Assembly (NCBI GenBank): GCA_938084055.1 | Contig: CALKDK010000059.1 | Location: forward strand, 1 to 59,917 | Source: an uncultured Luminiphilus sp. | GTDB lineage: Bacteria > Pseudomonadota > Gammaproteobacteria > Pseudomonadales > Halieaceae | Length of the DNA stretch: 59,917 nucleotides | Reading direction: 5' to 3' | In this document: piece after piece, positions 1 through 59,917 of the stretch | How positions within the stretch are numbered: the stretch's first letter is position 1 | How the letters are laid out: each line of letters begins with the position of its first letter | The notes under the pieces: model-generated | Told to the model about the DNA's origin: nothing | Database searches by the model: none | What the model saw: the letters and a program-made list of their open reading frames with translations, nothing else | Program-made: the position numbers and the translations under genes

Positions 1-459
1 GCTGCCGGCCAGGTACCTTGCTTCCAGCATGCTGGTGAATATCGTCAGATCATCCTTGGCAAGCGCACCACATTCTTCCTGCGTTCTGACGCTGGATCCC
101 ACTTTGAGGCCCATATCCCATAAATTACGGAGTAGCTCGGAAAGCTTTGCCTCGGTCCGCTCGTCCGGTGTCTCAGCCACCAGAATGAGCAAATCGATAT
201 CTGAATAAGGGTAGAGCTCGCCGCGACCATAGCCACCCGCAGCGGCCAGGCACAGATCGGTTCGATCTTTGAGGTGGTATTGCCATACATGCTGGAGGAC
301 ATTGTCGACAGCGGCCGCGCGCGCCGCCAGCAACGGCCATACCGGCTGGGTGGGATGAAAATTATCGGCAATATCCGACGTAATGGTTGCCAGGTAAGCC
401 TGGCAGTCATGGACCGGATCGCCCGAGTCAGGAATTGGGCTGCTGATGTGCTCAGACAT
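1..459 (-). CDS. glnD: GlnD, bifunctional uridylyltransferase/uridylyl-removing enzyme (N-terminal part)
   Basis: This is the first 153 codons of a gene that runs off the left edge; E. coli GlnD is about 890 residues. GlnD senses glutamine and attaches UMP to, or removes it from, PII proteins in the cytoplasm, controlling nitrogen assimilation. The nucleotidyltransferase signature GGYGRGELYPYSDIDLL lies at about residues 75-91, with the two metal-binding aspartates of the DID motif. The start is the ATG at 459, six bases downstream of the map stop codon, so both genes are probably co-transcribed. The pairing map-glnD opposite rpsB is the usual gammaproteobacterial arrangement. The domain is seen directly; the catalytic HD and ACT domains lie outside the window. 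Confidence 0.93.
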   Translation of the reverse strand, partial: MSEHISSPIPDSGDPVHDCQAYLATITSDIADNFHPTQPVWPLLAARAAAVDNVLQHVWQYHLKDRTDLCLAAAGGYGRGELYPYSDIDLLILVAETPDERTEAKLSELLRNLWDMGLKVGSSVRTQEECGALAKDDLTIFTSMLEARYLAGS

Positions 460-465
460 TCTGGT

Positions 466-1245
466 TTAACAGGGCAGGACTTCAGGGGTCCGTCGAGTAA
501 AAACCTCACAGCCCTCAGCGGTAACCGCCAGCGTGTGCTCCCACTGGGCCGATAGGCGTCCGTCACGTGTTGTCACGGTCCAGCCGTCCTTGGTATTAAG
601 TTTGGTATGGCGCTTGCCCGCATTGATCATGGGTTCGATGGTGAAGGTCATACCCTCTCGGAGCACCTCACCATTTCCAGGCGTGCCGTAGTGCAGTATC
701 TGCGGTTCTTCATGAAAGATGCGGCCAATCCCATGACCGCAGTATTCACGAACCACTGAATAGTAGTTTTCCTCAGCGTACTTCTGGATGACGTGGCCAA
801 TATCCCCCAGGGTGGTGCCCGGTCGGACGATCGCCAGCGCTTTATAGAGGCACTCCTGCGTGATACGCATGAGGCGCTGGGCGTGTGGGGCCACGTCGCC
901 CACACCCACCATGATACTGGTATCGCCGTGCCATCCATCTTTAATAACGGTCACATCGATGTTGATGATATCGCCATTGCGGAGCTTTTTGTTGTCGGAC
1001 GGAATTCCGTGGCAGATCACATCGTTGATGGAGGTGCATATGGATTTCGGAAATCCGTGGTAGTTCAGAGGGGCGGGTATGGCCTTCTGGACATTGACGA
1101 TATAGTCGTGGCAGATCCGATCTATTTCTCCGGTTGTCATACCGACTTCAATTTGCGGTTCAATCATCTCCAGAACTTCAGCGGCGAGACGACCAGCGAC
1201 CCGCATGCCGGCGAGTTCCTCGGATGTTTTGGGCGTGACGGGCAT
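466..1245 (-). CDS. map: Methionine aminopeptidase type I
   Basis: Removes the initiator methionine from nascent proteins in the cytoplasm. The 259-residue protein starting at MPVTPKTSEE keeps the E. coli numbering: His79 (ICHG), metal ligands Asp97 (NIDVT) and Asp108 (HGDTS), then the ligand motifs CGHGIG, TIEPM and WEHTL. An upstream ATG-type start at 1290 would add 15 residues not expected for the family, so 1245 is preferred. No strong Shine-Dalgarno is visible. It is transcribed away from rpsB and followed after six bases by glnD. The identification is secure. Confidence 0.96.
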   Translation of the reverse strand: MPVTPKTSEELAGMRVAGRLAAEVLEMIEPQIEVGMTTGEIDRICHDYIVNVQKAIPAPLNYHGFPKSICTSINDVICHGIPSDNKKLRNGDIINIDVTVIKDGWHGDTSIMVGVGDVAPHAQRLMRITQECLYKALAIVRPGTTLGDIGHVIQKYAEENYYSVVREYCGHGIGRIFHEEPQILHYGTPGNGEVLREGMTFTIEPMINAGKRHTKLNTKDGWTVTTRDGRLSAQWEHTLAVTAEGCEVFTRRTPEVLPC

Positions 1246-1314
1246 GTTGTGCGTTATCTCAGAGCGACCAGGGATTCCTAGTGTAACCAAAGCGGTACCT
1301 GCTGTCCCTTGGGG

Positions 1315-1343
1315 TTCACCGGGAAATCTATTTATGGTATAAC
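1315..1343 (+). promoter_or_regulatory. Predicted rpsB promoter with GC-rich discriminator
   Basis: A -35-like TTCACC (1315-1320) and a -10 TATAAC (1338-1343) are separated by 17 bp, with an extended -10 TGG just before. The bases after the -10 are GCGCGCC, a GC-rich discriminator typical of stringently controlled ribosomal promoters. The site is correctly placed in the divergent map/rpsB region. Confidence 0.6.
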
Positions 1344-1349
1344 GCGCGC

Positions 1350-1497
1350 CTCGCCGGAATAGGTCCGGTGACGCTCGGGCGGAAGCCCGCGTGCAATGAC
1401 CGACACACGCATGTCATGAGACCCGGGCCGGGTGCCGAGATTCGGTTGGACCCTGGGCGGCTTGCGGAGGCTTAACCCAAACTTCAGGAAAATCGCT
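1350..1497 (+). promoter_or_regulatory. rpsB 5' leader RNA, structured
   Basis: About 150 bases of leader precede rpsB. Visible hairpins include CCGGA/TCCGG near 1354-1370, CGGGC-GGAA-GCCCG near 1376-1390 and ACCCGG/CCGGGT near 1421-1434. In E. coli the rpsB leader is the target of S2 autoregulation; that the same holds here is inference. Confidence 0.45.
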
Positions 1498-2262
1498 ATG
1501 ACACAGGTAAGCATGCGTGATCTGCTGCAGGCAGGCGCACACTTCGGGCACCAGACCCGCTTCTGGAACCCAAAAATGGATCGATTCATTTTCGGGGCAC
1601 GCAATAAAATACATATCATCAACCTCGAGTATACCGTTCCGGCGTTCAACGAAGCCCTGCAACATGTCCAGCGGCTCGCGAGCAACAAAAACAGCATCAT
1701 GTTTGTGGGCACCAAGCGTGCAGCGGGTAAGGTAATTGCAGAGGAGGCCAATCGCTGTGGGATGCCCTATGTCAGCCACCGCTGGTTGGGCGGTATGCTC
1801 ACCAACTACAAGACCGTGCGCTCATCCATCAAGCGTCTTCGTGAGCTTGAGGATCAGGAATCTGACGGGACGTTTGCCAAGCTGACCAAAAAAGAGGCCC
1901 TGATGCGCACCCGTGCGAAAGAGAAGCTGGAGCGCTCGGTGGGTGGTATTAAGGAGATGAGCGGTTTGCCAGATGCGCTGTTTGTCATCGATGTGGATCA
2001 TGAGCGCATTGCCATCACCGAAGCGAACAAACTTGGGATCCCGGTAATCGGCATAGTCGACACCAACAGTGATCCGGATGGGATTGACTATGTCGTGCCC
2101 GGTAATGACGACGCTATCCGCGCAATCAGGCTGTACGTGAAAGCCGTAGCGGATGCGGTAATGGCAGGCAAGGCAGAGCGTGGCGAAGTCCCCGCCGCTG
2201 AAGAATTCGTTGAGGTGGAAGCACCGTCCGAAGGTAGCGAATCGGCTGAGGCCGAGAGCTGA
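1498..2262 (+). CDS. rpsB: 30S ribosomal protein S2
   Basis: Structural protein of the small ribosomal subunit. The 254-residue protein begins [20 protein letters not shown] and carries the S2 motifs [10 protein letters not shown] and [10 protein letters not shown], ending in an acidic Glu/Ala/Ser tail typical of the family. An in-frame upstream start at 1432 adds 22 residues and is rejected because the family start is the ATG at 1498. It is followed by tsf after 114 bp. That spacer contains several short hairpins (for example TGCCGC/GCGGCA near 2265-2286 and GGTCGG/CCGACC near 2335-2356), as in other rpsB-tsf operons with partial attenuation. Confidence 0.98.
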
Positions 2263-2376
2263 TAATGCCGCCGCGCATCCCGCGGCAATTGTCACAAACA
2301 GGGCCTTGGTCCTGTCCCACACTGTTCATGGAAGGTCGGTTGGGTAGTGCCGACCGGGCTAATTGAGGATTCAGGT

Positions 2377-3234
2377 ATGTCTGCATTATTGGTGAAGGAG
2401 CTCAGAGAGCGCACCGGACTTGGGCTTCTGGAGTGCAAAAAGGCGCTCAAGGAAGCCGACAACGATATTGAGGTTGCCATCGAAGCCCTGCGAAAATCCA
2501 GCGGCATGAAGGCGGCGAAAAAAGCCGGCCGGATCGCGGCTGATGGGGTGGTAACAACCCGCATCGCAGAGGACGGAAGTTACGGTGTCCTGGTCGAGGT
2601 CAACAGCGAGACCGACTTTGTGGCGCGTGACGAAAACTTTTTGGGGTTCGTTGCCTCCGTCGCCGATACACTTTACGCGGAGCGCTCGGCGGATCTCGAA
2701 TCGATGAAGTCGGGTGGAGTCGAGGAGGCGCGACAGGCGCTGGTGCAGAAAATAGGGGAAAACATTGCTGTTCGACGCGCTTCCCTGGTGACCGCTGATA
2801 GCGGAGTGGTCGGTGGCTATGTCCACGGTAATAACCGTATTGCGGTCCTCGTTGAGTTGCGCGGTGGTGATCAGGATCTTGCAAGGGATGTGGCTATGCA
2901 CGTGGCCGCGGTTAATCCGCAGGTCGTGTCTCCCGATGATATGCCGGAGGCGACGTTGGACAAAGAGCGGGACATCTTTACCGCCCAGGCGCAGGATTCT
3001 GGCAAACCCCCTGAAATCATTGAGAAAATGATTGGCGGTCGTATCAAGAAATATCTTGCTGAAAACAGCCTCACCGAGCAGGCCTTTGTCAAGGATCCTG
3101 ACATTACGGTAGGGAACCTGGTCAAAGCGGCAGGGGCCGAGATTGCTTCTTTTGCCCGGTTTGAAGTGGGAGAGGGTATTGAGGTTGAGAAGGTCGATTT
3201 TGCGGATGAAGTCGCTGCGCAGTTGAATGCCTGA
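2377..3234 (+). CDS. tsf: Elongation factor Ts
   Basis: Guanine-nucleotide exchange factor that regenerates EF-Tu-GTP. The 285-residue protein starts [14 protein letters not shown], followed by the family motifs LLECKKAL and [11 protein letters not shown] (about residues 80-90), and has the normal length. The start at 2377 is preferred over an in-frame upstream start at 2347 because it matches the conserved N-terminus and follows a CAGG box. It forms the usual rpsB-tsf pair. A short hairpin followed by six T residues near 3238-3268 may end the transcript before pyrH. Confidence 0.98.
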
Positions 3235-3392
3235 CCCCGACCACTTCAAGGGTCGTACCCGAGCTTTTTTAAGGGTCGGCCATGTTTTTTATGGTCATAT
3301 GTCGCTTCCCGGTGCCCGCTGGGGAACTATCGGCCTGACGGCAGGCTCAATCGTCCGGTAGGATGACCTCGTCAGCGGAGAGGGGACGGCCT

Positions 3393-4109
3393 GTGGCCAG
3401 CGAGAAGATATACAAACGGATCCTGCTCAAACTCAGTGGTGAGGCACTCACGGGAGACGAGACCTTTGGCATAGATCCCAAGGTGCTTGATCAACTGGCG
3501 CTGGAGGTGGGCCAACTCGTTGGTATTGGCGTCCAGGTCGGGCTTGTCGTTGGTGGCGGTAACCTGTTTCGCGGTAAGGCATTGCAGGCTGCGGGCCTGG
3601 ACCGTGTCACAGGCGACCATATGGGCATGTTGGCCACGGTTATGAATGCCCTTGCCCTGCGCGATGCCCTTGAACGCTCTAATATAGCGACCCAGGTGAT
3701 GTCGGCGATTCCCATGAGTGGGGTTGTTGATCACTATGACAGACGCAAGGCCATCAGAGCCCTCGCCAATGGTGACGTCGTTATCTTTACCGCAGGAACT
3801 GGCAATCCATTTTTTACCACCGACTCTGCTGCCTGCCTGAGGGGAATAGAAATTAATGCAAACCTGGTTTTGAAAGCGACCAAGGTTGATGGCGTCTACA
3901 GCTCTGATCCCATGAAGGACACCAACGCCGTGCGTTACGAGGAGCTTACCTTTGACGAGGTACTCGACCGTAAGCTTGAGGTGATGGACTTGACTGCAAT
4001 TTGCCTGTGCCGTGACCATGATTTACCCGTGCGGGTATTCGACATGGCCCAGCGGGGCGCGCTGCTCAGTATTGTCAGGGGTGGTTCTGAGGGTACCCTG
4101 ATTAACTAG
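3393..4109 (+). CDS. pyrH: UMP kinase
   Basis: Phosphorylates UMP to UDP in pyrimidine nucleotide synthesis; cytoplasmic hexamer of the amino-acid kinase fold. The protein contains [13 protein letters not shown] at the N-terminus, [32 protein letters not shown] and KATKVDGVY, all diagnostic for PyrH. I choose the GTG at 3393, giving 238 residues. It has a GGAGAGGGG Shine-Dalgarno 7 bp upstream and leaves a [10 protein letters not shown]-terminus like E. coli. The ATG at 3363 would add ten unlikely residues. It is followed by frr, the standard order. Confidence 0.97.
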
Positions 4110-4156
4110 GTAGTAAATTTCTTCAAGCACCGTGTGAACAAGTGGGGATTAGAGCC

Positions 4157-4714
4157 ATGATCGATGACATTCACGCTGAGGCCGGGGAGCGCATGACCAA
4201 GGCTCTGGAGGCGCTGGGGCACCACTTCAACAAGATTCGCACTGGGAGGGCGCATCCCAGTTTATTGGACGGAATCCGCATCGAGTATTATGGCGCTGAT
4301 ACACCGCTCAACCAGCTCGCCAACATTAACGTTGAGGACGCGAGAACACTGGCGGTTATGGTTTTTGACAAGAGCATGACACCCGCGGTTGAGAAGGCGA
4401 TCATGAAATCCGACCTGGGCTTGAATCCCGCGACCGCGGGCGACGTGATTCGCATACCCATGCCGATGCTCACCGAGGAAACGCGCCGTGGATTTATCAG
4501 GCAAGCGAAGGCTGAAGCCGAGTCTGCGCGTGTTTCCATACGGGCTGCCCGGAGGGATGCCAACGGCATGCTGAAGGAGCTTCTGAAGGACAAGGAAATT
4601 TCCGAGGATGATGAGCGGCGAGCACAGGACGCCATCCAGAAACTGACGGACAGCTATGTGGCCAAGGTGGAAGACGCCCTGACTGCCAAGGAAGCTGACC
4701 TGATGGAAATCTAA
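4157..4714 (+). CDS. frr: Ribosome recycling factor
   Basis: Splits post-termination ribosomes together with EF-G. The 185-residue protein has the expected length and the motifs [15 protein letters not shown] near the N-terminus, [12 protein letters not shown] in the middle and [20 protein letters not shown] near the C-terminus. The family start MIDDI at 4157 is preferred to the in-frame GTG at 4142. It lies 47 bp after pyrH and 31 bp before uppS, consistent with one transcript. Confidence 0.98.
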
Positions 4715-4745
4715 TGCGTCCTGCAGCGCACAGGGTGGTGCGGCG

Positions 4746-5534
4746 ATGAACAGGCCAATTGAAACCGAAATCGTCAATTTTTGCTCAGCACCCCGTCACA
4801 TCGCCATCATTATGGACGGCAATCGACGCTGGGCGAGCCGCCAGGGGCTGCCGACGCCAGCGGGTCATCGCGCGGGGGTCGACGCTGTTCGTTTGACCCT
4901 CGAAGCCTGCCAGACGCAAGGTGTCGAAGTTTTGACCTTATTTGCTTTCAGCAGCGAAAACTGGGGCCGTCCCGAGAGCGAGGTCAGGGCGCTGATGGCC
5001 CTGATGTGCCACTATCTCCGGCGAGAGGTACAGAAGCTGCAGCGAGATAACATACGCCTGCGTTTTGTCGGTCGGCGTGACCGCTTGAGTCCTCGTTTGC
5101 AGCGTCTGATGGCGCGCAGCGAGAAGGCCACCCGTGAAAATACGGGAGCAACGCTGGTTCTGGCGGTGGATTATGGCGGTCGATGGGACCTGACCAATGC
5201 CGTTCGTCGCCTCGCGAGCGCGGTGGCGTCCGGTAACCTCGAGCCTGACGAAATCAATGAAACGCATCTGGACGGAGCATTGTCGCTTGGGGATCTGCCG
5301 CCACCTGACCTGTGCATTCGCACCGGGGGAGATACCCGCATATCCAACTTTCTGTTGTGGCAGTTTGCCTACACCGAGTTTTATTTCAGCAACTTACTCT
5401 GGCCAGATTTTGACCAGCACGCGTTGGCGGCTGCAGTCGATGATTTCAGGGGACGCGAGCGTCGTTTCGGGGTGCGTGGTGTTGCCGGTGCCGGTGCGCT
5501 GAAGCACTCCCTGGACATTCCCCGGGGGTTTTGA
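4746..5534 (+). CDS. uppS: Undecaprenyl diphosphate synthase (cis-prenyltransferase)
   Basis: Adds isopentenyl diphosphate units to farnesyl diphosphate, making the C55 lipid carrier used for peptidoglycan and O-antigen synthesis. The protein (262 residues) shows the signature HIAIIMDGNRRWA with the catalytic Asp, then FAFSSENWGR, and near the C-terminus LCIRTGGDTRISNFLLWQ and YTEFYF. It is followed directly by cdsA with no gap. The assignment is secure. Confidence 0.97.
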   Translation: MNRPIETEIVNFCSAPRHIAIIMDGNRRWASRQGLPTPAGHRAGVDAVRLTLEACQTQGVEVLTLFAFSSENWGRPESEVRALMALMCHYLRREVQKLQRDNIRLRFVGRRDRLSPRLQRLMARSEKATRENTGATLVLAVDYGGRWDLTNAVRRLASAVASGNLEPDEINETHLDGALSLGDLPPPDLCIRTGGDTRISNFLLWQFAYTEFYFSNLLWPDFDQHALAAAVDDFRGRERRFGVRGVAGAGALKHSLDIPRGF

Positions 5535-5536
5535 GA

Positions 5537-6373
5537 GTGCTACGGCAGCGGGTCATTACGGCCGTCATATTGGCATTGGTATTTCTGGCTGCCGTGGCCA
5601 TCCTGCCGCTAAACGCACTGGCCCTGCTCTTCGGCGCGGTCGCAGCGGCGGCGGCTTGGGAGTGGTCGTCGCTGGCCGGGTGGACGCAGCCCTGGCAGCA
5701 CGGTCTTTATTCGTTGTGCTTCATTCTCCTGTTGGGCGGCTTGTGGTTGGGGTACGGATTTAACGAGGCGCCGGCGCCCGAGGTGTTTCAACCCTGGCTG
5801 GGCGTTGCCTGTCTGTTCTGGTCCCTCGCGATGCTGTTGGTTGAGAGCTACCCCCGCACGGCGTGGTTGTGGCGCAGTGCGGTCGCTCGCAGTTTTATGG
5901 GATGGTTGATATTGGCAGCTACGTGGCTGGCGTCCCTGTTTCTGTTGACACTGCCTGGTGGTTCATTATTGATGGTAGTGCTGGTTTTGGGTGTTGCCAC
6001 GGCTGATATTGGCGCCTATTTTTCAGGTCGCCAGTGGGGACGGCACAAACTCGCCCCCAGTGTGAGTCCGGGCAAGACCTGGGAAGGGTTCTGGGGTGGT
6101 CTTGCCGGTGTAATGACTCTCACGCTCTTGATTATTACGGTTTTGCCCCGTCATCTTTCCCACCTGCCCATCGTGACACTGGTTTTGATCGGGTTGGCCC
6201 TCGCGGGCGCTTCGGTCCTCGGTGATCTTACTGTCAGTATGGTCAAGCGAGTCAGCGGTGTGAAGGATTCAGGGGTCCTTCTACCCGGGCATGGTGGCTT
6301 ACTCGACAGAATAGATGGTCTCTGTGCCGCTGCCCCCGTCTTTGCCCTTGGCCTGATACTCGCGGGGTACTGA
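5537..6373 (+). CDS. cdsA: Phosphatidate cytidylyltransferase (CDP-diacylglycerol synthase)
   Basis: Converts phosphatidic acid and CTP into CDP-diacylglycerol at the inner membrane, the branch point of phospholipid synthesis. About eight hydrophobic segments span the 278-residue protein. The C-terminal half holds the CdsA signature region: SPGKTWEGFWGG, then SVLGDLTVSMVKRVSGVKDSG and LPGHGGLLDRIDGL. Two starts are possible. TTG at 5531 would overlap the uppS stop. GTG at 5537 has a GGGGG box about 7 bp upstream, and I prefer it. dxr begins two bases after the stop codon. Confidence 0.95.
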   Translation: MLRQRVITAVILALVFLAAVAILPLNALALLFGAVAAAAAWEWSSLAGWTQPWQHGLYSLCFILLLGGLWLGYGFNEAPAPEVFQPWLGVACLFWSLAMLLVESYPRTAWLWRSAVARSFMGWLILAATWLASLFLLTLPGGSLLMVVLVLGVATADIGAYFSGRQWGRHKLAPSVSPGKTWEGFWGGLAGVMTLTLLIITVLPRHLSHLPIVTLVLIGLALAGASVLGDLTVSMVKRVSGVKDSGVLLPGHGGLLDRIDGLCAAAPVFALGLILAGY

Positions 6374-6374
6374 C

Positions 6375-7565
6375 ATGGATCAGGTACTCATTCTCGGCGC
6401 CACAGGGTCCATCGGCCTCAGTACGCTCGATGTGCTGGAGCGCCACCCAGATCGCTTTAGTGTTCACACGCTGACGGCTAACCGTTCAGTGGAAAAGATG
6501 TTGGAACTGGTGGTTAAACATCAACCAAAGTGCGCGATCATGGCCTGTCCAGAGGCAGCGGCCGAACTTGAGGCCAGACTGCCATCGAGCTCTGGTACTG
6601 CCGTTTTATCAGGACAGAATGCGCTGCAGGAGGTCGCCTCTGCGCCAGAAATTGACGTGGTGATGGCGGCTATTGTTGGTTTTGCAGGACTGCGTCCAAC
6701 ACTTGCGGCCGCGCGACATGGAAAGCGCCTCCTGCTGGCCAACAAGGAGGCCCTTGTCAGCGCTGGAAGGGTTTTTATGGAAGCGGCTCGGGCGGGTGGC
6801 GCCATCCTGCTGCCTATCGACAGCGAACACAACGCCATGTTTCAGTGCATACCAGCAAACCCCCTGGGGCACCCGGAAATGGCAAGTGTTGAAAAGATCC
6901 TGCTGACCGCCTCGGGGGGGCCTTTTCGCGGTCGTTCAAGGGATGACCTTAACGCGGTCACGCCAGAGCAGGCCTGTGCCCACCCGAACTGGTCCATGGG
7001 TCGAAAGATTTCAGTCGATTCGGCAACACTGCTCAATAAAGGCCTTGAGCTCGCGGAGGCCTGCTGGCTGTTTGACTGCATGCCCTCGGATATAGATGTG
7101 GTGGTACACCCCCAAAGTATTATTCATTCCCTGGTGCGGTTTACCGATGGTTCTGTCCTCGCCCAGCTGGGTAACCCTGATATGCGCACACCCATAGCCT
7201 ACGGCCTGTCATGGCCTGATCGTATCGAAGCGGGCGTAGCGCCGCTGGATCTGGTCGATGTCGCCCGACTGGATTTTCAGGCACCGGATCTCGATGCATT
7301 TCCCTGCCTGCGTCTGGCGCAGGAGGCCATCACGGTCCCCGGCGGCATGTGTATCCTCAATGCGGCCAACGAGGTCGCTGTAGCGGCGTTCCTGTCCGGT
7401 CGGATCCCATTCACCGCGATAGATTTGGTTATCGAGCATAGCCTCATTTCTGTGCCGGCAGGCGAGCCCCAGGATCTGGGGGCGGTTGAGGCACTGGATC
7501 ATGACGCCCGGTCCTGTGCCACCGATCATGTCGAGCGGCTTTGCCGCGCTTCAGTCGGGGGTTGA
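6375..7565 (+). CDS. dxr: 1-deoxy-D-xylulose 5-phosphate reductoisomerase
   Basis: Second step of the MEP isoprenoid pathway, making 2-C-methyl-D-erythritol 4-phosphate with NADPH. The 396-residue protein has the N-terminal NADPH-binding GATGSIGLSTLDV, the ALANKEALVSAG-type segment (LLANKEALVSAG), the metal-binding DSEHNAMFQC and TASGGPFRG. The C-terminal helical domain includes HPQSIIHSLV and NAANEVAVAAF. It sits between cdsA and rseP exactly as in many gammaproteobacteria and supplies precursor for the neighbouring UppS. Confidence 0.97.
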   Translation: MDQVLILGATGSIGLSTLDVLERHPDRFSVHTLTANRSVEKMLELVVKHQPKCAIMACPEAAAELEARLPSSSGTAVLSGQNALQEVASAPEIDVVMAAIVGFAGLRPTLAAARHGKRLLLANKEALVSAGRVFMEAARAGGAILLPIDSEHNAMFQCIPANPLGHPEMASVEKILLTASGGPFRGRSRDDLNAVTPEQACAHPNWSMGRKISVDSATLLNKGLELAEACWLFDCMPSDIDVVVHPQSIIHSLVRFTDGSVLAQLGNPDMRTPIAYGLSWPDRIEAGVAPLDLVDVARLDFQAPDLDAFPCLRLAQEAITVPGGMCILNAANEVAVAAFLSGRIPFTAIDLVIEHSLISVPAGEPQDLGAVEALDHDARSCATDHVERLCRASVGG

Positions 7566-7569
7566 ATCA

Positions 7570-8922
7570 ATGGATTTACTTTGGACAGTAGCAAGCGCCC
7601 TGGTGACCCTTGGTATTCTCGTGGCATTTCATGAGTACGGTCATTTTTGGGTCGCCCGACGTTGTGGCGTGAAGGTACTGCGCTTTTCCATCGGTTTCGG
7701 GACGCCGCTGTGGCGCACCCGGGATAGCCAGGGTACCGAGTACACAGTCGCTGCGATTCCGCTGGGGGGTTACGTTCGTATGCTCGATGAACGAGAGGGC
7801 GACGTTGATCCCAGCGAGGTTCACAGAGCTTTCAATCGGCAATCTGTCTGGGCCAGAATTGCAATTGTCAGCGCCGGCCCGTTGGCCAACTTCCTGCTCG
7901 CAATTCTGGTTTTTTGGTGCCTGTTCCTAAACGGAGAACGGGGCCTTATTCCTGTTGTGGCGAGCGTTGTACCCGAGACTCCCGCCTACTTTGCTGGTGT
8001 GGAGCCGGGGCAGGAAATTACGGAGGTGGACGGGCGACCCACCCCGACAGTCAACGCACTGAGCTTCAGGTTGCTGGAACGCCTCGGTGATACGGGTTTT
8101 ATTGAGCTCACTGTCCGTTACCCGGGTTCCGAGGTTGAGTACCGATCAGATGCACCGATTGACCGGTGGCTGGCAGGTGATGAGGCCCCCAATCCCGTCG
8201 TGGGCCTGGGCATTAACCTGCAATTTCCGCCCCTTTTGCCAGTTGTGGACAGCGTCATCGCCGATGCCCCCGCGGAAGCGGCGGGGTTTCTGCCAGGTGA
8301 TCTCATCCTTTCCGCTGATGGGACGGCCATGCCACTTTGGTCGGACTGGGTGGATTATGTGCGTGCCGGGCCCGGGCAGCCGATGGAAATAGCGATTGCT
8401 CGTGATGGCGTCGAAGTCCTGCTGTCGGTGACGCCGAAAGAAACTCTTTCCGGTGGCGAGGTCTTTGGCAGCGTGGGTATGGCTGTGCGGGCGCCGGATA
8501 TACCCGAGTCCAGCCTGCGCAGCTTCGAGCGTGGGCCGGTGGAAGCACTGGGTGCCGCACTGCAGAGAACTCTGGATCTGGTACTTTTCACCTTCGAGTC
8601 GATCGTCAAAATGATTCAGGGGCTGATATCGACCGCCAATCTGTCCGGTCCTATCACCATCGCCCAGGTGGCCGCCTCTTCAGCCGAGTCGGGATGGCAG
8701 TCCTGGCTTGGATTTTTGGCGCTACTCAGCATTTCCCTTGGCGCGTTGAATCTGTTGCCGATACCCGTCCTCGATGGTGGTCACCTGCTGTTCTATTTCA
8801 TAGAAGCCCTGACCGGGCGAGCCGTTTCGGATCGGGTGCAGGGGTTGGGATATCAAATGGGGCTTATAATGGTGATGAGTCTCATGGCCTTTGCCCTGTA
8901 TAATGACGTAAGCCGACTGTGA
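7570..8922 (+). CDS. rseP: RseP site-2 zinc metalloprotease
   Basis: Inner-membrane intramembrane protease of the sigma-E envelope stress response, which cuts RseA after DegS. The 450-residue protein starts MDLLWTVASALVTLGILVAF and carries the zinc motif HEYGH near residue 22 in the first membrane segment. Two PDZ-like regions sit in the middle and the conserved NLLPIPVLDGGHLLFYFIEA near the C-terminus. An in-frame upstream start at 7486 overlaps dxr and is rejected. It is followed by bamA, so outer-membrane stress signalling and outer-membrane assembly genes are adjacent. Confidence 0.96.
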   Translation: MDLLWTVASALVTLGILVAFHEYGHFWVARRCGVKVLRFSIGFGTPLWRTRDSQGTEYTVAAIPLGGYVRMLDEREGDVDPSEVHRAFNRQSVWARIAIVSAGPLANFLLAILVFWCLFLNGERGLIPVVASVVPETPAYFAGVEPGQEITEVDGRPTPTVNALSFRLLERLGDTGFIELTVRYPGSEVEYRSDAPIDRWLAGDEAPNPVVGLGINLQFPPLLPVVDSVIADAPAEAAGFLPGDLILSADGTAMPLWSDWVDYVRAGPGQPMEIAIARDGVEVLLSVTPKETLSGGEVFGSVGMAVRAPDIPESSLRSFERGPVEALGAALQRTLDLVLFTFESIVKMIQGLISTANLSGPITIAQVAASSAESGWQSWLGFLALLSISLGALNLLPIPVLDGGHLLFYFIEALTGRAVSDRVQGLGYQMGLIMVMSLMAFALYNDVSRL

Positions 8923-9032
8923 TGGAGAGTCCTCTGGGTTGGCGGGGTTACCGAATTTGTATCGGTGCCGCATATGGCTTTTCAACCCGTCATGCCCCTG
9001 GGCTTGGGTTATCTTGGAGACGACGTCCACTG

Positions 9033-11654
9033 ATGCACCCCATCGCTATCAATAATTCCGCAGGACGGTTTTTGCTGTTGCTGTTACTGGCGACATGGCT
9101 GTGCTTGCCGCTGCAAGCAAGCGCGCAGACTGAAGCCTTCACCATCAGCGACATTCGAGTCGAGGGCCTTCAGCGTATTTCACCCGGGAGCGTTTTCGCT
9201 GCACTGCCTGTAGGGGTCGGGGACGTCGCTGATACCTATGCGATCCGCGCAGCGGCAAAAAACCTGTTCGCAACGGGTAACTTTGATGATATTTCCATTG
9301 GTCGCGACGGCTCAGTACTGGTCGTTACGGTCGCTGAGCGTCCCAGCATCAGTGAGATAACCATCGATGGCAATAAGGCGATTGAAACAGAAGCGCTGCT
9401 GGATGGCCTAAAAGGAGCGGGGCTCTCCGTGGGTAATGTTTTCCAGAGGTCCACCCTTGAGGGCATGCAGCTGGAGCTGCAGCGACAATATGTATTGCAG
9501 GGACGATACGATGCGCGTATCGAAGCGGAGGTTATTCCCGAGCCTCGAAATCGGGTTTCAATCGCTATCGACGTCAATGAGGGAACAGTAGCGTCCATCA
9601 AACATATCAACGTGGTGGGCAATACGATTTATACCGATGAAGATCTACGTGACGTCTTCGAATTAAAGACCACGGGCTGGTTCTCCTTCTTCACCAGCGA
9701 TGACAAATACTCAAAGGAGAAACTGACATCCGATCTGGAAGCGCTTAGCTCCTACTACCTGGACAGGGGTTATCTCGAATTCAATATCGACTCAACCCAA
9801 ATCGCAATATCGCCCGGCATGGAGGCGGTCTATATTACCGCCAACGTTACCGAGGGCGAACGTTTTACGGTGAGTGAGGTTGGGCTATCGGGTGATCTCG
9901 TCCTGCCAGAGTCTGATCTGGAGCGTTTCCTGCTGGTGCGGGAAGGTCAGGTGTACTCCCAGGCGCTGGTGACGACTACGGAAGATTATCTCACCCGCCG
10001 CTTGGGTAATGAGGGGTATAACTTTGCCACGGTCACGGGCATCCCGGAAGTGGAGGAGGATGCCAAGGTCAAAATCAAATTCTTTGTCGATCCCGGCAAG
10101 CGTACCTATGTCAGAAGGATAGAATTCAACGGTAACCTAGACACCGCCGACGACGTACTGCGACGGGAGATGCGGCAGATGGAGTCGGCGCCCGCATCTG
10201 CAGCGTCAATTGAGCAGGGCCGGGTGCGCCTGCAGCGATTGGGCTTTTTCAAGACGGTCGACGTTGAGACGAATGAAGTAGCGGGCCATGACGACCTGAT
10301 TGATGTTGAATATTCCGTCGAAGAGCAGTCTTTCGGTTCCATTGGGGGCAGTATCGGTTACGCCCAGGACGCTGGTCTCATCCTCGGTTTGAACCTCCAG
10401 CAAAATAATTTCCTGGGGACCGGCAAGCGAGTTGGTGTAAGCCTCAATTCTTCACGCTATCAGGACGTCATAAGCCTGAACTACACCAACCCCTACTTTA
10501 CCGAGGATGGCGTGAGCCGGGGTTTCAGTGTTTTTTATCGGAAAACCGATCTGTCTGAGATCAACGTGGCCAGCTACACCACGGACACAGTTGGCGCCAA
10601 TATGAACTTTGGATACCCGATCAGTGAAACCCAGCGTCTCGGGTTTTCATTTGGTGTGGCTGATACCCGAATTACGGCTGGCCAGTATGCGGTTCAGGAG
10701 ATCAAGGCGAGCCCGCGCTTGGAGGACTTTGTTGAGGGATGGTACGAGAGCACCTTGCAGGCGGGTGGCACCTATGCGGCGGCTGAGGTGCTGCGCCCTA
10801 TTGCCGAACTTCCGATTACCGCACTGACCATTCCCGATCAGTTGGGATTCCTGGATCTGAATGGCGATGAGTACACGAATTTCACGGTCACCGGATCGTG
10901 GCTGCAGTCCACCTTGAACCGCGGCCAGTTGGCCACTCGGGGTGTTTCCCAGTCGGTGGCGCTGGAAGTTTCAGTCCCATTCTCTGACCTGGAGTTCTAC
11001 AAGCTGACGTACAGGGGCGAAATTTATCTGCCCCTGTATCAGGAATTCACCTTGCATTTCCGGGGAGAGTTGGGCTATGGCGGGGGCTACGGGGATACCA
11101 GTGAGTTACCGTTCTATGAGCACTTCTTTGCCGGTGGGTTTGGGTCAGTGAGGGGCTATGAAGCCAATACACTGGGGCCCCGTAGCACGCCCCCCCTTAT
11201 CTACTCATCGAGCTCGCCGGTTACCCAGATTGACGAAAACGGGAATCCCACGCAGGTTGGTGGACCGTCAGGCCGTGATTTTGGCTATGTCGTGGACCCG
11301 AGCACTGGCAAAATAGTGGTGCAACCAATTTCCACCCGCCCCGACCCGTTTGGTGGCAATGTTCTGGCGGAGGGGAGTGCAGAACTGTTGTTCCCCATGC
11401 CCTTCATCAAGGACAGAAGTTCATTACGTTCGGCGCTCTTCTTTGATATTGGTAATGTTTTCAATACCAATTGTCGCAGTAATCAGGTCAATTGCTTTGA
11501 TATTGAAGCCGGCGAGTTGAGGTATTCTGTAGGTGTGGGAGTGACTTGGTTATCAGGTTTCGGTCCCCTTACCTTCAGCCTTGCCAAGCCGCTGAATGCC
11601 AGTGAGATAGATGAGCGTGAAGTATTCCAGTTTACTTTGGGTCGAAGTTTTTAA
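9033..11654 (+). CDS. bamA: Outer membrane protein assembly factor BamA
   Basis: Core beta-barrel of the BAM complex that inserts outer-membrane proteins. The start at 9033 gives MHPIAINNS, then a leucine-rich signal peptide ending at about Ala31 (LQASA/Q). Five POTRA domains follow (about residues 34-430), beginning FTISDIRVEGLQRISPG. The C-terminal barrel includes the conserved FFAGGFGSVRGYEANTLGPR and ends in Phe. Total length is 873 residues, longer than E. coli's 810 because of loop insertions near residues 570-620 and 720-760. An in-frame start at 8919 overlaps rseP and adds 38 residues without signal-peptide character. It is followed by skp. Confidence 0.97.
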   Translation: MHPIAINNSAGRFLLLLLLATWLCLPLQASAQTEAFTISDIRVEGLQRISPGSVFAALPVGVGDVADTYAIRAAAKNLFATGNFDDISIGRDGSVLVVTVAERPSISEITIDGNKAIETEALLDGLKGAGLSVGNVFQRSTLEGMQLELQRQYVLQGRYDARIEAEVIPEPRNRVSIAIDVNEGTVASIKHINVVGNTIYTDEDLRDVFELKTTGWFSFFTSDDKYSKEKLTSDLEALSSYYLDRGYLEFNIDSTQIAISPGMEAVYITANVTEGERFTVSEVGLSGDLVLPESDLERFLLVREGQVYSQALVTTTEDYLTRRLGNEGYNFATVTGIPEVEEDAKVKIKFFVDPGKRTYVRRIEFNGNLDTADDVLRREMRQMESAPASAASIEQGRVRLQRLGFFKTVDVETNEVAGHDDLIDVEYSVEEQSFGSIGGSIGYAQDAGLILGLNLQQNNFLGTGKRVGVSLNSSRYQDVISLNYTNPYFTEDGVSRGFSVFYRKTDLSEINVASYTTDTVGANMNFGYPISETQRLGFSFGVADTRITAGQYAVQEIKASPRLEDFVEGWYESTLQAGGTYAAAEVLRPIAELPITALTIPDQLGFLDLNGDEYTNFTVTGSWLQSTLNRGQLATRGVSQSVALEVSVPFSDLEFYKLTYRGEIYLPLYQEFTLHFRGELGYGGGYGDTSELPFYEHFFAGGFGSVRGYEANTLGPRSTPPLIYSSSSPVTQIDENGNPTQVGGPSGRDFGYVVDPSTGKIVVQPISTRPDPFGGNVLAEGSAELLFPMPFIKDRSSLRSALFFDIGNVFNTNCRSNQVNCFDIEAGELRYSVGVGVTWLSGFGPLTFSLAKPLNASEIDEREVFQFTLGRSF

Positions 11655-11681
11655 TTTTAAATTCTGTTGAGGGAGTTAGCC

Positions 11682-12203
11682 GTGAAGCCATTTAATAAAT
11701 TCTTGTTGTCCCTGGTGCTGGTCGCACTGCCGGGCCTCGCCCTTGCACAGGGAAAGATCGCAGTGGTTAATCTCGAAGAAGCCATTTTACAGACAGACGT
11801 CGCGCAGCAGCGCCTGACGGAGTTCGAGAAGAATGAGGATTTCACGAGCGACAAGGAAGAGTTCGAAAATCTTCGAAAGGAACTCGACAAGCTGGTTCAG
11901 GACTTTCAGCGTGACCAGGCGGCTATGAGTGAGGACCAAATGGTAGCGGCGCGCCAGAAAATGGCCAGCAAAAATTCGGATCTCGAGTATGTTGCGAAAA
12001 AACTACAGACCATGCAGCAGCAGAATGCCCAGCTTGTCTTCCAGGAGCTTGCGCCCAAAGCTCGGCAAGTGCTGAGCGACATTATAACTACCGAGGGTAT
12101 AGGGCTGCTGCTGCAGCAGCAAACCGTCATTCATGCTGATTTGGGTTATAGCATCACGGCCAAGGTGACCGACAAGCTCAATCAGTTGCCCGCTGACGAG
12201 TGA
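11682..12203 (+). CDS. skp: Periplasmic chaperone Skp/OmpH
   Basis: Trimeric periplasmic chaperone that keeps unfolded outer-membrane proteins soluble on the way to BamA. The 173-residue protein has a signal peptide (MKPFNKFLLSLVLVALPG, cleavage after about Ala22), then GKIAVVNLEEAI and a long charged coiled-coil region, as in the family. The GTG at 11682 is chosen because a GAGGGA box lies 7 bp upstream; a TTG at 11667 overlaps that box. Location between bamA and lpxD is canonical. Confidence 0.95.
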   Translation: MKPFNKFLLSLVLVALPGLALAQGKIAVVNLEEAILQTDVAQQRLTEFEKNEDFTSDKEEFENLRKELDKLVQDFQRDQAAMSEDQMVAARQKMASKNSDLEYVAKKLQTMQQQNAQLVFQELAPKARQVLSDIITTEGIGLLLQQQTVIHADLGYSITAKVTDKLNQLPADE

Positions 12204-12215
12204 AGTCAATTTCCC

Positions 12216-13256
12216 TTGCTGACGCTGGGTGACATCGCTGCGCGGCTCTCACTGGAGTTTCGTGGACCTGCAGAAACTGAGATTAGTGGGGTAGCACCAC
12301 TCGCGACAGCGGGTGGCGAGCAGCTCAGTTTTGTGGTCAAAAAAATTCACCTGCCCATGGTGGCGGGCACTCGGGCCGGGGTTCTGATTTTGCGAAACGA
12401 GTGGCTGGACTGTTGGTCTGGCCCCGCGCTCATCAGTGATGACCCCTACCTCAGTTTTGCCAGGGTGACCCAGCTTTTCGATAATCGACCAAAGGGCTCT
12501 GGCAGCACCCACCCCACCGCCGTTGTACACGCTTCCGCTGAGGTGGGCGCGGGGGTGACTATCGGCCCCCATGCCGTGTTGGAGGAAGGTGTTGTCGTTG
12601 CTGAGGGAGCAACAATCGGAGCGGGGGTTTATCTGGGGCACCATTCCCGCATCGGTCGGCGCACCCGGGTATACCCTAATGTCGTCATCTACCATGACGT
12701 CGTTGTTGGGGAAGATTGTGTTATCCACGGCAACGCAACGATTGGTGCGGACGGCTTTGGCTTTGCGCCCTGCCGGGAAGAGGGGTGGGTCAAAATAATC
12801 CAGATGGGCGGTGTTCGCCTCGGAGACCGCGTTGAAATTGGTGCCAGCACGACAATAGACCGGGGAGCACTGGAAGATACGGTCCTGGAAGACAATGTAA
12901 TTATCGATGACCAGGTGCATATCGGTCATAACGTGACGGTGGGCGCACGAACGGGTATGGCCGCGTGCACGGGGGTGGGCGGTAGTACCGTTATTGGCAA
13001 AGACTGTACTTTTGCGGGAATGGTGGGTGTGGGCGACCATATCCGCATTGTCGACAATGTTCATGTCAATGGGCAGGGTAGGGTGAGCAAGTCGTTGGAG
13101 GAGCCCGGGCTGTATGCCTCGGGAACGCCGATCCAGCCCTACCGGGACTGGAGCAAGAATGCCGTGCGATTCGAACAATTGGCGACCCTGGCACGTCGGG
13201 TAGCGGAGCTTGAAAAACGATTGGCCGATGCAAATGCTAAGACGGAGGACAGCTGA
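12216..13256 (+). CDS. lpxD: UDP-3-O-(3-hydroxyacyl)glucosamine N-acyltransferase
   Basis: Third step of lipid A synthesis, adding the N-linked hydroxyacyl chain. The 346-residue protein has the N-terminal uridine-binding domain (about 1-95) and a left-handed beta-helix of hexapeptide repeats (about 100-300). It contains the conserved [40 protein letters not shown] and [11 protein letters not shown] stretches. The apparent start is TTG at 12216, since no ATG or GTG occurs near the conserved N-terminus. Its stop overlaps the fabZ start by one base (TGATG), indicating translational coupling. Confidence 0.96.
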
Positions 13257-13690
13257 TGATTATGGATATCGCCGATATAAGGGCGCATTTGCCCCATCGT
13301 TACCCGTTCCTTTTGGTAGACCGGGTGGTGTCCCTCGAACTCGGCGAGTCAATTCATGCCTACAAAAACCTGAGTATCAACGAGCCCTTCTTCGATGGCC
13401 ATTTTCCGGATGAGCCGGTCTTTCCTGGTGTCCTGCTTATTGAGGCCTTGGCCCAGGCGGCGGGCGTTCTGGGATTTAAAACCATGGGTAAAACCCCCAG
13501 TGATGGCGCTATCTATTATCTTGTGGGTGTTGATGGCCTGCGTTTCAAGCGGCCCTGTGTGCCGGGGGATCGGGTCGATCTCTTCGCGAAAATAGTCAGT
13601 GAGCGCCGGGGCATCTGGAAATTTGAGGTCAGGGCTGAGGTGGCCGGGACACTGTGCGCCTCGGCCACTATTCTCTGTGCCAACCGCTGA
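13256..13690 (+). CDS. fabZ: 3-hydroxyacyl-[ACP] dehydratase FabZ
   Basis: Dehydrates 3-hydroxyacyl-ACP in fatty acid synthesis and so competes with LpxA and LpxD for hydroxyacyl-ACP. The 144-residue hot-dog protein contains [13 protein letters not shown], the catalytic-His segment [16 protein letters not shown] with the catalytic Glu in [11 protein letters not shown], and [16 protein letters not shown]. It overlaps the end of lpxD by one base and is followed after three bases by lpxA. Confidence 0.97.
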
Positions 13691-13693
13691 ATC

Positions 13694-14464
13694 GTGATTC
13701 ACCCGACAGCCATTATTGACCCGGATGCGAGCATCGCGGAGGGTGTGGTGGTTGGACCCTATTCGGTGATCGGGTCCGGGGTTGTCATTGGCGCGGGAAC
13801 CGTCGTTGAACCCCATGTGGTCATTCGTGGTCCTACACGCATCGGCGAGAGAAATCACATTTATCAATTCAGTACGGTGGGCGAGGCCACGCCTGACCTG
13901 AAGTACCGTGATGAGCCCACCGAACTGGTAATTGGGGATGACAACATAATCCGCGAAAATGTCACGATTCATCGAGGTACCGTACAGGATCGATGCATCA
14001 CCCAGATCGGAGATCACAACCTCATCATGGCATATGTTCATATTGGCCATGACAGTGTCGTCGGGAGCCATACCATTTTGGTGAACAATACCGCCCTGGC
14101 GGGCCACGTGGTGATTGGTGACTGGGCGATCCTCAGTGGCTACACGCTGGTGCATCAGTTTTGCAAAATCGGCGCACACAGCTTCAGTGGCATGGGTACC
14201 GGAATCGGCAAGGATGTCCCGGCGTATGTCACCGTTGCGGGCAGCCCGGCGGAGGCCAAAACAATCAATGCTGAGGGGCTGCGGCGACGTGGCTTTGATA
14301 GCCACACAATCGCTGAACTGCGCAGGGCCTACAAGATTATCTATCGTCAGGGTCTAACCCTGGATGCTGCGGTGCAAAGGTTAGAGGGTATGGTGAAGGA
14401 AACGCCCCAAATTCAAGATTTGGTTGACAGCTTGCTTGGCTCAGAGCGCGGCATCGTCCGCTGA
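13694..14464 (+). CDS. lpxA: Acyl-[ACP]-UDP-N-acetylglucosamine O-acyltransferase
   Basis: First step of lipid A synthesis. The 256-residue protein starts with GTG (MIHPTAIIDPDASIAEGV). It forms a hexapeptide beta-helix with the catalytic-His segment MAYVHIGHDSVVGSHTIL and SGYTLVHQFCKIGAHSFSG, then the C-terminal helical domain with GLRRRGFDSHTIAELRRAYK. It lies in the lpxD-fabZ-lpxA-lpxB cluster with 17 bp to lpxB. Confidence 0.97.
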   Translation: MIHPTAIIDPDASIAEGVVVGPYSVIGSGVVIGAGTVVEPHVVIRGPTRIGERNHIYQFSTVGEATPDLKYRDEPTELVIGDDNIIRENVTIHRGTVQDRCITQIGDHNLIMAYVHIGHDSVVGSHTILVNNTALAGHVVIGDWAILSGYTLVHQFCKIGAHSFSGMGTGIGKDVPAYVTVAGSPAEAKTINAEGLRRRGFDSHTIAELRRAYKIIYRQGLTLDAAVQRLEGMVKETPQIQDLVDSLLGSERGIVR

Positions 14465-14481
14465 CGGGGGATACGAAGGTC

Positions 14482-15612
14482 ATGCGGCTCGGTGTGCTGG
14501 CAGGAGAGGCTTCGGGCGATATACTGGGCGCCGCCGTGACCCGCGAACTGCGCGGGCGCCACCCCGATTTACAGCTGCGGGGTATCGGGGGTGATGGACT
14601 GGCAGGACAGGGCTTGGCGTCTGCCTATCCCATGGATCGTTTATCGGTATTTGGCATTGTCGATCCGCTAAAGCGGCTGCCCGAACTGCTCCGTATAAGG
14701 CGGCGAATGTTCCAGGATCAGGTGGGTTGGCAGCCAGACTGTTTTTTGGGGGTCGACAGCCCTGACTTCAATCTTACCCTGGAGGCCAAGTTGAAGGCTC
14801 AAGGGGTTCGGACGGCGCATCTGGTCAGCCCCTCGGTTTGGGCCTGGCGTGCAGGGCGTGTACACAAAATTGCACGCGCTGTTGACTTGATGCTGTGTCT
14901 TTTGCCTTTTGAACCAGAGTTTTACCGCGCTGCGGGTGTTCCCGCCATCTGTGTCGGTCACCCCCTGATAGAGGAGCTGCGCGACCTGCCCCCTCAGCAG
15001 AATGTCAGGGAAGCGTTGGGTTTCAAGCCCAATGAATCGATACTCGCGGTCTTGCCCGGAAGTCGGGCGGGCGAGGTCGCTGCACTGATGTCTGTCTACG
15101 CGGCAACCATGCAACGGCTGGCAGCCAGCCACAAAGATCTTCAATTTGTTATTCCCGCGGCCAATGAGGATCGAAAACGGCAGATCGGTGCAGTGCTGGA
15201 GGGTCTTGATCTACCCGTGACCCTAGTCACCGGCAGGGGGCGTGAGGTCATGCTCGCCAGTGATGCTGTTTTGCTGGCTTCGGGAACGGCGACGCTTGAG
15301 GCTATGCTCCTGGGTCGTCCGATGGTCATAGCTTACCGTATGCCGTGGCTTTCCTGGCAGATTCTGTCCCGCCTGGCGGTCACCCCTTTTGTCGGGCTGC
15401 CCAATGTACTTGCCGGACGACAGGTGGTTCCCGAGCTTCTGCAGGACGCCGCGTCTCCCGACCAACTCGCACAAGAAGTTGAAAACGTATTGCAATTTGG
15501 CGAGGAGACGCAGGTTCCGATTTTTACCGAACTGGCGGCGCAGATCGGCGGAGGATTTGCCGGGCGAGCCGCTGATGCCATAGATGCGCTGACGGATCAC
15601 CGACGTGCCTGA
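14482..15612 (+). CDS. lpxB: Lipid A disaccharide synthase
   Basis: GT19 glycosyltransferase that joins UDP-2,3-diacylglucosamine and lipid X at the inner membrane. The 376-residue protein starts [17 protein letters not shown] and contains the family motifs [35 protein letters not shown] and [19 protein letters not shown]. It overlaps rnhB by eight bases. Confidence 0.97.
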
Positions 15613-16219
15613 CCTGTTTTCCGGGGCGACATTTACTGAAGGTTATAGCTGCATTGCCGGCGTAGATGAGGTGGGTCGGGGGCCTCTGGCGGGTGATGTC
15701 GTGGCGGCGGCCGTAATTTTCGGCGATGAGGTACCCGAGGGCGTTACAGATTCAAAAAAACTCACGGCGGCTCACAGGGAGCGGCTTTCCGCAGCGATCA
15801 AGTCCAAGGCTCGTGCATGGTGTATTGCCCGCGCTTCGGTTCAGGAGATCGATGCCCTCAATATTTTACAGGCATCACTTCTGGCCATGCACAGGGCCGT
15901 TGCCGGTCTGGCGCAACAGCCTGACCTGGTATTGGTGGATGGTAATCATCTACCGCGCTGGCCTTACGAAGCCCGCCCGATAGTTGGCGGTGATGCTCTT
16001 GAGGCCACTATAGGGGCCGCCTCAATTCTGGCGAAAGTTCAGCGCGATGCCGAGATGAGGGCCTTTGATGCCCAGTATCCAAACTACGGGTTTGCTCGGC
16101 ATAAGGGCTACCCAACCCGTGAGCATCTGGATGCCCTGGCGCAGCTCGGGGTGACTCCTCTGCACAGAAAGAGTTTTGCACCGGTTAAACGCTTGATTAC
16201 CCAAGCCAACCTCAGCTAG
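15605..16219 (+). CDS. rnhB: Ribonuclease HII
   Basis: Removes RNA from RNA/DNA hybrids and single misincorporated ribonucleotides. The 204-residue protein starts with GTG. Motifs include the catalytic [19 protein letters not shown] (Asp-Glu pair), [30 protein letters not shown] and [15 protein letters not shown], the full RNase HII set. It overlaps the end of lpxB, as is common in this gene order. Confidence 0.97.
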
Positions 16220-16228
16220 CGTTTACCT

Positions 16229-19200
16229 ATGAGTCAGTTTGTTCACCTGCGTCTGCACACCGAGTTCTCACTGGTCGATGGTCTGGTGCGCATCCCGACG
16301 TTGATGAATGAGGTTGCCCAGCTGGGCATGCCTGCCGTTGCTGTGACGGATGCCACCAACTTTTATGGCCTCATCAAGGCCTATAAGGCAGCCCAGCGCC
16401 AGGGATTGAAGTTGCTGGTTGGTGTTGATCTGTGGGTTGAGGACCAGGAAGATCGCGATCGACCCAGACCGATCTGCTTGCTGGCTATGGATGGGCAGGG
16501 TTATCACAATTTAACGCTGCTGATTTCCAGGGCCTGGCGGGAGGGTCAGTACCAGGGCTCTCCAAGGGTGCACCGGGAATGGCTTGATGAGCATGCCGGG
16601 GGCGTCCTCGCGTTGTCGGGTGGCTGCCAGGGCGATATCGGACAACTCCTCGTCAATGGGCACGAACGGGAGGCCAGGACGGCGCTGCAGCAGTGGATGG
16701 CAACCTTCCCGGGACGTTTTTACCTCGAGGTACACCGCACGGGCCGTCGTGGAGAAGAGGATTACCTGCATGCGGTCACTGATCTTGCACTGGAGCTGCA
16801 ATGCCCTGTCGTCGCGACCAATGACGTACGCTTTCTGGGAACGGATGAGTTTGAGGCCCATGAGGCTAGGGTTTGTATAGGTGATGGTCGGACCCTGGAT
16901 GATCCGCGGCGCCCCCGACTTTACTCAGACCAGCAATACCTGCGCTCTCCGGCGGAAATGGTGGACTTATTCAGTGATTTGCCTGAGGCCATAGCCAATA
17001 CCATTGAAATTGCGCGACGTTGCTCAGTCACCATACCCCTTGGGGAGCCCAGCCTGCCCGATTTCCCTGTTCCCGAGGGAATGACCATTGAAGATTACCT
17101 GGGCCAGCTATCCCATGAGGGGCTGGTGCGGCGCTTTGAGCAGCTCGATATCAGCGATCCGGTTGTCAACGACGAATACCGGCGTCGTCTCGATTTTGAA
17201 TTGGGGGTCATCAATGAGATGGGCTTCCCGGGCTACTTCCTGGTGGTTATGGACTTTATCCGCTGGGGCAAACAACAGGGTATACCGGTGGGTCCTGGAA
17301 GGGGCTCCGGCGCGGGCTCCCTGGTTGCCTATGCCCTAGAAATTACCGATCTTGATCCGCTGGCCTATGACCTGCTTTTTGAACGTTTTCTCAACCCCCA
17401 ACGGGTATCAATGCCGGACTTTGACGTCGATTTTTGTATGGATCGTCGCGATGAGGTGATCGACTACGTGGCCGAGACTTATGGCCGCGAGGCGGTTTCC
17501 CAGATAATTACCTTCGGCACAATGGCTGCCAAGGCCGTTGTTCGCGATGTGGCCCGGGTGCTGGACAAGCCCTATGGTCTGGCGGACAAAATGTCCAAGT
17601 TAATCCCCTTCGAAGTGGGTATGACTCTCGACAAGGCCCTTGAGCAGGAGGAAGCACTGCGCCAGTTGCTGTCGGAGGATGCCTCAGCTCAGGAAATCTG
17701 GGATATGGCCGTGCAGCTGGAGGGCATTACCCGCAATGTGGGCAAGCATGCCGGAGGCGTGGTGATTGCCCCCTCACTTCTCACCGACTTTTCTCCCCTC
17801 TATTGCGATGAAGAGGGTGGAGGACTGGTCACCCAGTACGATAAAAATGATGTCGAGGAAGCGGGGCTTGTAAAGTTTGACTTTCTGGGCTTGCGCACGC
17901 TGACCATCATCGACTGGGCAGTTGCCATGATTAATGGGGCTGGGACGGGGCCCAGTGGTGAGGCGCTGGATATCAGCAGCATCCCCCTCGATGACTCGGC
18001 GGTCTTTTCATTGTTGAAGTCCGGGGACACTACAGCGGTATTTCAACTCGAATCCCGAGGCATGAAAGATCTTATCAAGCGCCTGCAACCGGATTCCTTT
18101 GAAGATATTATTGCGCTGGTGGCTTTGTTCAGACCGGGACCCCTGCAGTCCGGGATGGTAGACAATTTCATCAATCGGAAACACGGCCGTGAGGCCCTGG
18201 CGTACCCCGACCATGCTTACCAGCATGAGTCCCTGAAACCGATTCTGGAGCCCACCTACGGCATTATCCTGTACCAGGAACAGGTGATGCAGATCGCCCA
18301 GGAGCTGGCTGGGTACACCCTGGGTGGTGCTGATTTGCTGCGTCGGGCCATGGGTAAGAAAAAACCCGAGGAAATGGCCAAGCAACGGTCCGTTTTTGCT
18401 GAGGGCGCAGCAGGCAAGGGTATAGACCCCAACCTGGCCATGAAGATTTTCGATCTTGTGGAAAAATTTGCAGGTTATGGCTTTAACAAATCCCATTCCG
18501 CCGCCTATGCCTTGGTGTCTTACCAGACCGGGTGGCTAAAGGCTCATTATCCATCCGAGTTCATGGCCGCCGTCATGAGTTCGGAATTGGACAATACAGA
18601 CAAGCTTCTAACCCTGAGAGACGAGTGCCGGGACATGGGGGTGACGCTGCGGCTGCCCGCGGTGAATGAGGGCCATTACCTGTTTACCGTTGATCATGAG
18701 GGGGCTGTGATTTATGGCCTTGGGGCCATCAAGGGGCTGGGAGAGGGGCCGGTTGAAAATCTTTTGGCGGCCCGAAAAATGGGGGGTGATTTCAAAGATT
18801 TATTTGATCTGTGTTCGCGCACTGACCCGCGTAAGGTTAACCGTCGGGCACTCGAGGCCCTTATTAAAAGTGGCGCCCTCGATGAGTTTGGCGTGGAGCG
18901 CTGGATACAGTTGGCAGCTCTCGACGATGCGCTGAAGGCCGCTGAGCAGACATCTGCCAACGATGAAGCGGGTATGACCGATCTTTTCGGCGAGGTTACC
19001 CCTGCGGCTGATGGAGATGCCTATGCAGAGCACCGCCGCGTTCGGCCATGGACACTAAAAGAAATCCTCAATGGCGAAAAAGAGAGTGTGGGTAGCTTTT
19101 TGAGTGGCCATCCCATGCAGGAATATGACAACGAGATCCGTAAATTTGCTCCACGTCGGATCCGTGACCTGCAACCTGAGAGCAGCACGACGGTGGCCGG

Positions 19201-19690
19201 GTTGATTGTGGATGTTAGAACAATCAAGACCCAGCGGGGTGTGATGGCTGTCTTAAAACTGGATGATAATACCGGACAAATCGAGTCGACCGTGTACGCG
19301 GAGGCGTATACTGAACATCGGGATTTACTGGTCAAGGACCGCATCGTGTTACTGGAAGGGCGCGTACAGACCGACGATTATTCGGGAGGCTTGTCGATGC
19401 GCGCCCGTGAAATCAGGTCGTTGGAGCAGGCACGGCTTTCCAGGGTAAGTGAGATCCGGCTCGAGGTATACAATGATGGTTTGGATCGGGAGTTGAGACA
19501 GTTAATAAAAGATGCGCTGCTGACTGCAGGTGGCGGTGACTGTCCAGTCACCGTAGATTATTTCCAACCTCAGGGGACAGCGCGCGTAATACTGGGTGAC
19601 CAGTGGCGGGTTTACCCCACTGACGATTTGCTGGAGCGTCTGCGGGGCACTGTCGGAGGTGAACATGTGGAAATTATCTACGAGCGGTAG
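16229..19690 (+). CDS. dnaE: DNA polymerase III alpha subunit
   Basis: Replicative polymerase subunit. The 1153-residue protein has the N-terminal PHP domain (FVHLRLHTEFSLVDGLV), the C-family polymerase core including GPGRGSGAGSLVAYAL and the catalytic DFDVDFC (around residues 400-406), the GKHAGGVVIAP segment and GFNKSHSAAYALVSYQTG. A C-terminal OB-fold region completes it. Length matches E. coli (1160). The expected downstream gene accA is absent; a Nudix lipoprotein gene starts inside the last 26 bases. Confidence 0.98.
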   Translation: MSQFVHLRLHTEFSLVDGLVRIPTLMNEVAQLGMPAVAVTDATNFYGLIKAYKAAQRQGLKLLVGVDLWVEDQEDRDRPRPICLLAMDGQGYHNLTLLISRAWREGQYQGSPRVHREWLDEHAGGVLALSGGCQGDIGQLLVNGHEREARTALQQWMATFPGRFYLEVHRTGRRGEEDYLHAVTDLALELQCPVVATNDVRFLGTDEFEAHEARVCIGDGRTLDDPRRPRLYSDQQYLRSPAEMVDLFSDLPEAIANTIEIARRCSVTIPLGEPSLPDFPVPEGMTIEDYLGQLSHEGLVRRFEQLDISDPVVNDEYRRRLDFELGVINEMGFPGYFLVVMDFIRWGKQQGIPVGPGRGSGAGSLVAYALEITDLDPLAYDLLFERFLNPQRVSMPDFDVDFCMDRRDEVIDYVAETYGREAVSQIITFGTMAAKAVVRDVARVLDKPYGLADKMSKLIPFEVGMTLDKALEQEEALRQLLSEDASAQEIWDMAVQLEGITRNVGKHAGGVVIAPSLLTDFSPLYCDEEGGGLVTQYDKNDVEEAGLVKFDFLGLRTLTIIDWAVAMINGAGTGPSGEALDISSIPLDDSAVFSLLKSGDTTAVFQLESRGMKDLIKRLQPDSFEDIIALVALFRPGPLQSGMVDNFINRKHGREALAYPDHAYQHESLKPILEPTYGIILYQEQVMQIAQELAGYTLGGADLLRRAMGKKKPEEMAKQRSVFAEGAAGKGIDPNLAMKIFDLVEKFAGYGFNKSHSAAYALVSYQTGWLKAHYPSEFMAAVMSSELDNTDKLLTLRDECRDMGVTLRLPAVNEGHYLFTVDHEGAVIYGLGAIKGLGEGPVENLLAARKMGGDFKDLFDLCSRTDPRKVNRRALEALIKSGALDEFGVERWIQLAALDDALKAAEQTSANDEAGMTDLFGEVTPAADGDAYAEHRRVRPWTLKEILNGEKESVGSFLSGHPMQEYDNEIRKFAPRRIRDLQPESSTTVAGLIVDVRTIKTQRGVMAVLKLDDNTGQIESTVYAEAYTEHRDLLVKDRIVLLEGRVQTDDYSGGLSMRAREIRSLEQARLSRVSEIRLEVYNDGLDRELRQLIKDALLTAGGGDCPVTVDYFQPQGTARVILGDQWRVYPTDDLLERLRGTVGGEHVEIIYER

Positions 19691-20144
19691 ATCTGTTTTG
19701 TCCGTCCTGTTGGTTTCTTTTCTGGCGGCTTGTGAGGGGGCGCCCGACTGCACATTTTCTCCCGAGGGCGATAAAGCATACACGGCGGGGTGTCTGGTCA
19801 TGCACCGGGGAGAATTGCTGCTTGTTGAGGCCATGGGTAAAAAGTGGGGCCCACCCGGTGGTACTGTGAGACCCGGGGAGTCAGCCCAGTGTGGGGCAGA
19901 GCGAGAGACCTGGGAGGAAACCAATGTTGCGGTCTCCGTTGATGAATTGGCACTGGCTTTTGACAATGGCTTTCACCTTTACTGGTGCAGTCCTGTTGGA
20001 ATCCCGGCTCCCGAGGTCCGTGCACCGTTGGAGATCATGAACGTTGCCTTTTTTCCACCCAATGAATTTAACGAACTGAATTGGCGTTATCCCGATCAAG
20101 GCGCCGTGTTTTATAATTTGGTCACTAAAAAGATGAGGCGCTAA
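19665..20144 (+). CDS. Predicted lipoprotein with a Nudix hydrolase domain
   Basis: Nudix enzymes cleave nucleoside diphosphates linked to another group; the substrate here is unknown. The 159-residue protein begins with a short positively charged segment, a hydrophobic stretch and the lipobox LAAC (Cys23), so it is predicted to be lipid-anchored outside the cytoplasm. The Nudix box spans about residues 66-88: GTVRPGE, then RETWEETNV, retaining the REx2EE core, though the usual Gly near the end is Asn. The ATG lies inside dnaE but has a perfect GGAGGTGA Shine-Dalgarno just upstream. A cytoplasmic location cannot be excluded if the signal is not used. Confidence 0.82.
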   Translation: MWKLSTSGRSVLSVLLVSFLAACEGAPDCTFSPEGDKAYTAGCLVMHRGELLLVEAMGKKWGPPGGTVRPGESAQCGAERETWEETNVAVSVDELALAFDNGFHLYWCSPVGIPAPEVRAPLEIMNVAFFPPNEFNELNWRYPDQGAVFYNLVTKKMRR

Positions 20145-20147
20145 TTG

Positions 20148-20435
20148 ATGTCAAATGATGCGATCGAGGCAGCGGTGTTTCGTCGTCTGGTTGCCCATCT
20201 CGACGGCAGGAAGGATGTCCAGAATATTGACCTGATGGTGCTCGCGGGATTCTGTAGAAACTGCCTTTCCAAGTGGTATGTGGCGGAAGCAGAGAAGCGG
20301 GGTCAGGACGTAGAGCTTGAGGCTGCCCGCCAGCATATTTACGGTATGCCCTATGCCCAGTGGAAGGCCGAGTATCAGACTGAGGCGACACCGGAACAGC
20401 AGGCCGCTTTTATGGCGCAAAATCAGTCAGGCTAG
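20148..20435 (+). CDS. DUF1244 family protein
   Basis: A 95-residue protein of a conserved proteobacterial family with no established function. The diagnostic segments are DVQNIDLMVLAGFCRNCLSK (about residues 24-43) and IYGMPYAQWKAEYQTEA near the C-terminus. The paired cysteines in FCRNC could bind a metal, which is inference. The ATG at 20148 follows the Nudix gene stop by three bases and a GAGGCG box, so the two are probably co-transcribed. Its last nine bases overlap the convergent isochorismatase-like gene. Confidence 0.85.
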   Translation: MSNDAIEAAVFRRLVAHLDGRKDVQNIDLMVLAGFCRNCLSKWYVAEAEKRGQDVELEAARQHIYGMPYAQWKAEYQTEATPEQQAAFMAQNQSG

Positions 20436-21026
20436 CATTCCGATAGCCGTCTCCAATTCGACCACGTCGGCGTACTTGGCGTTGAGGTCGTAGAGATTAG
20501 CCTTATGTGCACTGCCGTTCCTGTCACCCACCGCCTGTCTGGGCACCACCACTCGATATCCATACTGCAACCCATCCACCGCGGTGGCACGCACGCAGCC
20601 GCTTGTCGTGAGTCCGGTTACGACCAGTGAATCCACTTCAAGCTGCTGGAGCTGCGTATCGAGTGATGTTCCGTGGAAAGAGCTTGCATGTAGTTTCTCC
20701 ACGATATAATCGCTGTCCATAATAGGTAAGCGCGGATCAAACGTTACCCAGGGTGACTCGGGCGTCAGCAACTCCAGCGCAGGTAGCCGATTTCGAAAAA
20801 CCCGGGCATGGTCACGGTGCCGAAATATGACGGTGGTAAGGAATACCGGTAACTTACGAGAGTGAAATTCATCCATGAGGCGAACATTGGCCTCGACCAC
20901 ATCGGTCGCCTCAGTGCCCAGGGGACAGTCAGGGTCAGTAAAGCCCTTGACGATGTCGACGACCACCAGCGCGGGTTTGGCTCCCAGTCCCAGCGCCCGA
21001 CGTTCAAGGCTTCTTTCGTTATCCAA
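20427..21026 (-). CDS. Isochorismatase-fold amidohydrolase (N-carbamoylsarcosine amidase-like)
   Basis: Cysteine hydrolase of the isochorismatase superfamily, acting on amide or carbamoyl C-N bonds. The catalytic triad can be placed: Asp in VVVDIVKGFTD, Lys in IVEKLHASSF and Cys in GLTTSGCVRATAVDGLQYG. The TTSGCVRA form of the Cys loop is that of N-carbamoylsarcosine amidase and maleamate amidase rather than of true isochorismatases. Two starts are possible: GTG at 21032, or TTG at 21026 with an AAGGA box 7 bp upstream; I use the latter (199 residues). It marks the left edge of the catabolic region; a closely related protein is encoded at 32201. Confidence 0.85.
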   Translation of the reverse strand: MDNERSLERRALGLGAKPALVVVDIVKGFTDPDCPLGTEATDVVEANVRLMDEFHSRKLPVFLTTVIFRHRDHARVFRNRLPALELLTPESPWVTFDPRLPIMDSDYIVEKLHASSFHGTSLDTQLQQLEVDSLVVTGLTTSGCVRATAVDGLQYGYRVVVPRQAVGDRNGSAHKANLYDLNAKYADVVELETAIGMLA

Positions 21027-21032
21027 GATCAC

Positions 21033-21438
21033 ATCCTTTTGTGTGCGTGCGGGGGTGTTGGTTCAATCAAGGGCAACCGTACCATCCACTTGGTAGGAGC
21101 GGTATGGGTTTTACATTCTTGATACCGCCCTCGCATTAACTGTTTCAGGACAGGCCCGCCACTGTGCAGTTGAAGCGGCGCGGTCCCGTAGTTGCCAGAG
21201 CGCGTGCTGCCATTTGCAATGTAGTGATCTGTGGCTACCTTTCCTGACCAGCACGAGGGTCGTTTTCGATTTCCAATGTCAGGTAGTAGTGGCGTGGACT
21301 GTATGCCTATGTGACACTCAGAGTCTAAATTTTTGGCCCAAATGACCGCGCGGCCAGTATAGATGTTGCTCTGTTATCAGAGGCCCGGGCCTCAGTGGGT
21401 GGCGTCATGCAGAAGCAATTACGAGGAGAAAGTAGCAC
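21033..21438. other. Non-coding interval with a 14-bp perfect palindrome
   Basis: About 400 bases separate the divergent genes at 21026 and 21439. I see no convincing coding sequence. A perfect palindrome GAGGCCCGGGCCTC lies at 21380-21393, 45 bp before the lyase start, and a weak TATAGA -10-like box at 21358. Either could serve the HMG-CoA-lyase-like operon, but the support is thin. No copy of the AAATGTnCGnACATTT operator is present here. Confidence 0.35.
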
Positions 21439-22335
21439 ATGGTTGATCGCATCCTGATCAAGGAGGTGGCCCCACGGGATGGGTTGCAGGCCCAGTCCAG
21501 ACATTTGACCCTGGAGCAGCGTCAAAGGCTGATTGAGACGCTTGCGGTGACCGGGGTGCCGGAGTTGGAAATCGGCAGTTTCGTATCACCAAAAGCTGTG
21601 CCGCAAATGGCAGGCACTGATGTTTTGGCGGCGCAGTTGCCCGATGCTGATGTGGCCTATTCCGTGCTGGTCCCCAATATGAAGGGTTACGAACTCGCTC
21701 TCGCGGCCGGCATGCGCAGTCACGCAATAGCGATTTCTGCTACCGAGCAGATGAACCAGAACAATATCAGGAAGGGACTCGAAGATACTTTTCTGATGGC
21801 TGAAGATATTCTCGAGCGTGCCCGGGAGGATGGGGTGGATATCCATGTCTATCTGGCGGTGTCTTTTGAGTGTCCCTACGAGGGTCCAGTGGCACCCGAG
21901 ACGGTACTGGCCCAGGTTGAGCGCCTGATGCGCTGCTCGCCAGCTCGCTTGATGATTGCCGACACAATTGGCGCTGCCCATCCACAACAGGTGGCTAATC
22001 TGATGCGGGAATTGGTCGCGCGTTATGGTCCCGAGGACCTTGGCTGCCACTTCCATGATACGCGCGCGATGGCAATCGCAAATGTCTACGCGGCGATTGA
22101 GGCGGGCGTACGCCAGTTCGACAGTTCCGCTGGAGGCCTGGGTGGGTGCCCTTTCGCGCCCGGGGCCAAAGGTAATGTAGCCACTGAGGATGTGGTTCTG
22201 CTCTGTGAATCGATGGGCTTTGCAACCGGGGTCAACATGCCCCGGCTGCTCGAAGCCGTTGCATTGCTCAGTGACTACATCGGTACCCCGCAGGGTGGAC
22301 GCAGCCACTACTGGCTGACGCGAGAGAGCGCCTGA
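21439..22335 (+). CDS. Hydroxymethylglutaryl-CoA lyase-type enzyme
   Basis: HMGL-like TIM-barrel lyase, expected to cleave 3-hydroxy-3-methylglutaryl-CoA or a similar hydroxyacyl-CoA into acetyl-CoA and a keto acid. Seen motifs are EVAPRDGLQAQ (catalytic Arg-Asp), SVLVPNMKGYE, the metal-binding CHFHDTRAMA and the Cys loop GGLGGCPFAPGAKGNVATED. Length is 298 residues, normal for bacterial MvaB. A GAGGAGA box precedes the ATG. It is followed after nine bases by a nitroreductase gene. No leucine or mevalonate pathway genes are nearby, so the natural substrate may belong to the adjacent catabolic region. Confidence 0.88.
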   Translation: MVDRILIKEVAPRDGLQAQSRHLTLEQRQRLIETLAVTGVPELEIGSFVSPKAVPQMAGTDVLAAQLPDADVAYSVLVPNMKGYELALAAGMRSHAIAISATEQMNQNNIRKGLEDTFLMAEDILERAREDGVDIHVYLAVSFECPYEGPVAPETVLAQVERLMRCSPARLMIADTIGAAHPQQVANLMRELVARYGPEDLGCHFHDTRAMAIANVYAAIEAGVRQFDSSAGGLGGCPFAPGAKGNVATEDVVLLCESMGFATGVNMPRLLEAVALLSDYIGTPQGGRSHYWLTRESA

Positions 22336-22344
22336 TTTTTTCTG

Positions 22345-23016
22345 ATGAGGGTCTCGGAGGCTATCGCAGGTCGACAGAGCGTACGCGCGTTTGATAACCA
22401 GCGTACGGTCTCCAGGGAGATCATCCTGAGCATTTTGGCGACCGCTGCCCGGGCCCCCTCCGGATCAAATATTCAACCCTGGCATGTCTATGTCGCTACC
22501 GGTGCGAGCAAGGAAAATATCACCCAGGCGTGTTCGGAGCGCTATTTATCAGGTGATGAGGGGGATGCGGAGTATCACTATTACCCCAGGAATTGGCGTG
22601 AGCCCTATATTGGGCGTCGACGCCAGACGGGCTTTGGACTTTACGGTCTGTTGGGTATCGAAAAAAATGACCTGGAGGCTGTACGGGGCTACCGGGTACA
22701 GAACTATCAGTTTTTTGGCGCCCCAGTCGGTTTATTTTTTACCATCGATCGCGACATGGAACTGGGTAGTTGGATGGACTACGGAATGTTCCTGCAGAGT
22801 GTCATGCTCTCAGCACGAGAGCAGGGTCTGGAAACCTGCGCCCAGCAGGCGTTCTGCCCCTACCAGGATTCGATCATGCCGCTACTGGGAGCGCCCGAGC
22901 AGCAAATGCTGGTGTGCGGCATGTCCCTGGGTTATGCCCTGGAGGGCGCGCTCATCAACAGTTACCGCACACAGCGTTTGGACGCGCAGGATTTTACCCA
23001 GTTCATAGGAGAGTGA
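22345..23016 (+). CDS. Nitroreductase family flavoprotein
   Basis: FMN-dependent NAD(P)H oxidoreductase of the nitroreductase fold. The 223-residue protein has the N-terminal RQSVRAFDNQ (FMN phosphate contact), ARAPSGSNIQPWHVYV and a C-terminal GMSLGYA. The physiological substrate cannot be read from the sequence. In the same operon as the HMG-CoA-lyase-like gene. Because two reduced-flavin-dependent enzymes are encoded nearby (27988 and 39313) without a recognisable flavin reductase, a reductase role is possible but unproven. It resembles nitrobenzoate/NfnB-type members more than RutE. Confidence 0.85.
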   Translation: MRVSEAIAGRQSVRAFDNQRTVSREIILSILATAARAPSGSNIQPWHVYVATGASKENITQACSERYLSGDEGDAEYHYYPRNWREPYIGRRRQTGFGLYGLLGIEKNDLEAVRGYRVQNYQFFGAPVGLFFTIDRDMELGSWMDYGMFLQSVMLSAREQGLETCAQQAFCPYQDSIMPLLGAPEQQMLVCGMSLGYALEGALINSYRTQRLDAQDFTQFIGE

Positions 23017-23019
23017 GCT

Positions 23020-24168
23020 TCACCCGGCCCTGGCGACCATTTGTTTGGCGATAATCATCCTCTGGATCTCATTGGTGCCCTCGCCGATGCAGAGCAGAGG
23101 CGCATCCCTGTAAAAACGCTCAATTTCGTATTCAGGGGAATAGCTGTAACCACCGAAAACGCGCATGGCATCGAGACTGTTTTTTACCGCCGCCTCAGAA
23201 GCAAAAAACTTTGCCTGACCAGCTTCCAGGTCGCAGCGTTCAGATCGGTCAAATTTGCTGGCCGCCTGCTCAACCAAAAGTGCAGCGGCGGCGGCGCGGG
23301 TGGACATTTCGGCGAGCTTCAGTTGAATCGCCTGATGCTCAGCTATGGCCTTGCCGAAGGTTTTTCTTTCCATGGCATAGGCCAGCGCCATATCGGTCGC
23401 GCCCTTGGCCATGCCGGCGCCTCGCGCGGCAATGTTAATACGCCCAAGCTCCAGACCACCGGCGACCTGCTGGAAGCCACGACCCTCTTCGCCACCGATC
23501 AGGTTATCAACGGGTACCCTGAAATCCTCAAAGATCAACTCGGCGCTGTCGATCGCCCGATACCCCAATTTTTTAATCTTTTTCCCTACCGTGAAGCCCT
23601 TGCCCTTTTCACAGAGAAACAGGGACATGCCGCGATGTCGAGGCTCAGCTGTTGGGTCGGTTTTGGTAAGAACCGCAAGGCAGTTGCCCTTGATGCCATT
23701 GGTGATCCAGGTTTTTGTGCCATTGAGAACGTAGTGCTCTCCATGGCGCTTTGCCTGTAGACGAATACCCTGTAGATCGGAACCGGCGTCGGGCTCGGTC
23801 AGGCCAATGCCGCCACGTAGCTCACCGCTGGCAAAGCGGGGCAGGAAATATTCTTTTTGCGCCTCGGTTCCCCCGCGTTCGACGCAGTTGGCCATGATGA
23901 GGTGGGAATTAAAGATGCCCGAGGGGGCCATCCAAACCTGGCAGATTCGCGAGACGATTTTGGCATAGGTTGTCGCACTCAGACCCAGGCCACCGTACTG
24001 CTCAGAAATGGTGGCTCCAAAGAGTCCCAGTTGCTTCATTTGCTCGACAAGCTCACTGGGGTACTCATCCGCCTGGTCAAACTCCTTTGCAATGGGGCGC
24101 AGTTCCTGCTCGACCCACTTATCGATGGTCGCCAAAATTTGCTGTTCGGTGTCGTGGTCTGTTGCCAT
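23020..24168 (-). CDS. Acyl-CoA dehydrogenase
   Basis: FAD enzyme that introduces an alpha,beta double bond into an acyl-CoA. The 382-residue protein has the normal family length and motifs: GLTEPDAGSDLQGI and TKTWITNG in the middle domain, GYRAIDSAELIFEDFRVP, ERKTFGKAIAEHQAIQ, VFGGYSYSPEYEIERFYRD and the C-terminal IGEGTNEIQRMIIAKQ with the expected catalytic Glu. It follows the MaoC gene by 42 bp on the minus strand and presumably shares its promoter. Oxidation followed by MaoC hydration would be a two-step beta-oxidation-like module. Confidence 0.93.
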   Translation of the reverse strand: MATDHDTEQQILATIDKWVEQELRPIAKEFDQADEYPSELVEQMKQLGLFGATISEQYGGLGLSATTYAKIVSRICQVWMAPSGIFNSHLIMANCVERGGTEAQKEYFLPRFASGELRGGIGLTEPDAGSDLQGIRLQAKRHGEHYVLNGTKTWITNGIKGNCLAVLTKTDPTAEPRHRGMSLFLCEKGKGFTVGKKIKKLGYRAIDSAELIFEDFRVPVDNLIGGEEGRGFQQVAGGLELGRINIAARGAGMAKGATDMALAYAMERKTFGKAIAEHQAIQLKLAEMSTRAAAAALLVEQAASKFDRSERCDLEAGQAKFFASEAAVKNSLDAMRVFGGYSYSPEYEIERFYRDAPLLCIGEGTNEIQRMIIAKQMVARAG

Positions 24169-24210
24169 GGTTGCTTCCAGTCCTTAAGTCTATAACGAGC
24201 CGCTGCAGGC

Positions 24211-24693
24211 TCAGGGGCGTTTCGGAACGAGTATCTGTCGTTCAAAAACGCACACTTCAACGTCGTCTTGGTTGATGCCGCGCGTGAGTACGGTCACGAT
24301 ACCCGCGTCTGGTCGGGATTTTGATAATCGCTTGCCCAGTACCTCCGTGTTCGCATAGAGCGTGTCACCCGGGAACACGGGCTTCGTGAGCTTTATGTCT
24401 TTCCATCCCAAGTTGGCTACGGCTTTGGCGCTGACGTCAGAGACGCTCATGCCAACGATAATTGCCACGGTGAGCGGACTGGCGACCAGCGGCCTGCCGA
24501 ACTCGGTTTCGGCTGCATACTCCTCGTCAAAATGTAGGGGATGGGTATTCATGGTCAGCAGGGTGAACCAGGCGTTATCCTGCTGGGAAATAGTGCGCCC
24601 CGGCAAGTGGTGATAAATATCACCCTCACAGAAGTCTTCAAAATACCGTCCGGGCATCGCCGCATATTTTTCCATCACCGATTTTTTACTCAC
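24211..24693 (-). CDS. MaoC-family enoyl-CoA hydratase
   Basis: Single hot-dog-fold hydratase for an unsaturated acyl-CoA. The 160-residue protein contains the MaoC region TMNTHPLHFDEEYAAETEFG and the conserved RPLVASPL. The usual GDxNPxH hydratase motif is modified to MNTHPLH, as I recall for mesaconyl- or itaconyl-CoA-type hydratases. The GTG at 24693 has a GAGGAGG box 7-9 bp upstream and is preferred to GTG 24720. It is divergent from the GntR gene and shares the operator at 24775-24790. With the CitE-like lyase at 25599 and CoA transferases it fits a CoA-activation, hydration, cleavage sequence, which is inference. Confidence 0.86.
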   Translation of the reverse strand: MSKKSVMEKYAAMPGRYFEDFCEGDIYHHLPGRTISQQDNAWFTLLTMNTHPLHFDEEYAAETEFGRPLVASPLTVAIIVGMSVSDVSAKAVANLGWKDIKLTKPVFPGDTLYANTEVLGKRLSKSRPDAGIVTVLTRGINQDDVEVCVFERQILVPKRP

Positions 24694-24774
24694 CTCAACA
24701 GCCTCCTCAACGGGCAGCACGTTTTTTTTCCGTATCGTCCAAGCTTGTCACCACATTCGGAGAAAAACTCGGTA

Positions 24775-24790
24775 AAATGTTCGGACATTT
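24775..24790. promoter_or_regulatory. Predicted GntR operator, site 1 (MaoC/gntR divergent promoter)
   Basis: AAATGTTCGGACATTT, a near-perfect 16-bp palindrome. On the plus strand it is fused to a -10-like TAAAAT (24773-24778) pointing towards the regulator gene, so binding would occlude that promoter. It is the copy at the candidate regulator's own gene, consistent with autoregulation. Confidence 0.7.
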
Positions 24791-24813
24791 CCCCCAGAGT
24801 AACAAGATTCGGT

Positions 24814-25596
24814 ATGCCGCCCAATGCATCCACACCAAAAACACTGAAAGACCTTCCACTGTATCGGCAAATCTCTGACAGTTTGTTGGGTGGTATTCGC
24901 GAAGGATTGTTCCCGGTGGGGACTTTCCTGCCAGGCGAGCTCGATTTGATTGAGCGTTACAGCAGCAGCCGGCACACGGTTCGTGAAGCGCTGCGCGTGC
25001 TTGAAGACATGGGAATCGTAAAGCGTCAGCGCGGGCGGGGGACACTGGTCACCTCCACCGAGGCTCGCCCCGCCTTTGTCCAGTCTGTACGCGACCCGAA
25101 GGAGTTGTTCAGCTACCCTGAAAACAGCACTTTCCGGGTTCTTTCTGAGGGAAAAATTGGGGATGATGATCGGTGGCCTGCCAGAATTGGCCATGACGTT
25201 GACCGGGACTGGGCCCGCATTTCGGGTTTGAGAACCCTGGCGAACGGCAGTCCTTTCTGTTGGACAGATATCTTTGTGTTGCCGGCTTATGCCCCGATTG
25301 CGCAGCAATTGGGGCGGGCGGGTGTTCCCGTCTACGAACAGATTGCTGCAACCTATGATGAAACCGTGGCCAGTATCAGTCTCGAGATTTGTGCGGGCAG
25401 CCTGACGGGCGCTCGTGCGCTAGCACTCAAGGTGGATGAGGATACTCCCTCCCTCGTGCTGTACAGGCGGTATTGCGGTAACGGCGGTCGTCTCTTTGAG
25501 GTCTCGGTAACCGAACACCCCGCTGAAAGTTTCAGCTTTGCACTGGAGTTTAACCGCGGCTGGCAGTCCGCAGAGCATTGGTCCTGGAGCAAGTAG
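24814..25596 (+). CDS. GntR-family transcriptional regulator, HutC/UTRA type
   Basis: Likely ligand-responsive repressor of the catabolic genes. Residues about 12-75 form the GntR winged helix (LPLYRQISDSLLGGI, then HTVREALRVLEDMGIVKRQR and GRGTLV). The remainder resembles a UTRA effector domain (VYEQIAATYDETVASISLEI, LVLYRRYC). The start is the ATG at 24814; in-frame sequence further upstream would extend through the divergent promoter and is rejected. The protein is 260 residues. It is followed by the CitE-like gene two bases after its stop, so it is probably co-expressed with an enzyme of the pathway. Seven copies of one palindrome lie beside the genes around it. Its binding to them is inferred. 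Confidence 0.9.
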   Translation: MPPNASTPKTLKDLPLYRQISDSLLGGIREGLFPVGTFLPGELDLIERYSSSRHTVREALRVLEDMGIVKRQRGRGTLVTSTEARPAFVQSVRDPKELFSYPENSTFRVLSEGKIGDDDRWPARIGHDVDRDWARISGLRTLANGSPFCWTDIFVLPAYAPIAQQLGRAGVPVYEQIAATYDETVASISLEICAGSLTGARALALKVDEDTPSLVLYRRYCGNGGRLFEVSVTEHPAESFSFALEFNRGWQSAEHWSWSK

Positions 25597-25598
25597 TC

Positions 25599-26495
25599 AT
25601 GTCCCACCGAGAAATGGCTGTCACGCGCAGTTTTCTTTTCACTCCTGCCAATCACCCGCGCCGGGTCATTAAGGTTTTTCAGGTGGGCGCAGATGCTGTG
25701 ATTCTTGATCTGGAGGATGCTGTCGCGATCGCTGAGAAGGCGTCCGCGCGGGCTGATGTCGTTACAGCATTCTCCGGCTCGGAGCACAAGTGCCTGCACT
25801 ATGTGCGCATTAATGGTGTGGACACTGAATTTTGGCGGGATGACCTCAAGGCGACCGTAGGACCCTGGCTGGACGGGGTCGTGCTGCCCAAGGTGGAATC
25901 AAGCGCGGCTCTCCGCGAAGTAGAAGCGGTCCTGGCCTCCGCAGAGCGCGAGGTGGGTTTGGCGGTAGGTCAACTCGATCTTCTGCCCATTATTGAGACG
26001 GCTAAGGGCGTTGAGGCTGCTGCCGAGATCGCCACAGCCGGATCGAGAATTCGTCGCTTTGCATTTGGGGGTGGCGATTACACCCTTGATCTTGACTACG
26101 AATGGACGGCGGATGAGGACGTGCTCGCCTATGCACGGGCACGGCTTTCTCACGCCTCGCGCCTGGGTAATTTGCAACCCCCTGTGGACACGGTGGTCCT
26201 GCAGATAAACGATGATGAGCGTTTTACAGACTCGGCACGCCGAGGGCGAAAATTTGGCTTCGGCGGCAAGCTGTGTATTCACCCCAACCAGGTGCCTCTG
26301 ACCCACAGCGTCTTTTCGCCATCTGCGGCAGAGATCGACCATGCCAGAGCGGTTGTCGCCGCCTTTGAAGCGGCCGAAGCCAGTGGCTCTGCGTCCATCC
26401 AGCTGGACGGCTACTTTATTGATTATCCGATTGTCTATAAAAGCCAACGTATTTTGGCATTGGCGTCGCTGTTGGAGCAGCAAGAGCTTTCGTGA
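25599..26495 (+). CDS. CitE-like lyase (HpcH/HpaI superfamily, malyl/citramalyl-CoA lyase type)
   Basis: Mg-dependent TIM-barrel lyase that breaks or makes a C-C bond in a hydroxyacyl-CoA. The 298-residue protein has RSFLFTPANHPRRV (substrate-binding Arg), GADAVILDLEDAVA with the metal-binding acidic residues, VVLPKVESSAAL and FGGKLCIHPNQV, the CitE/CLYBL signature. Citramalyl-CoA or malyl-CoA are the likely classes of substrate, giving pyruvate or glyoxylate plus acetyl-CoA; which one cannot be read here. The start at 25599 is preferred over GTG 25578, which overlaps the regulator gene. An internal ATG at 25614 is also possible. Confidence 0.88.
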   Translation: MSHREMAVTRSFLFTPANHPRRVIKVFQVGADAVILDLEDAVAIAEKASARADVVTAFSGSEHKCLHYVRINGVDTEFWRDDLKATVGPWLDGVVLPKVESSAALREVEAVLASAEREVGLAVGQLDLLPIIETAKGVEAAAEIATAGSRIRRFAFGGGDYTLDLDYEWTADEDVLAYARARLSHASRLGNLQPPVDTVVLQINDDERFTDSARRGRKFGFGGKLCIHPNQVPLTHSVFSPSAAEIDHARAVVAAFEAAEASGSASIQLDGYFIDYPIVYKSQRILALASLLEQQELS

Positions 26496-26510
26496 GGGCC
26501 CAGCCTTCCC

Positions 26511-26528
26511 TATAATGTCCGGACATTT
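26511..26528. promoter_or_regulatory. Promoter -10 and operator, site 2 (prpD-like operon)
   Basis: A consensus TATAAT (26511-26516) overlaps AATGTCCGGACATT (26514-26527), a perfect 14-bp palindrome matching the shared operator. It lies 12 bp before the GTG start of the MmgE/PrpD gene. A repressor bound here would cover the -10 element. Confidence 0.75.
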
Positions 26529-26539
26529 AGGGAGGCGCT

Positions 26540-27994
26540 GTGACAGACACAATACAACCCCCAAGGGCATTGAGCCGTGAAATTGCCGAATCCTGCAGCG
26601 CCCTCGCTCCCGAAGATATTCCGGTACCTGTAAGGCACTACGCGAAATTGTGCGTTGCTGACGCCATTGGCATCGCCTTTGCCTCCCATCAGTATGAGTT
26701 TGCCGAGCGCTCGGTGGCGGGGGTGCGATCGATGGCCAGCCCCGGTCCTGCTGTTGTGGTGGGACTGGAGGATACGTTTGCTCCCCGGGATGCTGCGCTT
26801 TTGAACGGCACGCTGGTCCATGGACTGGATTTTGACGACACCCACCTGGGGTCGGTTGTCCATTGTTCCGCCAGCGCGGTGCCGACAGCACTCGCTGTGG
26901 CCGCTGAGCGTCATGTGTCCGGTGAAGCCTTATTGCTGTCTCTTGTCATGGCCACAGAAATCGATGCCCGGCTGGGTAGTGCAGCGGGTGGGACGTTTCA
27001 GCAGTTGGGCTTCCACCCCACGGGGGCGGTAGCAATTTTTGGGGCGACCGTGGCGGCGGTGCGCCTGCTGGGTGGAACCGTTGAAGATATGATCCGCGGG
27101 CAGGGCATCGCGTTGAGTATGGCGGGGGGCAGCATGGCTTTTCTCGATGACGGTTCCTGGACGAAGCGTTTGCATCCGGGATGGGCGGCCCAGTCGGCAC
27201 TGGCGGCGGCGAAATTGGCGATGGCGGGGTTTGAGGCGCCCACCGAGGCCTATGCCGGACGCTATGGGTTTTTTGCGCTGTTTACGCGGGATGCAGAGAA
27301 CGCCAGTAAGGTAGATTGGCAACACGCCTTTCGCGACTTTGCTATGGCGACGGTTGCCATAAAGCCCTATCCGATTTGTCATTTTAACCATGCGTCGGTA
27401 GACGCAGCCCTGGCGCTGCGCAGGGCGCACGCCCTGCGGTACGAAAATATTGAGTCGATCACCGTTGGCTTGCATGAACGCCAATTTGAGGTGGTGGTTG
27501 AGCCGAGAGAACGCAAAAAGAAACCGGACAGCGAATACGAAGCCAAGTTCAGTGCACCCTATGCGGTGGCAGCCGCATTGGTGCGGGGGGAGTTGGGGCT
27601 TCGTGAGCTGGATGCTGACAGTCGAGCCAATCCGGATATCCTGGCCCTCGCGGCTCGCATTACATGTGAGCATGACGCCCGATCACAGTACCCCAGGACA
27701 TTTTCTGGTGGCGTCAGCATACGAATGAAGGACGGTGCCTGTTTCGAACAGTTTGAGACGGTGAATCGGGGTGCCGAGGGGCGTTTGCTGGATGAGGGCG
27801 ATGTAAAATCCAAGTTTTCCCGCAATTGTCGGCTGGTTCTGTCTGAAGTTAGGACGCAACTGCTGTGGGATACGATCATGGCACTGGATACGGCTCCTGA
27901 TTGTTCGGCCTTACTGGCCAACTTACGCGGCTTGGGTGATGACGTTGTGGATGCTTATGGATCCGATGGGGAACTTAGGAGAGCAACATGCTGA
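26540..27994 (+). CDS. MmgE/PrpD family protein
   Basis: Family of cofactor-free dehydratases, decarboxylases and epimerases acting on citrate-like or other dicarboxylates (for example 2-methylcitrate dehydratase and cis-aconitate decarboxylase). The 484-residue protein shows HGLDFDDTHLGSVVHCSASA, QLGFHPTGAVAIFGATVAA, SMAGGSMAFLDDGSWTKRLH with PGWAAQSAL, and PYPICHFNH. It begins with GTG behind GGAGG and directly follows an operator-bearing promoter. The HpaB-like gene overlaps its last seven bases, so both are translationally linked. Its substrate is unknown; a small acid intermediate of the pathway is inferred. Confidence 0.9.
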   Translation: MTDTIQPPRALSREIAESCSALAPEDIPVPVRHYAKLCVADAIGIAFASHQYEFAERSVAGVRSMASPGPAVVVGLEDTFAPRDAALLNGTLVHGLDFDDTHLGSVVHCSASAVPTALAVAAERHVSGEALLLSLVMATEIDARLGSAAGGTFQQLGFHPTGAVAIFGATVAAVRLLGGTVEDMIRGQGIALSMAGGSMAFLDDGSWTKRLHPGWAAQSALAAAKLAMAGFEAPTEAYAGRYGFFALFTRDAENASKVDWQHAFRDFAMATVAIKPYPICHFNHASVDAALALRRAHALRYENIESITVGLHERQFEVVVEPRERKKKPDSEYEAKFSAPYAVAAALVRGELGLRELDADSRANPDILALAARITCEHDARSQYPRTFSGGVSIRMKDGACFEQFETVNRGAEGRLLDEGDVKSKFSRNCRLVLSEVRTQLLWDTIMALDTAPDCSALLANLRGLGDDVVDAYGSDGELRRATC

Positions 27995-29550
27995 TGAAAT
28001 CGGGTGGCAGGATCATGAGTGCGGCAGAGTATCGTGAAAGCCTTCGCGCCTACTCGCCAAAAGTCTTTGTCGATGGTGATGCGGTAGCCAGCGTAGCCGA
28101 CGATCCGAGACTCGCGCCGGGAATACGTGCGGTTGGGGTGACCTACGACTTTGCCCAAAAGCCAGAATTTGGTGGAGTCATGCTTGCTGATCAACTGACC
28201 TCCGGCAAAACTGTCAATCGAATGTTGCACGTCAATCGGCATTCCGAGGATCTTCTGAGCAAACTGGAGGCGGTGCGTCTGGTATGTCGTGAAAGCGGGT
28301 GCGCCCAGCGCTATCTGACCCACGATGCGTTGAATGCCATTTACCAATCCACATGGCGTATGGATGATGCCACTCAGGGGGGTGAATACCACGCCCGTTT
28401 TCTTGAATATCTGCATGATATACAGGACCGGGACCTTACCCTGGGTGTCGCCATGACAGACGCCAAAGGAGAGAGAGGGCTACGGCCCCATGCGCAAGCC
28501 AATACCGATGCCTATGTGCATATAAGTGAACGGCGTAGTGACGGCATTGTGTTGTCGGGTACCAAAGCAATTGTAACTGGCGGTCCCTACATGCATGAGC
28601 TCCTGGTCATGCCCTGCAGGACCATGGTTGAGGCTGATGCTGATTTTGCTGTGTGCTGTGCCGTACCGTTGGACGCCGAGGGTTTAACCATCGTTGCTCG
28701 ACCTGCTGGCCGCCCCGGGGAGGCTGCTGCAAAATTCAGTGCGCGGTTTGGGCAAAGTACCGCGGTATGCCATTTTTCAGATGTCTTTGTCCCCTGGGAC
28801 CGGGTTTTTATGGCGGGGGAGTGGGAGCACACAGAGCATCTGGTAACTTCGTATGCAAACCATCACCGTCACAGCTGCATAGGTGCCCGGGCGGGTTTTG
28901 GTGACCTTCTGATCGGCGCTGGGGCACTCATGACCGAGGCAAATGGTCTCGATATGGACAATGTTTCCCACCTCAGGGAAACCATGGTGGAACTGATCAA
29001 AATCGTGGAGGGCTTTTATGCCTGCGGCGTGGCCGCCTCTGTTTATGGCGTGGAGGATCCCTGCGGATCCTGGATGCCTGAGCCGGTGTTCTCCAATATA
29101 GGCAAACTGCTGCTGGCCACGCAGATTTACGATATGCACCGGACCGCCCATGAGGTGTCGGGAGGTTTGATCGTGGCGTTGCCCGGTCCTGATGAGGATC
29201 ATAATCCGGAAACGGCGGGCGATCTTGCCGCCGTACTGTCTGCCCGGCCCGATGTGCCCTATGACAAACGTATGGAAGTATCCCGGTTTATTGAGGATTT
29301 GACCGCCTCATCAACGGGGGGCTGGTACTCGGTAATCAGCCTGCATGGCGGTGGTTCCCCCCAGGCGATGAAGCGAGAAATTTATCGTCGTTACCCGGTC
29401 GAGGAGCGCAGGGCGCTGGTAGAGAGGCTGCTGGATCGCGGCGTTGCCGAGACGGGCAGCACCGGCGCGCCTGACCGTCAAAAACAGCCCGGACAGTGCT
29501 GCCCGACTGGATGTCAGGTTCCTGAACAACAGGATAAAGCTGACGACTGA
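27988..29550 (+). CDS. HpaB/4-hydroxybutyryl-CoA dehydratase-family flavoprotein
   Basis: Acyl-CoA-dehydrogenase-like flavoprotein family that contains two-component FADH2-dependent monooxygenases (HpaB, PvcC) and [4Fe-4S] 4-hydroxybutyryl-CoA dehydratase. The 520-residue protein closely resembles the dehydratase branch: AMTDAKGERGLRPH (about 155-168), GLTIVARPAGRPGE, FVPWDRVFM, ANHHRHSCIGARAGFGD (about 290-306) and LHGGGSPQAMKREI. From memory of the clostridial enzyme, the cluster ligands are Cys, Cys, His, Cys. Here Cys105 and His293 remain, but the other two positions read Tyr109 and Ala300. A cluster-free oxygenase or dehydratase is therefore likely. The last 40 residues are low-complexity and polar. 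The start has an AGGAG box. Confidence 0.85.
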   Translation: MLMKSGGRIMSAAEYRESLRAYSPKVFVDGDAVASVADDPRLAPGIRAVGVTYDFAQKPEFGGVMLADQLTSGKTVNRMLHVNRHSEDLLSKLEAVRLVCRESGCAQRYLTHDALNAIYQSTWRMDDATQGGEYHARFLEYLHDIQDRDLTLGVAMTDAKGERGLRPHAQANTDAYVHISERRSDGIVLSGTKAIVTGGPYMHELLVMPCRTMVEADADFAVCCAVPLDAEGLTIVARPAGRPGEAAAKFSARFGQSTAVCHFSDVFVPWDRVFMAGEWEHTEHLVTSYANHHRHSCIGARAGFGDLLIGAGALMTEANGLDMDNVSHLRETMVELIKIVEGFYACGVAASVYGVEDPCGSWMPEPVFSNIGKLLLATQIYDMHRTAHEVSGGLIVALPGPDEDHNPETAGDLAAVLSARPDVPYDKRMEVSRFIEDLTASSTGGWYSVISLHGGGSPQAMKREIYRRYPVEERRALVERLLDRGVAETGSTGAPDRQKQPGQCCPTGCQVPEQQDKADD

Positions 29551-29596
29551 ACAGCGCACTCTCAGAGCCCTGATGAGGCGCTGCTGGCGCGGGGCG

Positions 29597-30442
29597 TTAC
29601 ACCGGAACAGCGAGTTCCAGAGGCGGCAAAATCGTTGTTCTCTTCATGAGGCGATTGTGGCTTTGATCGAAGGGGTCTCGACGGTGCATTGTGCAGGCGT
29701 TATCCCACAACAGTGCGTCGCCCGGCCGCCAGGCGTGTGAGTACACATAACGCGGCTGGACGGTCCACTCGAAAAGATAGTCCAGCATGGCCCTGCTCTC
29801 GGCCGCATCCCACCCGGTGATTTCTGTGGTCATGCCCGGGCAAAGGTACAGCGCTTTGCGCCCCGTGATGGGGTGGGTACGCACTATGGGGTGCTCTATA
29901 TCCGGAGAGCGTTTCTTCTGTTCGCTGCTGGTAGGCACGCTGAAGGCCCGGTTGAAAGCTTCGTAGGACTGCACCGCCCGTGCCCCTTCGAGCCGCTCTT
30001 TAACATCGTCCGGTAACTCCTGGTAAGCGGTCGTCATATCGGCGAACTCAGTGTTGCCGCCCTGGGGTGGCAGGGTGTGTGCCATCAGCAGTGACCCCAC
30101 GGCAGGGCGCGGCAGGTAGATCTGGTCGTAGTGCCAGCCAACCTCGGTGTCTGCCAAAATCCCCAGCTTCCTGCCGTCCTTTTGGATATTTGAGACATAG
30201 AGGACCTCGGGGTGCTCAGGAGACAGGTACTCGCTGCGCACATGGATTTCGAGGTCGCCAAAATACCGGCTGAAACGCACCAGCGTGGCTTCATCAAGAG
30301 CTTGGTTGCGAAACAGCAGAAGCTTATGCTGGGCCCACAGTGCTTTTATGGCAGCGCTTTCCTCAGCTGAGGTCTGAGCTGATATGGCGAAGTCCAAAAC
30401 CTCTGCACCAAACGTTTCACCCAGTGGTCGTATTGCTGTCAC
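29597..30442 (-). CDS. TauD/TfdA family Fe(II)/2-oxoglutarate dioxygenase
   Basis: Non-haem iron oxygenase that hydroxylates a substrate with consumption of 2-oxoglutarate. The 281-residue protein has the iron-binding HxD in VGWHYDQIYLP (about residues 101-111), the distal His in NACTMHRRDPF and a downstream Arg (RLMKRTTI) for 2-oxoglutarate, plus the family motif LLFRNQALDEATLVRFSRYFG. The GTG start at 30442 has GGAG 8 bp upstream. It is preceded by a good promoter carrying operator site 3, so it belongs to the same regulon. It could hydroxylate an N-alkyl or side-chain carbon; the substrate is not determinable. Confidence 0.9.
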   Translation of the reverse strand: MTAIRPLGETFGAEVLDFAISAQTSAEESAAIKALWAQHKLLLFRNQALDEATLVRFSRYFGDLEIHVRSEYLSPEHPEVLYVSNIQKDGRKLGILADTEVGWHYDQIYLPRPAVGSLLMAHTLPPQGGNTEFADMTTAYQELPDDVKERLEGARAVQSYEAFNRAFSVPTSSEQKKRSPDIEHPIVRTHPITGRKALYLCPGMTTEITGWDAAESRAMLDYLFEWTVQPRYVYSHAWRPGDALLWDNACTMHRRDPFDQSHNRLMKRTTILPPLELAVPV

Positions 30443-30468
30443 GTTGCATCTCCAGTCCGCTCTTCCCC

Positions 30469-30497
30469 AATTGTACGGACATTTGTTTTGGTTTCAA
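30469..30497 (-). promoter_or_regulatory. Promoter with operator, site 3 (TauD gene)
   Basis: On the minus strand, TTGAAA (30497-30492) and TACAAT (30475-30470) are 16 bp apart, both 5/6 matches to the sigma-70 consensus. The operator AAATGTCCGTACAATT (30484-30469) covers the spacer and the -10 box. It lies 28 bp upstream of the TauD start codon. Confidence 0.68.
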
Positions 30498-30512
30498 ACA
30501 GAATCACGGGGA

Positions 30513-31436
30513 TTAGCGGTTTTTACTCGCTGCCCGCCACTCGAGGAGGGCCACACCGAGAACGACCATGCCGGTACCCAGGAGTTGAAGTAGTGACAGG
30601 CGTTCGTCGTAAATCAGGTAGGCCATCAGGGCTGTCGCAGGCGGTCCAACGGTACTGAGCAGCGCTCCGCGGGACGCTCCAATGCGTCGTATGCCCTCGG
30701 CAACGAAAAACAGGGGCAGGATGGTGGAGAAAATGATGAGCCCGAGCATAGTCCAAAGTGTGCCTTCGGGAAGATTGAATTCAAACCAGCCAAACAACAG
30801 GCTGTGGTGGAGGAAAAATGCAGTACCTGCTGCGGTCATGGCCGTCAGCGTGAAGGCTGCGGAGCTCATGGCACGTGTGAGAATCCCGCTGGCGAGGAAG
30901 TAAGTGGCGATGGTGACAGAACAGAACATAACCCAGAGAACACCTTTCCATTGCGCCGTTGTCAGCGAAACATCTGCCGCGCCGGTCACCAGGAAGACTC
31001 CAATACTGGTTGTCATTAAAGCCAGTAGCGTTGAACCTGAAGGCAGCTTGCGGGTTCCGAGGGCGCTCAGCAATACGACAATAGCCGGATAGGAAAACAG
31101 TAGGGCGCGCTCCACATTGGCCTGGATTACAGTGAGGGCGTAAAAATTAGCCAGTGCGCCGAGGTAGTAGCACCATACCCCCGCGAGGGCGGCGGCCAGC
31201 AGTTGGCCCGGGGTGGGTGACACTGCCGGACGCGATCTGTTTCTGCGGGTACTAAGGCCTGCTATGAGCACGAAGCCGGGGATCGCCAATACCGAGCGTA
31301 TGGCGGCCACATCGTGATAGGTGAGTCCATGGGCGTAGAGCGCCTTTGCAAAAAGCCCTTTGGCCGCTAGCAGTATTGCAGCGATCGCTACAAGAATTGC
31401 GCCAATAGCCGCCCCGCGGGGTGGGTGGGTGTGCAC
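30513..31436 (-). CDS. EamA/DMT-family membrane transporter
   Basis: Drug/metabolite-transporter family protein in the inner membrane, usually an exporter of metabolites or amino acids. The 307-residue protein has about ten hydrophobic segments arranged as two EamA repeats, for example AAIGAILVAIAAILLAAKG near the start and YDERLSLLQLLGTGMVVLG near the end. Its GTG start shares one base with the stop of the isochorismatase-like gene upstream (TAGTG), so the two are translationally coupled. Direction of transport and substrate are not visible; release of a toxic intermediate or uptake of substrate are both possible. Confidence 0.88.
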   Translation of the reverse strand: MHTHPPRGAAIGAILVAIAAILLAAKGLFAKALYAHGLTYHDVAAIRSVLAIPGFVLIAGLSTRRNRSRPAVSPTPGQLLAAALAGVWCYYLGALANFYALTVIQANVERALLFSYPAIVVLLSALGTRKLPSGSTLLALMTTSIGVFLVTGAADVSLTTAQWKGVLWVMFCSVTIATYFLASGILTRAMSSAAFTLTAMTAAGTAFFLHHSLLFGWFEFNLPEGTLWTMLGLIIFSTILPLFFVAEGIRRIGASRGALLSTVGPPATALMAYLIYDERLSLLQLLGTGMVVLGVALLEWRAASKNR

Positions 31437-32113
31437 TAATCGCTCGGTGAGGAGAGTTCGGTAAGGACCTCATCGGTAGTGAGCACGCGCGCCCAGAGTC
31501 TGCGCAGCATTGTGAGGGTTGCCTGCTGCATATCCTCGCTATCGGTGCCCGTACCATCGCTGACGACGACGACCTGATATTGGTGATCACAGGCTTCCAT
31601 CGAGGTCATGGCGACACAGTTATTAGTTGAGACCCCCACGGTGACGACGGTGCGAATGCCCTTGGCACGCAGGGTACTGTCAAGCCCGGTCGAGCGAAAT
31701 GCGCCCTGGGTAGTCTTGTTAAGAACCAGTTCGCCGGGCAGGGGTTGTAGCCCGTCGACAATGTCATGCTCTGGTTGCCCCAGGATGTTGTTGGTCGCTC
31801 GAATGATGGGTGCCATATGAGGAGGGGCGTCGCTGGCGTCGGGGGAATTTGCGCCATAGGTAATGTAAATGATGTCTGCGCCCGCCCGCCTGAAAGCAGC
31901 CTGCAGTCGCTGAATGTTGGGGACGAGCAGCTGTTCAATGCGGTCAAAGCGGTAGGCTGCCCGGTCTGACTCACCCTTGCCAGCCAGGAGTTTACCCAGC
32001 CCCATCGCCCGGTTGCCGGTGGCATTCTGCATATCGACGACGATCAGTGCCGTCTCGCCGGCATCGATGGAGAAGGTCTGGCTGAAAGCGTCAACAAACC
32101 CGGGCTGGCTCAT
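31436..32113 (-). CDS. Isochorismatase-fold amidohydrolase (RutB-like)
   Basis: Cysteine hydrolase expected to release ammonia or CO2 from a carbamoyl or amide group. The 225-residue protein has Asp in LIVVDMQNATG, Lys in VLNKTTQGAF and Cys in VGVSTNNCVAMTSMEACDHQ, the catalytic triad. The STNNCV loop differs from the TTSGCV loop of the other two isochorismatase-like proteins and is closer to RutB (ureidoacrylate amidohydrolase) and biuret hydrolase. It is first in a minus-strand operon with the EamA transporter, behind operator site 4. Confidence 0.87.
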   Translation of the reverse strand: MSQPGFVDAFSQTFSIDAGETALIVVDMQNATGNRAMGLGKLLAGKGESDRAAYRFDRIEQLLVPNIQRLQAAFRRAGADIIYITYGANSPDASDAPPHMAPIIRATNNILGQPEHDIVDGLQPLPGELVLNKTTQGAFRSTGLDSTLRAKGIRTVVTVGVSTNNCVAMTSMEACDHQYQVVVVSDGTGTDSEDMQQATLTMLRRLWARVLTTDEVLTELSSPSD

Positions 32114-32126
32114 TTAGGCTACTCCC

Positions 32127-32169
32127 TTGAAATGTTCGTACATTTTACGCCATATTGGACAGACATCCC
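32127..32169. promoter_or_regulatory. Divergent promoters with operator, site 4
   Basis: AAATGTTCGTACATTT (32130-32145) lies between divergent isochorismatase-like genes. Towards the minus strand, TTGGGA (32169-32164) and TAAAAT (32145-32140 side) are 18 bp apart, with the -10 merged into the operator as at sites 1 and 2. Towards the plus strand, TTGAAA (32127-32132) and CATATT (32151-32156) are 18 bp apart with the operator in the spacer. A single site could control both operons. Confidence 0.68.
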
Positions 32170-32200
32170 AAATTAGCGTTTCAGCACAGGGTAAACAGCG

Positions 32201-32818
32201 ATGGACCAATTTGAAAAGGCCGGGTATGGGCAGCGCGATATAGGGTTTGGCGACCGTCTAGCGCTGCTGATTGTGGATTTCCAGTTGGGTTTTACCGACG
32301 GCGTCAGTCCGATCGGCCGCAGCGAGCATATCCAGAGTGCTGTCGAAAATACCCGTACCTTGCTGTCGGCCTGTAAAGAGCGGGACATTCCGGTGGCCTC
32401 CTGTCGCGTTGCCTGGGGCGGTCCGGATGAGATGACATACTGGAAAATAGACACCTTATACGATGGCAGTTTTTACCATGGGCACCGCTGCACGGAGTTC
32501 GATCCTCGGATTTCAGATCCCGACTACGTTTTCGAATTCATCAAGACGGCGCCCTCTATTTTTTATGAGACGCCCCTGAAACCCTGGCTGGTTACCCATG
32601 GCATTGACACCACCGTTATCACTGGCTGTACGACATCGGGATGTGTGCGGGCCTCCATCGTTGATAGCTTCTCAGCGGGATACCGTACAATCGTGCCCGC
32701 TGACTGCTGTGGAGACCAGGACGAAGAGGCCCATGCCAGTAATTTGAGGGATGTGGGTCGTAGGTATGCCGATGTTGTTGATCTGCAGACCGTGCTCAAC
32801 CATATCAACGCCATCTGA
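32201..32818 (+). CDS. Isochorismatase-fold amidohydrolase (N-carbamoylsarcosine/maleamate amidase-like)
   Basis: Cysteine hydrolase of 205 residues. The triad is Asp in LLIVDFQLGFTDG, Lys in FEFIKTAPSIF and Cys in TGCTTSGCVRASIVDSFSAG. The TTSGCVRASIVDSF sequence is characteristic of N-carbamoylsarcosine amidohydrolase and of the maleamate amidase NicF, so a carbamoyl-amino acid or half-amide is the likely substrate. It is closely similar in its Cys loop to the protein at 20427. It is followed after 28 bp by the alpha/beta hydrolase gene and shares operator site 4 with the divergent isochorismatase-EamA operon. Confidence 0.88.
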   Translation: MDQFEKAGYGQRDIGFGDRLALLIVDFQLGFTDGVSPIGRSEHIQSAVENTRTLLSACKERDIPVASCRVAWGGPDEMTYWKIDTLYDGSFYHGHRCTEFDPRISDPDYVFEFIKTAPSIFYETPLKPWLVTHGIDTTVITGCTTSGCVRASIVDSFSAGYRTIVPADCCGDQDEEAHASNLRDVGRRYADVVDLQTVLNHINAI

Positions 32819-32846
32819 ATGAGTCGATGACTTAGGAGAACGCACC

Positions 32847-33650
32847 ATGCCCGTGGCCCAGATCAACGGACACAACATGTACTACGAGGTACATGGAGAA
32901 GGACCCCCAGCCGTCTACATAGGGGGCTGGGACACGTTTTGTCACGGCCGCGATCACTTCCTCGCCCGGGGCATGACCGATAAGTACAGCACCCTGATTA
33001 TTGATTATCGCGGCATTGGCGAGTCTGATGATGACTTGTCCATGGTGCCGTCTACGGAACAGTTTGCAGACGACATAGCTGCGCTTCTCGATCATCTGAA
33101 TATGAAGTCAGTCTATTTTGTAGGGCTGGTGGGTATGGGCGCCTGCATAGGCCAGTGGGTTGCCCTCAAGCGCCCGGATCTTGTTCGCTGTATGGTCAAT
33201 ATGGGGTGCTGGACGTGGGCGGACCCTATGCTCGCAGACCAGCTTCAGGCGTTTGGAGATATCCACGAGCACGCTGGATTTGCGGCGTTTCAGGCTATGG
33301 TGGCGTCTTATTCGTTCCGTCCCGATTACTATAATGCGAACCGGGATAAGTTGCTGGGTCCGGGTGGTGTCTGGGGTAGCCTGGCGGGGCGCGTGCCCGC
33401 ACACCTGCGATTTATCCAGGCCTGTAGGGGCCACGACATCCGTCGGCATCTGAAGGACATAGCAGCCCCGACCCTGGTCATTCATGCAGGTCAGGACATT
33501 ATTACGGGACCGCGAACCACGCTGCCTCTCGAGGAGGGGTTACCCCACAGTACCGGAGTGACGATGGAAGAAGTCGCCCATGTTGTTGCGGGCAAGGAAG
33601 AGAAAATCGCATTCTGTCGCATTTTATTCGACTTCCTCAGCCGTCACTGA
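32847..33650 (+). CDS. Alpha/beta-hydrolase-fold protein without the usual nucleophile (RutD-like)
   Basis: The 267-residue protein has the fold's landmarks: oxyanion region VYIGGWDT, IIDYRGIGESD, and a late LVIHAGQDIITGP and VAHVV (candidate acid and His). At the nucleophile elbow, where GxSxG is expected, it reads FVGLVGMGACIG (residues 91-102) with no serine. By helix spacing the nucleophile position is Gly96; Cys100 in GACIG is the only reactive residue close by. E. coli RutD likewise lacks the serine (GHALG, from memory). It forms an operon with the amidase gene at 32201. It may assist or accelerate hydrolysis of an unstable intermediate, which is inference. Confidence 0.82.
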   Translation: MPVAQINGHNMYYEVHGEGPPAVYIGGWDTFCHGRDHFLARGMTDKYSTLIIDYRGIGESDDDLSMVPSTEQFADDIAALLDHLNMKSVYFVGLVGMGACIGQWVALKRPDLVRCMVNMGCWTWADPMLADQLQAFGDIHEHAGFAAFQAMVASYSFRPDYYNANRDKLLGPGGVWGSLAGRVPAHLRFIQACRGHDIRRHLKDIAAPTLVIHAGQDIITGPRTTLPLEEGLPHSTGVTMEEVAHVVAGKEEKIAFCRILFDFLSRH

Positions 33651-33704
33651 GCGTCTCTGTGCATGGCGGCTCGATGTGGACGCCCCGGCACGCAAGGGTG
33701 GGTC

Positions 33705-33803
33705 CTGGCAGGTTGTTTTGCCAGGGCCGGCGTGGTGCCAGGGACTCTGCGGCGGCCTTTGCAACCCCCGCTGTTCCGCCACTCGGTGGGACACCGAGAG
33801 TGA
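33705..33803. terminator. Hairpins between convergent genes
   Basis: Between the convergent genes ending at 33650 and 33804 there are two strong hairpins: GGTCCTGGCA/TGCCAGGGCC near 33700-33727 and CTCGGTG-GGA-CACCGAG near 33783-33800. Neither has a clear T-run, so intrinsic termination is uncertain. Confidence 0.4.
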
Positions 33804-34988
33804 CTAGACCGCGCCGCTATCCTCGAGTTCCGACAGGTCGCCATGACCCAATTCTTCCCCGAGGATACTGGCATTGTCGGCCCCCAGGCCGTTACCACAT
33901 CGCGCTTCAAGACGCTCGCCATCAATCTTTATGGGATTACTTAATGCCCGGTACTCCTCGACTGTCCGATGCGGCAGGGTCTGGATCATTCCGGTAGCGT
34001 GAACGAAAGGATTCTGCAGCGCTTCGGAGAGTGTGTGGACCGGCGCAACAGGAATCTTGGTCTGTAGCAGACTGAACCAGTGATCGGTGGTTTGGGTGGA
34101 GAGAATGTCGTCGAGAACTGTGGTCAGTAGCGCCCTGTTCTCCGCCCTATTTGCCATAGTGGCGAATCGTGGGTCATCAGCCAGTTCGGGATGGTCGATG
34201 TTTTCCAGCAACAGCTCCCAAAATTTCTGTGTCATGCACATGAGGAAAATCCAGCCATCCCGGGTTCGGTATAGCTGGACGGGCGTGTTGTATGGGTGTG
34301 CAGATCGGGCCACGCGGCTCGTCTCGATGCCATGGTTCATATACCAGGTCCCGGGGTAGGTCAGCTGGTGCAGTGCCACATCGAAAAGGCTGACATCCAC
34401 GTCACGTCCACCGTGTTTCTCCCGGCTTAACAGGGCGGAGACACAGCCCAGTGCCGCGACCACGCCGGTCATGAAATCAATCATGGATAATCCAAAGCGC
34501 GCGGGCGGTGAGTCGGGTTCTCCGGTAATACCAAGGAAACCGCATTCTGCCTGCATCAGGTAGTCATAACCGGGCCAGTCCGAGCGATCGTTGTCGCGTC
34601 CGTAGGCAGAAATGTGGGTGCAGACAATGTCGGGCTTTATGTCTTTCAGTGAGGCGTAATCCAGGCCCAGTTTTACTGGCTGGCTGCCCCGCAAGTTGTT
34701 CCAGACAACATCCGCCGAGCGCACCAGATCCTCAAAAAGCGCGCGACCCTCTGGGTGTTTAAGATTCAGTGTGACGCTGCGCTTGGAAAGATTAAAGGCC
34801 TGGAAATAGGCGCTATCGTCCTCTGCAAGCGTTATGGCTCCTGACTGTCGGGAGGGGTCGCCTCCGGTAGCGCGGTTTTCAACCTTGATGACGTCAGCGC
34901 CAAGTTCCGCAAGGTACATCGACCCGTAGGGCCCAGCGCCGAATTGCTCGATGGCGATGACCCGTATGCCCTCCAGGGGTTTATTCAT
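33804..34988 (-). CDS. CaiB/BaiF-type CoA transferase (first of three)
   Basis: Family III CoA transferase, moving CoA between an acyl-CoA donor and a carboxylic acid. The 394-residue protein starts MNKPLEGIRVIAIEQFGAGP and has VIKVENRATGGDPSR, NLKHPEGRALFEDLV and DVDVSLFDVALHQLTY, in which the Asp of LFD matches the usual catalytic aspartate. An upstream start at 35042 would begin before the operator and is rejected. Operator site 5 lies 12 bp upstream of the ATG. It is divergent from hyuA. It probably activates an acid released by the hydrolases; the substrate is unknown. Confidence 0.9.
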   Translation of the reverse strand: MNKPLEGIRVIAIEQFGAGPYGSMYLAELGADVIKVENRATGGDPSRQSGAITLAEDDSAYFQAFNLSKRSVTLNLKHPEGRALFEDLVRSADVVWNNLRGSQPVKLGLDYASLKDIKPDIVCTHISAYGRDNDRSDWPGYDYLMQAECGFLGITGEPDSPPARFGLSMIDFMTGVVAALGCVSALLSREKHGGRDVDVSLFDVALHQLTYPGTWYMNHGIETSRVARSAHPYNTPVQLYRTRDGWIFLMCMTQKFWELLLENIDHPELADDPRFATMANRAENRALLTTVLDDILSTQTTDHWFSLLQTKIPVAPVHTLSEALQNPFVHATGMIQTLPHRTVEEYRALSNPIKIDGERLEARCGNGLGADNASILGEELGHGDLSELEDSGAV

Positions 34989-34999
34989 TACAGTCTTCC

Positions 35000-35015
35000 A
35001 AATGTTCGGATATGT
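35000..35015. promoter_or_regulatory. Predicted operator, site 5 (CoA-transferase gene)
   Basis: AAATGTTCGGATATGT, identical to the operator consensus in the left half and with two mismatches in the right half. It sits in the leader of the minus-strand CoA transferase gene. Together with site 6 it brackets the hyuA/CoA-transferase divergent promoter region. Confidence 0.5.
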
Positions 35016-35081
35016 CTGAGTGGACTGTCTTGCGCCGCTCATCGTAATGGTGCAAGGTGCAGCATAACGGTAACGGCCAAC

Positions 35082-35097
35082 AAATGTCCGGTCAATT
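35082..35097. promoter_or_regulatory. Predicted operator, site 6 (hyuA operon)
   Basis: AAATGTCCGGTCAATT, two mismatches from AAATGTnCGnACATTT. It lies 60 bp upstream of the hyuA start and 67 bp from site 5 (centre to centre about 82 bp). Two sites in one divergent region could allow cooperative or looped repression. Confidence 0.5.
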
Positions 35098-35156
35098 GAA
35101 AATAATGACGTTTGCGGCCCGCCAAGTACCCGATAATTGTAATCAGGAGGCCTTCA

Positions 35157-37217
35157 ATGTCCTACCGCCTAGGTGTCGATGTCGGCGGAACTTTCACCGA
35201 CTTAATCCTTGTCAACGAGACGTCTGGCGAGATTCATACTGCCAAAGTGCCCAGCACACCGGACGACTCCTCTGTGGGCGTCATGAACGGTGTGGAGCGT
35301 GTCTGCGGTAATGCGGGTATTGACCCATCCAAGATCTCCCAGGTCATGCACGGCACCACGGTTGCCACCAACACGATTCTGACAGGCACCGGGGCCAAGG
35401 TAGGCCTGGTTACCACGCGGGGTTACAAGCAGGTGCTGCAAATTGCCCGCTCCTATGTTCCCGGCGGCCTGGGCGGCTGGGTTATCTACAATAAAAGCAA
35501 TCCACTTGCCCCACTTGCCTGCACCATTGAAGCTGAGGAGCGGATAGGGGCTGATGGCAAGGTGGTGCGTGGGTTGGACGCCAAGGCACTCGAGAAGGCC
35601 ATGGATCAATTGAAGGAGGAGAATATCGAAGCCCTGACGGTATCGCTCATCAATTCCTATGCGAATGCCAAACACGAGAAAGCGGTGGAGCGGGTTGCCC
35701 GCAAGGCCTTGCCCGGTGTGCCCATTTCGCTCTCGTCCTCGGTTGTACCTGAAATGCAGGAGTACGAGCGCACCATTACTACAGTCGCTAATTCCTATGT
35801 TCGTCCCAAGGTGGCCGAGTACGTCAAAAACCTGGAAAAAAAGCTCAAGCAAGGTAACAAGAAAACGCAGCTTAATATCCTGCGCTCTGATGGGGGTATG
35901 GCATCTGCCAAGTTGGCCCAGCAATTGCCTGTCAACCTGCTTATGAGCGGGCCCGCTGGCGGTGTATCCGGTGCGGTATGGGTGGCCAGGCAGGCGGGAT
36001 TCGAGAATCTGTTGACCTTTGATATGGGCGGCACCTCCACGGATGTGGCTCTTGTGCAGGAGGGTAAGGCTCAGCTCAGGCGCGAGACCACAGTCGGTGA
36101 CGTTACGGTCCGCGCTTCGTCGGTTGATGTGCGCACTGTGGGGGCGGGTGGTGGTTCCATCGCCCACGTTCCAGAATTGACCGGCGCACTGCGGGTGGGA
36201 CCCGAAAGTGCGGGTGCGCAACCCGGTCCGGCGGCCTACAACAAGGGGGGTGAGTTACCCACTGTGACCGACGCTAACGTTGTGCTCGGTTACCTGCCCA
36301 GTGAAGTCCGCCTGGGCGGTGATATGGAAATACGCAGGGATATGGCCGAACGGGCGATTAGACCCATTGCCAAGGCTCTGGGCATATCGGTGAAACGTGC
36401 AGCGGCGGGCATCGTCGATATCGTTAACGAAAACATGTACGGCGCCCTGCGTCTGGTATCCGTAGAACAGGGGTATGACCCGCGGGATTTTGCCCTCATT
36501 GGCTTTGGCGGTGCAGGGCCCCTGCACGCCAATGCCCTGGGTCGATTGATGAATAGCTGGCCGGTGATTATTCCACCGGGACCGGGGGTTCTGTGTGCCT
36601 ACGGTGACGCAACCACCCGGGTGCGTGATGAAGCCTCGAGAACCTATATCCGGCGCTTCGGTGATACGACGACGGGTGACCTGGCTAAAATCTACGACGA
36701 ATTGGCCGCCAAGGCACTCAAGACACTGGCCCAGCAAGGTGTGCCGGCGAAGGAAACCTCAGTGTCCTGTCAGGCTGACATACGTTATCAGGGCCAGGGT
36801 TTGCAGCTGACGGTTGATTTTGACCTCAAAGAACTCAAGAAGGGCGACCTGTCCATTATTGGTGACCCCTTCGATGAAATGCACAAGCAGCTGTTCACCT
36901 TCGCTCTCGATTCGGACAAGGAGATTGTTAACCTTCGGGCGGTGGCCCAGGGCAAAAGCGCGGAGATTGAAGCCCGAAAATTACCCAAGTCCGGGTCTCG
37001 GAACCCGGTTAAGGCCGCCAAGCTGGGTACTACCACCGTGTTCATGGATGGCAAAGACCTGGAAGCGACGCTCTACAAGCGCGAACAGCTCAAAGCCGGG
37101 AACAAGATAGAAGGCCCGGCGGTGGTGCTGGAGATGGACTCCACCACGGTCATCCTTGCGGGTCATACCGGCAACGTCGACGAGTTCGGCAACATCCTGA
37201 TTGCACCGACGGTTTAA
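35157..37217 (+). CDS. hyuA: Hydantoinase/oxoprolinase subunit A (HyuA-type)
   Basis: ATP-binding subunit of the ATP-dependent hydantoinase/5-oxoprolinase/N-methylhydantoinase family, which opens lactam or imide rings. The 686-residue protein starts YRLGVDVGGTFTDLILVN, the actin-fold phosphate-binding motif, followed by VMHGTTVATNTIL, LLMSGPAGGVSGA, TFDMGGTSTDVALV and FGGAGPLHANALG. The CAGGAGG box six bases before ATG 35157 fixes the start. Length fits HyuA. HyuB follows after 13 bp. The family also contains subunits of acetone and acetophenone carboxylases, so a carboxylation role is the alternative. Confidence 0.9.
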   Translation: MSYRLGVDVGGTFTDLILVNETSGEIHTAKVPSTPDDSSVGVMNGVERVCGNAGIDPSKISQVMHGTTVATNTILTGTGAKVGLVTTRGYKQVLQIARSYVPGGLGGWVIYNKSNPLAPLACTIEAEERIGADGKVVRGLDAKALEKAMDQLKEENIEALTVSLINSYANAKHEKAVERVARKALPGVPISLSSSVVPEMQEYERTITTVANSYVRPKVAEYVKNLEKKLKQGNKKTQLNILRSDGGMASAKLAQQLPVNLLMSGPAGGVSGAVWVARQAGFENLLTFDMGGTSTDVALVQEGKAQLRRETTVGDVTVRASSVDVRTVGAGGGSIAHVPELTGALRVGPESAGAQPGPAAYNKGGELPTVTDANVVLGYLPSEVRLGGDMEIRRDMAERAIRPIAKALGISVKRAAAGIVDIVNENMYGALRLVSVEQGYDPRDFALIGFGGAGPLHANALGRLMNSWPVIIPPGPGVLCAYGDATTRVRDEASRTYIRRFGDTTTGDLAKIYDELAAKALKTLAQQGVPAKETSVSCQADIRYQGQGLQLTVDFDLKELKKGDLSIIGDPFDEMHKQLFTFALDSDKEIVNLRAVAQGKSAEIEARKLPKSGSRNPVKAAKLGTTTVFMDGKDLEATLYKREQLKAGNKIEGPAVVLEMDSTTVILAGHTGNVDEFGNILIAPTV

Positions 37218-37230
37218 GGGGAGCGAGATA

Positions 37231-39258
37231 ATGCCTGCCACAATTGTAGAAACCAACAACAGCAAGTTCACCCGTCTCGATATCGATCCTATTACCTTGG
37301 ATATCATTGAAAATGCCATGATGAATGCTCGGTATGAGATGGATGCGGTCCTGTTCCGCACCGCCATGTCACCGGGTATCCGGGAGCAGCACGACGAATT
37401 TCCCATGATCGCCAACCTTGAAGGCAAGATGGTTGTGGGTCAGTTCGGCAGCTTTATCCACGGCTTCAAGGAGGCTTACGACGGAACCATCGAAGAGGGT
37501 GATCTCTTCCTGACCACCGATCCCTATGCCTGTAACGGTGCCATCAGCCATATCAATGACTGGTTGTTGTTGCGGCCCATTTTCAAGGACGGACGCTTGA
37601 TCGCTTATGCCGCCATGTTCGGTCACATGACCGATGTGGGTGGCAAGGTTCCCGGCAGCCTGCCCACCGATGCGCGCGAAATTTTTGAGGAGGGAATCCG
37701 CATCCCGCCCACCAAGATTTACAAGAACGATGAATTGCAGTCGGACCTGCTCGAGCTGATCCTGCACAATTGTCGAATGCCGAACTGGAACCGCAGTGAC
37801 TTCAATGCCCTGGTCGCAGCGATCCGCACCGCGGAGAAACGGGTGATCGAAATGGCAGGTCGATTTGGAGATGACGTTTTTTACTCCGCCCTTGATGAAC
37901 TGCTCGATCGCAACAAGCGCGCCATGGGTAAGTTGATCAAGTCCACGGTTCCTGAAAAGAAACAGTTCTTCGAGGACTACATTTGTGATGATGGGCTTGG
38001 TATGGGGCCCTATCGGATCAAGTGCGCCATGTGGCGCGACAAGGACAAGGTCATCTTTGATTTCGAGGGCACGGATCCCCAGTCGATCAGTTCGATCAAC
38101 TTCTATCTCAATGAGGAGATGTTCAAGATGTTCTGCGGGGTGTACATGATCATGGTCTTCGACCCCCAGATTATGTTCAACGATGGCTTCTATGACCTTA
38201 TGGAGGTCCGTATTCCCCACGGTACGCTACTGAAGCCGCAGGAACCTGCGGCACTGTCCTGCCGGACCCACGCCCTTGGACGCATTTTTGATGTCCTGGG
38301 CGGATTGCTGGGTCAGGGCGACCCTGATTTTCTGGCCGGAGCCGGATTCTCGGACAGCCCGCACTTCATGTATTCGGGCTATGACAAAAATGGTGAGTGG
38401 TATCAGCTGTATTCGATTGGCTTTGGCGGTATTCCTGGCAAGCCCTCGGGCGATGGTCCCGACGGCCACTCCCTCTGGCCAAGTTTCACCAATGTGCCCA
38501 ATGAATTTCTTGAGAGCTATTTCCCACTCCGTATTGAAACCTACGAGACGATCGTTGACAGCGGCGGTGCGGGCTATAACCGCGGCGGTAATGGCTTGAG
38601 AATGGGCTACTGCTTCCTCGAGCCGGGAACGATATCAATCCATGATGATCGCTGGCTGACCTACCCCTGGGGTGTCAACGGCGGTGAGCCGGGACGGCGG
38701 TCGGAGAAGATTCTCGCGCGCACCGATGGTTCCCAAGAGCGACTGCCCAGTAAGTGTGATCGGATCGAAGTGGGGTCTGGCGATATTCTCTACTTCAATA
38801 CCTGGGGCGGCGGCGGTTGCGGTGATCCCCTGAAGCGTGAAGTTGAGCGGGTCGAGTTTGATGTCCGTGCGGGACTGGTTTCTGCGGACGGTGCCAAGCG
38901 TTATGGCGTTGTGATGGATGCCAAGGGTCGGGTTAACGTGAAACGTACAGAAACCCTTCGGGCTCGCATGGCGAAAAAACGCGGCAAGGTACCGATGTTC
39001 GATCGCGGGGGCGATATTGCGACGCTTAAGAAGCGCTGTCTGAAGGAAACCGGGCTCGAGCCGCCGCGGCAACCCGAGTTTCAAACCTGGGCTCTGAAGC
39101 TTCTCGAGGGTGGCAAAGCCGCTTCTGGTAGTGTGAAGGTCAAGCGGTCTGCAGCCAAGAAAAGCACGAAAAAGAAGGCCGTAGCCAAAAAGAAGGCTGT
39201 GGTAAAGGCTGCCCCGAAGGCCAAAAGCAAGGCAAAATCTCGAAAGAAGACTGCCTGA
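37231..39258 (+). CDS. hyuB: Hydantoinase/oxoprolinase subunit B (HyuB-type) with lysine-rich tail
   Basis: Partner of HyuA in ATP-dependent ring opening. The 675-residue protein includes DPITLDIIENAMMNARYEMD, EGDLFLTTDPYACNGAISH, GHMTDVGGKVPGSLPTDA, DSGGAGYNRGGNGLRMGY and TWGGGGCGDPLKREVERV, all typical of HyuB. The unusual part is residues about 628-675, a low-complexity Lys/Ala/Ser tail with about 18 lysines, like a histone H1 C-terminus and absent from usual HyuB proteins as far as I know. It is translated 13 bp after hyuA and followed by the RutA-like gene after 54 bp. Confidence 0.9.
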   Translation: MPATIVETNNSKFTRLDIDPITLDIIENAMMNARYEMDAVLFRTAMSPGIREQHDEFPMIANLEGKMVVGQFGSFIHGFKEAYDGTIEEGDLFLTTDPYACNGAISHINDWLLLRPIFKDGRLIAYAAMFGHMTDVGGKVPGSLPTDAREIFEEGIRIPPTKIYKNDELQSDLLELILHNCRMPNWNRSDFNALVAAIRTAEKRVIEMAGRFGDDVFYSALDELLDRNKRAMGKLIKSTVPEKKQFFEDYICDDGLGMGPYRIKCAMWRDKDKVIFDFEGTDPQSISSINFYLNEEMFKMFCGVYMIMVFDPQIMFNDGFYDLMEVRIPHGTLLKPQEPAALSCRTHALGRIFDVLGGLLGQGDPDFLAGAGFSDSPHFMYSGYDKNGEWYQLYSIGFGGIPGKPSGDGPDGHSLWPSFTNVPNEFLESYFPLRIETYETIVDSGGAGYNRGGNGLRMGYCFLEPGTISIHDDRWLTYPWGVNGGEPGRRSEKILARTDGSQERLPSKCDRIEVGSGDILYFNTWGGGGCGDPLKREVERVEFDVRAGLVSADGAKRYGVVMDAKGRVNVKRTETLRARMAKKRGKVPMFDRGGDIATLKKRCLKETGLEPPRQPEFQTWALKLLEGGKAASGSVKVKRSAAKKSTKKKAVAKKKAVVKAAPKAKSKAKSRKKTA

Positions 39259-39312
39259 TGCGCCCCGGTGTGGGGATAACGCCCCACACCCAAGCCTAGA
39301 GGATTCCTTCAG

Positions 39313-40371
39313 ATGAAGTTCGGTGTTTTCCTACCCAACGGCAGCAATGGTTACATACCCTCTGCTGCCAGTCCTGTTTACGAGCCCACCTATCAGCACA
39401 ATCTCGATATTTCTCTGGCTGCCGAGAAACATGGGCTCGACTTCGTGCTGTCCATGATGAAATTTCGTGGTTTTGGCGGGGACACGGGTTACTGGGATGG
39501 ATGCATGGAATCGTTCACGCTGATGGCGGGCCTTGCTGCGGCAACCGACAGAATCGGACTGTTTCCGTCAATTTCAATTTTGAGTCAGCACCCCGCTGTG
39601 GTGGCACGTATGGTGGCTACCATAGACGATATTAGCGGTGGACGCTGCGGGCTGAATATCGTGACCGGCTGGAATCGACCCGAATACACGCAGATGGGCA
39701 TGTGGCCGGGGGATGAACACTATCAAAACCGGTACGACTATGCGGCAGAGTATGTGCAGATTCTTCAGGCGCTCTGGCGGGATGGGCGGGCCTCCTGGGA
39801 GGGCAACTATTTCAAGCTCGACGACTGCTCGGTGCTACCCCGGCCTCAACGTGAGATTCCTCTGGTGTGTGCAGGCGCGTCCCCGGCGGGCCGGCAGTTC
39901 GTCGCACGCTATGCCGACCACCAATTTGTGTTGACCAGTGAGGACAACCTGGTCACCTCGGTGCAGGATATCCGGGATAAGGCTGGGGCCACCGGTCGGG
40001 AGGTAGGCATCTATGCGCTGTTCCATCTGGTGGTTGCCGATAGCGACGAGCAGGCAAGAGCCGATGTCGACGCCATTATTGCGGGCGCTGATCAGGGTGC
40101 CATTGCCAACATTCTGGCCAGCGCGGATCTCGACACGAACAAGGGTGGGACCGCGGATCAGCTCAAGGCGGCGCTGAATCAGGACGTCGAGGCTGGCAAT
40201 ATGGCGTTTATGGGCATTCCCGTTATTTATGGGGCGCCTGACACGGTAGCCCGCCGTATCGAGGGTATTGTCGCCAGAACGGGTATTGATGGCATGCTGT
40301 TTAGCTGGCCGGATTTTGTCAGTGGCATTGAGCGTTTTGGATCCGAGGTGTTACCGGGCTTGAAAGTTTGA
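39313..40371 (+). CDS. RutA-like bacterial-luciferase-family flavin monooxygenase
   Basis: Reduced-FMN-dependent oxygenase. The 352-residue protein is close to RutA (pyrimidine oxygenase) along its length: MKFGVFLPNGSNGY, LSMMKFRGFGGDTGYWDG, ESFTLMAGLAAATDRI, ATIDDISGGRCGLNIVTGWN, EYTQMGMWPGDEHY and RYDYAAEYVQIL. RutA cleaves the uracil ring at an amide bond using a flavin oxygen adduct; a comparable attack on another cyclic amide is inferred. It is the third gene of the hyuA-hyuB operon. No RutC, RutF or RutG homologue is in the window, so this is not the standard uracil pathway. Confidence 0.88.
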   Translation: MKFGVFLPNGSNGYIPSAASPVYEPTYQHNLDISLAAEKHGLDFVLSMMKFRGFGGDTGYWDGCMESFTLMAGLAAATDRIGLFPSISILSQHPAVVARMVATIDDISGGRCGLNIVTGWNRPEYTQMGMWPGDEHYQNRYDYAAEYVQILQALWRDGRASWEGNYFKLDDCSVLPRPQREIPLVCAGASPAGRQFVARYADHQFVLTSEDNLVTSVQDIRDKAGATGREVGIYALFHLVVADSDEQARADVDAIIAGADQGAIANILASADLDTNKGGTADQLKAALNQDVEAGNMAFMGIPVIYGAPDTVARRIEGIVARTGIDGMLFSWPDFVSGIERFGSEVLPGLKV

Positions 40372-40383
40372 ATTCACTGCAAC

Positions 40384-40755
40384 TCAGCCGTCGTTTTCTA
40401 CCTGATCAACTACGGCTCGATAGTCCTGCTCATCCCTATCTTCAAGGTCTTCCAGCTCGCCAACAATGATGCGGGTGACCTCCTTGAAGATGGCTCTGTG
40501 CCGCGCCGCCCGTTCTTCCATGTCTGAGTCTGTGAGCTGGTAGGTTTCTATATCGCTCGCCGAAAACAACCCCTTGGCCCTGGCGACCCGCTCCAGCGTG
40601 TCGAGACGATCTCGAGTGACAGACAGTTCCCCAGTCAGTGCCATTACCATCGAAAGTAGCCGGTCGACATCGGGATCAGAAAAGTAGAAAGGCCGCTTAC
40701 CCTTGGCTTTCCTCTGCAGGGTAACCTCGTCGGGACCTTCGCTCACTTCTGGCAC
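40384..40755 (-). CDS. Small hypothetical protein paired with a methyltransferase
   Basis: I do not recognise this 123-residue, mostly helical and highly charged protein. It contains a heptad-like region ELSVTRDRLDTLERVARAKG (about residues 42-61) preceded by DPDVDRLLSMVMAL, and an acidic C-terminus. A coiled coil is likely and no membrane segment is seen. Its GTG start overlaps the end of the methyltransferase gene by 13 bases, so the two are translationally coupled and probably work together. It carries no operator copy upstream. Confidence 0.7.
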   Translation of the reverse strand: MPEVSEGPDEVTLQRKAKGKRPFYFSDPDVDRLLSMVMALTGELSVTRDRLDTLERVARAKGLFSASDIETYQLTDSDMEERAARHRAIFKEVTRIIVGELEDLEDRDEQDYRAVVDQVENDG

Positions 40756-41903
40756 CCGTACACAAACCAGACGCCACCCCCACCAAAGTCACCCCCCTGA
40801 AAGGTGTTACTGCGTTGGGTTTCCTGAAAGGCGCTGGGCACCATAATCTGGATGGGCGTGTGGGACTGAAAGCCCGCGTCGCGGGCCAGGGCCTCGAGGT
40901 CAAGCAGATGGCTTTTGCGCCAGAAGGGTTCGTTATTGTTCTCGCTGTCCCAATCAAAGATGAAAGTGTCAAACGGCTCCATACCCTCGTAGGGGGGCGT
41001 CTCAACATGGAGCATCATGCCGCCTGGCTTAAGCACGCGGTGACACTCGCGAATGACGTTCTTGATGGCAGCGGACGAGGTCTCGTGTAACAGGATGTGT
41101 GACACCACCAGATCAAAGGAGTTGTCCTCAAAATCGGTGGACTCGGCATTTTGCTGGGAGAAATGAACCGGGAGTCCCATAGAGGACGCCCGAGCATGGG
41201 CGTGGCGTAGCATGGGTGCAGCCACATCAATCGCGTGGACCTCGGCACCCTCGAAGCCGCTGGCGTAGGGCAGGGTGCTGTGGCCTACCGCGCACCCCAT
41301 ATCCAGAATGCGTGTTGGTTTAAAATCGGGGTGCTCCTGCTTCAGCCATGCGACTGTACTGTCTCCCATGTCAGCATTGTTGACGCCCATCTGACCCATG
41401 GCATAAATGTAAACCGCGCGGTCGTAGATAGCACCCTGGGCGACGTCGTTATCAATGTACTCGGTATGATAGCCGCCGGGCTGGCAGTGAATATCGACCG
41501 CCGTATGGTACGAAGGAATTTGCAGGTCCGGGTCTAGCCGCAGGCTGCCAATTTTAGGGGTCGCTGCAGCTTGGGCCGCCAGGTCTGCAATAGCCCGCTC
41601 CACAGGTATTTGTGCCGCTGACCACATCATTTCCTGGCTGGTTCGAAGCAGCGAGCTCCATGCCTGGTAATGACTGTCCTGCTTCATAACTTGCCCCACC
41701 TCCTGAATGGATTGGGGTTCCCGCTGGTGCTCAGCAACGAAGCGCGGCTTGGCCCTTTTTTCGTAGGCTGTTTTCAATCCCGGGTGTAGTGCGGTGACCA
41801 GGTGTTCCTTGAAAGAACGCACAAAGTGCTGCCGCGCAAGTTCGTCATGACTGGTCTCTGGTAGGGCATCGTGGACATGTTGTTCTTTGTAGGCGATTGA
41901 CAT
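40743..41903 (-). CDS. Class I SAM-dependent methyltransferase with long N-terminal extension
   Basis: The C-terminal part (about residues 190-330) is a Rossmann methyltransferase domain: RILDMGCAVGHSTLPYA (SAM-binding motif I), VHAIDVAAPMLRHAHA, DFEDNSFDLVVSHILLHE and HRVLKPGGMMLHVETP. About 190 N-terminal residues form a helical region that I do not recognise, including FVRSFKEHLVTALHPGLK. Total length is 386 residues. Small-molecule methylation is likely and the acceptor unknown. It is coupled to the small coiled-coil-like protein downstream. Convergent with the RutA-like gene and divergent from the SDR gene. Confidence 0.85.
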   Translation of the reverse strand: MSIAYKEQHVHDALPETSHDELARQHFVRSFKEHLVTALHPGLKTAYEKRAKPRFVAEHQREPQSIQEVGQVMKQDSHYQAWSSLLRTSQEMMWSAAQIPVERAIADLAAQAAATPKIGSLRLDPDLQIPSYHTAVDIHCQPGGYHTEYIDNDVAQGAIYDRAVYIYAMGQMGVNNADMGDSTVAWLKQEHPDFKPTRILDMGCAVGHSTLPYASGFEGAEVHAIDVAAPMLRHAHARASSMGLPVHFSQQNAESTDFEDNSFDLVVSHILLHETSSAAIKNVIRECHRVLKPGGMMLHVETPPYEGMEPFDTFIFDWDSENNNEPFWRKSHLLDLEALARDAGFQSHTPIQIMVPSAFQETQRSNTFQGGDFGGGGVWFVYGCQK

Positions 41904-42107
41904 GATTGCAGTCCTGCTCGTGGCATGGGCGAAGGTACCATGCCGAATATAGCCTAGTGGGGTCGGGCCGCCAATGGTGATTGCATGCCAGGACTTGCAG
42001 TTCCCTGCGCTCGGATGTGTTGGGTTTGAAGCGTTCTGGCTTGCCCTTTAACGATGCACAGTGCACCTTTGGCATATTTTCAGAACGAGTCTTAAACGGG
42101 GGTGGGT

Positions 42108-42863
42108 ATGAGAGAGCAACTTGCTTTGGTTACAGGGGCGGGTATTGGTTTGGGCCGCGCAACGGCATTGGCACTCGCGAACGCGGGTTACCGGGTCATA
42201 GTGACTGATGTATTGGAGGTGGAAGGACGGGAAGTGGTCGCTGAGATCGTTAATAGCGGTAGGCTGGCAGAGTTCCATGCCCTCGATGTTACTGACAGCG
42301 GTGCCGTCAACAGGGTTGTCAGTGCGGTAGAGGCCCAACACGGGCCCGTTACGGCGCTGGTTTTGAACGCGGGTATTGCCCGCACGCTACCCCTTGCGAG
42401 TTTGGAGGATGCGGCCTGGGATGAAACGATGAACGTCAATCTCAAAGGCATGATGCGCGTTATGCGCGCGGCTATTCCGGGTATGCAGACTGCAGGCGGT
42501 GGGGCAATCGTCTGTCTTTCCTCAATTGTGGGTGCTGTCCTTGGGTGGTCAGAGCATATTCCCTATGTCGCGAGTAAGGGGGGGGTTATGGGATTGGTGC
42601 GCGCCGCCGCTTTGGAGTTTGCCGGCCAGGGCATTCGTGTCAACGGGATTGCCCCGGGGGTCATTCGTTCTGCACAAACTCTCGATCCCGTGAATTCACT
42701 GGGCGAAGATGGGCTGGCTGCCTTTGCCGAAACCGTACCTCTGGGCAGGGTGGGCAATCCAGAAGATATTGCCGATGTCGCCGTATTTCTATTGTCTGAC
42801 AAGGCCCGCTACCTAACCGGACAGGTGATCCCGGTGGACGGTGGTACCACCATCAGCCTGTAG
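42108..42863 (+). CDS. Short-chain dehydrogenase/reductase
   Basis: NAD(P)-dependent oxidoreductase of the classical SDR/FabG type. The 251-residue protein has the cofactor motif VTGAGIGLGRATALALA, LVLNAGIAR, the catalytic Ser in CLSSIVGAVLGW, the YVASKGG Tyr-Lys pair and a C-terminal GQVIPVDGGTT. The ATG at 42108 is preferred over GTG 42102 because of a GGGGG box just upstream. It stands alone, followed by a bidirectional terminator. Substrate unknown; oxidation of a hydroxyacid or alcohol intermediate of the catabolic region is possible. Confidence 0.9.
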   Translation: MREQLALVTGAGIGLGRATALALANAGYRVIVTDVLEVEGREVVAEIVNSGRLAEFHALDVTDSGAVNRVVSAVEAQHGPVTALVLNAGIARTLPLASLEDAAWDETMNVNLKGMMRVMRAAIPGMQTAGGGAIVCLSSIVGAVLGWSEHIPYVASKGGVMGLVRAAALEFAGQGIRVNGIAPGVIRSAQTLDPVNSLGEDGLAAFAETVPLGRVGNPEDIADVAVFLLSDKARYLTGQVIPVDGGTTISL

Positions 42864-42938
42864 GCTGGGGTGGCAATGGCCTCACAGTATGGCCGTCTGC
42901 CTACCGAAGCGTGAGGTGAGGTCAAAAAACAGGCAAAA

Positions 42939-42967
42939 AAAAAGCAGGGCGCATAGCCCTGCTTTTT
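42939..42967. terminator. Bidirectional intrinsic terminator
   Basis: AAAAAGCAGGGC - GCATA - GCCCTGCTTTTT forms a 12-bp perfect stem with A/T tracts on both sides. It sits between the convergent SDR gene (plus) and TonB-receptor gene (minus), so it can end both transcripts. Confidence 0.9.
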
Positions 42968-42979
42968 GGGTCAGACCAC

Positions 42980-45544
42980 TTAGAAGCTGTATTGCACTTC
43001 TACACCGGCACGGCGTTGGGTTCCGGGGCTGATAAAGGCACCGCCGAATTCAGGCGCAAGAATAACCTCGGCGATGAATTCCTCGTCGGTGAGGTTACGG
43101 GCAAAGGCCGTGATGCTCCACTTTTCACCGCGCAGGCCCAGGCGCAGGTTGGTCAGGCCGTAGCCATCGACCTGCGTTACGTCATAGCTGGCGGGCGGAC
43201 CCCCGAACAGAGTGGCTGGGACCACGTCATCCTGCACCGTGTGGTACCAGGTATCACCCTGATAGGAGTACTCAAGGCGACCGAACAGTTCAAAGGCGCC
43301 AATGGGCTGCGTGTACTGAATGGAGGCGTTGGCAGTGAACTCTGGATTATTTGGCACCTCATTGCCGGCGGTGTAAGGCCTCAGTGCATTCACGTCGATC
43401 TCGCCATCGACCATAGAGTAGCCCGCATCGAAGCGCAGTCTGTCAGTGATGGCCCAGGCGGCACTGAGCTCAAAACCCTGGAGCGTAACCTCATCGATGT
43501 TCTCCGCTGTTCTCAGCAGGCCGAAGGGGCCCACGAAGAACTCGAAGAACTGCATGTCGTCGACTTCCGTGTAGAACACGGCGCCGTTCAACTGCAGATT
43601 GCCATCAAGAAGCCCTGAACGGAAACCCAGCTCAAAGGAACTGGACGTTTCTTCCCGTATTACGTCCGGGGGAGCAACCAATTCCGCGCCACGGTTGACC
43701 AGATAGAAATTAACGATCTGATTGGCGCCTGAGTTATTGAACCCGCCCGCCTTGAAGCCAACACCCCAGCTGCCATACACCGTAGTGGAATCGGTGGCAT
43801 CCCAGGTCAGGCTGATCTTAGGCTGGAACTCATCAAAAGTTTCGCTGTTACCCGGAATGCTGGAGCTGACGGTGAAATTGTCAAAGTTAACAAAGCCCGG
43901 ATTCAGAGGAGAGCCACTCAGTGGCTGCCCATTCAGGGTGCACTGGCCGCCGCAGTAGTCGATATAGTTTGACAGTGCGCCGTCTGCAGGGGAGGGCACG
44001 TTGTTGGTGACATCGCGTTCCTCGGAGTCGTAGCGCAGTGCTACCGACAATTCCACCGCTTCGGTAATGTCGTAGTTAATTGAACCGAACACTGCCATAA
44101 CCGTCGTGTCAAAGGTGTCGTTCACCATCGCGTCGGTGAACTGGTTGTAGATTGTGGTCGGTACGTTGCTGGCGGCGTTGGGCCAGCTGCTGCCGTCGTC
44201 ACGCAGTTGCGACACAGCCTGGTAGCGCTCAATTTCAAGGTAGTACAAGCCCGCCTGCCAGCGCAGCCGCTGGTCGGAATTCGACGTCAGTTGGACCTGG
44301 AAGCTCAGATCCTCCTGAAAGCGCTCCTGGTACTGGTACCCGTCGCAGGTCGTTGGGCTGTAGGGCGGCAGGACCTGTGCGCCGGGCGCGGATCCGAAAA
44401 TAAAGGTGGGAGCTGGAAGCGGTGTTACACCCCCGGGCACCGCCGGGGTGTAGGAGGGTGTCAGGGCATCCAGAGAGCTGATGCAGGCGTCAGTGCCTCC
44501 GTAGAACCCAAAGGCACCGGAGGTTCCGTCAGCAATAAAGGTGTCCTCCGTATCGCTGTAAAAACCCCAGGCCGTCAGGGTAGCCCAGTCCATGTCCCAG
44601 TCAGCTTTGACAGAGAACTCCAGCACATCCTGTTCGTTAACCGGCCTTACGTTCGATGGGAACACAAAGTCATGAGTGTTAACGTCCTGATAAAACGACT
44701 CAGAACCCGGCGTTCCAAAGGGAACGAAGGGAGGTAACGCAAATCCAGCATTGAAAGTAATGGCCGCAGCTTCAGACTTGCCGTAGCGAAGCTTCGTGTC
44801 TATCGTCAGATCGTCGGTTGGGTCAAATACCAGTCTGCCCTGCACCGAATAGTTTTCGGCGTCGTCCACGACCTTATCGTTGAGAAATGAGTTGCTGTAG
44901 AACCCGTCCGTGGTGCGGTAATCGGCTGTCAGGCGGCCGGCAACATTGTCACCCAGTGGTCCTGCCACTGTAGCAAGGCCGGTGTAGGTGCCGTCTTCTG
45001 CAATGCTGGCCCGCACGTCGCCCTCAAATTCCTGTGAGGGTCGTTTCGTTGACATGATAATGGCCCCCGCAGCAGCGGAGCGGCCATACAAAGCACCCTG
45101 TGGGCCCTTGAGAATTTCGATCTGCTCGAGATCTGCATACTCACGGTTAAAGGCATAGGTATTGATGTAGAGGACGCCGTCAATGATCAAAGCAAAGTTG
45201 GTTTCTGCGTCGCGGGCGCCGTTGATACCGCGAATCGATATCGACGAGTCGCCCGTTTCAACGGTATTGACGAAACTCACCCCCGGCGTCTGGGAGATGA
45301 AATCCTCTGCGCGCTGGATGCCCATATCGGTGATCTGGCTCGATGTGAAGGCGGTCACCGTACTCGGGACGTCCTGCAGTGACTCGCTTCTGGCTCGAGC
45401 GGTCACCACAACTTCTTCAAGCTGAGCCTGGGCAATATTGGGCAAGGTCAATCCACCGCCGGCAGCGGTAAGGGCCGCAAGGGCTAGTGATACCCTGTTT
45501 TTAAGGTTGGCAGGTTTGTTTTGGCTTGCATTTTTCTTGTCCAC
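42980..45544 (-). CDS. TonB-dependent outer-membrane receptor
   Basis: Active uptake channel of the outer membrane, driven by TonB-ExbBD. The 854-residue protein has a signal peptide ending near Ala40 (NIAQA/Q), then LEEVVVTARARSESLQDVP leading into the plug domain (ALIIDGVLYINTYAFNR, LKGPQGALYGRSAAAGAI). A 22-strand-type barrel follows, ending in an aromatic VEVQYSF. The GTG start at 45544 follows GGAGG. Receptors of this class often carry substrates too large or scarce for porins. Operator site 7, about 105 bp upstream, suggests it belongs to the catabolic regulon and may import its substrate. Confidence 0.93.
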   Translation of the reverse strand: MDKKNASQNKPANLKNRVSLALAALTAAGGGLTLPNIAQAQLEEVVVTARARSESLQDVPSTVTAFTSSQITDMGIQRAEDFISQTPGVSFVNTVETGDSSISIRGINGARDAETNFALIIDGVLYINTYAFNREYADLEQIEILKGPQGALYGRSAAAGAIIMSTKRPSQEFEGDVRASIAEDGTYTGLATVAGPLGDNVAGRLTADYRTTDGFYSNSFLNDKVVDDAENYSVQGRLVFDPTDDLTIDTKLRYGKSEAAAITFNAGFALPPFVPFGTPGSESFYQDVNTHDFVFPSNVRPVNEQDVLEFSVKADWDMDWATLTAWGFYSDTEDTFIADGTSGAFGFYGGTDACISSLDALTPSYTPAVPGGVTPLPAPTFIFGSAPGAQVLPPYSPTTCDGYQYQERFQEDLSFQVQLTSNSDQRLRWQAGLYYLEIERYQAVSQLRDDGSSWPNAASNVPTTIYNQFTDAMVNDTFDTTVMAVFGSINYDITEAVELSVALRYDSEERDVTNNVPSPADGALSNYIDYCGGQCTLNGQPLSGSPLNPGFVNFDNFTVSSSIPGNSETFDEFQPKISLTWDATDSTTVYGSWGVGFKAGGFNNSGANQIVNFYLVNRGAELVAPPDVIREETSSSFELGFRSGLLDGNLQLNGAVFYTEVDDMQFFEFFVGPFGLLRTAENIDEVTLQGFELSAAWAITDRLRFDAGYSMVDGEIDVNALRPYTAGNEVPNNPEFTANASIQYTQPIGAFELFGRLEYSYQGDTWYHTVQDDVVPATLFGGPPASYDVTQVDGYGLTNLRLGLRGEKWSITAFARNLTDEEFIAEVILAPEFGGAFISPGTQRRAGVEVQYSF

Positions 45545-45650
45545 GGATCCTCCGTTAAGCAGTTGGGAAGTTGCTTGTATGGTGCTTTACACCTCATTTG
45601 TACAGCGAAATGCGGCGCTTGGATTGCTGGCGCGAGTAACGCATGCCAAC

Positions 45651-45666
45651 ACATGTACGTACAATT
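45651..45666. promoter_or_regulatory. Predicted operator, site 7 (TonB receptor)
   Basis: ACATGTACGTACAATT, two mismatches from AAATGTnCGnACATTT, with an ideal central ATGTACGTACA palindrome. It lies upstream of the minus-strand TonB receptor gene and overlaps the last two bases of the preceding CoA transferase gene. Confidence 0.5.
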
Positions 45667-46837
45667 ACGGCAGAAGTTCCAATATCTCCCTACGCTGGGC
45701 TTGGGTCAAGTCTAAATCTGTGAGGATCTGCGCGGTATTTGCGCCTACTGGGGCAAGTCGGGGGTCAATATCAGCGGGTTCCCTTGCGAACTTAAGCGGC
45801 GTACCGATGTGATCGTTGCCAGCGCCATCCTGCCAGCGCATGGCCCGCTCCCGGACATGATCCGCTGACCAGGCCTCCTTCAGGTCGAGTACAGGGCTCC
45901 AGCAGATGTCCCGGCCCTCAAACCAGCGTTCCCATTGTGCCAGCGTTTGGGTTTTGAAGGTGTTTCGGAGAAATCTGATGGCGGGTTCGTGGGCTGTACC
46001 CGCGGGCCCGGTCACGGCTTCGATAAACTCCGGATGCGCCAGGCCTTCAAACAGTGCGGTGACGAACTTGTGTTCGCCACCCCCCAGTGCCAGGAATCGG
46101 TCGTCAGACGTGCGGTAGATGTTGAGCATTGCGCCACCACCGTGGGTTCGCTCGTGGAATCGGTTGGGGGCCTGGTCCCCCGCAAATACGGGGCCGAGGA
46201 TATTGGGTGACGCCGCCAGCACAGCTTCATGCATACTCACATCCAGGTAGTCACCCTCGCCGGTAGTTTCACGACGAAACAGGGCCATGAGAATACCCGA
46301 CAGGGCTGACCACGAGGACAGCATATCGGAGATGGCCACACCAATGATGGCGGGGCCACTGTCATCCTCTGGTGAGCGTGTCAGGCTCAAGACGCCCGAT
46401 GCCGCGACCGTCGCCGTGTCGTGGGCGGGCTTGTCCCGCCAGGGGCCTGATTGACCAAAAGCTGAAATCGAACACATCACCATCCTCGGGTTGAGGGCGT
46501 GCACGGCATCTGGCCCGAACCCAAGGCGGCTAATAACGCCGGGGCGAAACGCCTCGACCAGCACATCAGCGGATTTGATCAGTGCCCGCAGCGCTGCTTT
46601 CCCCGACTCGGACTTGAGATCCAGGGCAATACTTTCCTTGCCGCGCTGGGTGTTGCGAAACATGACGGTCTCGCCCCCCTGTTGCCAGGGAAAGGCGGTA
46701 GCGGAGCGCGTGGGCTCCGGGGCTCGTGGATTTTCGACCTTGATCACCCGTGCGCCGTGGTCAGCCATCAATTGGGTTGCTGCCGGGCCCGGCAGGAAGA
46801 GGGACAGGTCCAGCACCGTAATGCCATCAAGCTTCAT
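45665..46837 (-). CDS. CaiB/BaiF-type CoA transferase (second)
   Basis: Family III CoA transferase of 390 residues: LDLSLFLPGPAATQLMADHG, VIKVENPRAPEPTRS, DLKSESGKAALRALI, VEAFRPGVISRLGFGPD. At the position of the usual catalytic Asp it reads LDVSMHEAVLAAS, with Glu. It lies nine bases downstream of the third CoA transferase gene in the same direction, and the two may act as a heteromer or on sequential acids. Together they precede the TonB receptor gene. Substrate unknown. Confidence 0.88.
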   Translation of the reverse strand: MKLDGITVLDLSLFLPGPAATQLMADHGARVIKVENPRAPEPTRSATAFPWQQGGETVMFRNTQRGKESIALDLKSESGKAALRALIKSADVLVEAFRPGVISRLGFGPDAVHALNPRMVMCSISAFGQSGPWRDKPAHDTATVAASGVLSLTRSPEDDSGPAIIGVAISDMLSSWSALSGILMALFRRETTGEGDYLDVSMHEAVLAASPNILGPVFAGDQAPNRFHERTHGGGAMLNIYRTSDDRFLALGGGEHKFVTALFEGLAHPEFIEAVTGPAGTAHEPAIRFLRNTFKTQTLAQWERWFEGRDICWSPVLDLKEAWSADHVRERAMRWQDGAGNDHIGTPLKFAREPADIDPRLAPVGANTAQILTDLDLTQAQRREILELLP

Positions 46838-46846
46838 CGGACGACC

Positions 46847-48040
46847 TCAGTTGGTGACGCCCTCAGATGCCAAGGCATCCAGTGCTGCAGCGTCCAGACC
46901 CAGAAGGTCGCCAAGAATCTCTGCGTTGTGGGCGCCGATCTGTGCGCCGGGCCAATCAGTCCTTCCGGGTGTTTCTGAAAGTTTGGGTGCGATTGCGGGA
47001 ATTTTCAGTGGGCTCCCGTTAACGTCAACCGACTCAAACATTCCCCGCGCGTTGTAGTGGGGATCCGTCATCATGTCCTCGACGCTGTAGATGGGCCCAA
47101 CCGGCACCCGCACCGCCTCAAGTTGGTCAATAATCTCCTGTGAACTGTGGGCAGCACACCAATCGGCAAGCGCTTGATCGATGGCGTTTTGGTGGATGAT
47201 GCGTCCCTGATTGTGTTCCATCTCGGGATTTTCGGCCATGTCCTCGCGCCCGGCCGCTTTCATAAGGCGTTTGAAAATGGAATCTCCATTGCCGCCGATG
47301 ACGACGTGTTTGCCGTCCTGACAGAGGTAGGTATTGGTCGGAACAATGCCGGTGATGGTTGTACCTGATGGTTCCCGGATCACGCCCGCTCCGTCGTACT
47401 CGGGGACGATGCCTTCCAGCAGATTGAAAACCGCCTCATAAAGTGCCACGTCAACGACCTGGCCCTCACCGGATTTATGCCGTTGAATGACGGCCAAAAG
47501 TACGCCGAGTGCGGCATGGATAGCCGCGGCTGTATCGCCGAGTGAAATGTTGGGTCGCACCGGAGCTTTGCCAGGCTCTCCGTTGATATAGCGGAAGCCA
47601 CCATAGCCTTCAGTGACCGATGCGTAACCGGGCTTGGCGGAAAATGGCCCGGTCTGGCCGTAGCCCGAAATCCTGGCAAATATGATGCCGGGATTAGCGG
47701 CCTTCACACGGTCGGGTCCCAAACCCCAGTCCTCCATCGCTCCCGGCCGGAAGTTTTCTACCACCACATCGGCTTTGCAGAGCAGTTCAAAAGCCAATTC
47801 CTGCCCTCGCTCAGTCTTGAGGTCTAGGGTGACACTTTTTTTGTTACGCGCGAGGGAGTGGTACCAGAGCGACATGCCGTCCCGGACCTCTCGCCACTGT
47901 CGGATGGGATCACCGGTCGGGGGCTCGACCTTGATCACCTCCGCGCCGAAATAGCCGAGAATGGTGCCTGCGAAGGGCCCCGCAAGCAGTTGCCCCATTT
48001 CGACAACCCGTAATCCCTCGAGTGGACGCTCTCCCGCCAT
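46847..48040 (-). CDS. CaiB/BaiF-type CoA transferase (third)
   Basis: Family III CoA transferase of 397 residues: LRVVEMGQLLAGPFAGTILG, VIKVEPPTGDPIRQWR, LDLKTERGQELAFELL, VENFRPGAMEDWGLGPD, ISGYGQTGPFSAKPGY and VVDVALYEAVFNLLEG. The residue matching the catalytic aspartate of formyl-CoA transferase is Glu in LYEAV. The ATG has a GGAG box 6 bp upstream. It heads a two-gene operon with the second CoA transferase. No copy of the shared operator lies upstream of it, so its membership in the regulon is unsupported. Confidence 0.88.
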   Translation of the reverse strand: MAGERPLEGLRVVEMGQLLAGPFAGTILGYFGAEVIKVEPPTGDPIRQWREVRDGMSLWYHSLARNKKSVTLDLKTERGQELAFELLCKADVVVENFRPGAMEDWGLGPDRVKAANPGIIFARISGYGQTGPFSAKPGYASVTEGYGGFRYINGEPGKAPVRPNISLGDTAAAIHAALGVLLAVIQRHKSGEGQVVDVALYEAVFNLLEGIVPEYDGAGVIREPSGTTITGIVPTNTYLCQDGKHVVIGGNGDSIFKRLMKAAGREDMAENPEMEHNQGRIIHQNAIDQALADWCAAHSSQEIIDQLEAVRVPVGPIYSVEDMMTDPHYNARGMFESVDVNGSPLKIPAIAPKLSETPGRTDWPGAQIGAHNAEILGDLLGLDAAALDALASEGVTN

Positions 48041-48186
48041 GACCTGCTCCTTTATTTACCGGCACGCCCACAACAAGCCGTGCCAAAGCGTGATAGTAAG
48101 GCGAACGACACCCGATCCCTACTTTCTCAATGTACCAGCATACGCATGAGGTCGGACGGCGGTTCCCAAACTTTGTTTTGTGGCGG

Positions 48187-51075
48187 TCAGGATTCCATGG
48201 CCAGTGCGGCATCCTGGACCCAAACGTCGATGCCGGGGCAGGCGCAAAATAGGTTGCGATCGCCGTAAACATTGTCAACTCGGGAGACGGGCGCCCAGTA
48301 TTTATCCCTGCGCAGCGACGGTATCGGCCAGGCGGCCTGCTCCCGGGTATAGGCGTGGGGCCAGTCGGAGGCCACGACATCGTCAAGGGTATGAGGCGCA
48401 TTTTTCAGCGGATTATCGAGGGGATCCCATTCGCCTTGTTCAACCCGACGAACCTCGTCGCGGATGGTGATCATCGCGTCGCAAAATCGATCGAGTTCTG
48501 CAAGGGGCTCGGATTCAGTGGGTTCGATCATCAATGTGCCGGACACTGGAAAGGACATGGTCGGTGCATGAAAGCCATAATCGATCAGGCGCTTGGCCAC
48601 GTCTTCCTCGGAGATACCACTGCGCTCCTTGAGAGGCCGAATATCGATGATGCACTCGTGTGCCACCCGGTTGTTGCGGCCCCGGTACAAAATGTCGTAA
48701 TGACCCTCGAGGCGATGGGCAATGTAATTCGCAGATAAAATGGCGACTTTGCTGGCATGGGTGAGCCCTTGTGCCCCCATCATGGCAATGTAGGCCCAGG
48801 AAATGGGCAGGATGGACGCGCTGCCAAAGGCCGCTGCCGATACGACATCCCGTTTAATGGTGGTTCCCGAACTGTCGGTGACAGGGTCGCCGGGCAGGTA
48901 GGGCGCCAGATGTTGTCCCACACCGATGGGCCCCATGCCGGGGCCGCCCCCGCCATGGGGAATGCAGAACGTTTTGTGCAGGTTGAGGTGGGAAACATCC
49001 GCACCGAACTTGCCCGGCGCCGCCAGTCCTATCAATGCATTCAGGTTGGCACCGTCAACATACACCTGGCCACCGTGGCCGTGCACGATCTCGCACAGTT
49101 CGACAATTGATTCCTCAAACACGCCGTGGGTTGATGGATAAGTCACCATGATCGCCGCAAGCTTTGTCCCGGCGGCACCCACTTTTGCGCGCAGGTCGTC
49201 CATGTCGATATCACCCTGCTCGTCACAGGCGACGATCCTGACCTGCATGCCGGCCATAATGGCCGATGCCGGGTTGGTACCATGGGCGGAGGCGGGGATC
49301 AGGCAGAGGTCGCGTTGACCCTCTCCCCTGGCTTCGTGATAGCGTCGGATGGCGAGCAGGCCCGCGTATTCACCCTGTGATCCCGCATTGGGTTGTAACG
49401 ACAGGGCATCATAGCCCGTACAGGCAACCAGCCATTCAGAAAGTTCGCCCAGTAGACGGGTGTAGCCCCTGGTCTGGTCGGGTGGGGCAAAAGGATGAAT
49501 CCGTGAAAAACCTGCCCAGCTGATGGGCATCATTTCGGTGCTGGCATTGAGCTTCATTGTACAGCTGCCCAGTGGGATCATGGCCCGGGTCAGCGAGATA
49601 TCGCGGTTCTCCAATTGCTTGAGGTAGCGAAGCATTTCGGTTTCAGAATGATAGCTGTCAAAAAGTGGGTGCTGCAGGTAGTCCATGCTGCGCTTAAGTG
49701 GCTCGGGGATGCCGCTGGGGACGTCTTCACCCTCACAGTGGGTGTCAAACAACGCTGCAAGTTGGTCAACTTCATCGGGGGTAGTCGTCTCATCAAGGGA
49801 AATGCCGATACGGTTCTCAGCCACCGGACGCAGGTTGAAACCGCTGTTGACCGCCATGGCCAGGATGCGGGCCTGATGTTCGCCCACATCAACCGTCAGG
49901 GTATCGAACCAACTGGTATTGCACAGTTCATGGGGGCTCGCTAACAGCGCTTGTGCCAACGAATTGGTCAGTCCATGCACACGCATTGCAATCCGTCGCA
50001 AACCCTCGGGGCCATGGTACATCGCATAAAGCGCAGCCATGATGGCTAACAGGGCCTGCGCGGTGCAGATGTTGGACGTCGCCTTTTCCCTGCGGATATG
50101 CTGCTCGCGGGTTTGCAGTGCCATGCGCAGTGCCGAATTGCCACGCCTATCCTTCGACACGCCGATCATCCGTCCGGGAATGGAACGTTTGAACCGCTCG
50201 CGCGTGGCGAAAAATGCGGCATGAGGGCCACCAAAACCCATTGGGACACCAAAGCGCTGGCTGCTGCCCACGACAACATCGGCCCCCTGGCTACCGGGAG
50301 CACGCAACAGCGTCAGTGCCAGCAGGTCGGTCGCAACTCCGACGAGCGTGTTGTGATCGTGTGCGGCAGAGCATAGCTGTTCCAGGGAACGAACCTGTCC
50401 GGAGCTGCCCGGATATTGCAACAGTAATCCGAATGCATCCCCCGCAGTGACAAGCTCTTCGTCGGCAACGACGACAACCGAAATGTTGAGTGGGGCTGCC
50501 CGGGTTTGGAGCACGGCCAGGGTTTGTGGGTGACAATCCTCAGTGACAAGAAAGCGGTTGGACTGATTGTTCTTGTTGACCCGCTGCATCAATGTCATGG
50601 CCTCTGCGGCAGCGGTGGCTTCATCAAGCAGTGAGGCGTTGGCGAGCTCCATGTCCGTCAGGTCCATGACCATCTGCTGGAATGCCAGCAGGACCTCGAG
50701 CCGCCCCTGGGAAATTTCGGGTTGGTAAGGTGTGTAGGCGGTATACCAGCCTGGATTCTCCAGCACATTGCGCTGGATTACCGAAGGCACAAAGGTGTCG
50801 TAGTACCCCATGCCAATGCAACTTCGCAACACCTCGTTTTCCCCTGCGTAGGTTTCCAGTCGCTTGAGGGCTTCATGCTCGGTAAGGGCGGGTGGAAGGG
50901 CGAGGGGGTCGCACAGGCGAATTTGCTCCGGTACTGCCTGGTCGATCAGCGAATCCAGTGAGTCCGTGCCCATGTCACGAGCCATGGCCTCCTGTTCCTG
51001 TGGCGATGGCCCAATATGCCGAAGGTAAAATCCAGCGTCGTGTTGGAGGGAGAGACGGTTGTTGAGGTCAGACAT
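48187..51075 (-). CDS. gcvP: Glycine dehydrogenase (decarboxylating), P protein
   Basis: PLP enzyme of the glycine cleavage system, decarboxylating glycine onto the lipoyl H protein. The 962-residue protein starts [16 protein letters not shown] after a short leader. It contains [13 protein letters not shown], the C-terminal [13 protein letters not shown]-type segment ([15 protein letters not shown]) and the PLP-lysine region [17 protein letters not shown]. The start at 51075 is preferred to 51132, which adds 19 unrelated residues. No gcvT or gcvH lies next to it. The 250-bp leader shows no glycine-riboswitch core that I can recognise. Confidence 0.97.
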
Positions 51076-51303
51076 GGTGAGCACGATCCTTGTGCCAGTC
51101 GATGCCAGATGGCTGCGCTGGGCGATGGTCAATCAGTCGCTAGTTTACCGCCTGTCTTGCCCCGACCCAAGAGAGAGTCTTCGGCAGTTTGTCTCTGCCC
51201 AGTGCCTGCTCCAGCCATCGGCGTGTTCGGGGCGGGTCGACGCCTCCGGCATGGCAGGATTACCGGGGCCACCACAAACTGCGATCTGACCAAGCTCCGG
51301 CTG

Positions 51304-51340
51304 CGCCCGATGATGAAGAGCCGGGCTCAGGTCTCCCGGC
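51304..51340 (-). terminator. Hairpin at the end of greB
   Basis: On the minus strand GCCGGG-AGACCTGAG-CCCGGC overlaps the greB stop codon. The following bases are TCTTCATC, so the T-run is poor and termination is uncertain. Confidence 0.4.
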
Positions 51341-51839
51341 AGGTGCCATAGTTCACGGCCACCAGGATCCAGACCTGTTGCCCGGCGGGGCTCTCGACAA
51401 TAATTTCAGCATCCAGCCCCTTGCCCAGCAAGGCGCGACCCAGCGGGGAGTCGCAGCTGAGCTTGCTGGCGCGAAGATCAAACTCATCGGGTCCAACGAC
51501 GCGTAACTCCTGGGTCCTGCCGTCGGGGTCCTCCAGGGTGACGTAGGCGCCGAAGTAAACCTTGGTGGGGTCCGTTGGGGGGTCTCTCACCACTACCAGG
51601 TCGTCCAGGCGTTTGCGGAGAAACCGGACCCGACTGTCGATTTCCCGCAGGCGTTTTTTACCGTAGATGTAATCACCGTTTTCCGAGCGATCACCGTTGG
51701 CGGCTGCGGCCTGCACCGCAGCGGTCACCACCGGTCGTTCTACCTTCCAGAGTTCATGGAGCTCGGTTCGCAGTGCGGCCTCACCTTCCGGCGTGATGTA
51801 GGGCGATCCTCTGGGTCGTGGGGGTCGGTATCGGGTCAG
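51327..51839 (-). CDS. greB: Transcription elongation factor GreB, apparent CTG start
   Basis: Rescues backtracked RNA polymerase by stimulating transcript cleavage. The reading frame extends from the conserved NGDRSENGDYIYGKKRLREI upstream through LRTELHELWKVERPVVTAAV and SPYITPEGE, the expected GreB N-terminal coiled coil. No ATG, GTG or TTG precedes these residues in frame. The only start-like codon is CTG at 51839, seven bases after a perfect GAGGAG box (51847-51852), giving LTRYRPPRPRGS and 170 residues. A GTG inside the gene at 51731 would delete the coiled-coil tip and is unlikely. The central PAGQQVWILVAV matches the C-terminal domain. Confidence 0.88.
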   Translation of the reverse strand: MTRYRPPRPRGSPYITPEGEAALRTELHELWKVERPVVTAAVQAAAANGDRSENGDYIYGKKRLREIDSRVRFLRKRLDDLVVVRDPPTDPTKVYFGAYVTLEDPDGRTQELRVVGPDEFDLRASKLSCDSPLGRALLGKGLDAEIIVESPAGQQVWILVAVNYGTCRET

Positions 51840-51938
51840 ACGACTACTCCTCGCTTGGGGCCTTTTCCCCGCCGGTCTTGCAGCGCGGGCTTAAATTACA
51901 GATCCTGCACAGTATTGTGCCAGCCAAGGGCTTTCAAG

Positions 51939-52790
51939 ATGACCCCTCAATCCCGTATCCGTGCAGCCATAGCCCGGCTGCCTTTGTGGCTGTCAACATT
52001 GTCTGTGGCTGCCCTCGCTGAGCCGTGTACCGAGTTGGAGGGCAATGCCCGGCAGGGTGGACTCCTCTGGGGCAGTGCACCACCCCACGCAAGTGTAGCC
52101 CTCGATGGAACCCCCGTACCCCTGTTACCCGATGGGTCTTTTGTCCTTGGTCTGGGGCGGGATGCGCCCAGCCAGCAGACACTGGTTATCGATGGGGATG
52201 CGGTGTGCGTCCGTACCCTTGCCGTGGCCCAGCGGGACTACAACATCCAACGCGTTGAGGGGGTCCCCCAACAGACGGTGACGCCCCCGGCTGAGGTGCT
52301 CGAGCGAATCGCACGTGAGCGAGAGGTCGTACGCAGGGCCAAGGCGCGACGGATCGAGCGGCCTGAGTGGTTGCAGGCAGTAAGGCTGGGCTTTGCCTGG
52401 CCAGCCACCGGACGGATCAGCGGTGTTTATGGCAGTCAGCGTGTGTATAACGGGACTCCGGGATCCCCCCACTATGGCGTTGATATTGCGGTCCCAACGG
52501 GACATCCCGTCGTCGCCCCAGGCCCAGGACTCATTACCCTGGCTGAAAATGATTTATTTTACTCGGGGGGTACGGTGATTCTTGATCACGGTTACGGTCT
52601 TTCATCGTCATTCCTGCACTTGAGTAAACTCCATGTCAGTGTCGGGGATGAGGTTAAGGTTGGCGATCTTATCGGCGAGGTGGGGGCCACCGGTCGGGCG
52701 ACGGGCCCGCATCTCGACTGGCGTATGAGTTGGCTGCACCAGCGAATAGACCCCCAGCTGCTGGTTCCTGCCATGTCTGGGCTGGAGTGA
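51939..52790 (+). CDS. Secreted M23-family peptidase (LytM domain)
   Basis: Predicted periplasmic peptidoglycan endopeptidase. The 283-residue protein has a signal peptide ([20 protein letters not shown]) ending in AALAEPC. An N-terminal beta domain of unknown role follows, then the M23 domain at about residues 175-275 with [16 protein letters not shown] (HxxxD zinc ligands) and [17 protein letters not shown]. The second motif is normally HxH and here is HLD, a variant I recall from related gammaproteobacterial proteins. The start follows AAGGG by 8 bp. It is divergent from greB. Confidence 0.88.
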
Positions 52791-52872
52791 CCGGCCACAC
52801 CCCCGGCAACAGGTGCGATTTACAGCGGCAACCCCGTATACTTCACCACCGACAAGCCCAATGGAGGATGCT

Positions 52873-53058
52873 GTGCTCGATCCCAAGTTACTCGAGATTC
52901 TGGTTTGCCCTGTTTCCAAGGCACCCCTCGAATATGTGCCTGCCCAGCAGGAGCTGATCTGTCGAGCCAGCGGGCTCGCCTACCCTATTCGTGACGATAT
53001 TCCCGTCATGCTGGAGAATGAGGCCCGCCAGTTGAGCCCAGAAGAGCGTGAACGATGA
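52873..53058 (+). CDS. Trm112/YcaR-family small protein
   Basis: A 61-residue protein like E. coli YcaR and the Trm112 family, whose eukaryotic and archaeal members activate methyltransferases. It begins with GTG ([20 protein letters not shown]) behind GGAGG and contains [20 protein letters not shown]. The usual zinc CPxC motif reads CPVS and only one further Cys is seen, so zinc binding is doubtful. It is followed by the HIT gene after ten bases. Confidence 0.85.
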
Positions 53059-53068
53059 GAAGGCAGGC

Positions 53069-53425
53069 ATGACCGATACTATTTTTGGCAAAATCACCCG
53101 GGGGGAAATTCCCACCGAGTTCATCTATGAGGATGATCGCTGCGTTGTTATCCGGGATATTCACCCCCAGGCGCCTACTCACGTATTGATCATCCCGCGG
53201 AAGCCCATTCCGCGACTGGTGGATGCGGATGATGGGGACAGTGCTCTGCTGGGTCACCTGATGTTGGTGGCGGGTCGAGTGGCAGAACAGCTGGGAGTTG
53301 GTGACGGCTTTCGTCTGGTTGTCAATAACGGCGAAGCCAGTGGGCAGACCGTGTTTCACCTGCACCTTCACGTACTCGCGGGTCGCACCCTTGTCGAAGG
53401 AGGATTGGCCAATGGTATCGGCTGA
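53069..53425 (+). CDS. HIT-family nucleotide hydrolase (HinT-like)
   Basis: Histidine-triad protein that hydrolyses AMP-linked compounds such as adenosine phosphoramidates. The 118-residue protein has TIFGKITRGEIPTEFIYEDD at the N-terminus, HVLIIPRKPIPRL and the triad HLHLHVLAG near the C-terminus. The start at 53069 is favoured by homology; an in-frame GTG at 53048 overlaps the preceding gene. Located before alaS; HinT enzymes can cleave aminoacyl-adenylates, so the proximity may be meaningful but is not proof. Confidence 0.92.
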   Translation: MTDTIFGKITRGEIPTEFIYEDDRCVVIRDIHPQAPTHVLIIPRKPIPRLVDADDGDSALLGHLMLVAGRVAEQLGVGDGFRLVVNNGEASGQTVFHLHLHVLAGRTLVEGGLANGIG

Positions 53426-53523
53426 CAGCTGTCGATTATCAAGCCACGCCTTACGAATACAATGAGAAAAACCGCCGGGTACGGGCAGTGACCACGGTTT
53501 GAACTCTCCAGAGAGAACCCGCA

Positions 53524-56124
53524 ATGAAAACAGCTGAAATACGCGAAGCCTTCCTGGCCTATTTTGAGGGGCAGCAACATACCCGTGTGGAGTCCAGTTC
53601 ACTGGTACCCCACGATGATCCGACTTTACTGTTTACAAATGCGGGCATGAATCAGTTCAAGGAGACCTTTCTTGGTCTTGAAGCCAGGCCCTACGTGCGG
53701 GCCTGCACGTCACAGAAGTGTGTGCGGGCGGGTGGCAAGCACAATGACCTTGAAAATGTCGGTTACACGGCAAGGCATCACACGTTTTTTGAAATGCTCG
53801 GTAACTTTAGTTTCGGGGACTACTTCAAGCGTGAGGCTATCAATTTCGCCTGGAATTTCCTCACCGAGGTGCTGCAATTGCCCAAGGAGCGCCTGTGGGT
53901 GACAGTGCACGTGTCCGACGACGAGGCAGCGGCGATTTGGATTGAAGAGGTTGGTGTAGACCCCAGTCGGTTGTCGCGTCTCGACGAGGACAATTTCTGG
54001 CAAATGGGAGATACGGGTCCCTGCGGACCAAGTTCTGAGATTTTTTATGATCATGGCCCAGACGTTCCCGGGGGACCCCCCGGCAGCCCTGATGATGATC
54101 TTGATCGTTACATAGAGATATGGAACCTGGTTTTCATGCAGTTCAATCGCGACGCCGCGGGCGACCTCCACCCGCTACCGAAGCCTTCTGTCGACACGGG
54201 TATGGGGCTTGAGCGGATTGCCGCGGTTCTGCAGGGGGTGCATTCGAATTACGAGATAGACCTGTTCCAGGCTTTGATCAGGGCGACCGCAGCGAGCCTC
54301 GCCGTCGATGATCTGGAGGAGAAGTCCTTGCGGGTCATAGCTGATCATTTGCGCTCCTGCGCTTTCCTGATTGCTGATGGTGTGATTCCCAGCAATGAGG
54401 GGCGCGGCTATGTGCTGCGCCGGATTATCCGGCGAGCCGTGCGCCATGGGAATAAGTTGGGCGCCACAGAACCGTTTTTTGCCGGTCTTGTGGGTGTTCT
54501 GGTAACGGAGATGGGTGCTGCCTATCCGGACCTCAAAAATAAGGAGACGGTCATCGCCTCCGCGCTGGCCGCCGAGGAGGCGCAGTTTGCCAGAACCCTG
54601 GACAACGGCATGGCGATTCTTGAAGAGGCGCTCAGCGATCTCGCGGGGACGGAGCTGCCCGGTGAGGTTGTTTTCAGGCTCTACGATACCTATGGCTTTC
54701 CCGTTGATTTGACCAATGATATTGCCCGGGAACGGGCGCTCACCCTCGATATTGAGGGCTACGAGCGAGCGATGGCTGAGCAGCGTCGGCGATCCCAGGA
54801 GAGCGGTAGTTTCAAAGTTGACTACAACGAATCGGTCAGCATTCCCGGTGAAACTGTGTTCACCGGTTATGACGGTACTGAGGGTTCAGGAACCATTCTC
54901 GCGATGCTGAAAGAGGGTGAAATGGTCGAATGCCTGCAGGCCGGTGATGAGGCTATTGTCATTCTTGACCACACCCCGTTTTATGGTGAGAGCGGCGGGC
55001 AGGTAGGAGACTGTGGTGTTCTTTCCAGCCCTTCCGGGCGCGCTGATGTCACCGATACCACCAAAGCACAGGGGCACCACTTTCACCACGTTCAGATTGT
55101 TGACGGGACCCTCTCTACGGGTGATGACGCCCGGGCGAAGGTGGATGCCGATCTGCGTCAGCGCATACGGCTCAATCACTCCGCCACCCATTTGCTGCAC
55201 GAGGCATTGCGGCGTGTGCTGGGGGCGCATGTCGTGCAAAAAGGTTCCCTGGTTAATTCGGAGCGTTTGCGGTTCGACTTCTCCCATGGCGAGCCGGTTA
55301 CCTCAGAGCAGATCGAGAGGATTACCCGTATTGTCAACGACGAGATTCGAAAAAATACCCGCGTGACGACGCAACTGATGAGTATGGATGAGGCCATTGA
55401 AGCTGGGGCGACGGCCCTATTTGGTGAGAAATACGGTGATGAAGTCCGGGTGCTGGCTATGGGCTCGGATGGTTTTTCAGTGGAGCTTTGTGGCGGCACC
55501 CACGTGGATCGAACTGGCGACATCGGCTTGCTCCTGGTAACGGCTGAAGCCGGTGTGGCGTCGGGGGTCCGTCGTATTGAAGCTGTGACGGGAGACGCCG
55601 CCCTGACCCAGACCCTGCAAACCGCTCAAAAGTTGTCGGACGTTGCCGATGCGTTAAAGACCGCTCCCGCCGGCGTGACAGAAAGAGCAAGCCTACTGCG
55701 CAACGAATGCCGTGAGATGGAGAGGGAGTTGGCGCGACTCAAGCAAAAATTGGCAACGTCCTCCGGGGGTGATCTAACGCAGTCGGCGGTAGAGGTGGCC
55801 GGTATCAAGGTTTTGGCTCAAAAAATCGATGGTGCGGACGCCGGGACTCTGCGAGACACGCTGGATCAGTGTAAGAACAAACTGGGGACGGCGGTTGTCC
55901 TACTGGCCGCCGTCGAGGGTGACAAAATCAAACTGGTGGCGGGGGTGACCCAGGACGTGACCGAGCGGGTGCGTGCCGGAGATGTGATCAAGGAGTTTGC
56001 GGGGCGCCTGGGGGGTAAAGGTGGCGGGCGTCCTGACATGGCCCAGGGGGGTGGCTCCGATATCCAGGGATTGCCGGCTGCGCTGTCTGAAGTGCCTGAC
56101 TGGGTGGCTAAACAGCTCAGCTGA
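53524..56124 (+). CDS. alaS: Alanyl-tRNA synthetase
   Basis: Charges tRNA-Ala and edits mischarged Ser and Gly. The 866-residue protein has the class II catalytic domain ([46 protein letters not shown]), the editing domain with [17 protein letters not shown] and the CGGTHV motif, and the C-terminal oligomerisation domain ending [15 protein letters not shown]. Length matches E. coli (876). It is followed by lysC, the standard order. Confidence 0.98.
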
Positions 56125-56216
56125 TTCTGGGTACTCGCTGCTTGCGCGGCGCTGAATATCCCTTGCACTTCTATGGTATGCTCCGCGCCCAATTTTTCTG
56201 ACTGGTACTGGCTGTC

Positions 56217-57458
56217 ATGGCCCTCATCGTCCAAAAATACGGCGGCACCTCCGTTGGCTCCCCGGAGCGTATTGAGCATGTGGCTGACAAGGTGGCACGC
56301 TTCCACGCCGAGGGCCACGATGTGGTCGTTGTGGTGTCTGCTATGGCGGGGGAAACCAATCGACTAATAGACCTGGCCCGGTCGATCGAGGCGCACCCCC
56401 AGCCCCGTGAGATGGATATGTTGGTCTCCACTGGCGAACAGGTTACCACCGCTTTGCTGAGCATGGCGCTGCACAAAAGGAAGGTGCCCGCGCGGTCCTA
56501 TAATGGCTCTCAGGTGCGGATCCTGACTGATACTGCTCACACGAAAGCCAGAATCCAGCATATCGATGGGCACAGGCTGCGCGCTGACCTCGACCAGGGT
56601 CGCGTGGTGGTTGTGGCGGGATTCCAGGGTGTTGATCCAGACGGTAACATCACGACGCTGGGGCGGGGTGGCTCCGATACGACGGCAGTAGCACTGGCTG
56701 CCGCACTGTCTGCGGACGAATGCCAGATCTACACCGATGTCGATGGGGTGTACACCACCGACCCGAGAGTAGAACCCGGAGCGCGTCGGCTGGAGAGAAT
56801 TACTTTTGAGGAGATGCTTGAATTGGCCAGTATGGGCTCCAAGGTGCTGCAGCTTCGCGCCGTGGAGTTTGCTGGAAAATACGCAGTTCCCCTCAGGGTG
56901 CTGAGTAGTTTTGAGGATGGTCCGGGTACCCTGATCACGATGGAGGAGGACGCTGACGTGGAAGCGCCAACAATTGCAGGTATTGCTTTCAACAGGGACG
57001 AGGCAAAGCTGACGGTCTTGGGGGTGCCGGACACTCCGGGTGTGGCCTACAAGATTCTGGGCCCCGTCGGTGAAGCAAACATAGAAGTTGATGTGATCCT
57101 GCAGAATACGGGAGAGGAAGGCCACACCGACTTTACATTTACGGTTTCCAGAAGTGATCTGAACGATGCCCGTGCCATTCTTGAGCACTCGGTCGCACAA
57201 CTGGGCGCCAAGGAATTGCGCGTTGACTCAAAAATTGCCAAAGTGTCGGTCGTTGGGGTGGGCATGCGCTCCCATGCCAACGTGGCAGCGCGCATGTTCA
57301 AGGCGCTGGCGGAGGTGGGGGTTAACATCCAGATGATCAGTACTTCCGAAATTAAGATTTCGGTGATCATTGAAGAGAATTACCTCGAGTTAGCTGTACG
57401 GTCACTGCACAGCGCATTTGGCCTCGAAGGTGATGGCAACACGGGTGATGGTGAATGA
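56217..57458 (+). CDS. lysC: Aspartate kinase
   Basis: First step of lysine, threonine and methionine synthesis. The 413-residue protein starts with the kinase motif VQKYGGTSVGSPERI, then STGEQVTTALLSMAL, GRGGSDTTAVALA, IYTDVDGVYTTDPRV and two C-terminal ACT domains (LGVPDTPGVAYKIL and IQMISTSEIKISVIIEE). This is the short alpha-type aspartokinase of Pseudomonas and related bacteria, probably feedback-inhibited through the ACT domains. An extended -10-like TGGTATGCT with GC-rich discriminator lies about 35 bp upstream. csrA follows. Confidence 0.97.
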   Translation: MALIVQKYGGTSVGSPERIEHVADKVARFHAEGHDVVVVVSAMAGETNRLIDLARSIEAHPQPREMDMLVSTGEQVTTALLSMALHKRKVPARSYNGSQVRILTDTAHTKARIQHIDGHRLRADLDQGRVVVVAGFQGVDPDGNITTLGRGGSDTTAVALAAALSADECQIYTDVDGVYTTDPRVEPGARRLERITFEEMLELASMGSKVLQLRAVEFAGKYAVPLRVLSSFEDGPGTLITMEEDADVEAPTIAGIAFNRDEAKLTVLGVPDTPGVAYKILGPVGEANIEVDVILQNTGEEGHTDFTFTVSRSDLNDARAILEHSVAQLGAKELRVDSKIAKVSVVGVGMRSHANVAARMFKALAEVGVNIQMISTSEIKISVIIEENYLELAVRSLHSAFGLEGDGNTGDGE

Positions 57459-57510
57459 ACATCGGCTACCCTGCCGAGCCTTATGGACCCCACAGACAAG
57501 GACGTGACGG

Positions 57511-57717
57511 ATGTTGATATTAACAAGAAGAGTAGGCGAGTCGCTGATCATTGGTGACAACATCACCATCACCGTATTGGGTGTCAAGGGCAACCAGACA
57601 CGGCTGGGGGTGAACGCACCGCGAGATGTGTCGGTGCACCGCGAGGAGATACTTAATAAGATCCAGTCGGGCGCTGCGCCCACGGGCCAACAGGGTAAAC
57701 ACTCCGACAGCGACTAA
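57511..57717 (+). CDS. csrA: Carbon storage regulator CsrA
   Basis: Dimeric RNA-binding protein that represses translation of GGA-containing leaders. The 68-residue protein has [41 protein letters not shown] and EEI, with the conserved Leu4 and Arg44 RNA contacts. An AAGGACG box precedes the ATG. The position between lysC and tRNA-Ser is typical of gammaproteobacteria. A terminator hairpin overlaps its stop codon. Confidence 0.98.
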
Positions 57718-57730
57718 AGCGCTGTTTTTT
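57707..57730 (+). terminator. Intrinsic terminator of lysC-csrA
   Basis: ACAGCG - ACTAAAG - CGCTGT makes a six-bp stem followed by five further T residues. The stop codon of csrA lies in the loop. Confidence 0.65.
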
Positions 57731-57763
57731 GGCGAATTCCCTGTGATAGGATTCGCGGCTCCC

Positions 57764-57854
57764 GGAGAAGTGGCCGAGTGGCTGAAGGCGCTCCCCTGCT
57801 AAGGGAGTATACGTTAATAGCGTATCGAGGGTTCGAATCCCTCCTTCTCCGCCA
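57764..57854 (+). tRNA. tRNA-Ser (GCU anticodon)
   Basis: A complete 91-nt class II tRNA with encoded CCA. The acceptor stem GGAGAAG pairs with CTTCTCC. The D-arm is GGCCGAGTGGCTGAAGGC and the anticodon arm CTCCCCT-GCT-AAGGGAG (anticodon at 57798-57800). A long variable arm and the T-arm GAGGGTTCGAATCCCTC follow. It reads AGC and AGU. Its 3' end is the target of a duplicated 21-bp sequence. Confidence 0.97.
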
Positions 57855-57856
57855 TA
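57836..57856 (+). repeat. Direct repeat, tRNA copy (possible attachment core)
   Basis: AATCCCTCCTTCTCCGCCATA, the last bases of tRNA-Ser plus ATA, is repeated exactly at 58020-58040. A tRNA 3' end duplicated downstream is the usual mark of tyrosine-recombinase integration. Confidence 0.6.
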
Positions 57857-57865
57857 AATGACTGA

Positions 57866-57891
57866 GCCCGCCCTGTGCGGGCTTCGTCGTT
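57866..57891 (+). terminator. Terminator after tRNA-Ser
   Basis: GCCCGC - CCTGT - GCGGGC stem followed by TTCGTCGTTT, directly after the mature tRNA end. Confidence 0.6.
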
Positions 57892-57921
57892 TATGGGGAT
57901 ATGTGAGGTTTGATGAGAAGC

Positions 57922-58040
57922 CTGGGGTTCGAGCAAATGCGACCAAGGGAGCATTTGGCACCGAGCCGCGTTAGCGGCGACGCCCGCAGGGACGAAATAG
58001 CCCAAGGGCTATTTTGGGTAATCCCTCCTTCTCCGCCATA
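57922..58040 (+). repeat. Hairpin-rich repeat ending in a copy of the tRNA-Ser 3' end
   Basis: The stretch starts with GGGGTTCGAG, like the T-arm of the tRNA, and ends with the exact 21-bp tRNA 3' end. Between them are three hairpins: CAAATGC/GCATTTG (57934-57957), GCCGC/GCGGC (57965-57978) and a perfect nine-bp AAATAGCCC/GGGCTATTT (57995-58014). It looks like a T-arm copy split by a palindromic insert of about 90 bases. It may be a small non-autonomous tRNA-associated repeat or the outer end of an island. Confidence 0.5.
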
Positions 58041-58262
58041 TTTACCGATAAAACAATAACTTAAGTAAATATGAAATATAAACCCCACATAGAAACCGCC
58101 CTAAAGATGACAGCTCGATTGACGTCGAGCCTTAGGTAGCTCCACCCGCGAGCGAGAGGGGGCTGGCTTACTGCGGATTCGGCCGAACGCTCTGCGGTCA
58201 ATTAATCCCGTTAAAACGAAAATTGAGGGTAGCGCGTAAAGCCCGGATAAGAGAACCTTGCT
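58041..58262. other. AT-richer spacer without recognised gene
   Basis: Base composition drops sharply after the repeat (for example 58041-58085). I see no supported coding sequence, promoter or repeat in these 220 bases. The minus-strand open frame across it lacks any family signal. Confidence 0.4.
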
Positions 58263-58358
58263 ATGCCGACGCAACAAAACTTTGCCAAAGTCCACGGCAA
58301 ACAGATCGCCTGTCTTGAAGCCGGCACCGGTGATCCCATCGTCTAGCTCCACCATATA
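58263..58358 (+). pseudogene. Remnant of a haloalkane dehalogenase-like alpha/beta hydrolase
   Basis: The reading frame from ATG 58263 gives MPTQQNFAKVHGKQ, then CLEAGTGDPIV and a TAG stop at 58344. This resembles the N-terminus of haloalkane dehalogenases (GxxxAYxEAGxGDPIVFLHG). Reading through the stop, LHH continues at the place of FLHG and then loses similarity. Only about 30 residues remain of a normal 300. It is read as a decayed gene; chance similarity of this short stretch cannot be excluded. Confidence 0.5.
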
Positions 58359-58631
58359 TCTTTGAGAAACTGGTTTTTTACCATCCTGTGGTCATCCCTC
58401 TTTTAGTGCCAAGTTACTAGGTGTTTTCACTGCTGTGGTCAGTGTGTCTTCGGCCTGGCGACTGCTACCGGGGGGGGTTGTTTCAGTTGCTATTGCACGC
58501 TCGTGGTTATCGAGGATTACTTGTTAGAGAATAATGCGGGACAACCTATGATTGGCCGTAAAGCATGATGACTTGTTGACTCGTAAGATTAGGCTCTAAA
58601 AATCCACTGAGATAAAACGGAGAGGGACAGT
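58359..58631. other. Spacer without recognised gene
   Basis: About 270 bases containing a run of ten G residues near 58471 region (GGGGGGGTTG) and AT-rich patches. Nothing coding is supported. The GGAGAGGGAC box for the GST-like gene lies at its right end (58619-58628). Confidence 0.35.
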
Positions 58632-59426
58632 ATGACTGTATCTTTTATAACGTTAGACGAAGCGGCGGCGATGACAGAGGGGGTGCGAATAACCTTCATC
58701 CCCGGCATACAGGCGCTTTATGCTGAGGCCCTCAAAAATGTCTGTTTCGTAAAAGAGATTCCTGTCATCCGAGCACTGCACCCGCTGATGGGTGTCGACA
58801 AGAAGACAGGAGAGGACAGACAAAAGCGGCTTTATGAGCTGACTAGCCAAACCAGCTTGCCGACGATGTTCTTTAATGACGAGAGACCTAGAAGCGTTTG
58901 GATTGAGCAACTCGCACTAGCGGAAAAGATTGGCAGTGCTAACAGTCCGTCGTTGATTCCGACAGACTTCGAGCAGCGCGTGGAAATGTTTGGGTTGTGT
59001 TCGGTGGTACTGGGTGAGGACGGCCTCGTTTGGAATATGCGGATTATGAATGATGGCCCTTTGGGCCGAAAATATGGCTACACCGACGCGGCAAGTTCGA
59101 CCGCTCCGGCCAAGATCGCCGAGGTAATTGGGTTAATCGACCGACGTCTGCAAAAACAAGCCGAACACGGCTCTCCGTACCTCGTCGGTGAAACGCCGAC
59201 AGCCGCTGACATCTACTGGGCGACGATGAGTATGTGTATTACCGCCGTGCCGCCAGAGATTATGCCGGTAACAGAGCAAAACCAAGGTATGTTGAAGTTC
59301 TTTGCAGCCAATTCAAAAATTCCGGCGATCGCCGAGGTGCTCTCACATCGGATTGAAGAGCATCAGCGGCACATCCTGCAGACTTTTTGTGAAACGCCGG
59401 CGGTTTTAGGTGGCGATCCCATTTAG
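58632..59426 (+). CDS. Glutathione S-transferase-like protein
   Basis: The 264-residue protein resembles a GST. The N-terminal half is thioredoxin-like (TFIPGIQALYAEALKNVCFV, and LPTMFFNDERPRS where the cis-Pro loop is expected). The C-terminal helical domain contains the GST hallmark SPYLVGETPTAADIYWATMS. Both parts are divergent, so enzymatic activity and substrate are uncertain. It stands alone behind a GGAGAGG box in a lower-GC tract after tRNA-Ser and was probably gained by transfer. The nearby dehalogenase remnant could point to a former xenobiotic-degradation set, which is speculation. Confidence 0.82.
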   Translation: MTVSFITLDEAAAMTEGVRITFIPGIQALYAEALKNVCFVKEIPVIRALHPLMGVDKKTGEDRQKRLYELTSQTSLPTMFFNDERPRSVWIEQLALAEKIGSANSPSLIPTDFEQRVEMFGLCSVVLGEDGLVWNMRIMNDGPLGRKYGYTDAASSTAPAKIAEVIGLIDRRLQKQAEHGSPYLVGETPTAADIYWATMSMCITAVPPEIMPVTEQNQGMLKFFAANSKIPAIAEVLSHRIEEHQRHILQTFCETPAVLGGDPI

Positions 59427-59680
59427 CCTGCGCCGCTTCAGTCAGGATAGGCAAGTTTTACTATAGAAGTCCCTTACCGCGTATTCACCTTTCTATTAAC
59501 GTTGTTACCTCTTTAGGGCGGTAGAAGATCGCTATAGGCAATATAGCCAGCTAAGTGAGCATGGTGTAGGCCGTCGTCATCTGCTTAGCCCCAGGAGTGA
59601 TCGAAGAAGAGCTGACCACTTACAGGCCTTTAAAACGCGGGGTTGAGACGGTGCTCCAAGCTCGGCACATGGTGCCGTAC
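59427..59680. other. Spacer without recognised gene
   Basis: About 250 bases with no supported coding sequence or repeat. Composition is lower in GC than the core genome to the left. Confidence 0.35.
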
Positions 59681-59887
59681 TCACTCGAAGTTCACATAAA
59701 AGGTCAGCCGCAGATGCACATCATCGTCAGGTTTTACGCCTGACGCATTGACGCTGTAGCGGGTCCAAACAATGTTAGGACTCACCGTAAAATGTCGATT
59801 GAAACGATATTCTACGCCTGCCACTACATTGACACGGTGCCACAGCGGATGGCCAAATATAGGGCCATATAGAGAAGGAGGAACAAG
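59681..59887 (-). pseudogene. C-terminal fragment of a putative outer-membrane beta-barrel protein
   Basis: The minus-strand frame ending at the TGA at 59681 reads NVVAGVEYRFNRHFTVSPN, IVWTRYS and DDDVHLRLTFYVNFE. These are alternating polar and hydrophobic strands joined by short turns, as at the end of small outer-membrane barrels. An in-frame TGA at 59888-59890 interrupts it, with no start codon downstream of that stop matching a signal peptide. It is therefore a broken gene, or a frameshift or sequencing error lies near 59890. The rest of the gene would lie beyond the window. Confidence 0.45.
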
Positions 59888-59917
59888 TCATAATACTATT
59901 GTTACGATCAAGACCTG

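Follow-up and report, generated by a model that had tools for sequence, protein, structure and literature searches.

The window, 59,917 nt of contig CALKDK010000059.1 from a Luminiphilus-like (Halieaceae) MAG, carries a 27.6-kb block of 24 genes at positions 20427–48040 (Table 1). The block looks like an undescribed route in which a nitrogen-containing ring is opened and its carbon is passed into central metabolism. The enzyme families that an earlier sequence-only reading had placed here, from the three isochorismatase-fold hydrolases through the TonB receptor, are all found by family scans. That reading knew of no described pathway with this set, and no published set of this composition was found in the literature searched.

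Table 1 Genes of the block (positions in the window; scores in bits, cut-offs in brackets)
Gene product	Position	Strand	Basis
iso1: predicted isochorismatase-fold amidase, N-carbamoylsarcosine amidase type	20427..21032	-	PF00857; D-K-C motifs; closest solved chains 26st E 6.6e-38, 1nba E 1.3e-34
HMGL: putative HMG-CoA-lyase-like lyase	21439..22335	+	NF004283 310.4 (246)
Nitroreductase-family flavoprotein	22345..23016	+	PF00881; no NCBIfam cut-off reached
Acyl-CoA dehydrogenase	23020..24168	-	PF00441/02771/02770
MaoC-fold hydratase, closest to itaconyl-/mesaconyl-CoA hydratases	24211..24720	-	PF19315 86.4, PF01575; RipB/Ich 207.4 (340)
GntR/UTRA regulator	24541..25596	+	PF00392, PF07702 from residue 107 on
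CitE-like C-C lyase	25578..26495	+	PF03328; citE 229.4 (443.4); RipC/Ccl 162.7 (375)
MmgE/PrpD-family (de)hydratase or related enzyme	26540..27994	+	PF03972, PF19305
AbfD-like: HpaB-fold flavoprotein, 4-hydroxybutyryl-CoA dehydratase (AbfD) branch	27988..29550	+	1u8v E 4.1e-90
TauD-family dioxygenase	29597..30442	-	PF02668 251
EamA-family transporter	30513..31436	-	PF00892
iso2: isochorismatase-fold amidase, closest to RutB/biuret hydrolase	31436..32113	-	RutB 85.8 (377.95); biuret amidohydrolase 83.6 (370); best solved chains include biuret hydrolase and RutB
iso3: predicted isochorismatase-fold amidase, carbamoylsarcosine/maleamate type	32201..32818	+	26st E 7.6e-31, 3ot4 E 5.9e-30
Alpha/beta hydrolase, generic, PcaD/RutD-like	32847..33650	+	PF00561; PcaD 80.9 (under cut-off); RutD 77.9 (238.5)
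CaiB1: family III CoA transferase	33804..35042	-	PF02515; best NCBIfam succinate--glutarate CoA-transferase 221.9 (750)
HyuA: ATP-binding subunit, hydantoinase/lactamase type	35112..37217	+	PF01968/05378/19278; CapAB 553.4 (1000)
HyuB: metal-site hydrolase subunit	37201..39258	+	PF02538 475.8; CapAB 222.8 (1000)
RutA-like flavin monooxygenase, separate clade	39313..40371	+	TIGR03612 373.8 (498.3); 6sgl E 2.5e-93
123-aa protein	40384..40755	-	no Pfam or NCBIfam match
SAM-methyltransferase-fold protein, own N-terminal region	40743..41903	-	PF13649 from residue 199
Short-chain dehydrogenase (SDR)	42102..42863	+	PF13561
TonB-dependent receptor	42980..45544	-	PF00593, PF07715
CaiB2: family III CoA transferase	45665..46837	-	PF02515; best NCBIfam CoA:oxalate CoA-transferase 179.2 (522)
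CaiB3: family III CoA transferase	46847..48040	-	PF02515; succinate--glutarate 247.7 (750); succinyl-CoA:mesaconate 214.7 (700)

The listed GntR frame overlaps MaoC, so that the true GntR start probably lies near 24.8 kb. For HyuB, the ATG at 37231 would be a likelier start. The nitroreductase, GntR regulator, EamA transporter, methyltransferase, 123-aa protein and SDR had not been listed before.

The block is a real unit, as had been proposed. Its synteny is kept in UBA4452, where the gene order is dnaE-NUDIX-[block]-greB, and in HTCC2080 as far as the contig end. In two near-complete congeners the site is empty: the aligned stretches of NUDIX and gcvP are separated by 308 and 329 bases. One of these congeners has a HyuAB module elsewhere in its genome. 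Within the genus, the site holds the whole block or nothing. Relative to HTCC2080, dN ranges from 0.03 to 0.28 in the 22 of 24 block genes that are comparable, and synonymous sites are at or close to saturation (GntR dS, 1.68). Because dN stays this low at such synonymous divergence, conservation of the block is not due to chance, and the substitution pattern indicates purifying selection on these 22 genes. The core of the block is conserved in distant bacteria.

HyuA carries DVGGTFTD, DMGGTSTD and GAQPGP, in agreement with the CapA motifs in the accessible text of PMC8453981, and the HxxD and FGH motifs of HyuB resemble CapB His99/Asp102/His124 given there. With both Pfam subunits and the ATP and metal motifs, HyuAB belongs to the HyuAB/oxoprolinase ATP-dependent hydrolases, and it scores below the CapAB caprolactamase equivalogs. 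The closest solved relative of the RutA-like protein is RutA. A quick tree separates its clade (27 rows) from RutA (53 rows, including the rut-operon proteins) by one branch with an SH-aLRT of 99. Because it lies across this branch from the rut-operon proteins and scores below the TIGR03612 cut-off, the protein is set apart from RutA by sequence. Both clades retain N115, W120 and E124, and 15 other positions consistently distinguish them. Family scans find neither a RutC or RutF partner nor a dedicated flavin reductase in the block.

By sequence, iso1 and iso3 are predicted amidases of the N-carbamoylsarcosine amidohydrolase type, to which both closest solved chains of iso1 belong. They combine the isochorismatase fold with a D-K-C triad, which we take to be the catalytic motif of such amidases. 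Against 3ot4/3uao, the latter presumably a maleamate amidohydrolase, iso1 scores 96.7 bits compared with 133.2 for the carbamoylsarcosine type; for iso3 the two scores are nearly alike (107.8 and 110.8). Because iso1 is closer to carbamoylsarcosine than to maleamate-type amidases, a ureide suits it better. The ring could then be a pyrimidine, a hydantoin or a fused relative: the RutA-like enzyme would open it beside N-CO-N, HyuAB would open a hydantoin, and the carbamoylsarcosine-like amidases would remove carbamoyl groups. The RutA kinship, including the three shared residues, and the best matches of iso1 and iso3 agree with this. So do PuuE-type proteins near the RutA-like gene in three loci (L036, L037 and L042; the one in L036 scores 114.1/424.6 bits to PuuE), and a Ureidogly_lyase-family protein and a molybdenum hydroxylase near alphaproteobacterial RutA-like genes. 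However, a ureide does not need the LeuCD/PrpD, HMGL, MaoC and CitE enzymes, and the 15 distinguishing positions and the lack of a RutC/RutF partner in family scans of the block also speak against it, so that we consider it unlikely. The Rut pyrimidine pathway itself shares with the block a RutA relative and the RutB-like iso2, but the block protein falls in a separate clade and the RutA, RutB and RutD cut-offs are not reached. Membership is rejected on the iso2 and alpha/beta hydrolase scores, and the supposed RutD-like protein turns out to be only a generic alpha/beta hydrolase. The creatinine/N-methylhydantoin route, like the block, has HyuAB adjoining a carbamoylsarcosine-amidase-like gene; to our knowledge it requires neither a branched carbon skeleton nor a step with CoA or a lyase.

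HMGL is a putative lyase of the HMG-CoA lyase subfamily, for which it exceeds the cut-off. The types of MaoC, CitE and CoA transferase are similar to those of itaconate/mesaconate metabolism, although with scores under the cut-offs; this similarity fits a branched-dicarboxylate end. Itaconate/citramalyl-CoA degradation (Rip/Ich/Ccl) uses the same three types, but in the block they are joined to ring-opening enzymes, and RipB/RipC identity is rejected on the MaoC and CitE scores. The closest solved relatives of PrpD are IDS-epimerase (E 6.4e-33) and cis-aconitate decarboxylase (E 6.6e-31). The protein previously called HpaB-like does have the HpaB fold, but it is closest to 4-hydroxybutyryl-CoA dehydratase. 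Two of its four aligned Fe-S ligands, presumably C99, C103, H292 and C299 in AbfD, are replaced in the alignment (tyrosine for C103, alanine for C299), and three other Cys are invariant. The two replacements speak against a true 4-hydroxybutyryl-CoA dehydratase.

A rearranged form of a described pathway (riboflavin/lumichrome, nicotinate, caprolactam, indoleacetate or itaconate) is highly improbable. Each has one or few enzyme types in common with the block, but the scores stay below the equivalog cut-offs for CapAB and itaconate enzymes, and family scans find no P450, Rieske or extradiol family in the block. In the anaerobic indoleacetate pathway a family III CoA transferase follows ring opening; we know of no RutA-like protein or amidases there, and its other downstream enzymes differ. 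HyuAB-type opening of a lactam ring is proposed for this pathway, whose hydantoinase-like IaaCE is mentioned in the accessible part of PMC8453981. The published lumichrome route relies on P450, Rieske and extradiol enzymes; its main text, as far as accessible, is without the words hydantoinase and CoA (PMC12746152). The caprolactam pathway of Pseudomonas jessenii shares with the block HyuAB-type ATP-dependent ring opening and, as proposed downstream steps, a family III (oxalate-type) CoA transferase and an acyl-CoA dehydrogenase; it transaminates the amine, whereas the block has amidases, HMGL/CitE lyases and a RutA-like protein (accessible parts of PMC6061476 and PMC8453981).

The same HyuB subfamily is present in 15 of 16 genomes with a RutA-like gene, compared with 14/398 in a phylum draw (p about 1e-18) and 7/369 in a class draw; with Halieaceae left out, the ratio is 12/13 against 13/397. 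The exception is Pseudonocardia (G817). The two genes co-occur in three phyla, also where they are not neighbours. Such joint conservation was the first point on which the sequence-only reading had staked its proposal, and the search in relatives bore it out. Within Halieaceae, HyuB occurs in 33/61 genomes and the RutA-like gene in 4/61, with no significant association (4/4 vs 29/57, p 0.12). Of the six class genomes with this HyuB, five lack any RutA-family match at E 1e-60, and in the sixth the only one is a 43% RutA. Around HyuB, CaiB (35/49 loci vs 1/52 controls), HMGL (28/49 vs 5/52) and a carbamoylsarcosine-amidase-like gene (27/49 vs 3/52) are enriched, as are TonB (22/49), the methyltransferase (13/49) and the alpha/beta hydrolase. 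The 123-aa protein is found in 10/49 loci, always with the methyltransferase gene. A 57–60% SDR relative adjoins the RutA-like gene in alphaproteobacterial L039–L041 and lies about 4 kb off in L038.

Relatives also divide the block into modules, so that a single pathway drawing on every part is not established, and some genes may serve another substrate. The family types do fit the earlier proposal, in which a cyclic amide or imide yields a branched dicarboxylate. It is possible, though on balance improbable, that two to four independent routes share the site, for example a HyuAB-amidase-CoA route and a separate CitE-PrpD-AbfD-like route with the RutA-like enzyme; the common site would then reflect co-regulation or shared ecology. 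Consistently, Pseudohaliea rubra and L. syltensis NOR5-1B each have two separate HyuAB blocks differing in amidases, lyases and CoA transferases. L031 and L032 pair the RutA-like gene with CitE-PrpD-AbfD-like genes, with no HyuAB in the same stretch; in G030 and G004 no RutA-like gene adjoins the HyuAB core, and G035 has a CaiB-HMGL-HyuAB-iso1-TonB set elsewhere and lacks the block. Three CoA transferases and two lyases would also be redundant for a single route. However, the all-or-nothing occupancy within the genus and the tracking of HyuB by the RutA-like clade argue against separate routes.

Catabolism of a small N-ring compound with a cyclic amide, either an imide or a lactam, is the reading we prefer, with about an even chance of being right. 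Most likely, HyuAB opens the cyclic amide or imide with ATP, the amidases take the nitrogen, and CoA transfer, hydration and lyases cleave a branched dicarboxylate. The substrates, products and reaction order that we infer are as follows. The TonB receptor would carry the compound or a larger parent over the outer membrane, and the RutA-like, AbfD-like and TauD enzymes would either oxidise it or, in the manner of RutA, open one ring amide by oxidation. HyuA would phosphorylate the ring amide in its lactim form, and HyuB would hydrolyse the phosphorylated ring to an open-chain amide, from which iso1 and iso3 would free ammonia to leave a branched dicarboxylate. After CoA transfer by the family III enzymes, a hydroxyl would be set up in saturated acids by acyl-CoA dehydrogenase and MaoC, and in unsaturated free acids by PrpD here and LeuCD in some relatives. 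C-C cleavage by the CitE-like and HMGL-like lyases would then give an oxo-acid and an acyl-CoA. Against this reading, we found no gene that marks a particular substrate, iso1 fits a ureide better, and the family scans of the block find no dedicated flavin reductase.

LeuCD occurs in only six of 49 HyuB loci. In G011, G052, G038 and G408 it is an extra hydratase, the LeuC adjoining HyuAB being one of two or three copies; G408 has a PrpR-like regulator, TonB, CaiB, HMGL, HyuA, HyuB, iso1, LeuC and LeuD in a row. In G428 it lies within an apparent leucine operon, and the sixth is G077 (L120). G060 and G034 have two LeuC copies, none in the HyuB stretch. LeuCD-type hydratases act on cis-alkene dicarboxylates; in the 2,3-dimethylmaleate branch of nicotinate fermentation, one hydrates an alkylmaleate before a lyase of the isocitrate-lyase family acts without CoA. 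Because a hydrolysed maleimide is such a cis-alkene dicarboxylate, the island might contribute to the bacterial breakdown of tetrapyrrole fragments (chlorophyll, haem, bilins), which we regard as very doubtful; no block gene proves it. HyuAB and the amidases would open alkyl-substituted maleimides or pyrrolinones (methyl ethyl maleimide, hematinic acid) to alkylmaleates. These would be hydrated by PrpD or LeuCD, receive CoA from CaiB and be cleaved by the HMGL-/CitE-like lyase to pyruvate and acyl-CoA, with the RutA-like, AbfD-like and alphaproteobacterial molybdenum hydroxylase oxidising pyrrolinones upstream. Maleimides and hematinic acid are listed as chlorophyll products in the accessible part of PMC7318184; its leaf samples contained hematinic acid, maleimides were not detected in them, and the listing of maleimides rests on older reports.

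If the preferred cyclic-amide route is real, it would be an undescribed way for marine bacteria to recover carbon and nitrogen from a ring compound met often enough to keep a large block under purifying selection. Because the HyuB core gene occurs in more than half of the Halieaceae genomes drawn, the compound may be common at sea. The island places a separate RutA-like clade in a defined catabolic setting, so that its chemistry is testable. Among named strains, HTCC2080 holds the block up to its contig end, and Pseudohaliea rubra DSM 19751 and Luminiphilus syltensis NOR5-1B hold modules of it.

Every enzyme family that the sequence-only reading had named in the block is present according to Pfam and NCBIfam scans. 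The same scans also reveal a nitroreductase, a GntR regulator, an EamA transporter, a protein with a SAM-methyltransferase fold, a short-chain dehydrogenase (SDR) and a 123-aa protein that has no match of any kind in them. The block consists of 24 genes with no housekeeping genes interspersed, and its contig (C59) belongs to a metagenome-assembled genome (MAG) of 2.92 Mb and 82.75% completeness, for which the RutA-like protein points to Luminiphilus and other Halieaceae as the nearest named relatives. The gene spacing suggests putative operons of CitE-PrpD-AbfD-like, HyuA-HyuB-RutA-like, iso3-abH, iso2-EamA-TauD and CaiB2-CaiB3, where iso1 to iso3 are isochorismatase-fold amidases, abH is an alpha/beta hydrolase and CaiB1 to CaiB3 are family III CoA transferases. 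Promoter and terminator scans across 32000-42200 gave results at chance level.

Positions of the block, of proteins discussed in the text and of one protein at a compared locus
Feature	Position	Strand	Sequence
Whole block	20427..48040		window
AbfD-like protein (HpaB-fold flavoprotein)	27988-29550	+	window
HyuA	35112..37217	+	window
HyuB	37201..39258	+	window
RutA-like monooxygenase	39313..40371	+	window
Methyltransferase-fold protein and 123-aa partner	40384-41903	-	window
Membrane protein of 220-250-aa type	13225-13941		L159

UBA4452 (G060) carries the same genes, flanked by dnaE-NUDIX and greB-M23. In HTCC2080 (G012), the block likewise begins behind dnaE-NUDIX and extends to the contig end within the TonB gene. 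In the congeners G035 (98% complete) and G049 (100% complete), dnaE, NUDIX, gcvP, greB and M23 are contiguous, with 308 and 329 bases, respectively, separating the aligned part of NUDIX from that of gcvP. Therefore, the site either carries the whole block or is empty. Some of the functions can sit elsewhere: searches of both genomes for the RutA-like gene and of G049 for block-type HyuB found neither, and G035 has a HyuB of 65% identity at another place, together with CaiB, an HMG-CoA-lyase-like gene (HMGL), iso1 and TonB. A recent horizontal insertion of the block is unsupported, as its G+C content of 56-58% is like that of the flanks and family scans matched no mobile-element family in any of the 24 proteins. 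The state of the congeners would fit an ancient gain and an ancient loss alike. Between the window and HTCC2080, synonymous sites of the 22 comparable genes are saturated or nearly so (dS of 1.68 for GntR) and dN ranges from 0.03 to 0.28, and hence these genes are under purifying selection. CaiB2 and CaiB3 were left out of this set because the HTCC2080 contig stops before them and their matches are another CoA transferase.

The RutA-like protein falls into a clade of its own. Among the best 80 of 100 relatives from a scan of genome contigs, full-length proteins split by their identity to the window protein into a group of 53-89% and a group of at most 44%. In a tree built by a quick method, which omits two broken or partial copies out of the 28 RutA-like loci, 27 rows including the window protein and 53 rows lie on opposite sides of one branch with a support of 99. 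The second group is taken as RutA because a RutB-like neighbour, matched by iso2, is found in 44 of its 52 loci (L050-L101). In the alignment, 79 columns are common to both groups at 95% or more, 7 of them being gap columns, and 18 columns differ consistently between the groups, 15 by residue and 3 by gap. The shared columns include N115, W120 and E124, which we take to be oxygen- or uracil-site positions of RutA. The score of the RutA-like protein is 373.8 bits against an NCBIfam cut-off of 498.3 for RutA. Because of the separate clade and the pattern of conserved and differing columns, the protein is probably a RutA-type monooxygenase with an altered pocket rather than RutA itself. RutA is understood to attack the amide with an N5-linked oxygenated flavin (in part after PMC8234197).

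HyuB was searched genome-wide in the genomes of 16 of the 28 RutA-like loci; eight near Luminiphilus loci, L032 (assembly already included), two further Binatia and one deltaproteobacterial locus were left out. At the presence threshold of E 1e-150 or lower, HyuB occurs in 15 of the 16 genomes, with the best copy at 63% identity or more, and the sole miss is Pseudonocardia G817. HyuB is present in 14 of 398 genomes drawn from the phylum, own genome included, giving p of about 1e-18; the genomes compared lack independence, and some of those with the RutA-like gene belong to phyla that the draw does not cover. After removal of Halieaceae, the counts are 12 of 13 versus 13 of 397, and a draw from the class gave 7 of 369. 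Genomes with both genes span three phyla, covering Gamma- and Alphaproteobacteria, Myxococcota and Binatota. In the alphaproteobacteria, separate contigs carry the two genes, so their co-occurrence is not a by-product of neighbourhood. Inside Halieaceae, HyuB is found in 33 of 61 genomes versus 4 for the RutA-like gene, with no significant link between them (p 0.12), and the RutA-like clade is absent from all six HyuB genomes at class level that fall outside Halieaceae. The RutA-like protein seems to go with HyuAB, whereas HyuAB can do without it.

Genes near block-type HyuB and near RutA (controls); thresholds were set after the matches were seen, some of the related genomes give two loci, and stretches are 4 to 40 kb for HyuB versus mostly about 21 kb for controls
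Gene	HyuB loci	Control loci
CaiB	35/49	1/52
HMGL	28/49	5/52
iso1/iso3-type amidase	27/49	3/52
TonB receptor	22/49	0/52
abH	14/49	0/52
Methyltransferase	13/49	0/52
123-aa protein	10/49	0/52
PrpR-like regulator	8/49	1/52
LeuCD	6/49	0/52

PrpD (3), AbfD-like (3), RutA-like (4), CitE (6) and MaoC (6) stand outside this wide HyuAB core because they are found in so few of the 49 loci. The clearest operon, in G408, contains a PrpR-like regulator, TonB, CaiB, HMGL, HyuA, HyuB, iso1, LeuC and LeuD. The LeuC next to HyuAB, part of an extra hydratase, is one of two or three genomic copies in G011, G052, G038 and G408; LeuCD of G428 lies within an apparent leucine operon, and the sixth such locus is L120 of G077. 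G060 and G034 have two LeuC copies each, none inside the HyuB stretch. PrpR-like sigma-54 regulators adjoin HyuAB at L121, L020, L183, L186, L187, L189, L192 and L196, and the window has the GntR regulator instead; the L121 copy, the one scanned among these loci, reaches 407.4 of 499.2 bits to PrpR. The methyltransferase-fold protein, which has its own N-terminal region, and its 123-aa partner accompany HyuAB in distant lineages (L149, L152, L156, L158 and others), and the alphaproteobacterial loci L159 and L162 carry the methyltransferase in tandem copies. A membrane protein of 220-250 aa, whose likeness was judged by eye, lies near HyuAB in several lineages (L159, L126, L124 and L125); the L159 copy has no Pfam match at E 1e-5, and the window block shows no protein of this type.

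HyuAB occurs as two separate sets in both Pseudohaliea rubra (G014) and L. syltensis (G807), one with CaiB, HMGL and iso1 and the other with CaiB1, CaiB2, a GatA-type amidase, GntR, iso3, abH, CitE, MaoC and an acyl-CoA dehydrogenase. A CitE-PrpD-AbfD-like set lies opposite the RutA-like gene at L031 and L032. In the alphaproteobacterial loci L033, L034 and L038-L041, the surroundings of the RutA-like gene include a three-subunit molybdenum hydroxylase, a class III aminotransferase and a Ureidogly_lyase-family protein, with an SDR in 4 of the 6; a glycolate-oxidase-like flavoprotein is also found in 4 of the 6. The hydroxylase, aminotransferase and flavoprotein may serve as a second variant of the upstream steps. 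A PuuE-type protein is near the RutA-like gene at L036, L037 and L042. Four Binatota loci have an acyl-CoA-dehydrogenase-fold protein, presumably of the flavin-monooxygenase kind, adjoining the RutA-like gene or close to it. The 14.5-kb contig of G030, which stops after HyuB, carries iso2, iso3, abH, CaiB1, HyuA, HyuB, CitE, MaoC and an acyl-CoA dehydrogenase but neither PrpD nor AbfD-like. In G004, TonB comes after HyuB with no RutA-like gene in between, and the RutA-like protein has no match in G030 (70% complete) or G004 (88% complete). Because of these split arrangements, the Luminiphilus block is seen to join modules found separately elsewhere. At L035 (FRAM18_bin324), CaiB1, HyuA, RutA-like, SDR and TonB are in pieces, from either faulty assembly of that MAG or gene decay in it.

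In the AbfD-like protein, of the 4-hydroxybutyryl-CoA dehydratase branch, two of the four Fe-S ligand positions in the alignment carry other residues. Three further cysteines never vary among the homologue segments that span them (10 segments for C100 and C105, 9 for C297), and a shifted Fe-S cluster site is possible. Relatives of 69-71% identity occur in 7 other genomes. In the surroundings from 6 of the 7, no other block genes were found apart from generic acyl-CoA dehydrogenases, and nothing there points to a substrate.

A riboflavin/lumichrome route was considered for RutA, the amidases and products like acetoacetate, and was set aside against the available part of PMC12746152. A literature search on homarine gave nothing usable. 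Both ATP motifs and the GxxPGP motif are present in HyuA, and HyuB shows the HxxD and FGH motifs of the metal site of the caprolactamase CapAB (after PMC8453981). Because of these motifs, ATP-driven hydrolysis of a ring amide by HyuAB would be the firmest step of the scheme. HyuAB may yield either an amidic acid or an N-carbamoyl compound, because N-carbamoylsarcosine and maleamate-type amidases are about equally near to iso3 and the former are closer to iso1. CaiB1 and CaiB3 are nearest to succinate-glutarate CoA transferase and MaoC to itaconyl- and mesaconyl-CoA hydratases; (R)-citramalyl-CoA lyases are HMGL-like. These enzymes, with the CitE-like and HMGL-like lyases, would suit a dicarboxylate. 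As to the substrate, which we infer together with the order of all steps, a cyclic imide or lactam is taken as more probable than a ureide because imides yield dicarboxylates directly. Catabolism of tetrapyrrole fragments is an improbable role for the block. The enzyme families are known, and their combination was not found described among the openly licensed literature matches listed, some of which are mainly lactamase papers; the block would belong with HyuAB-initiated ring catabolism.
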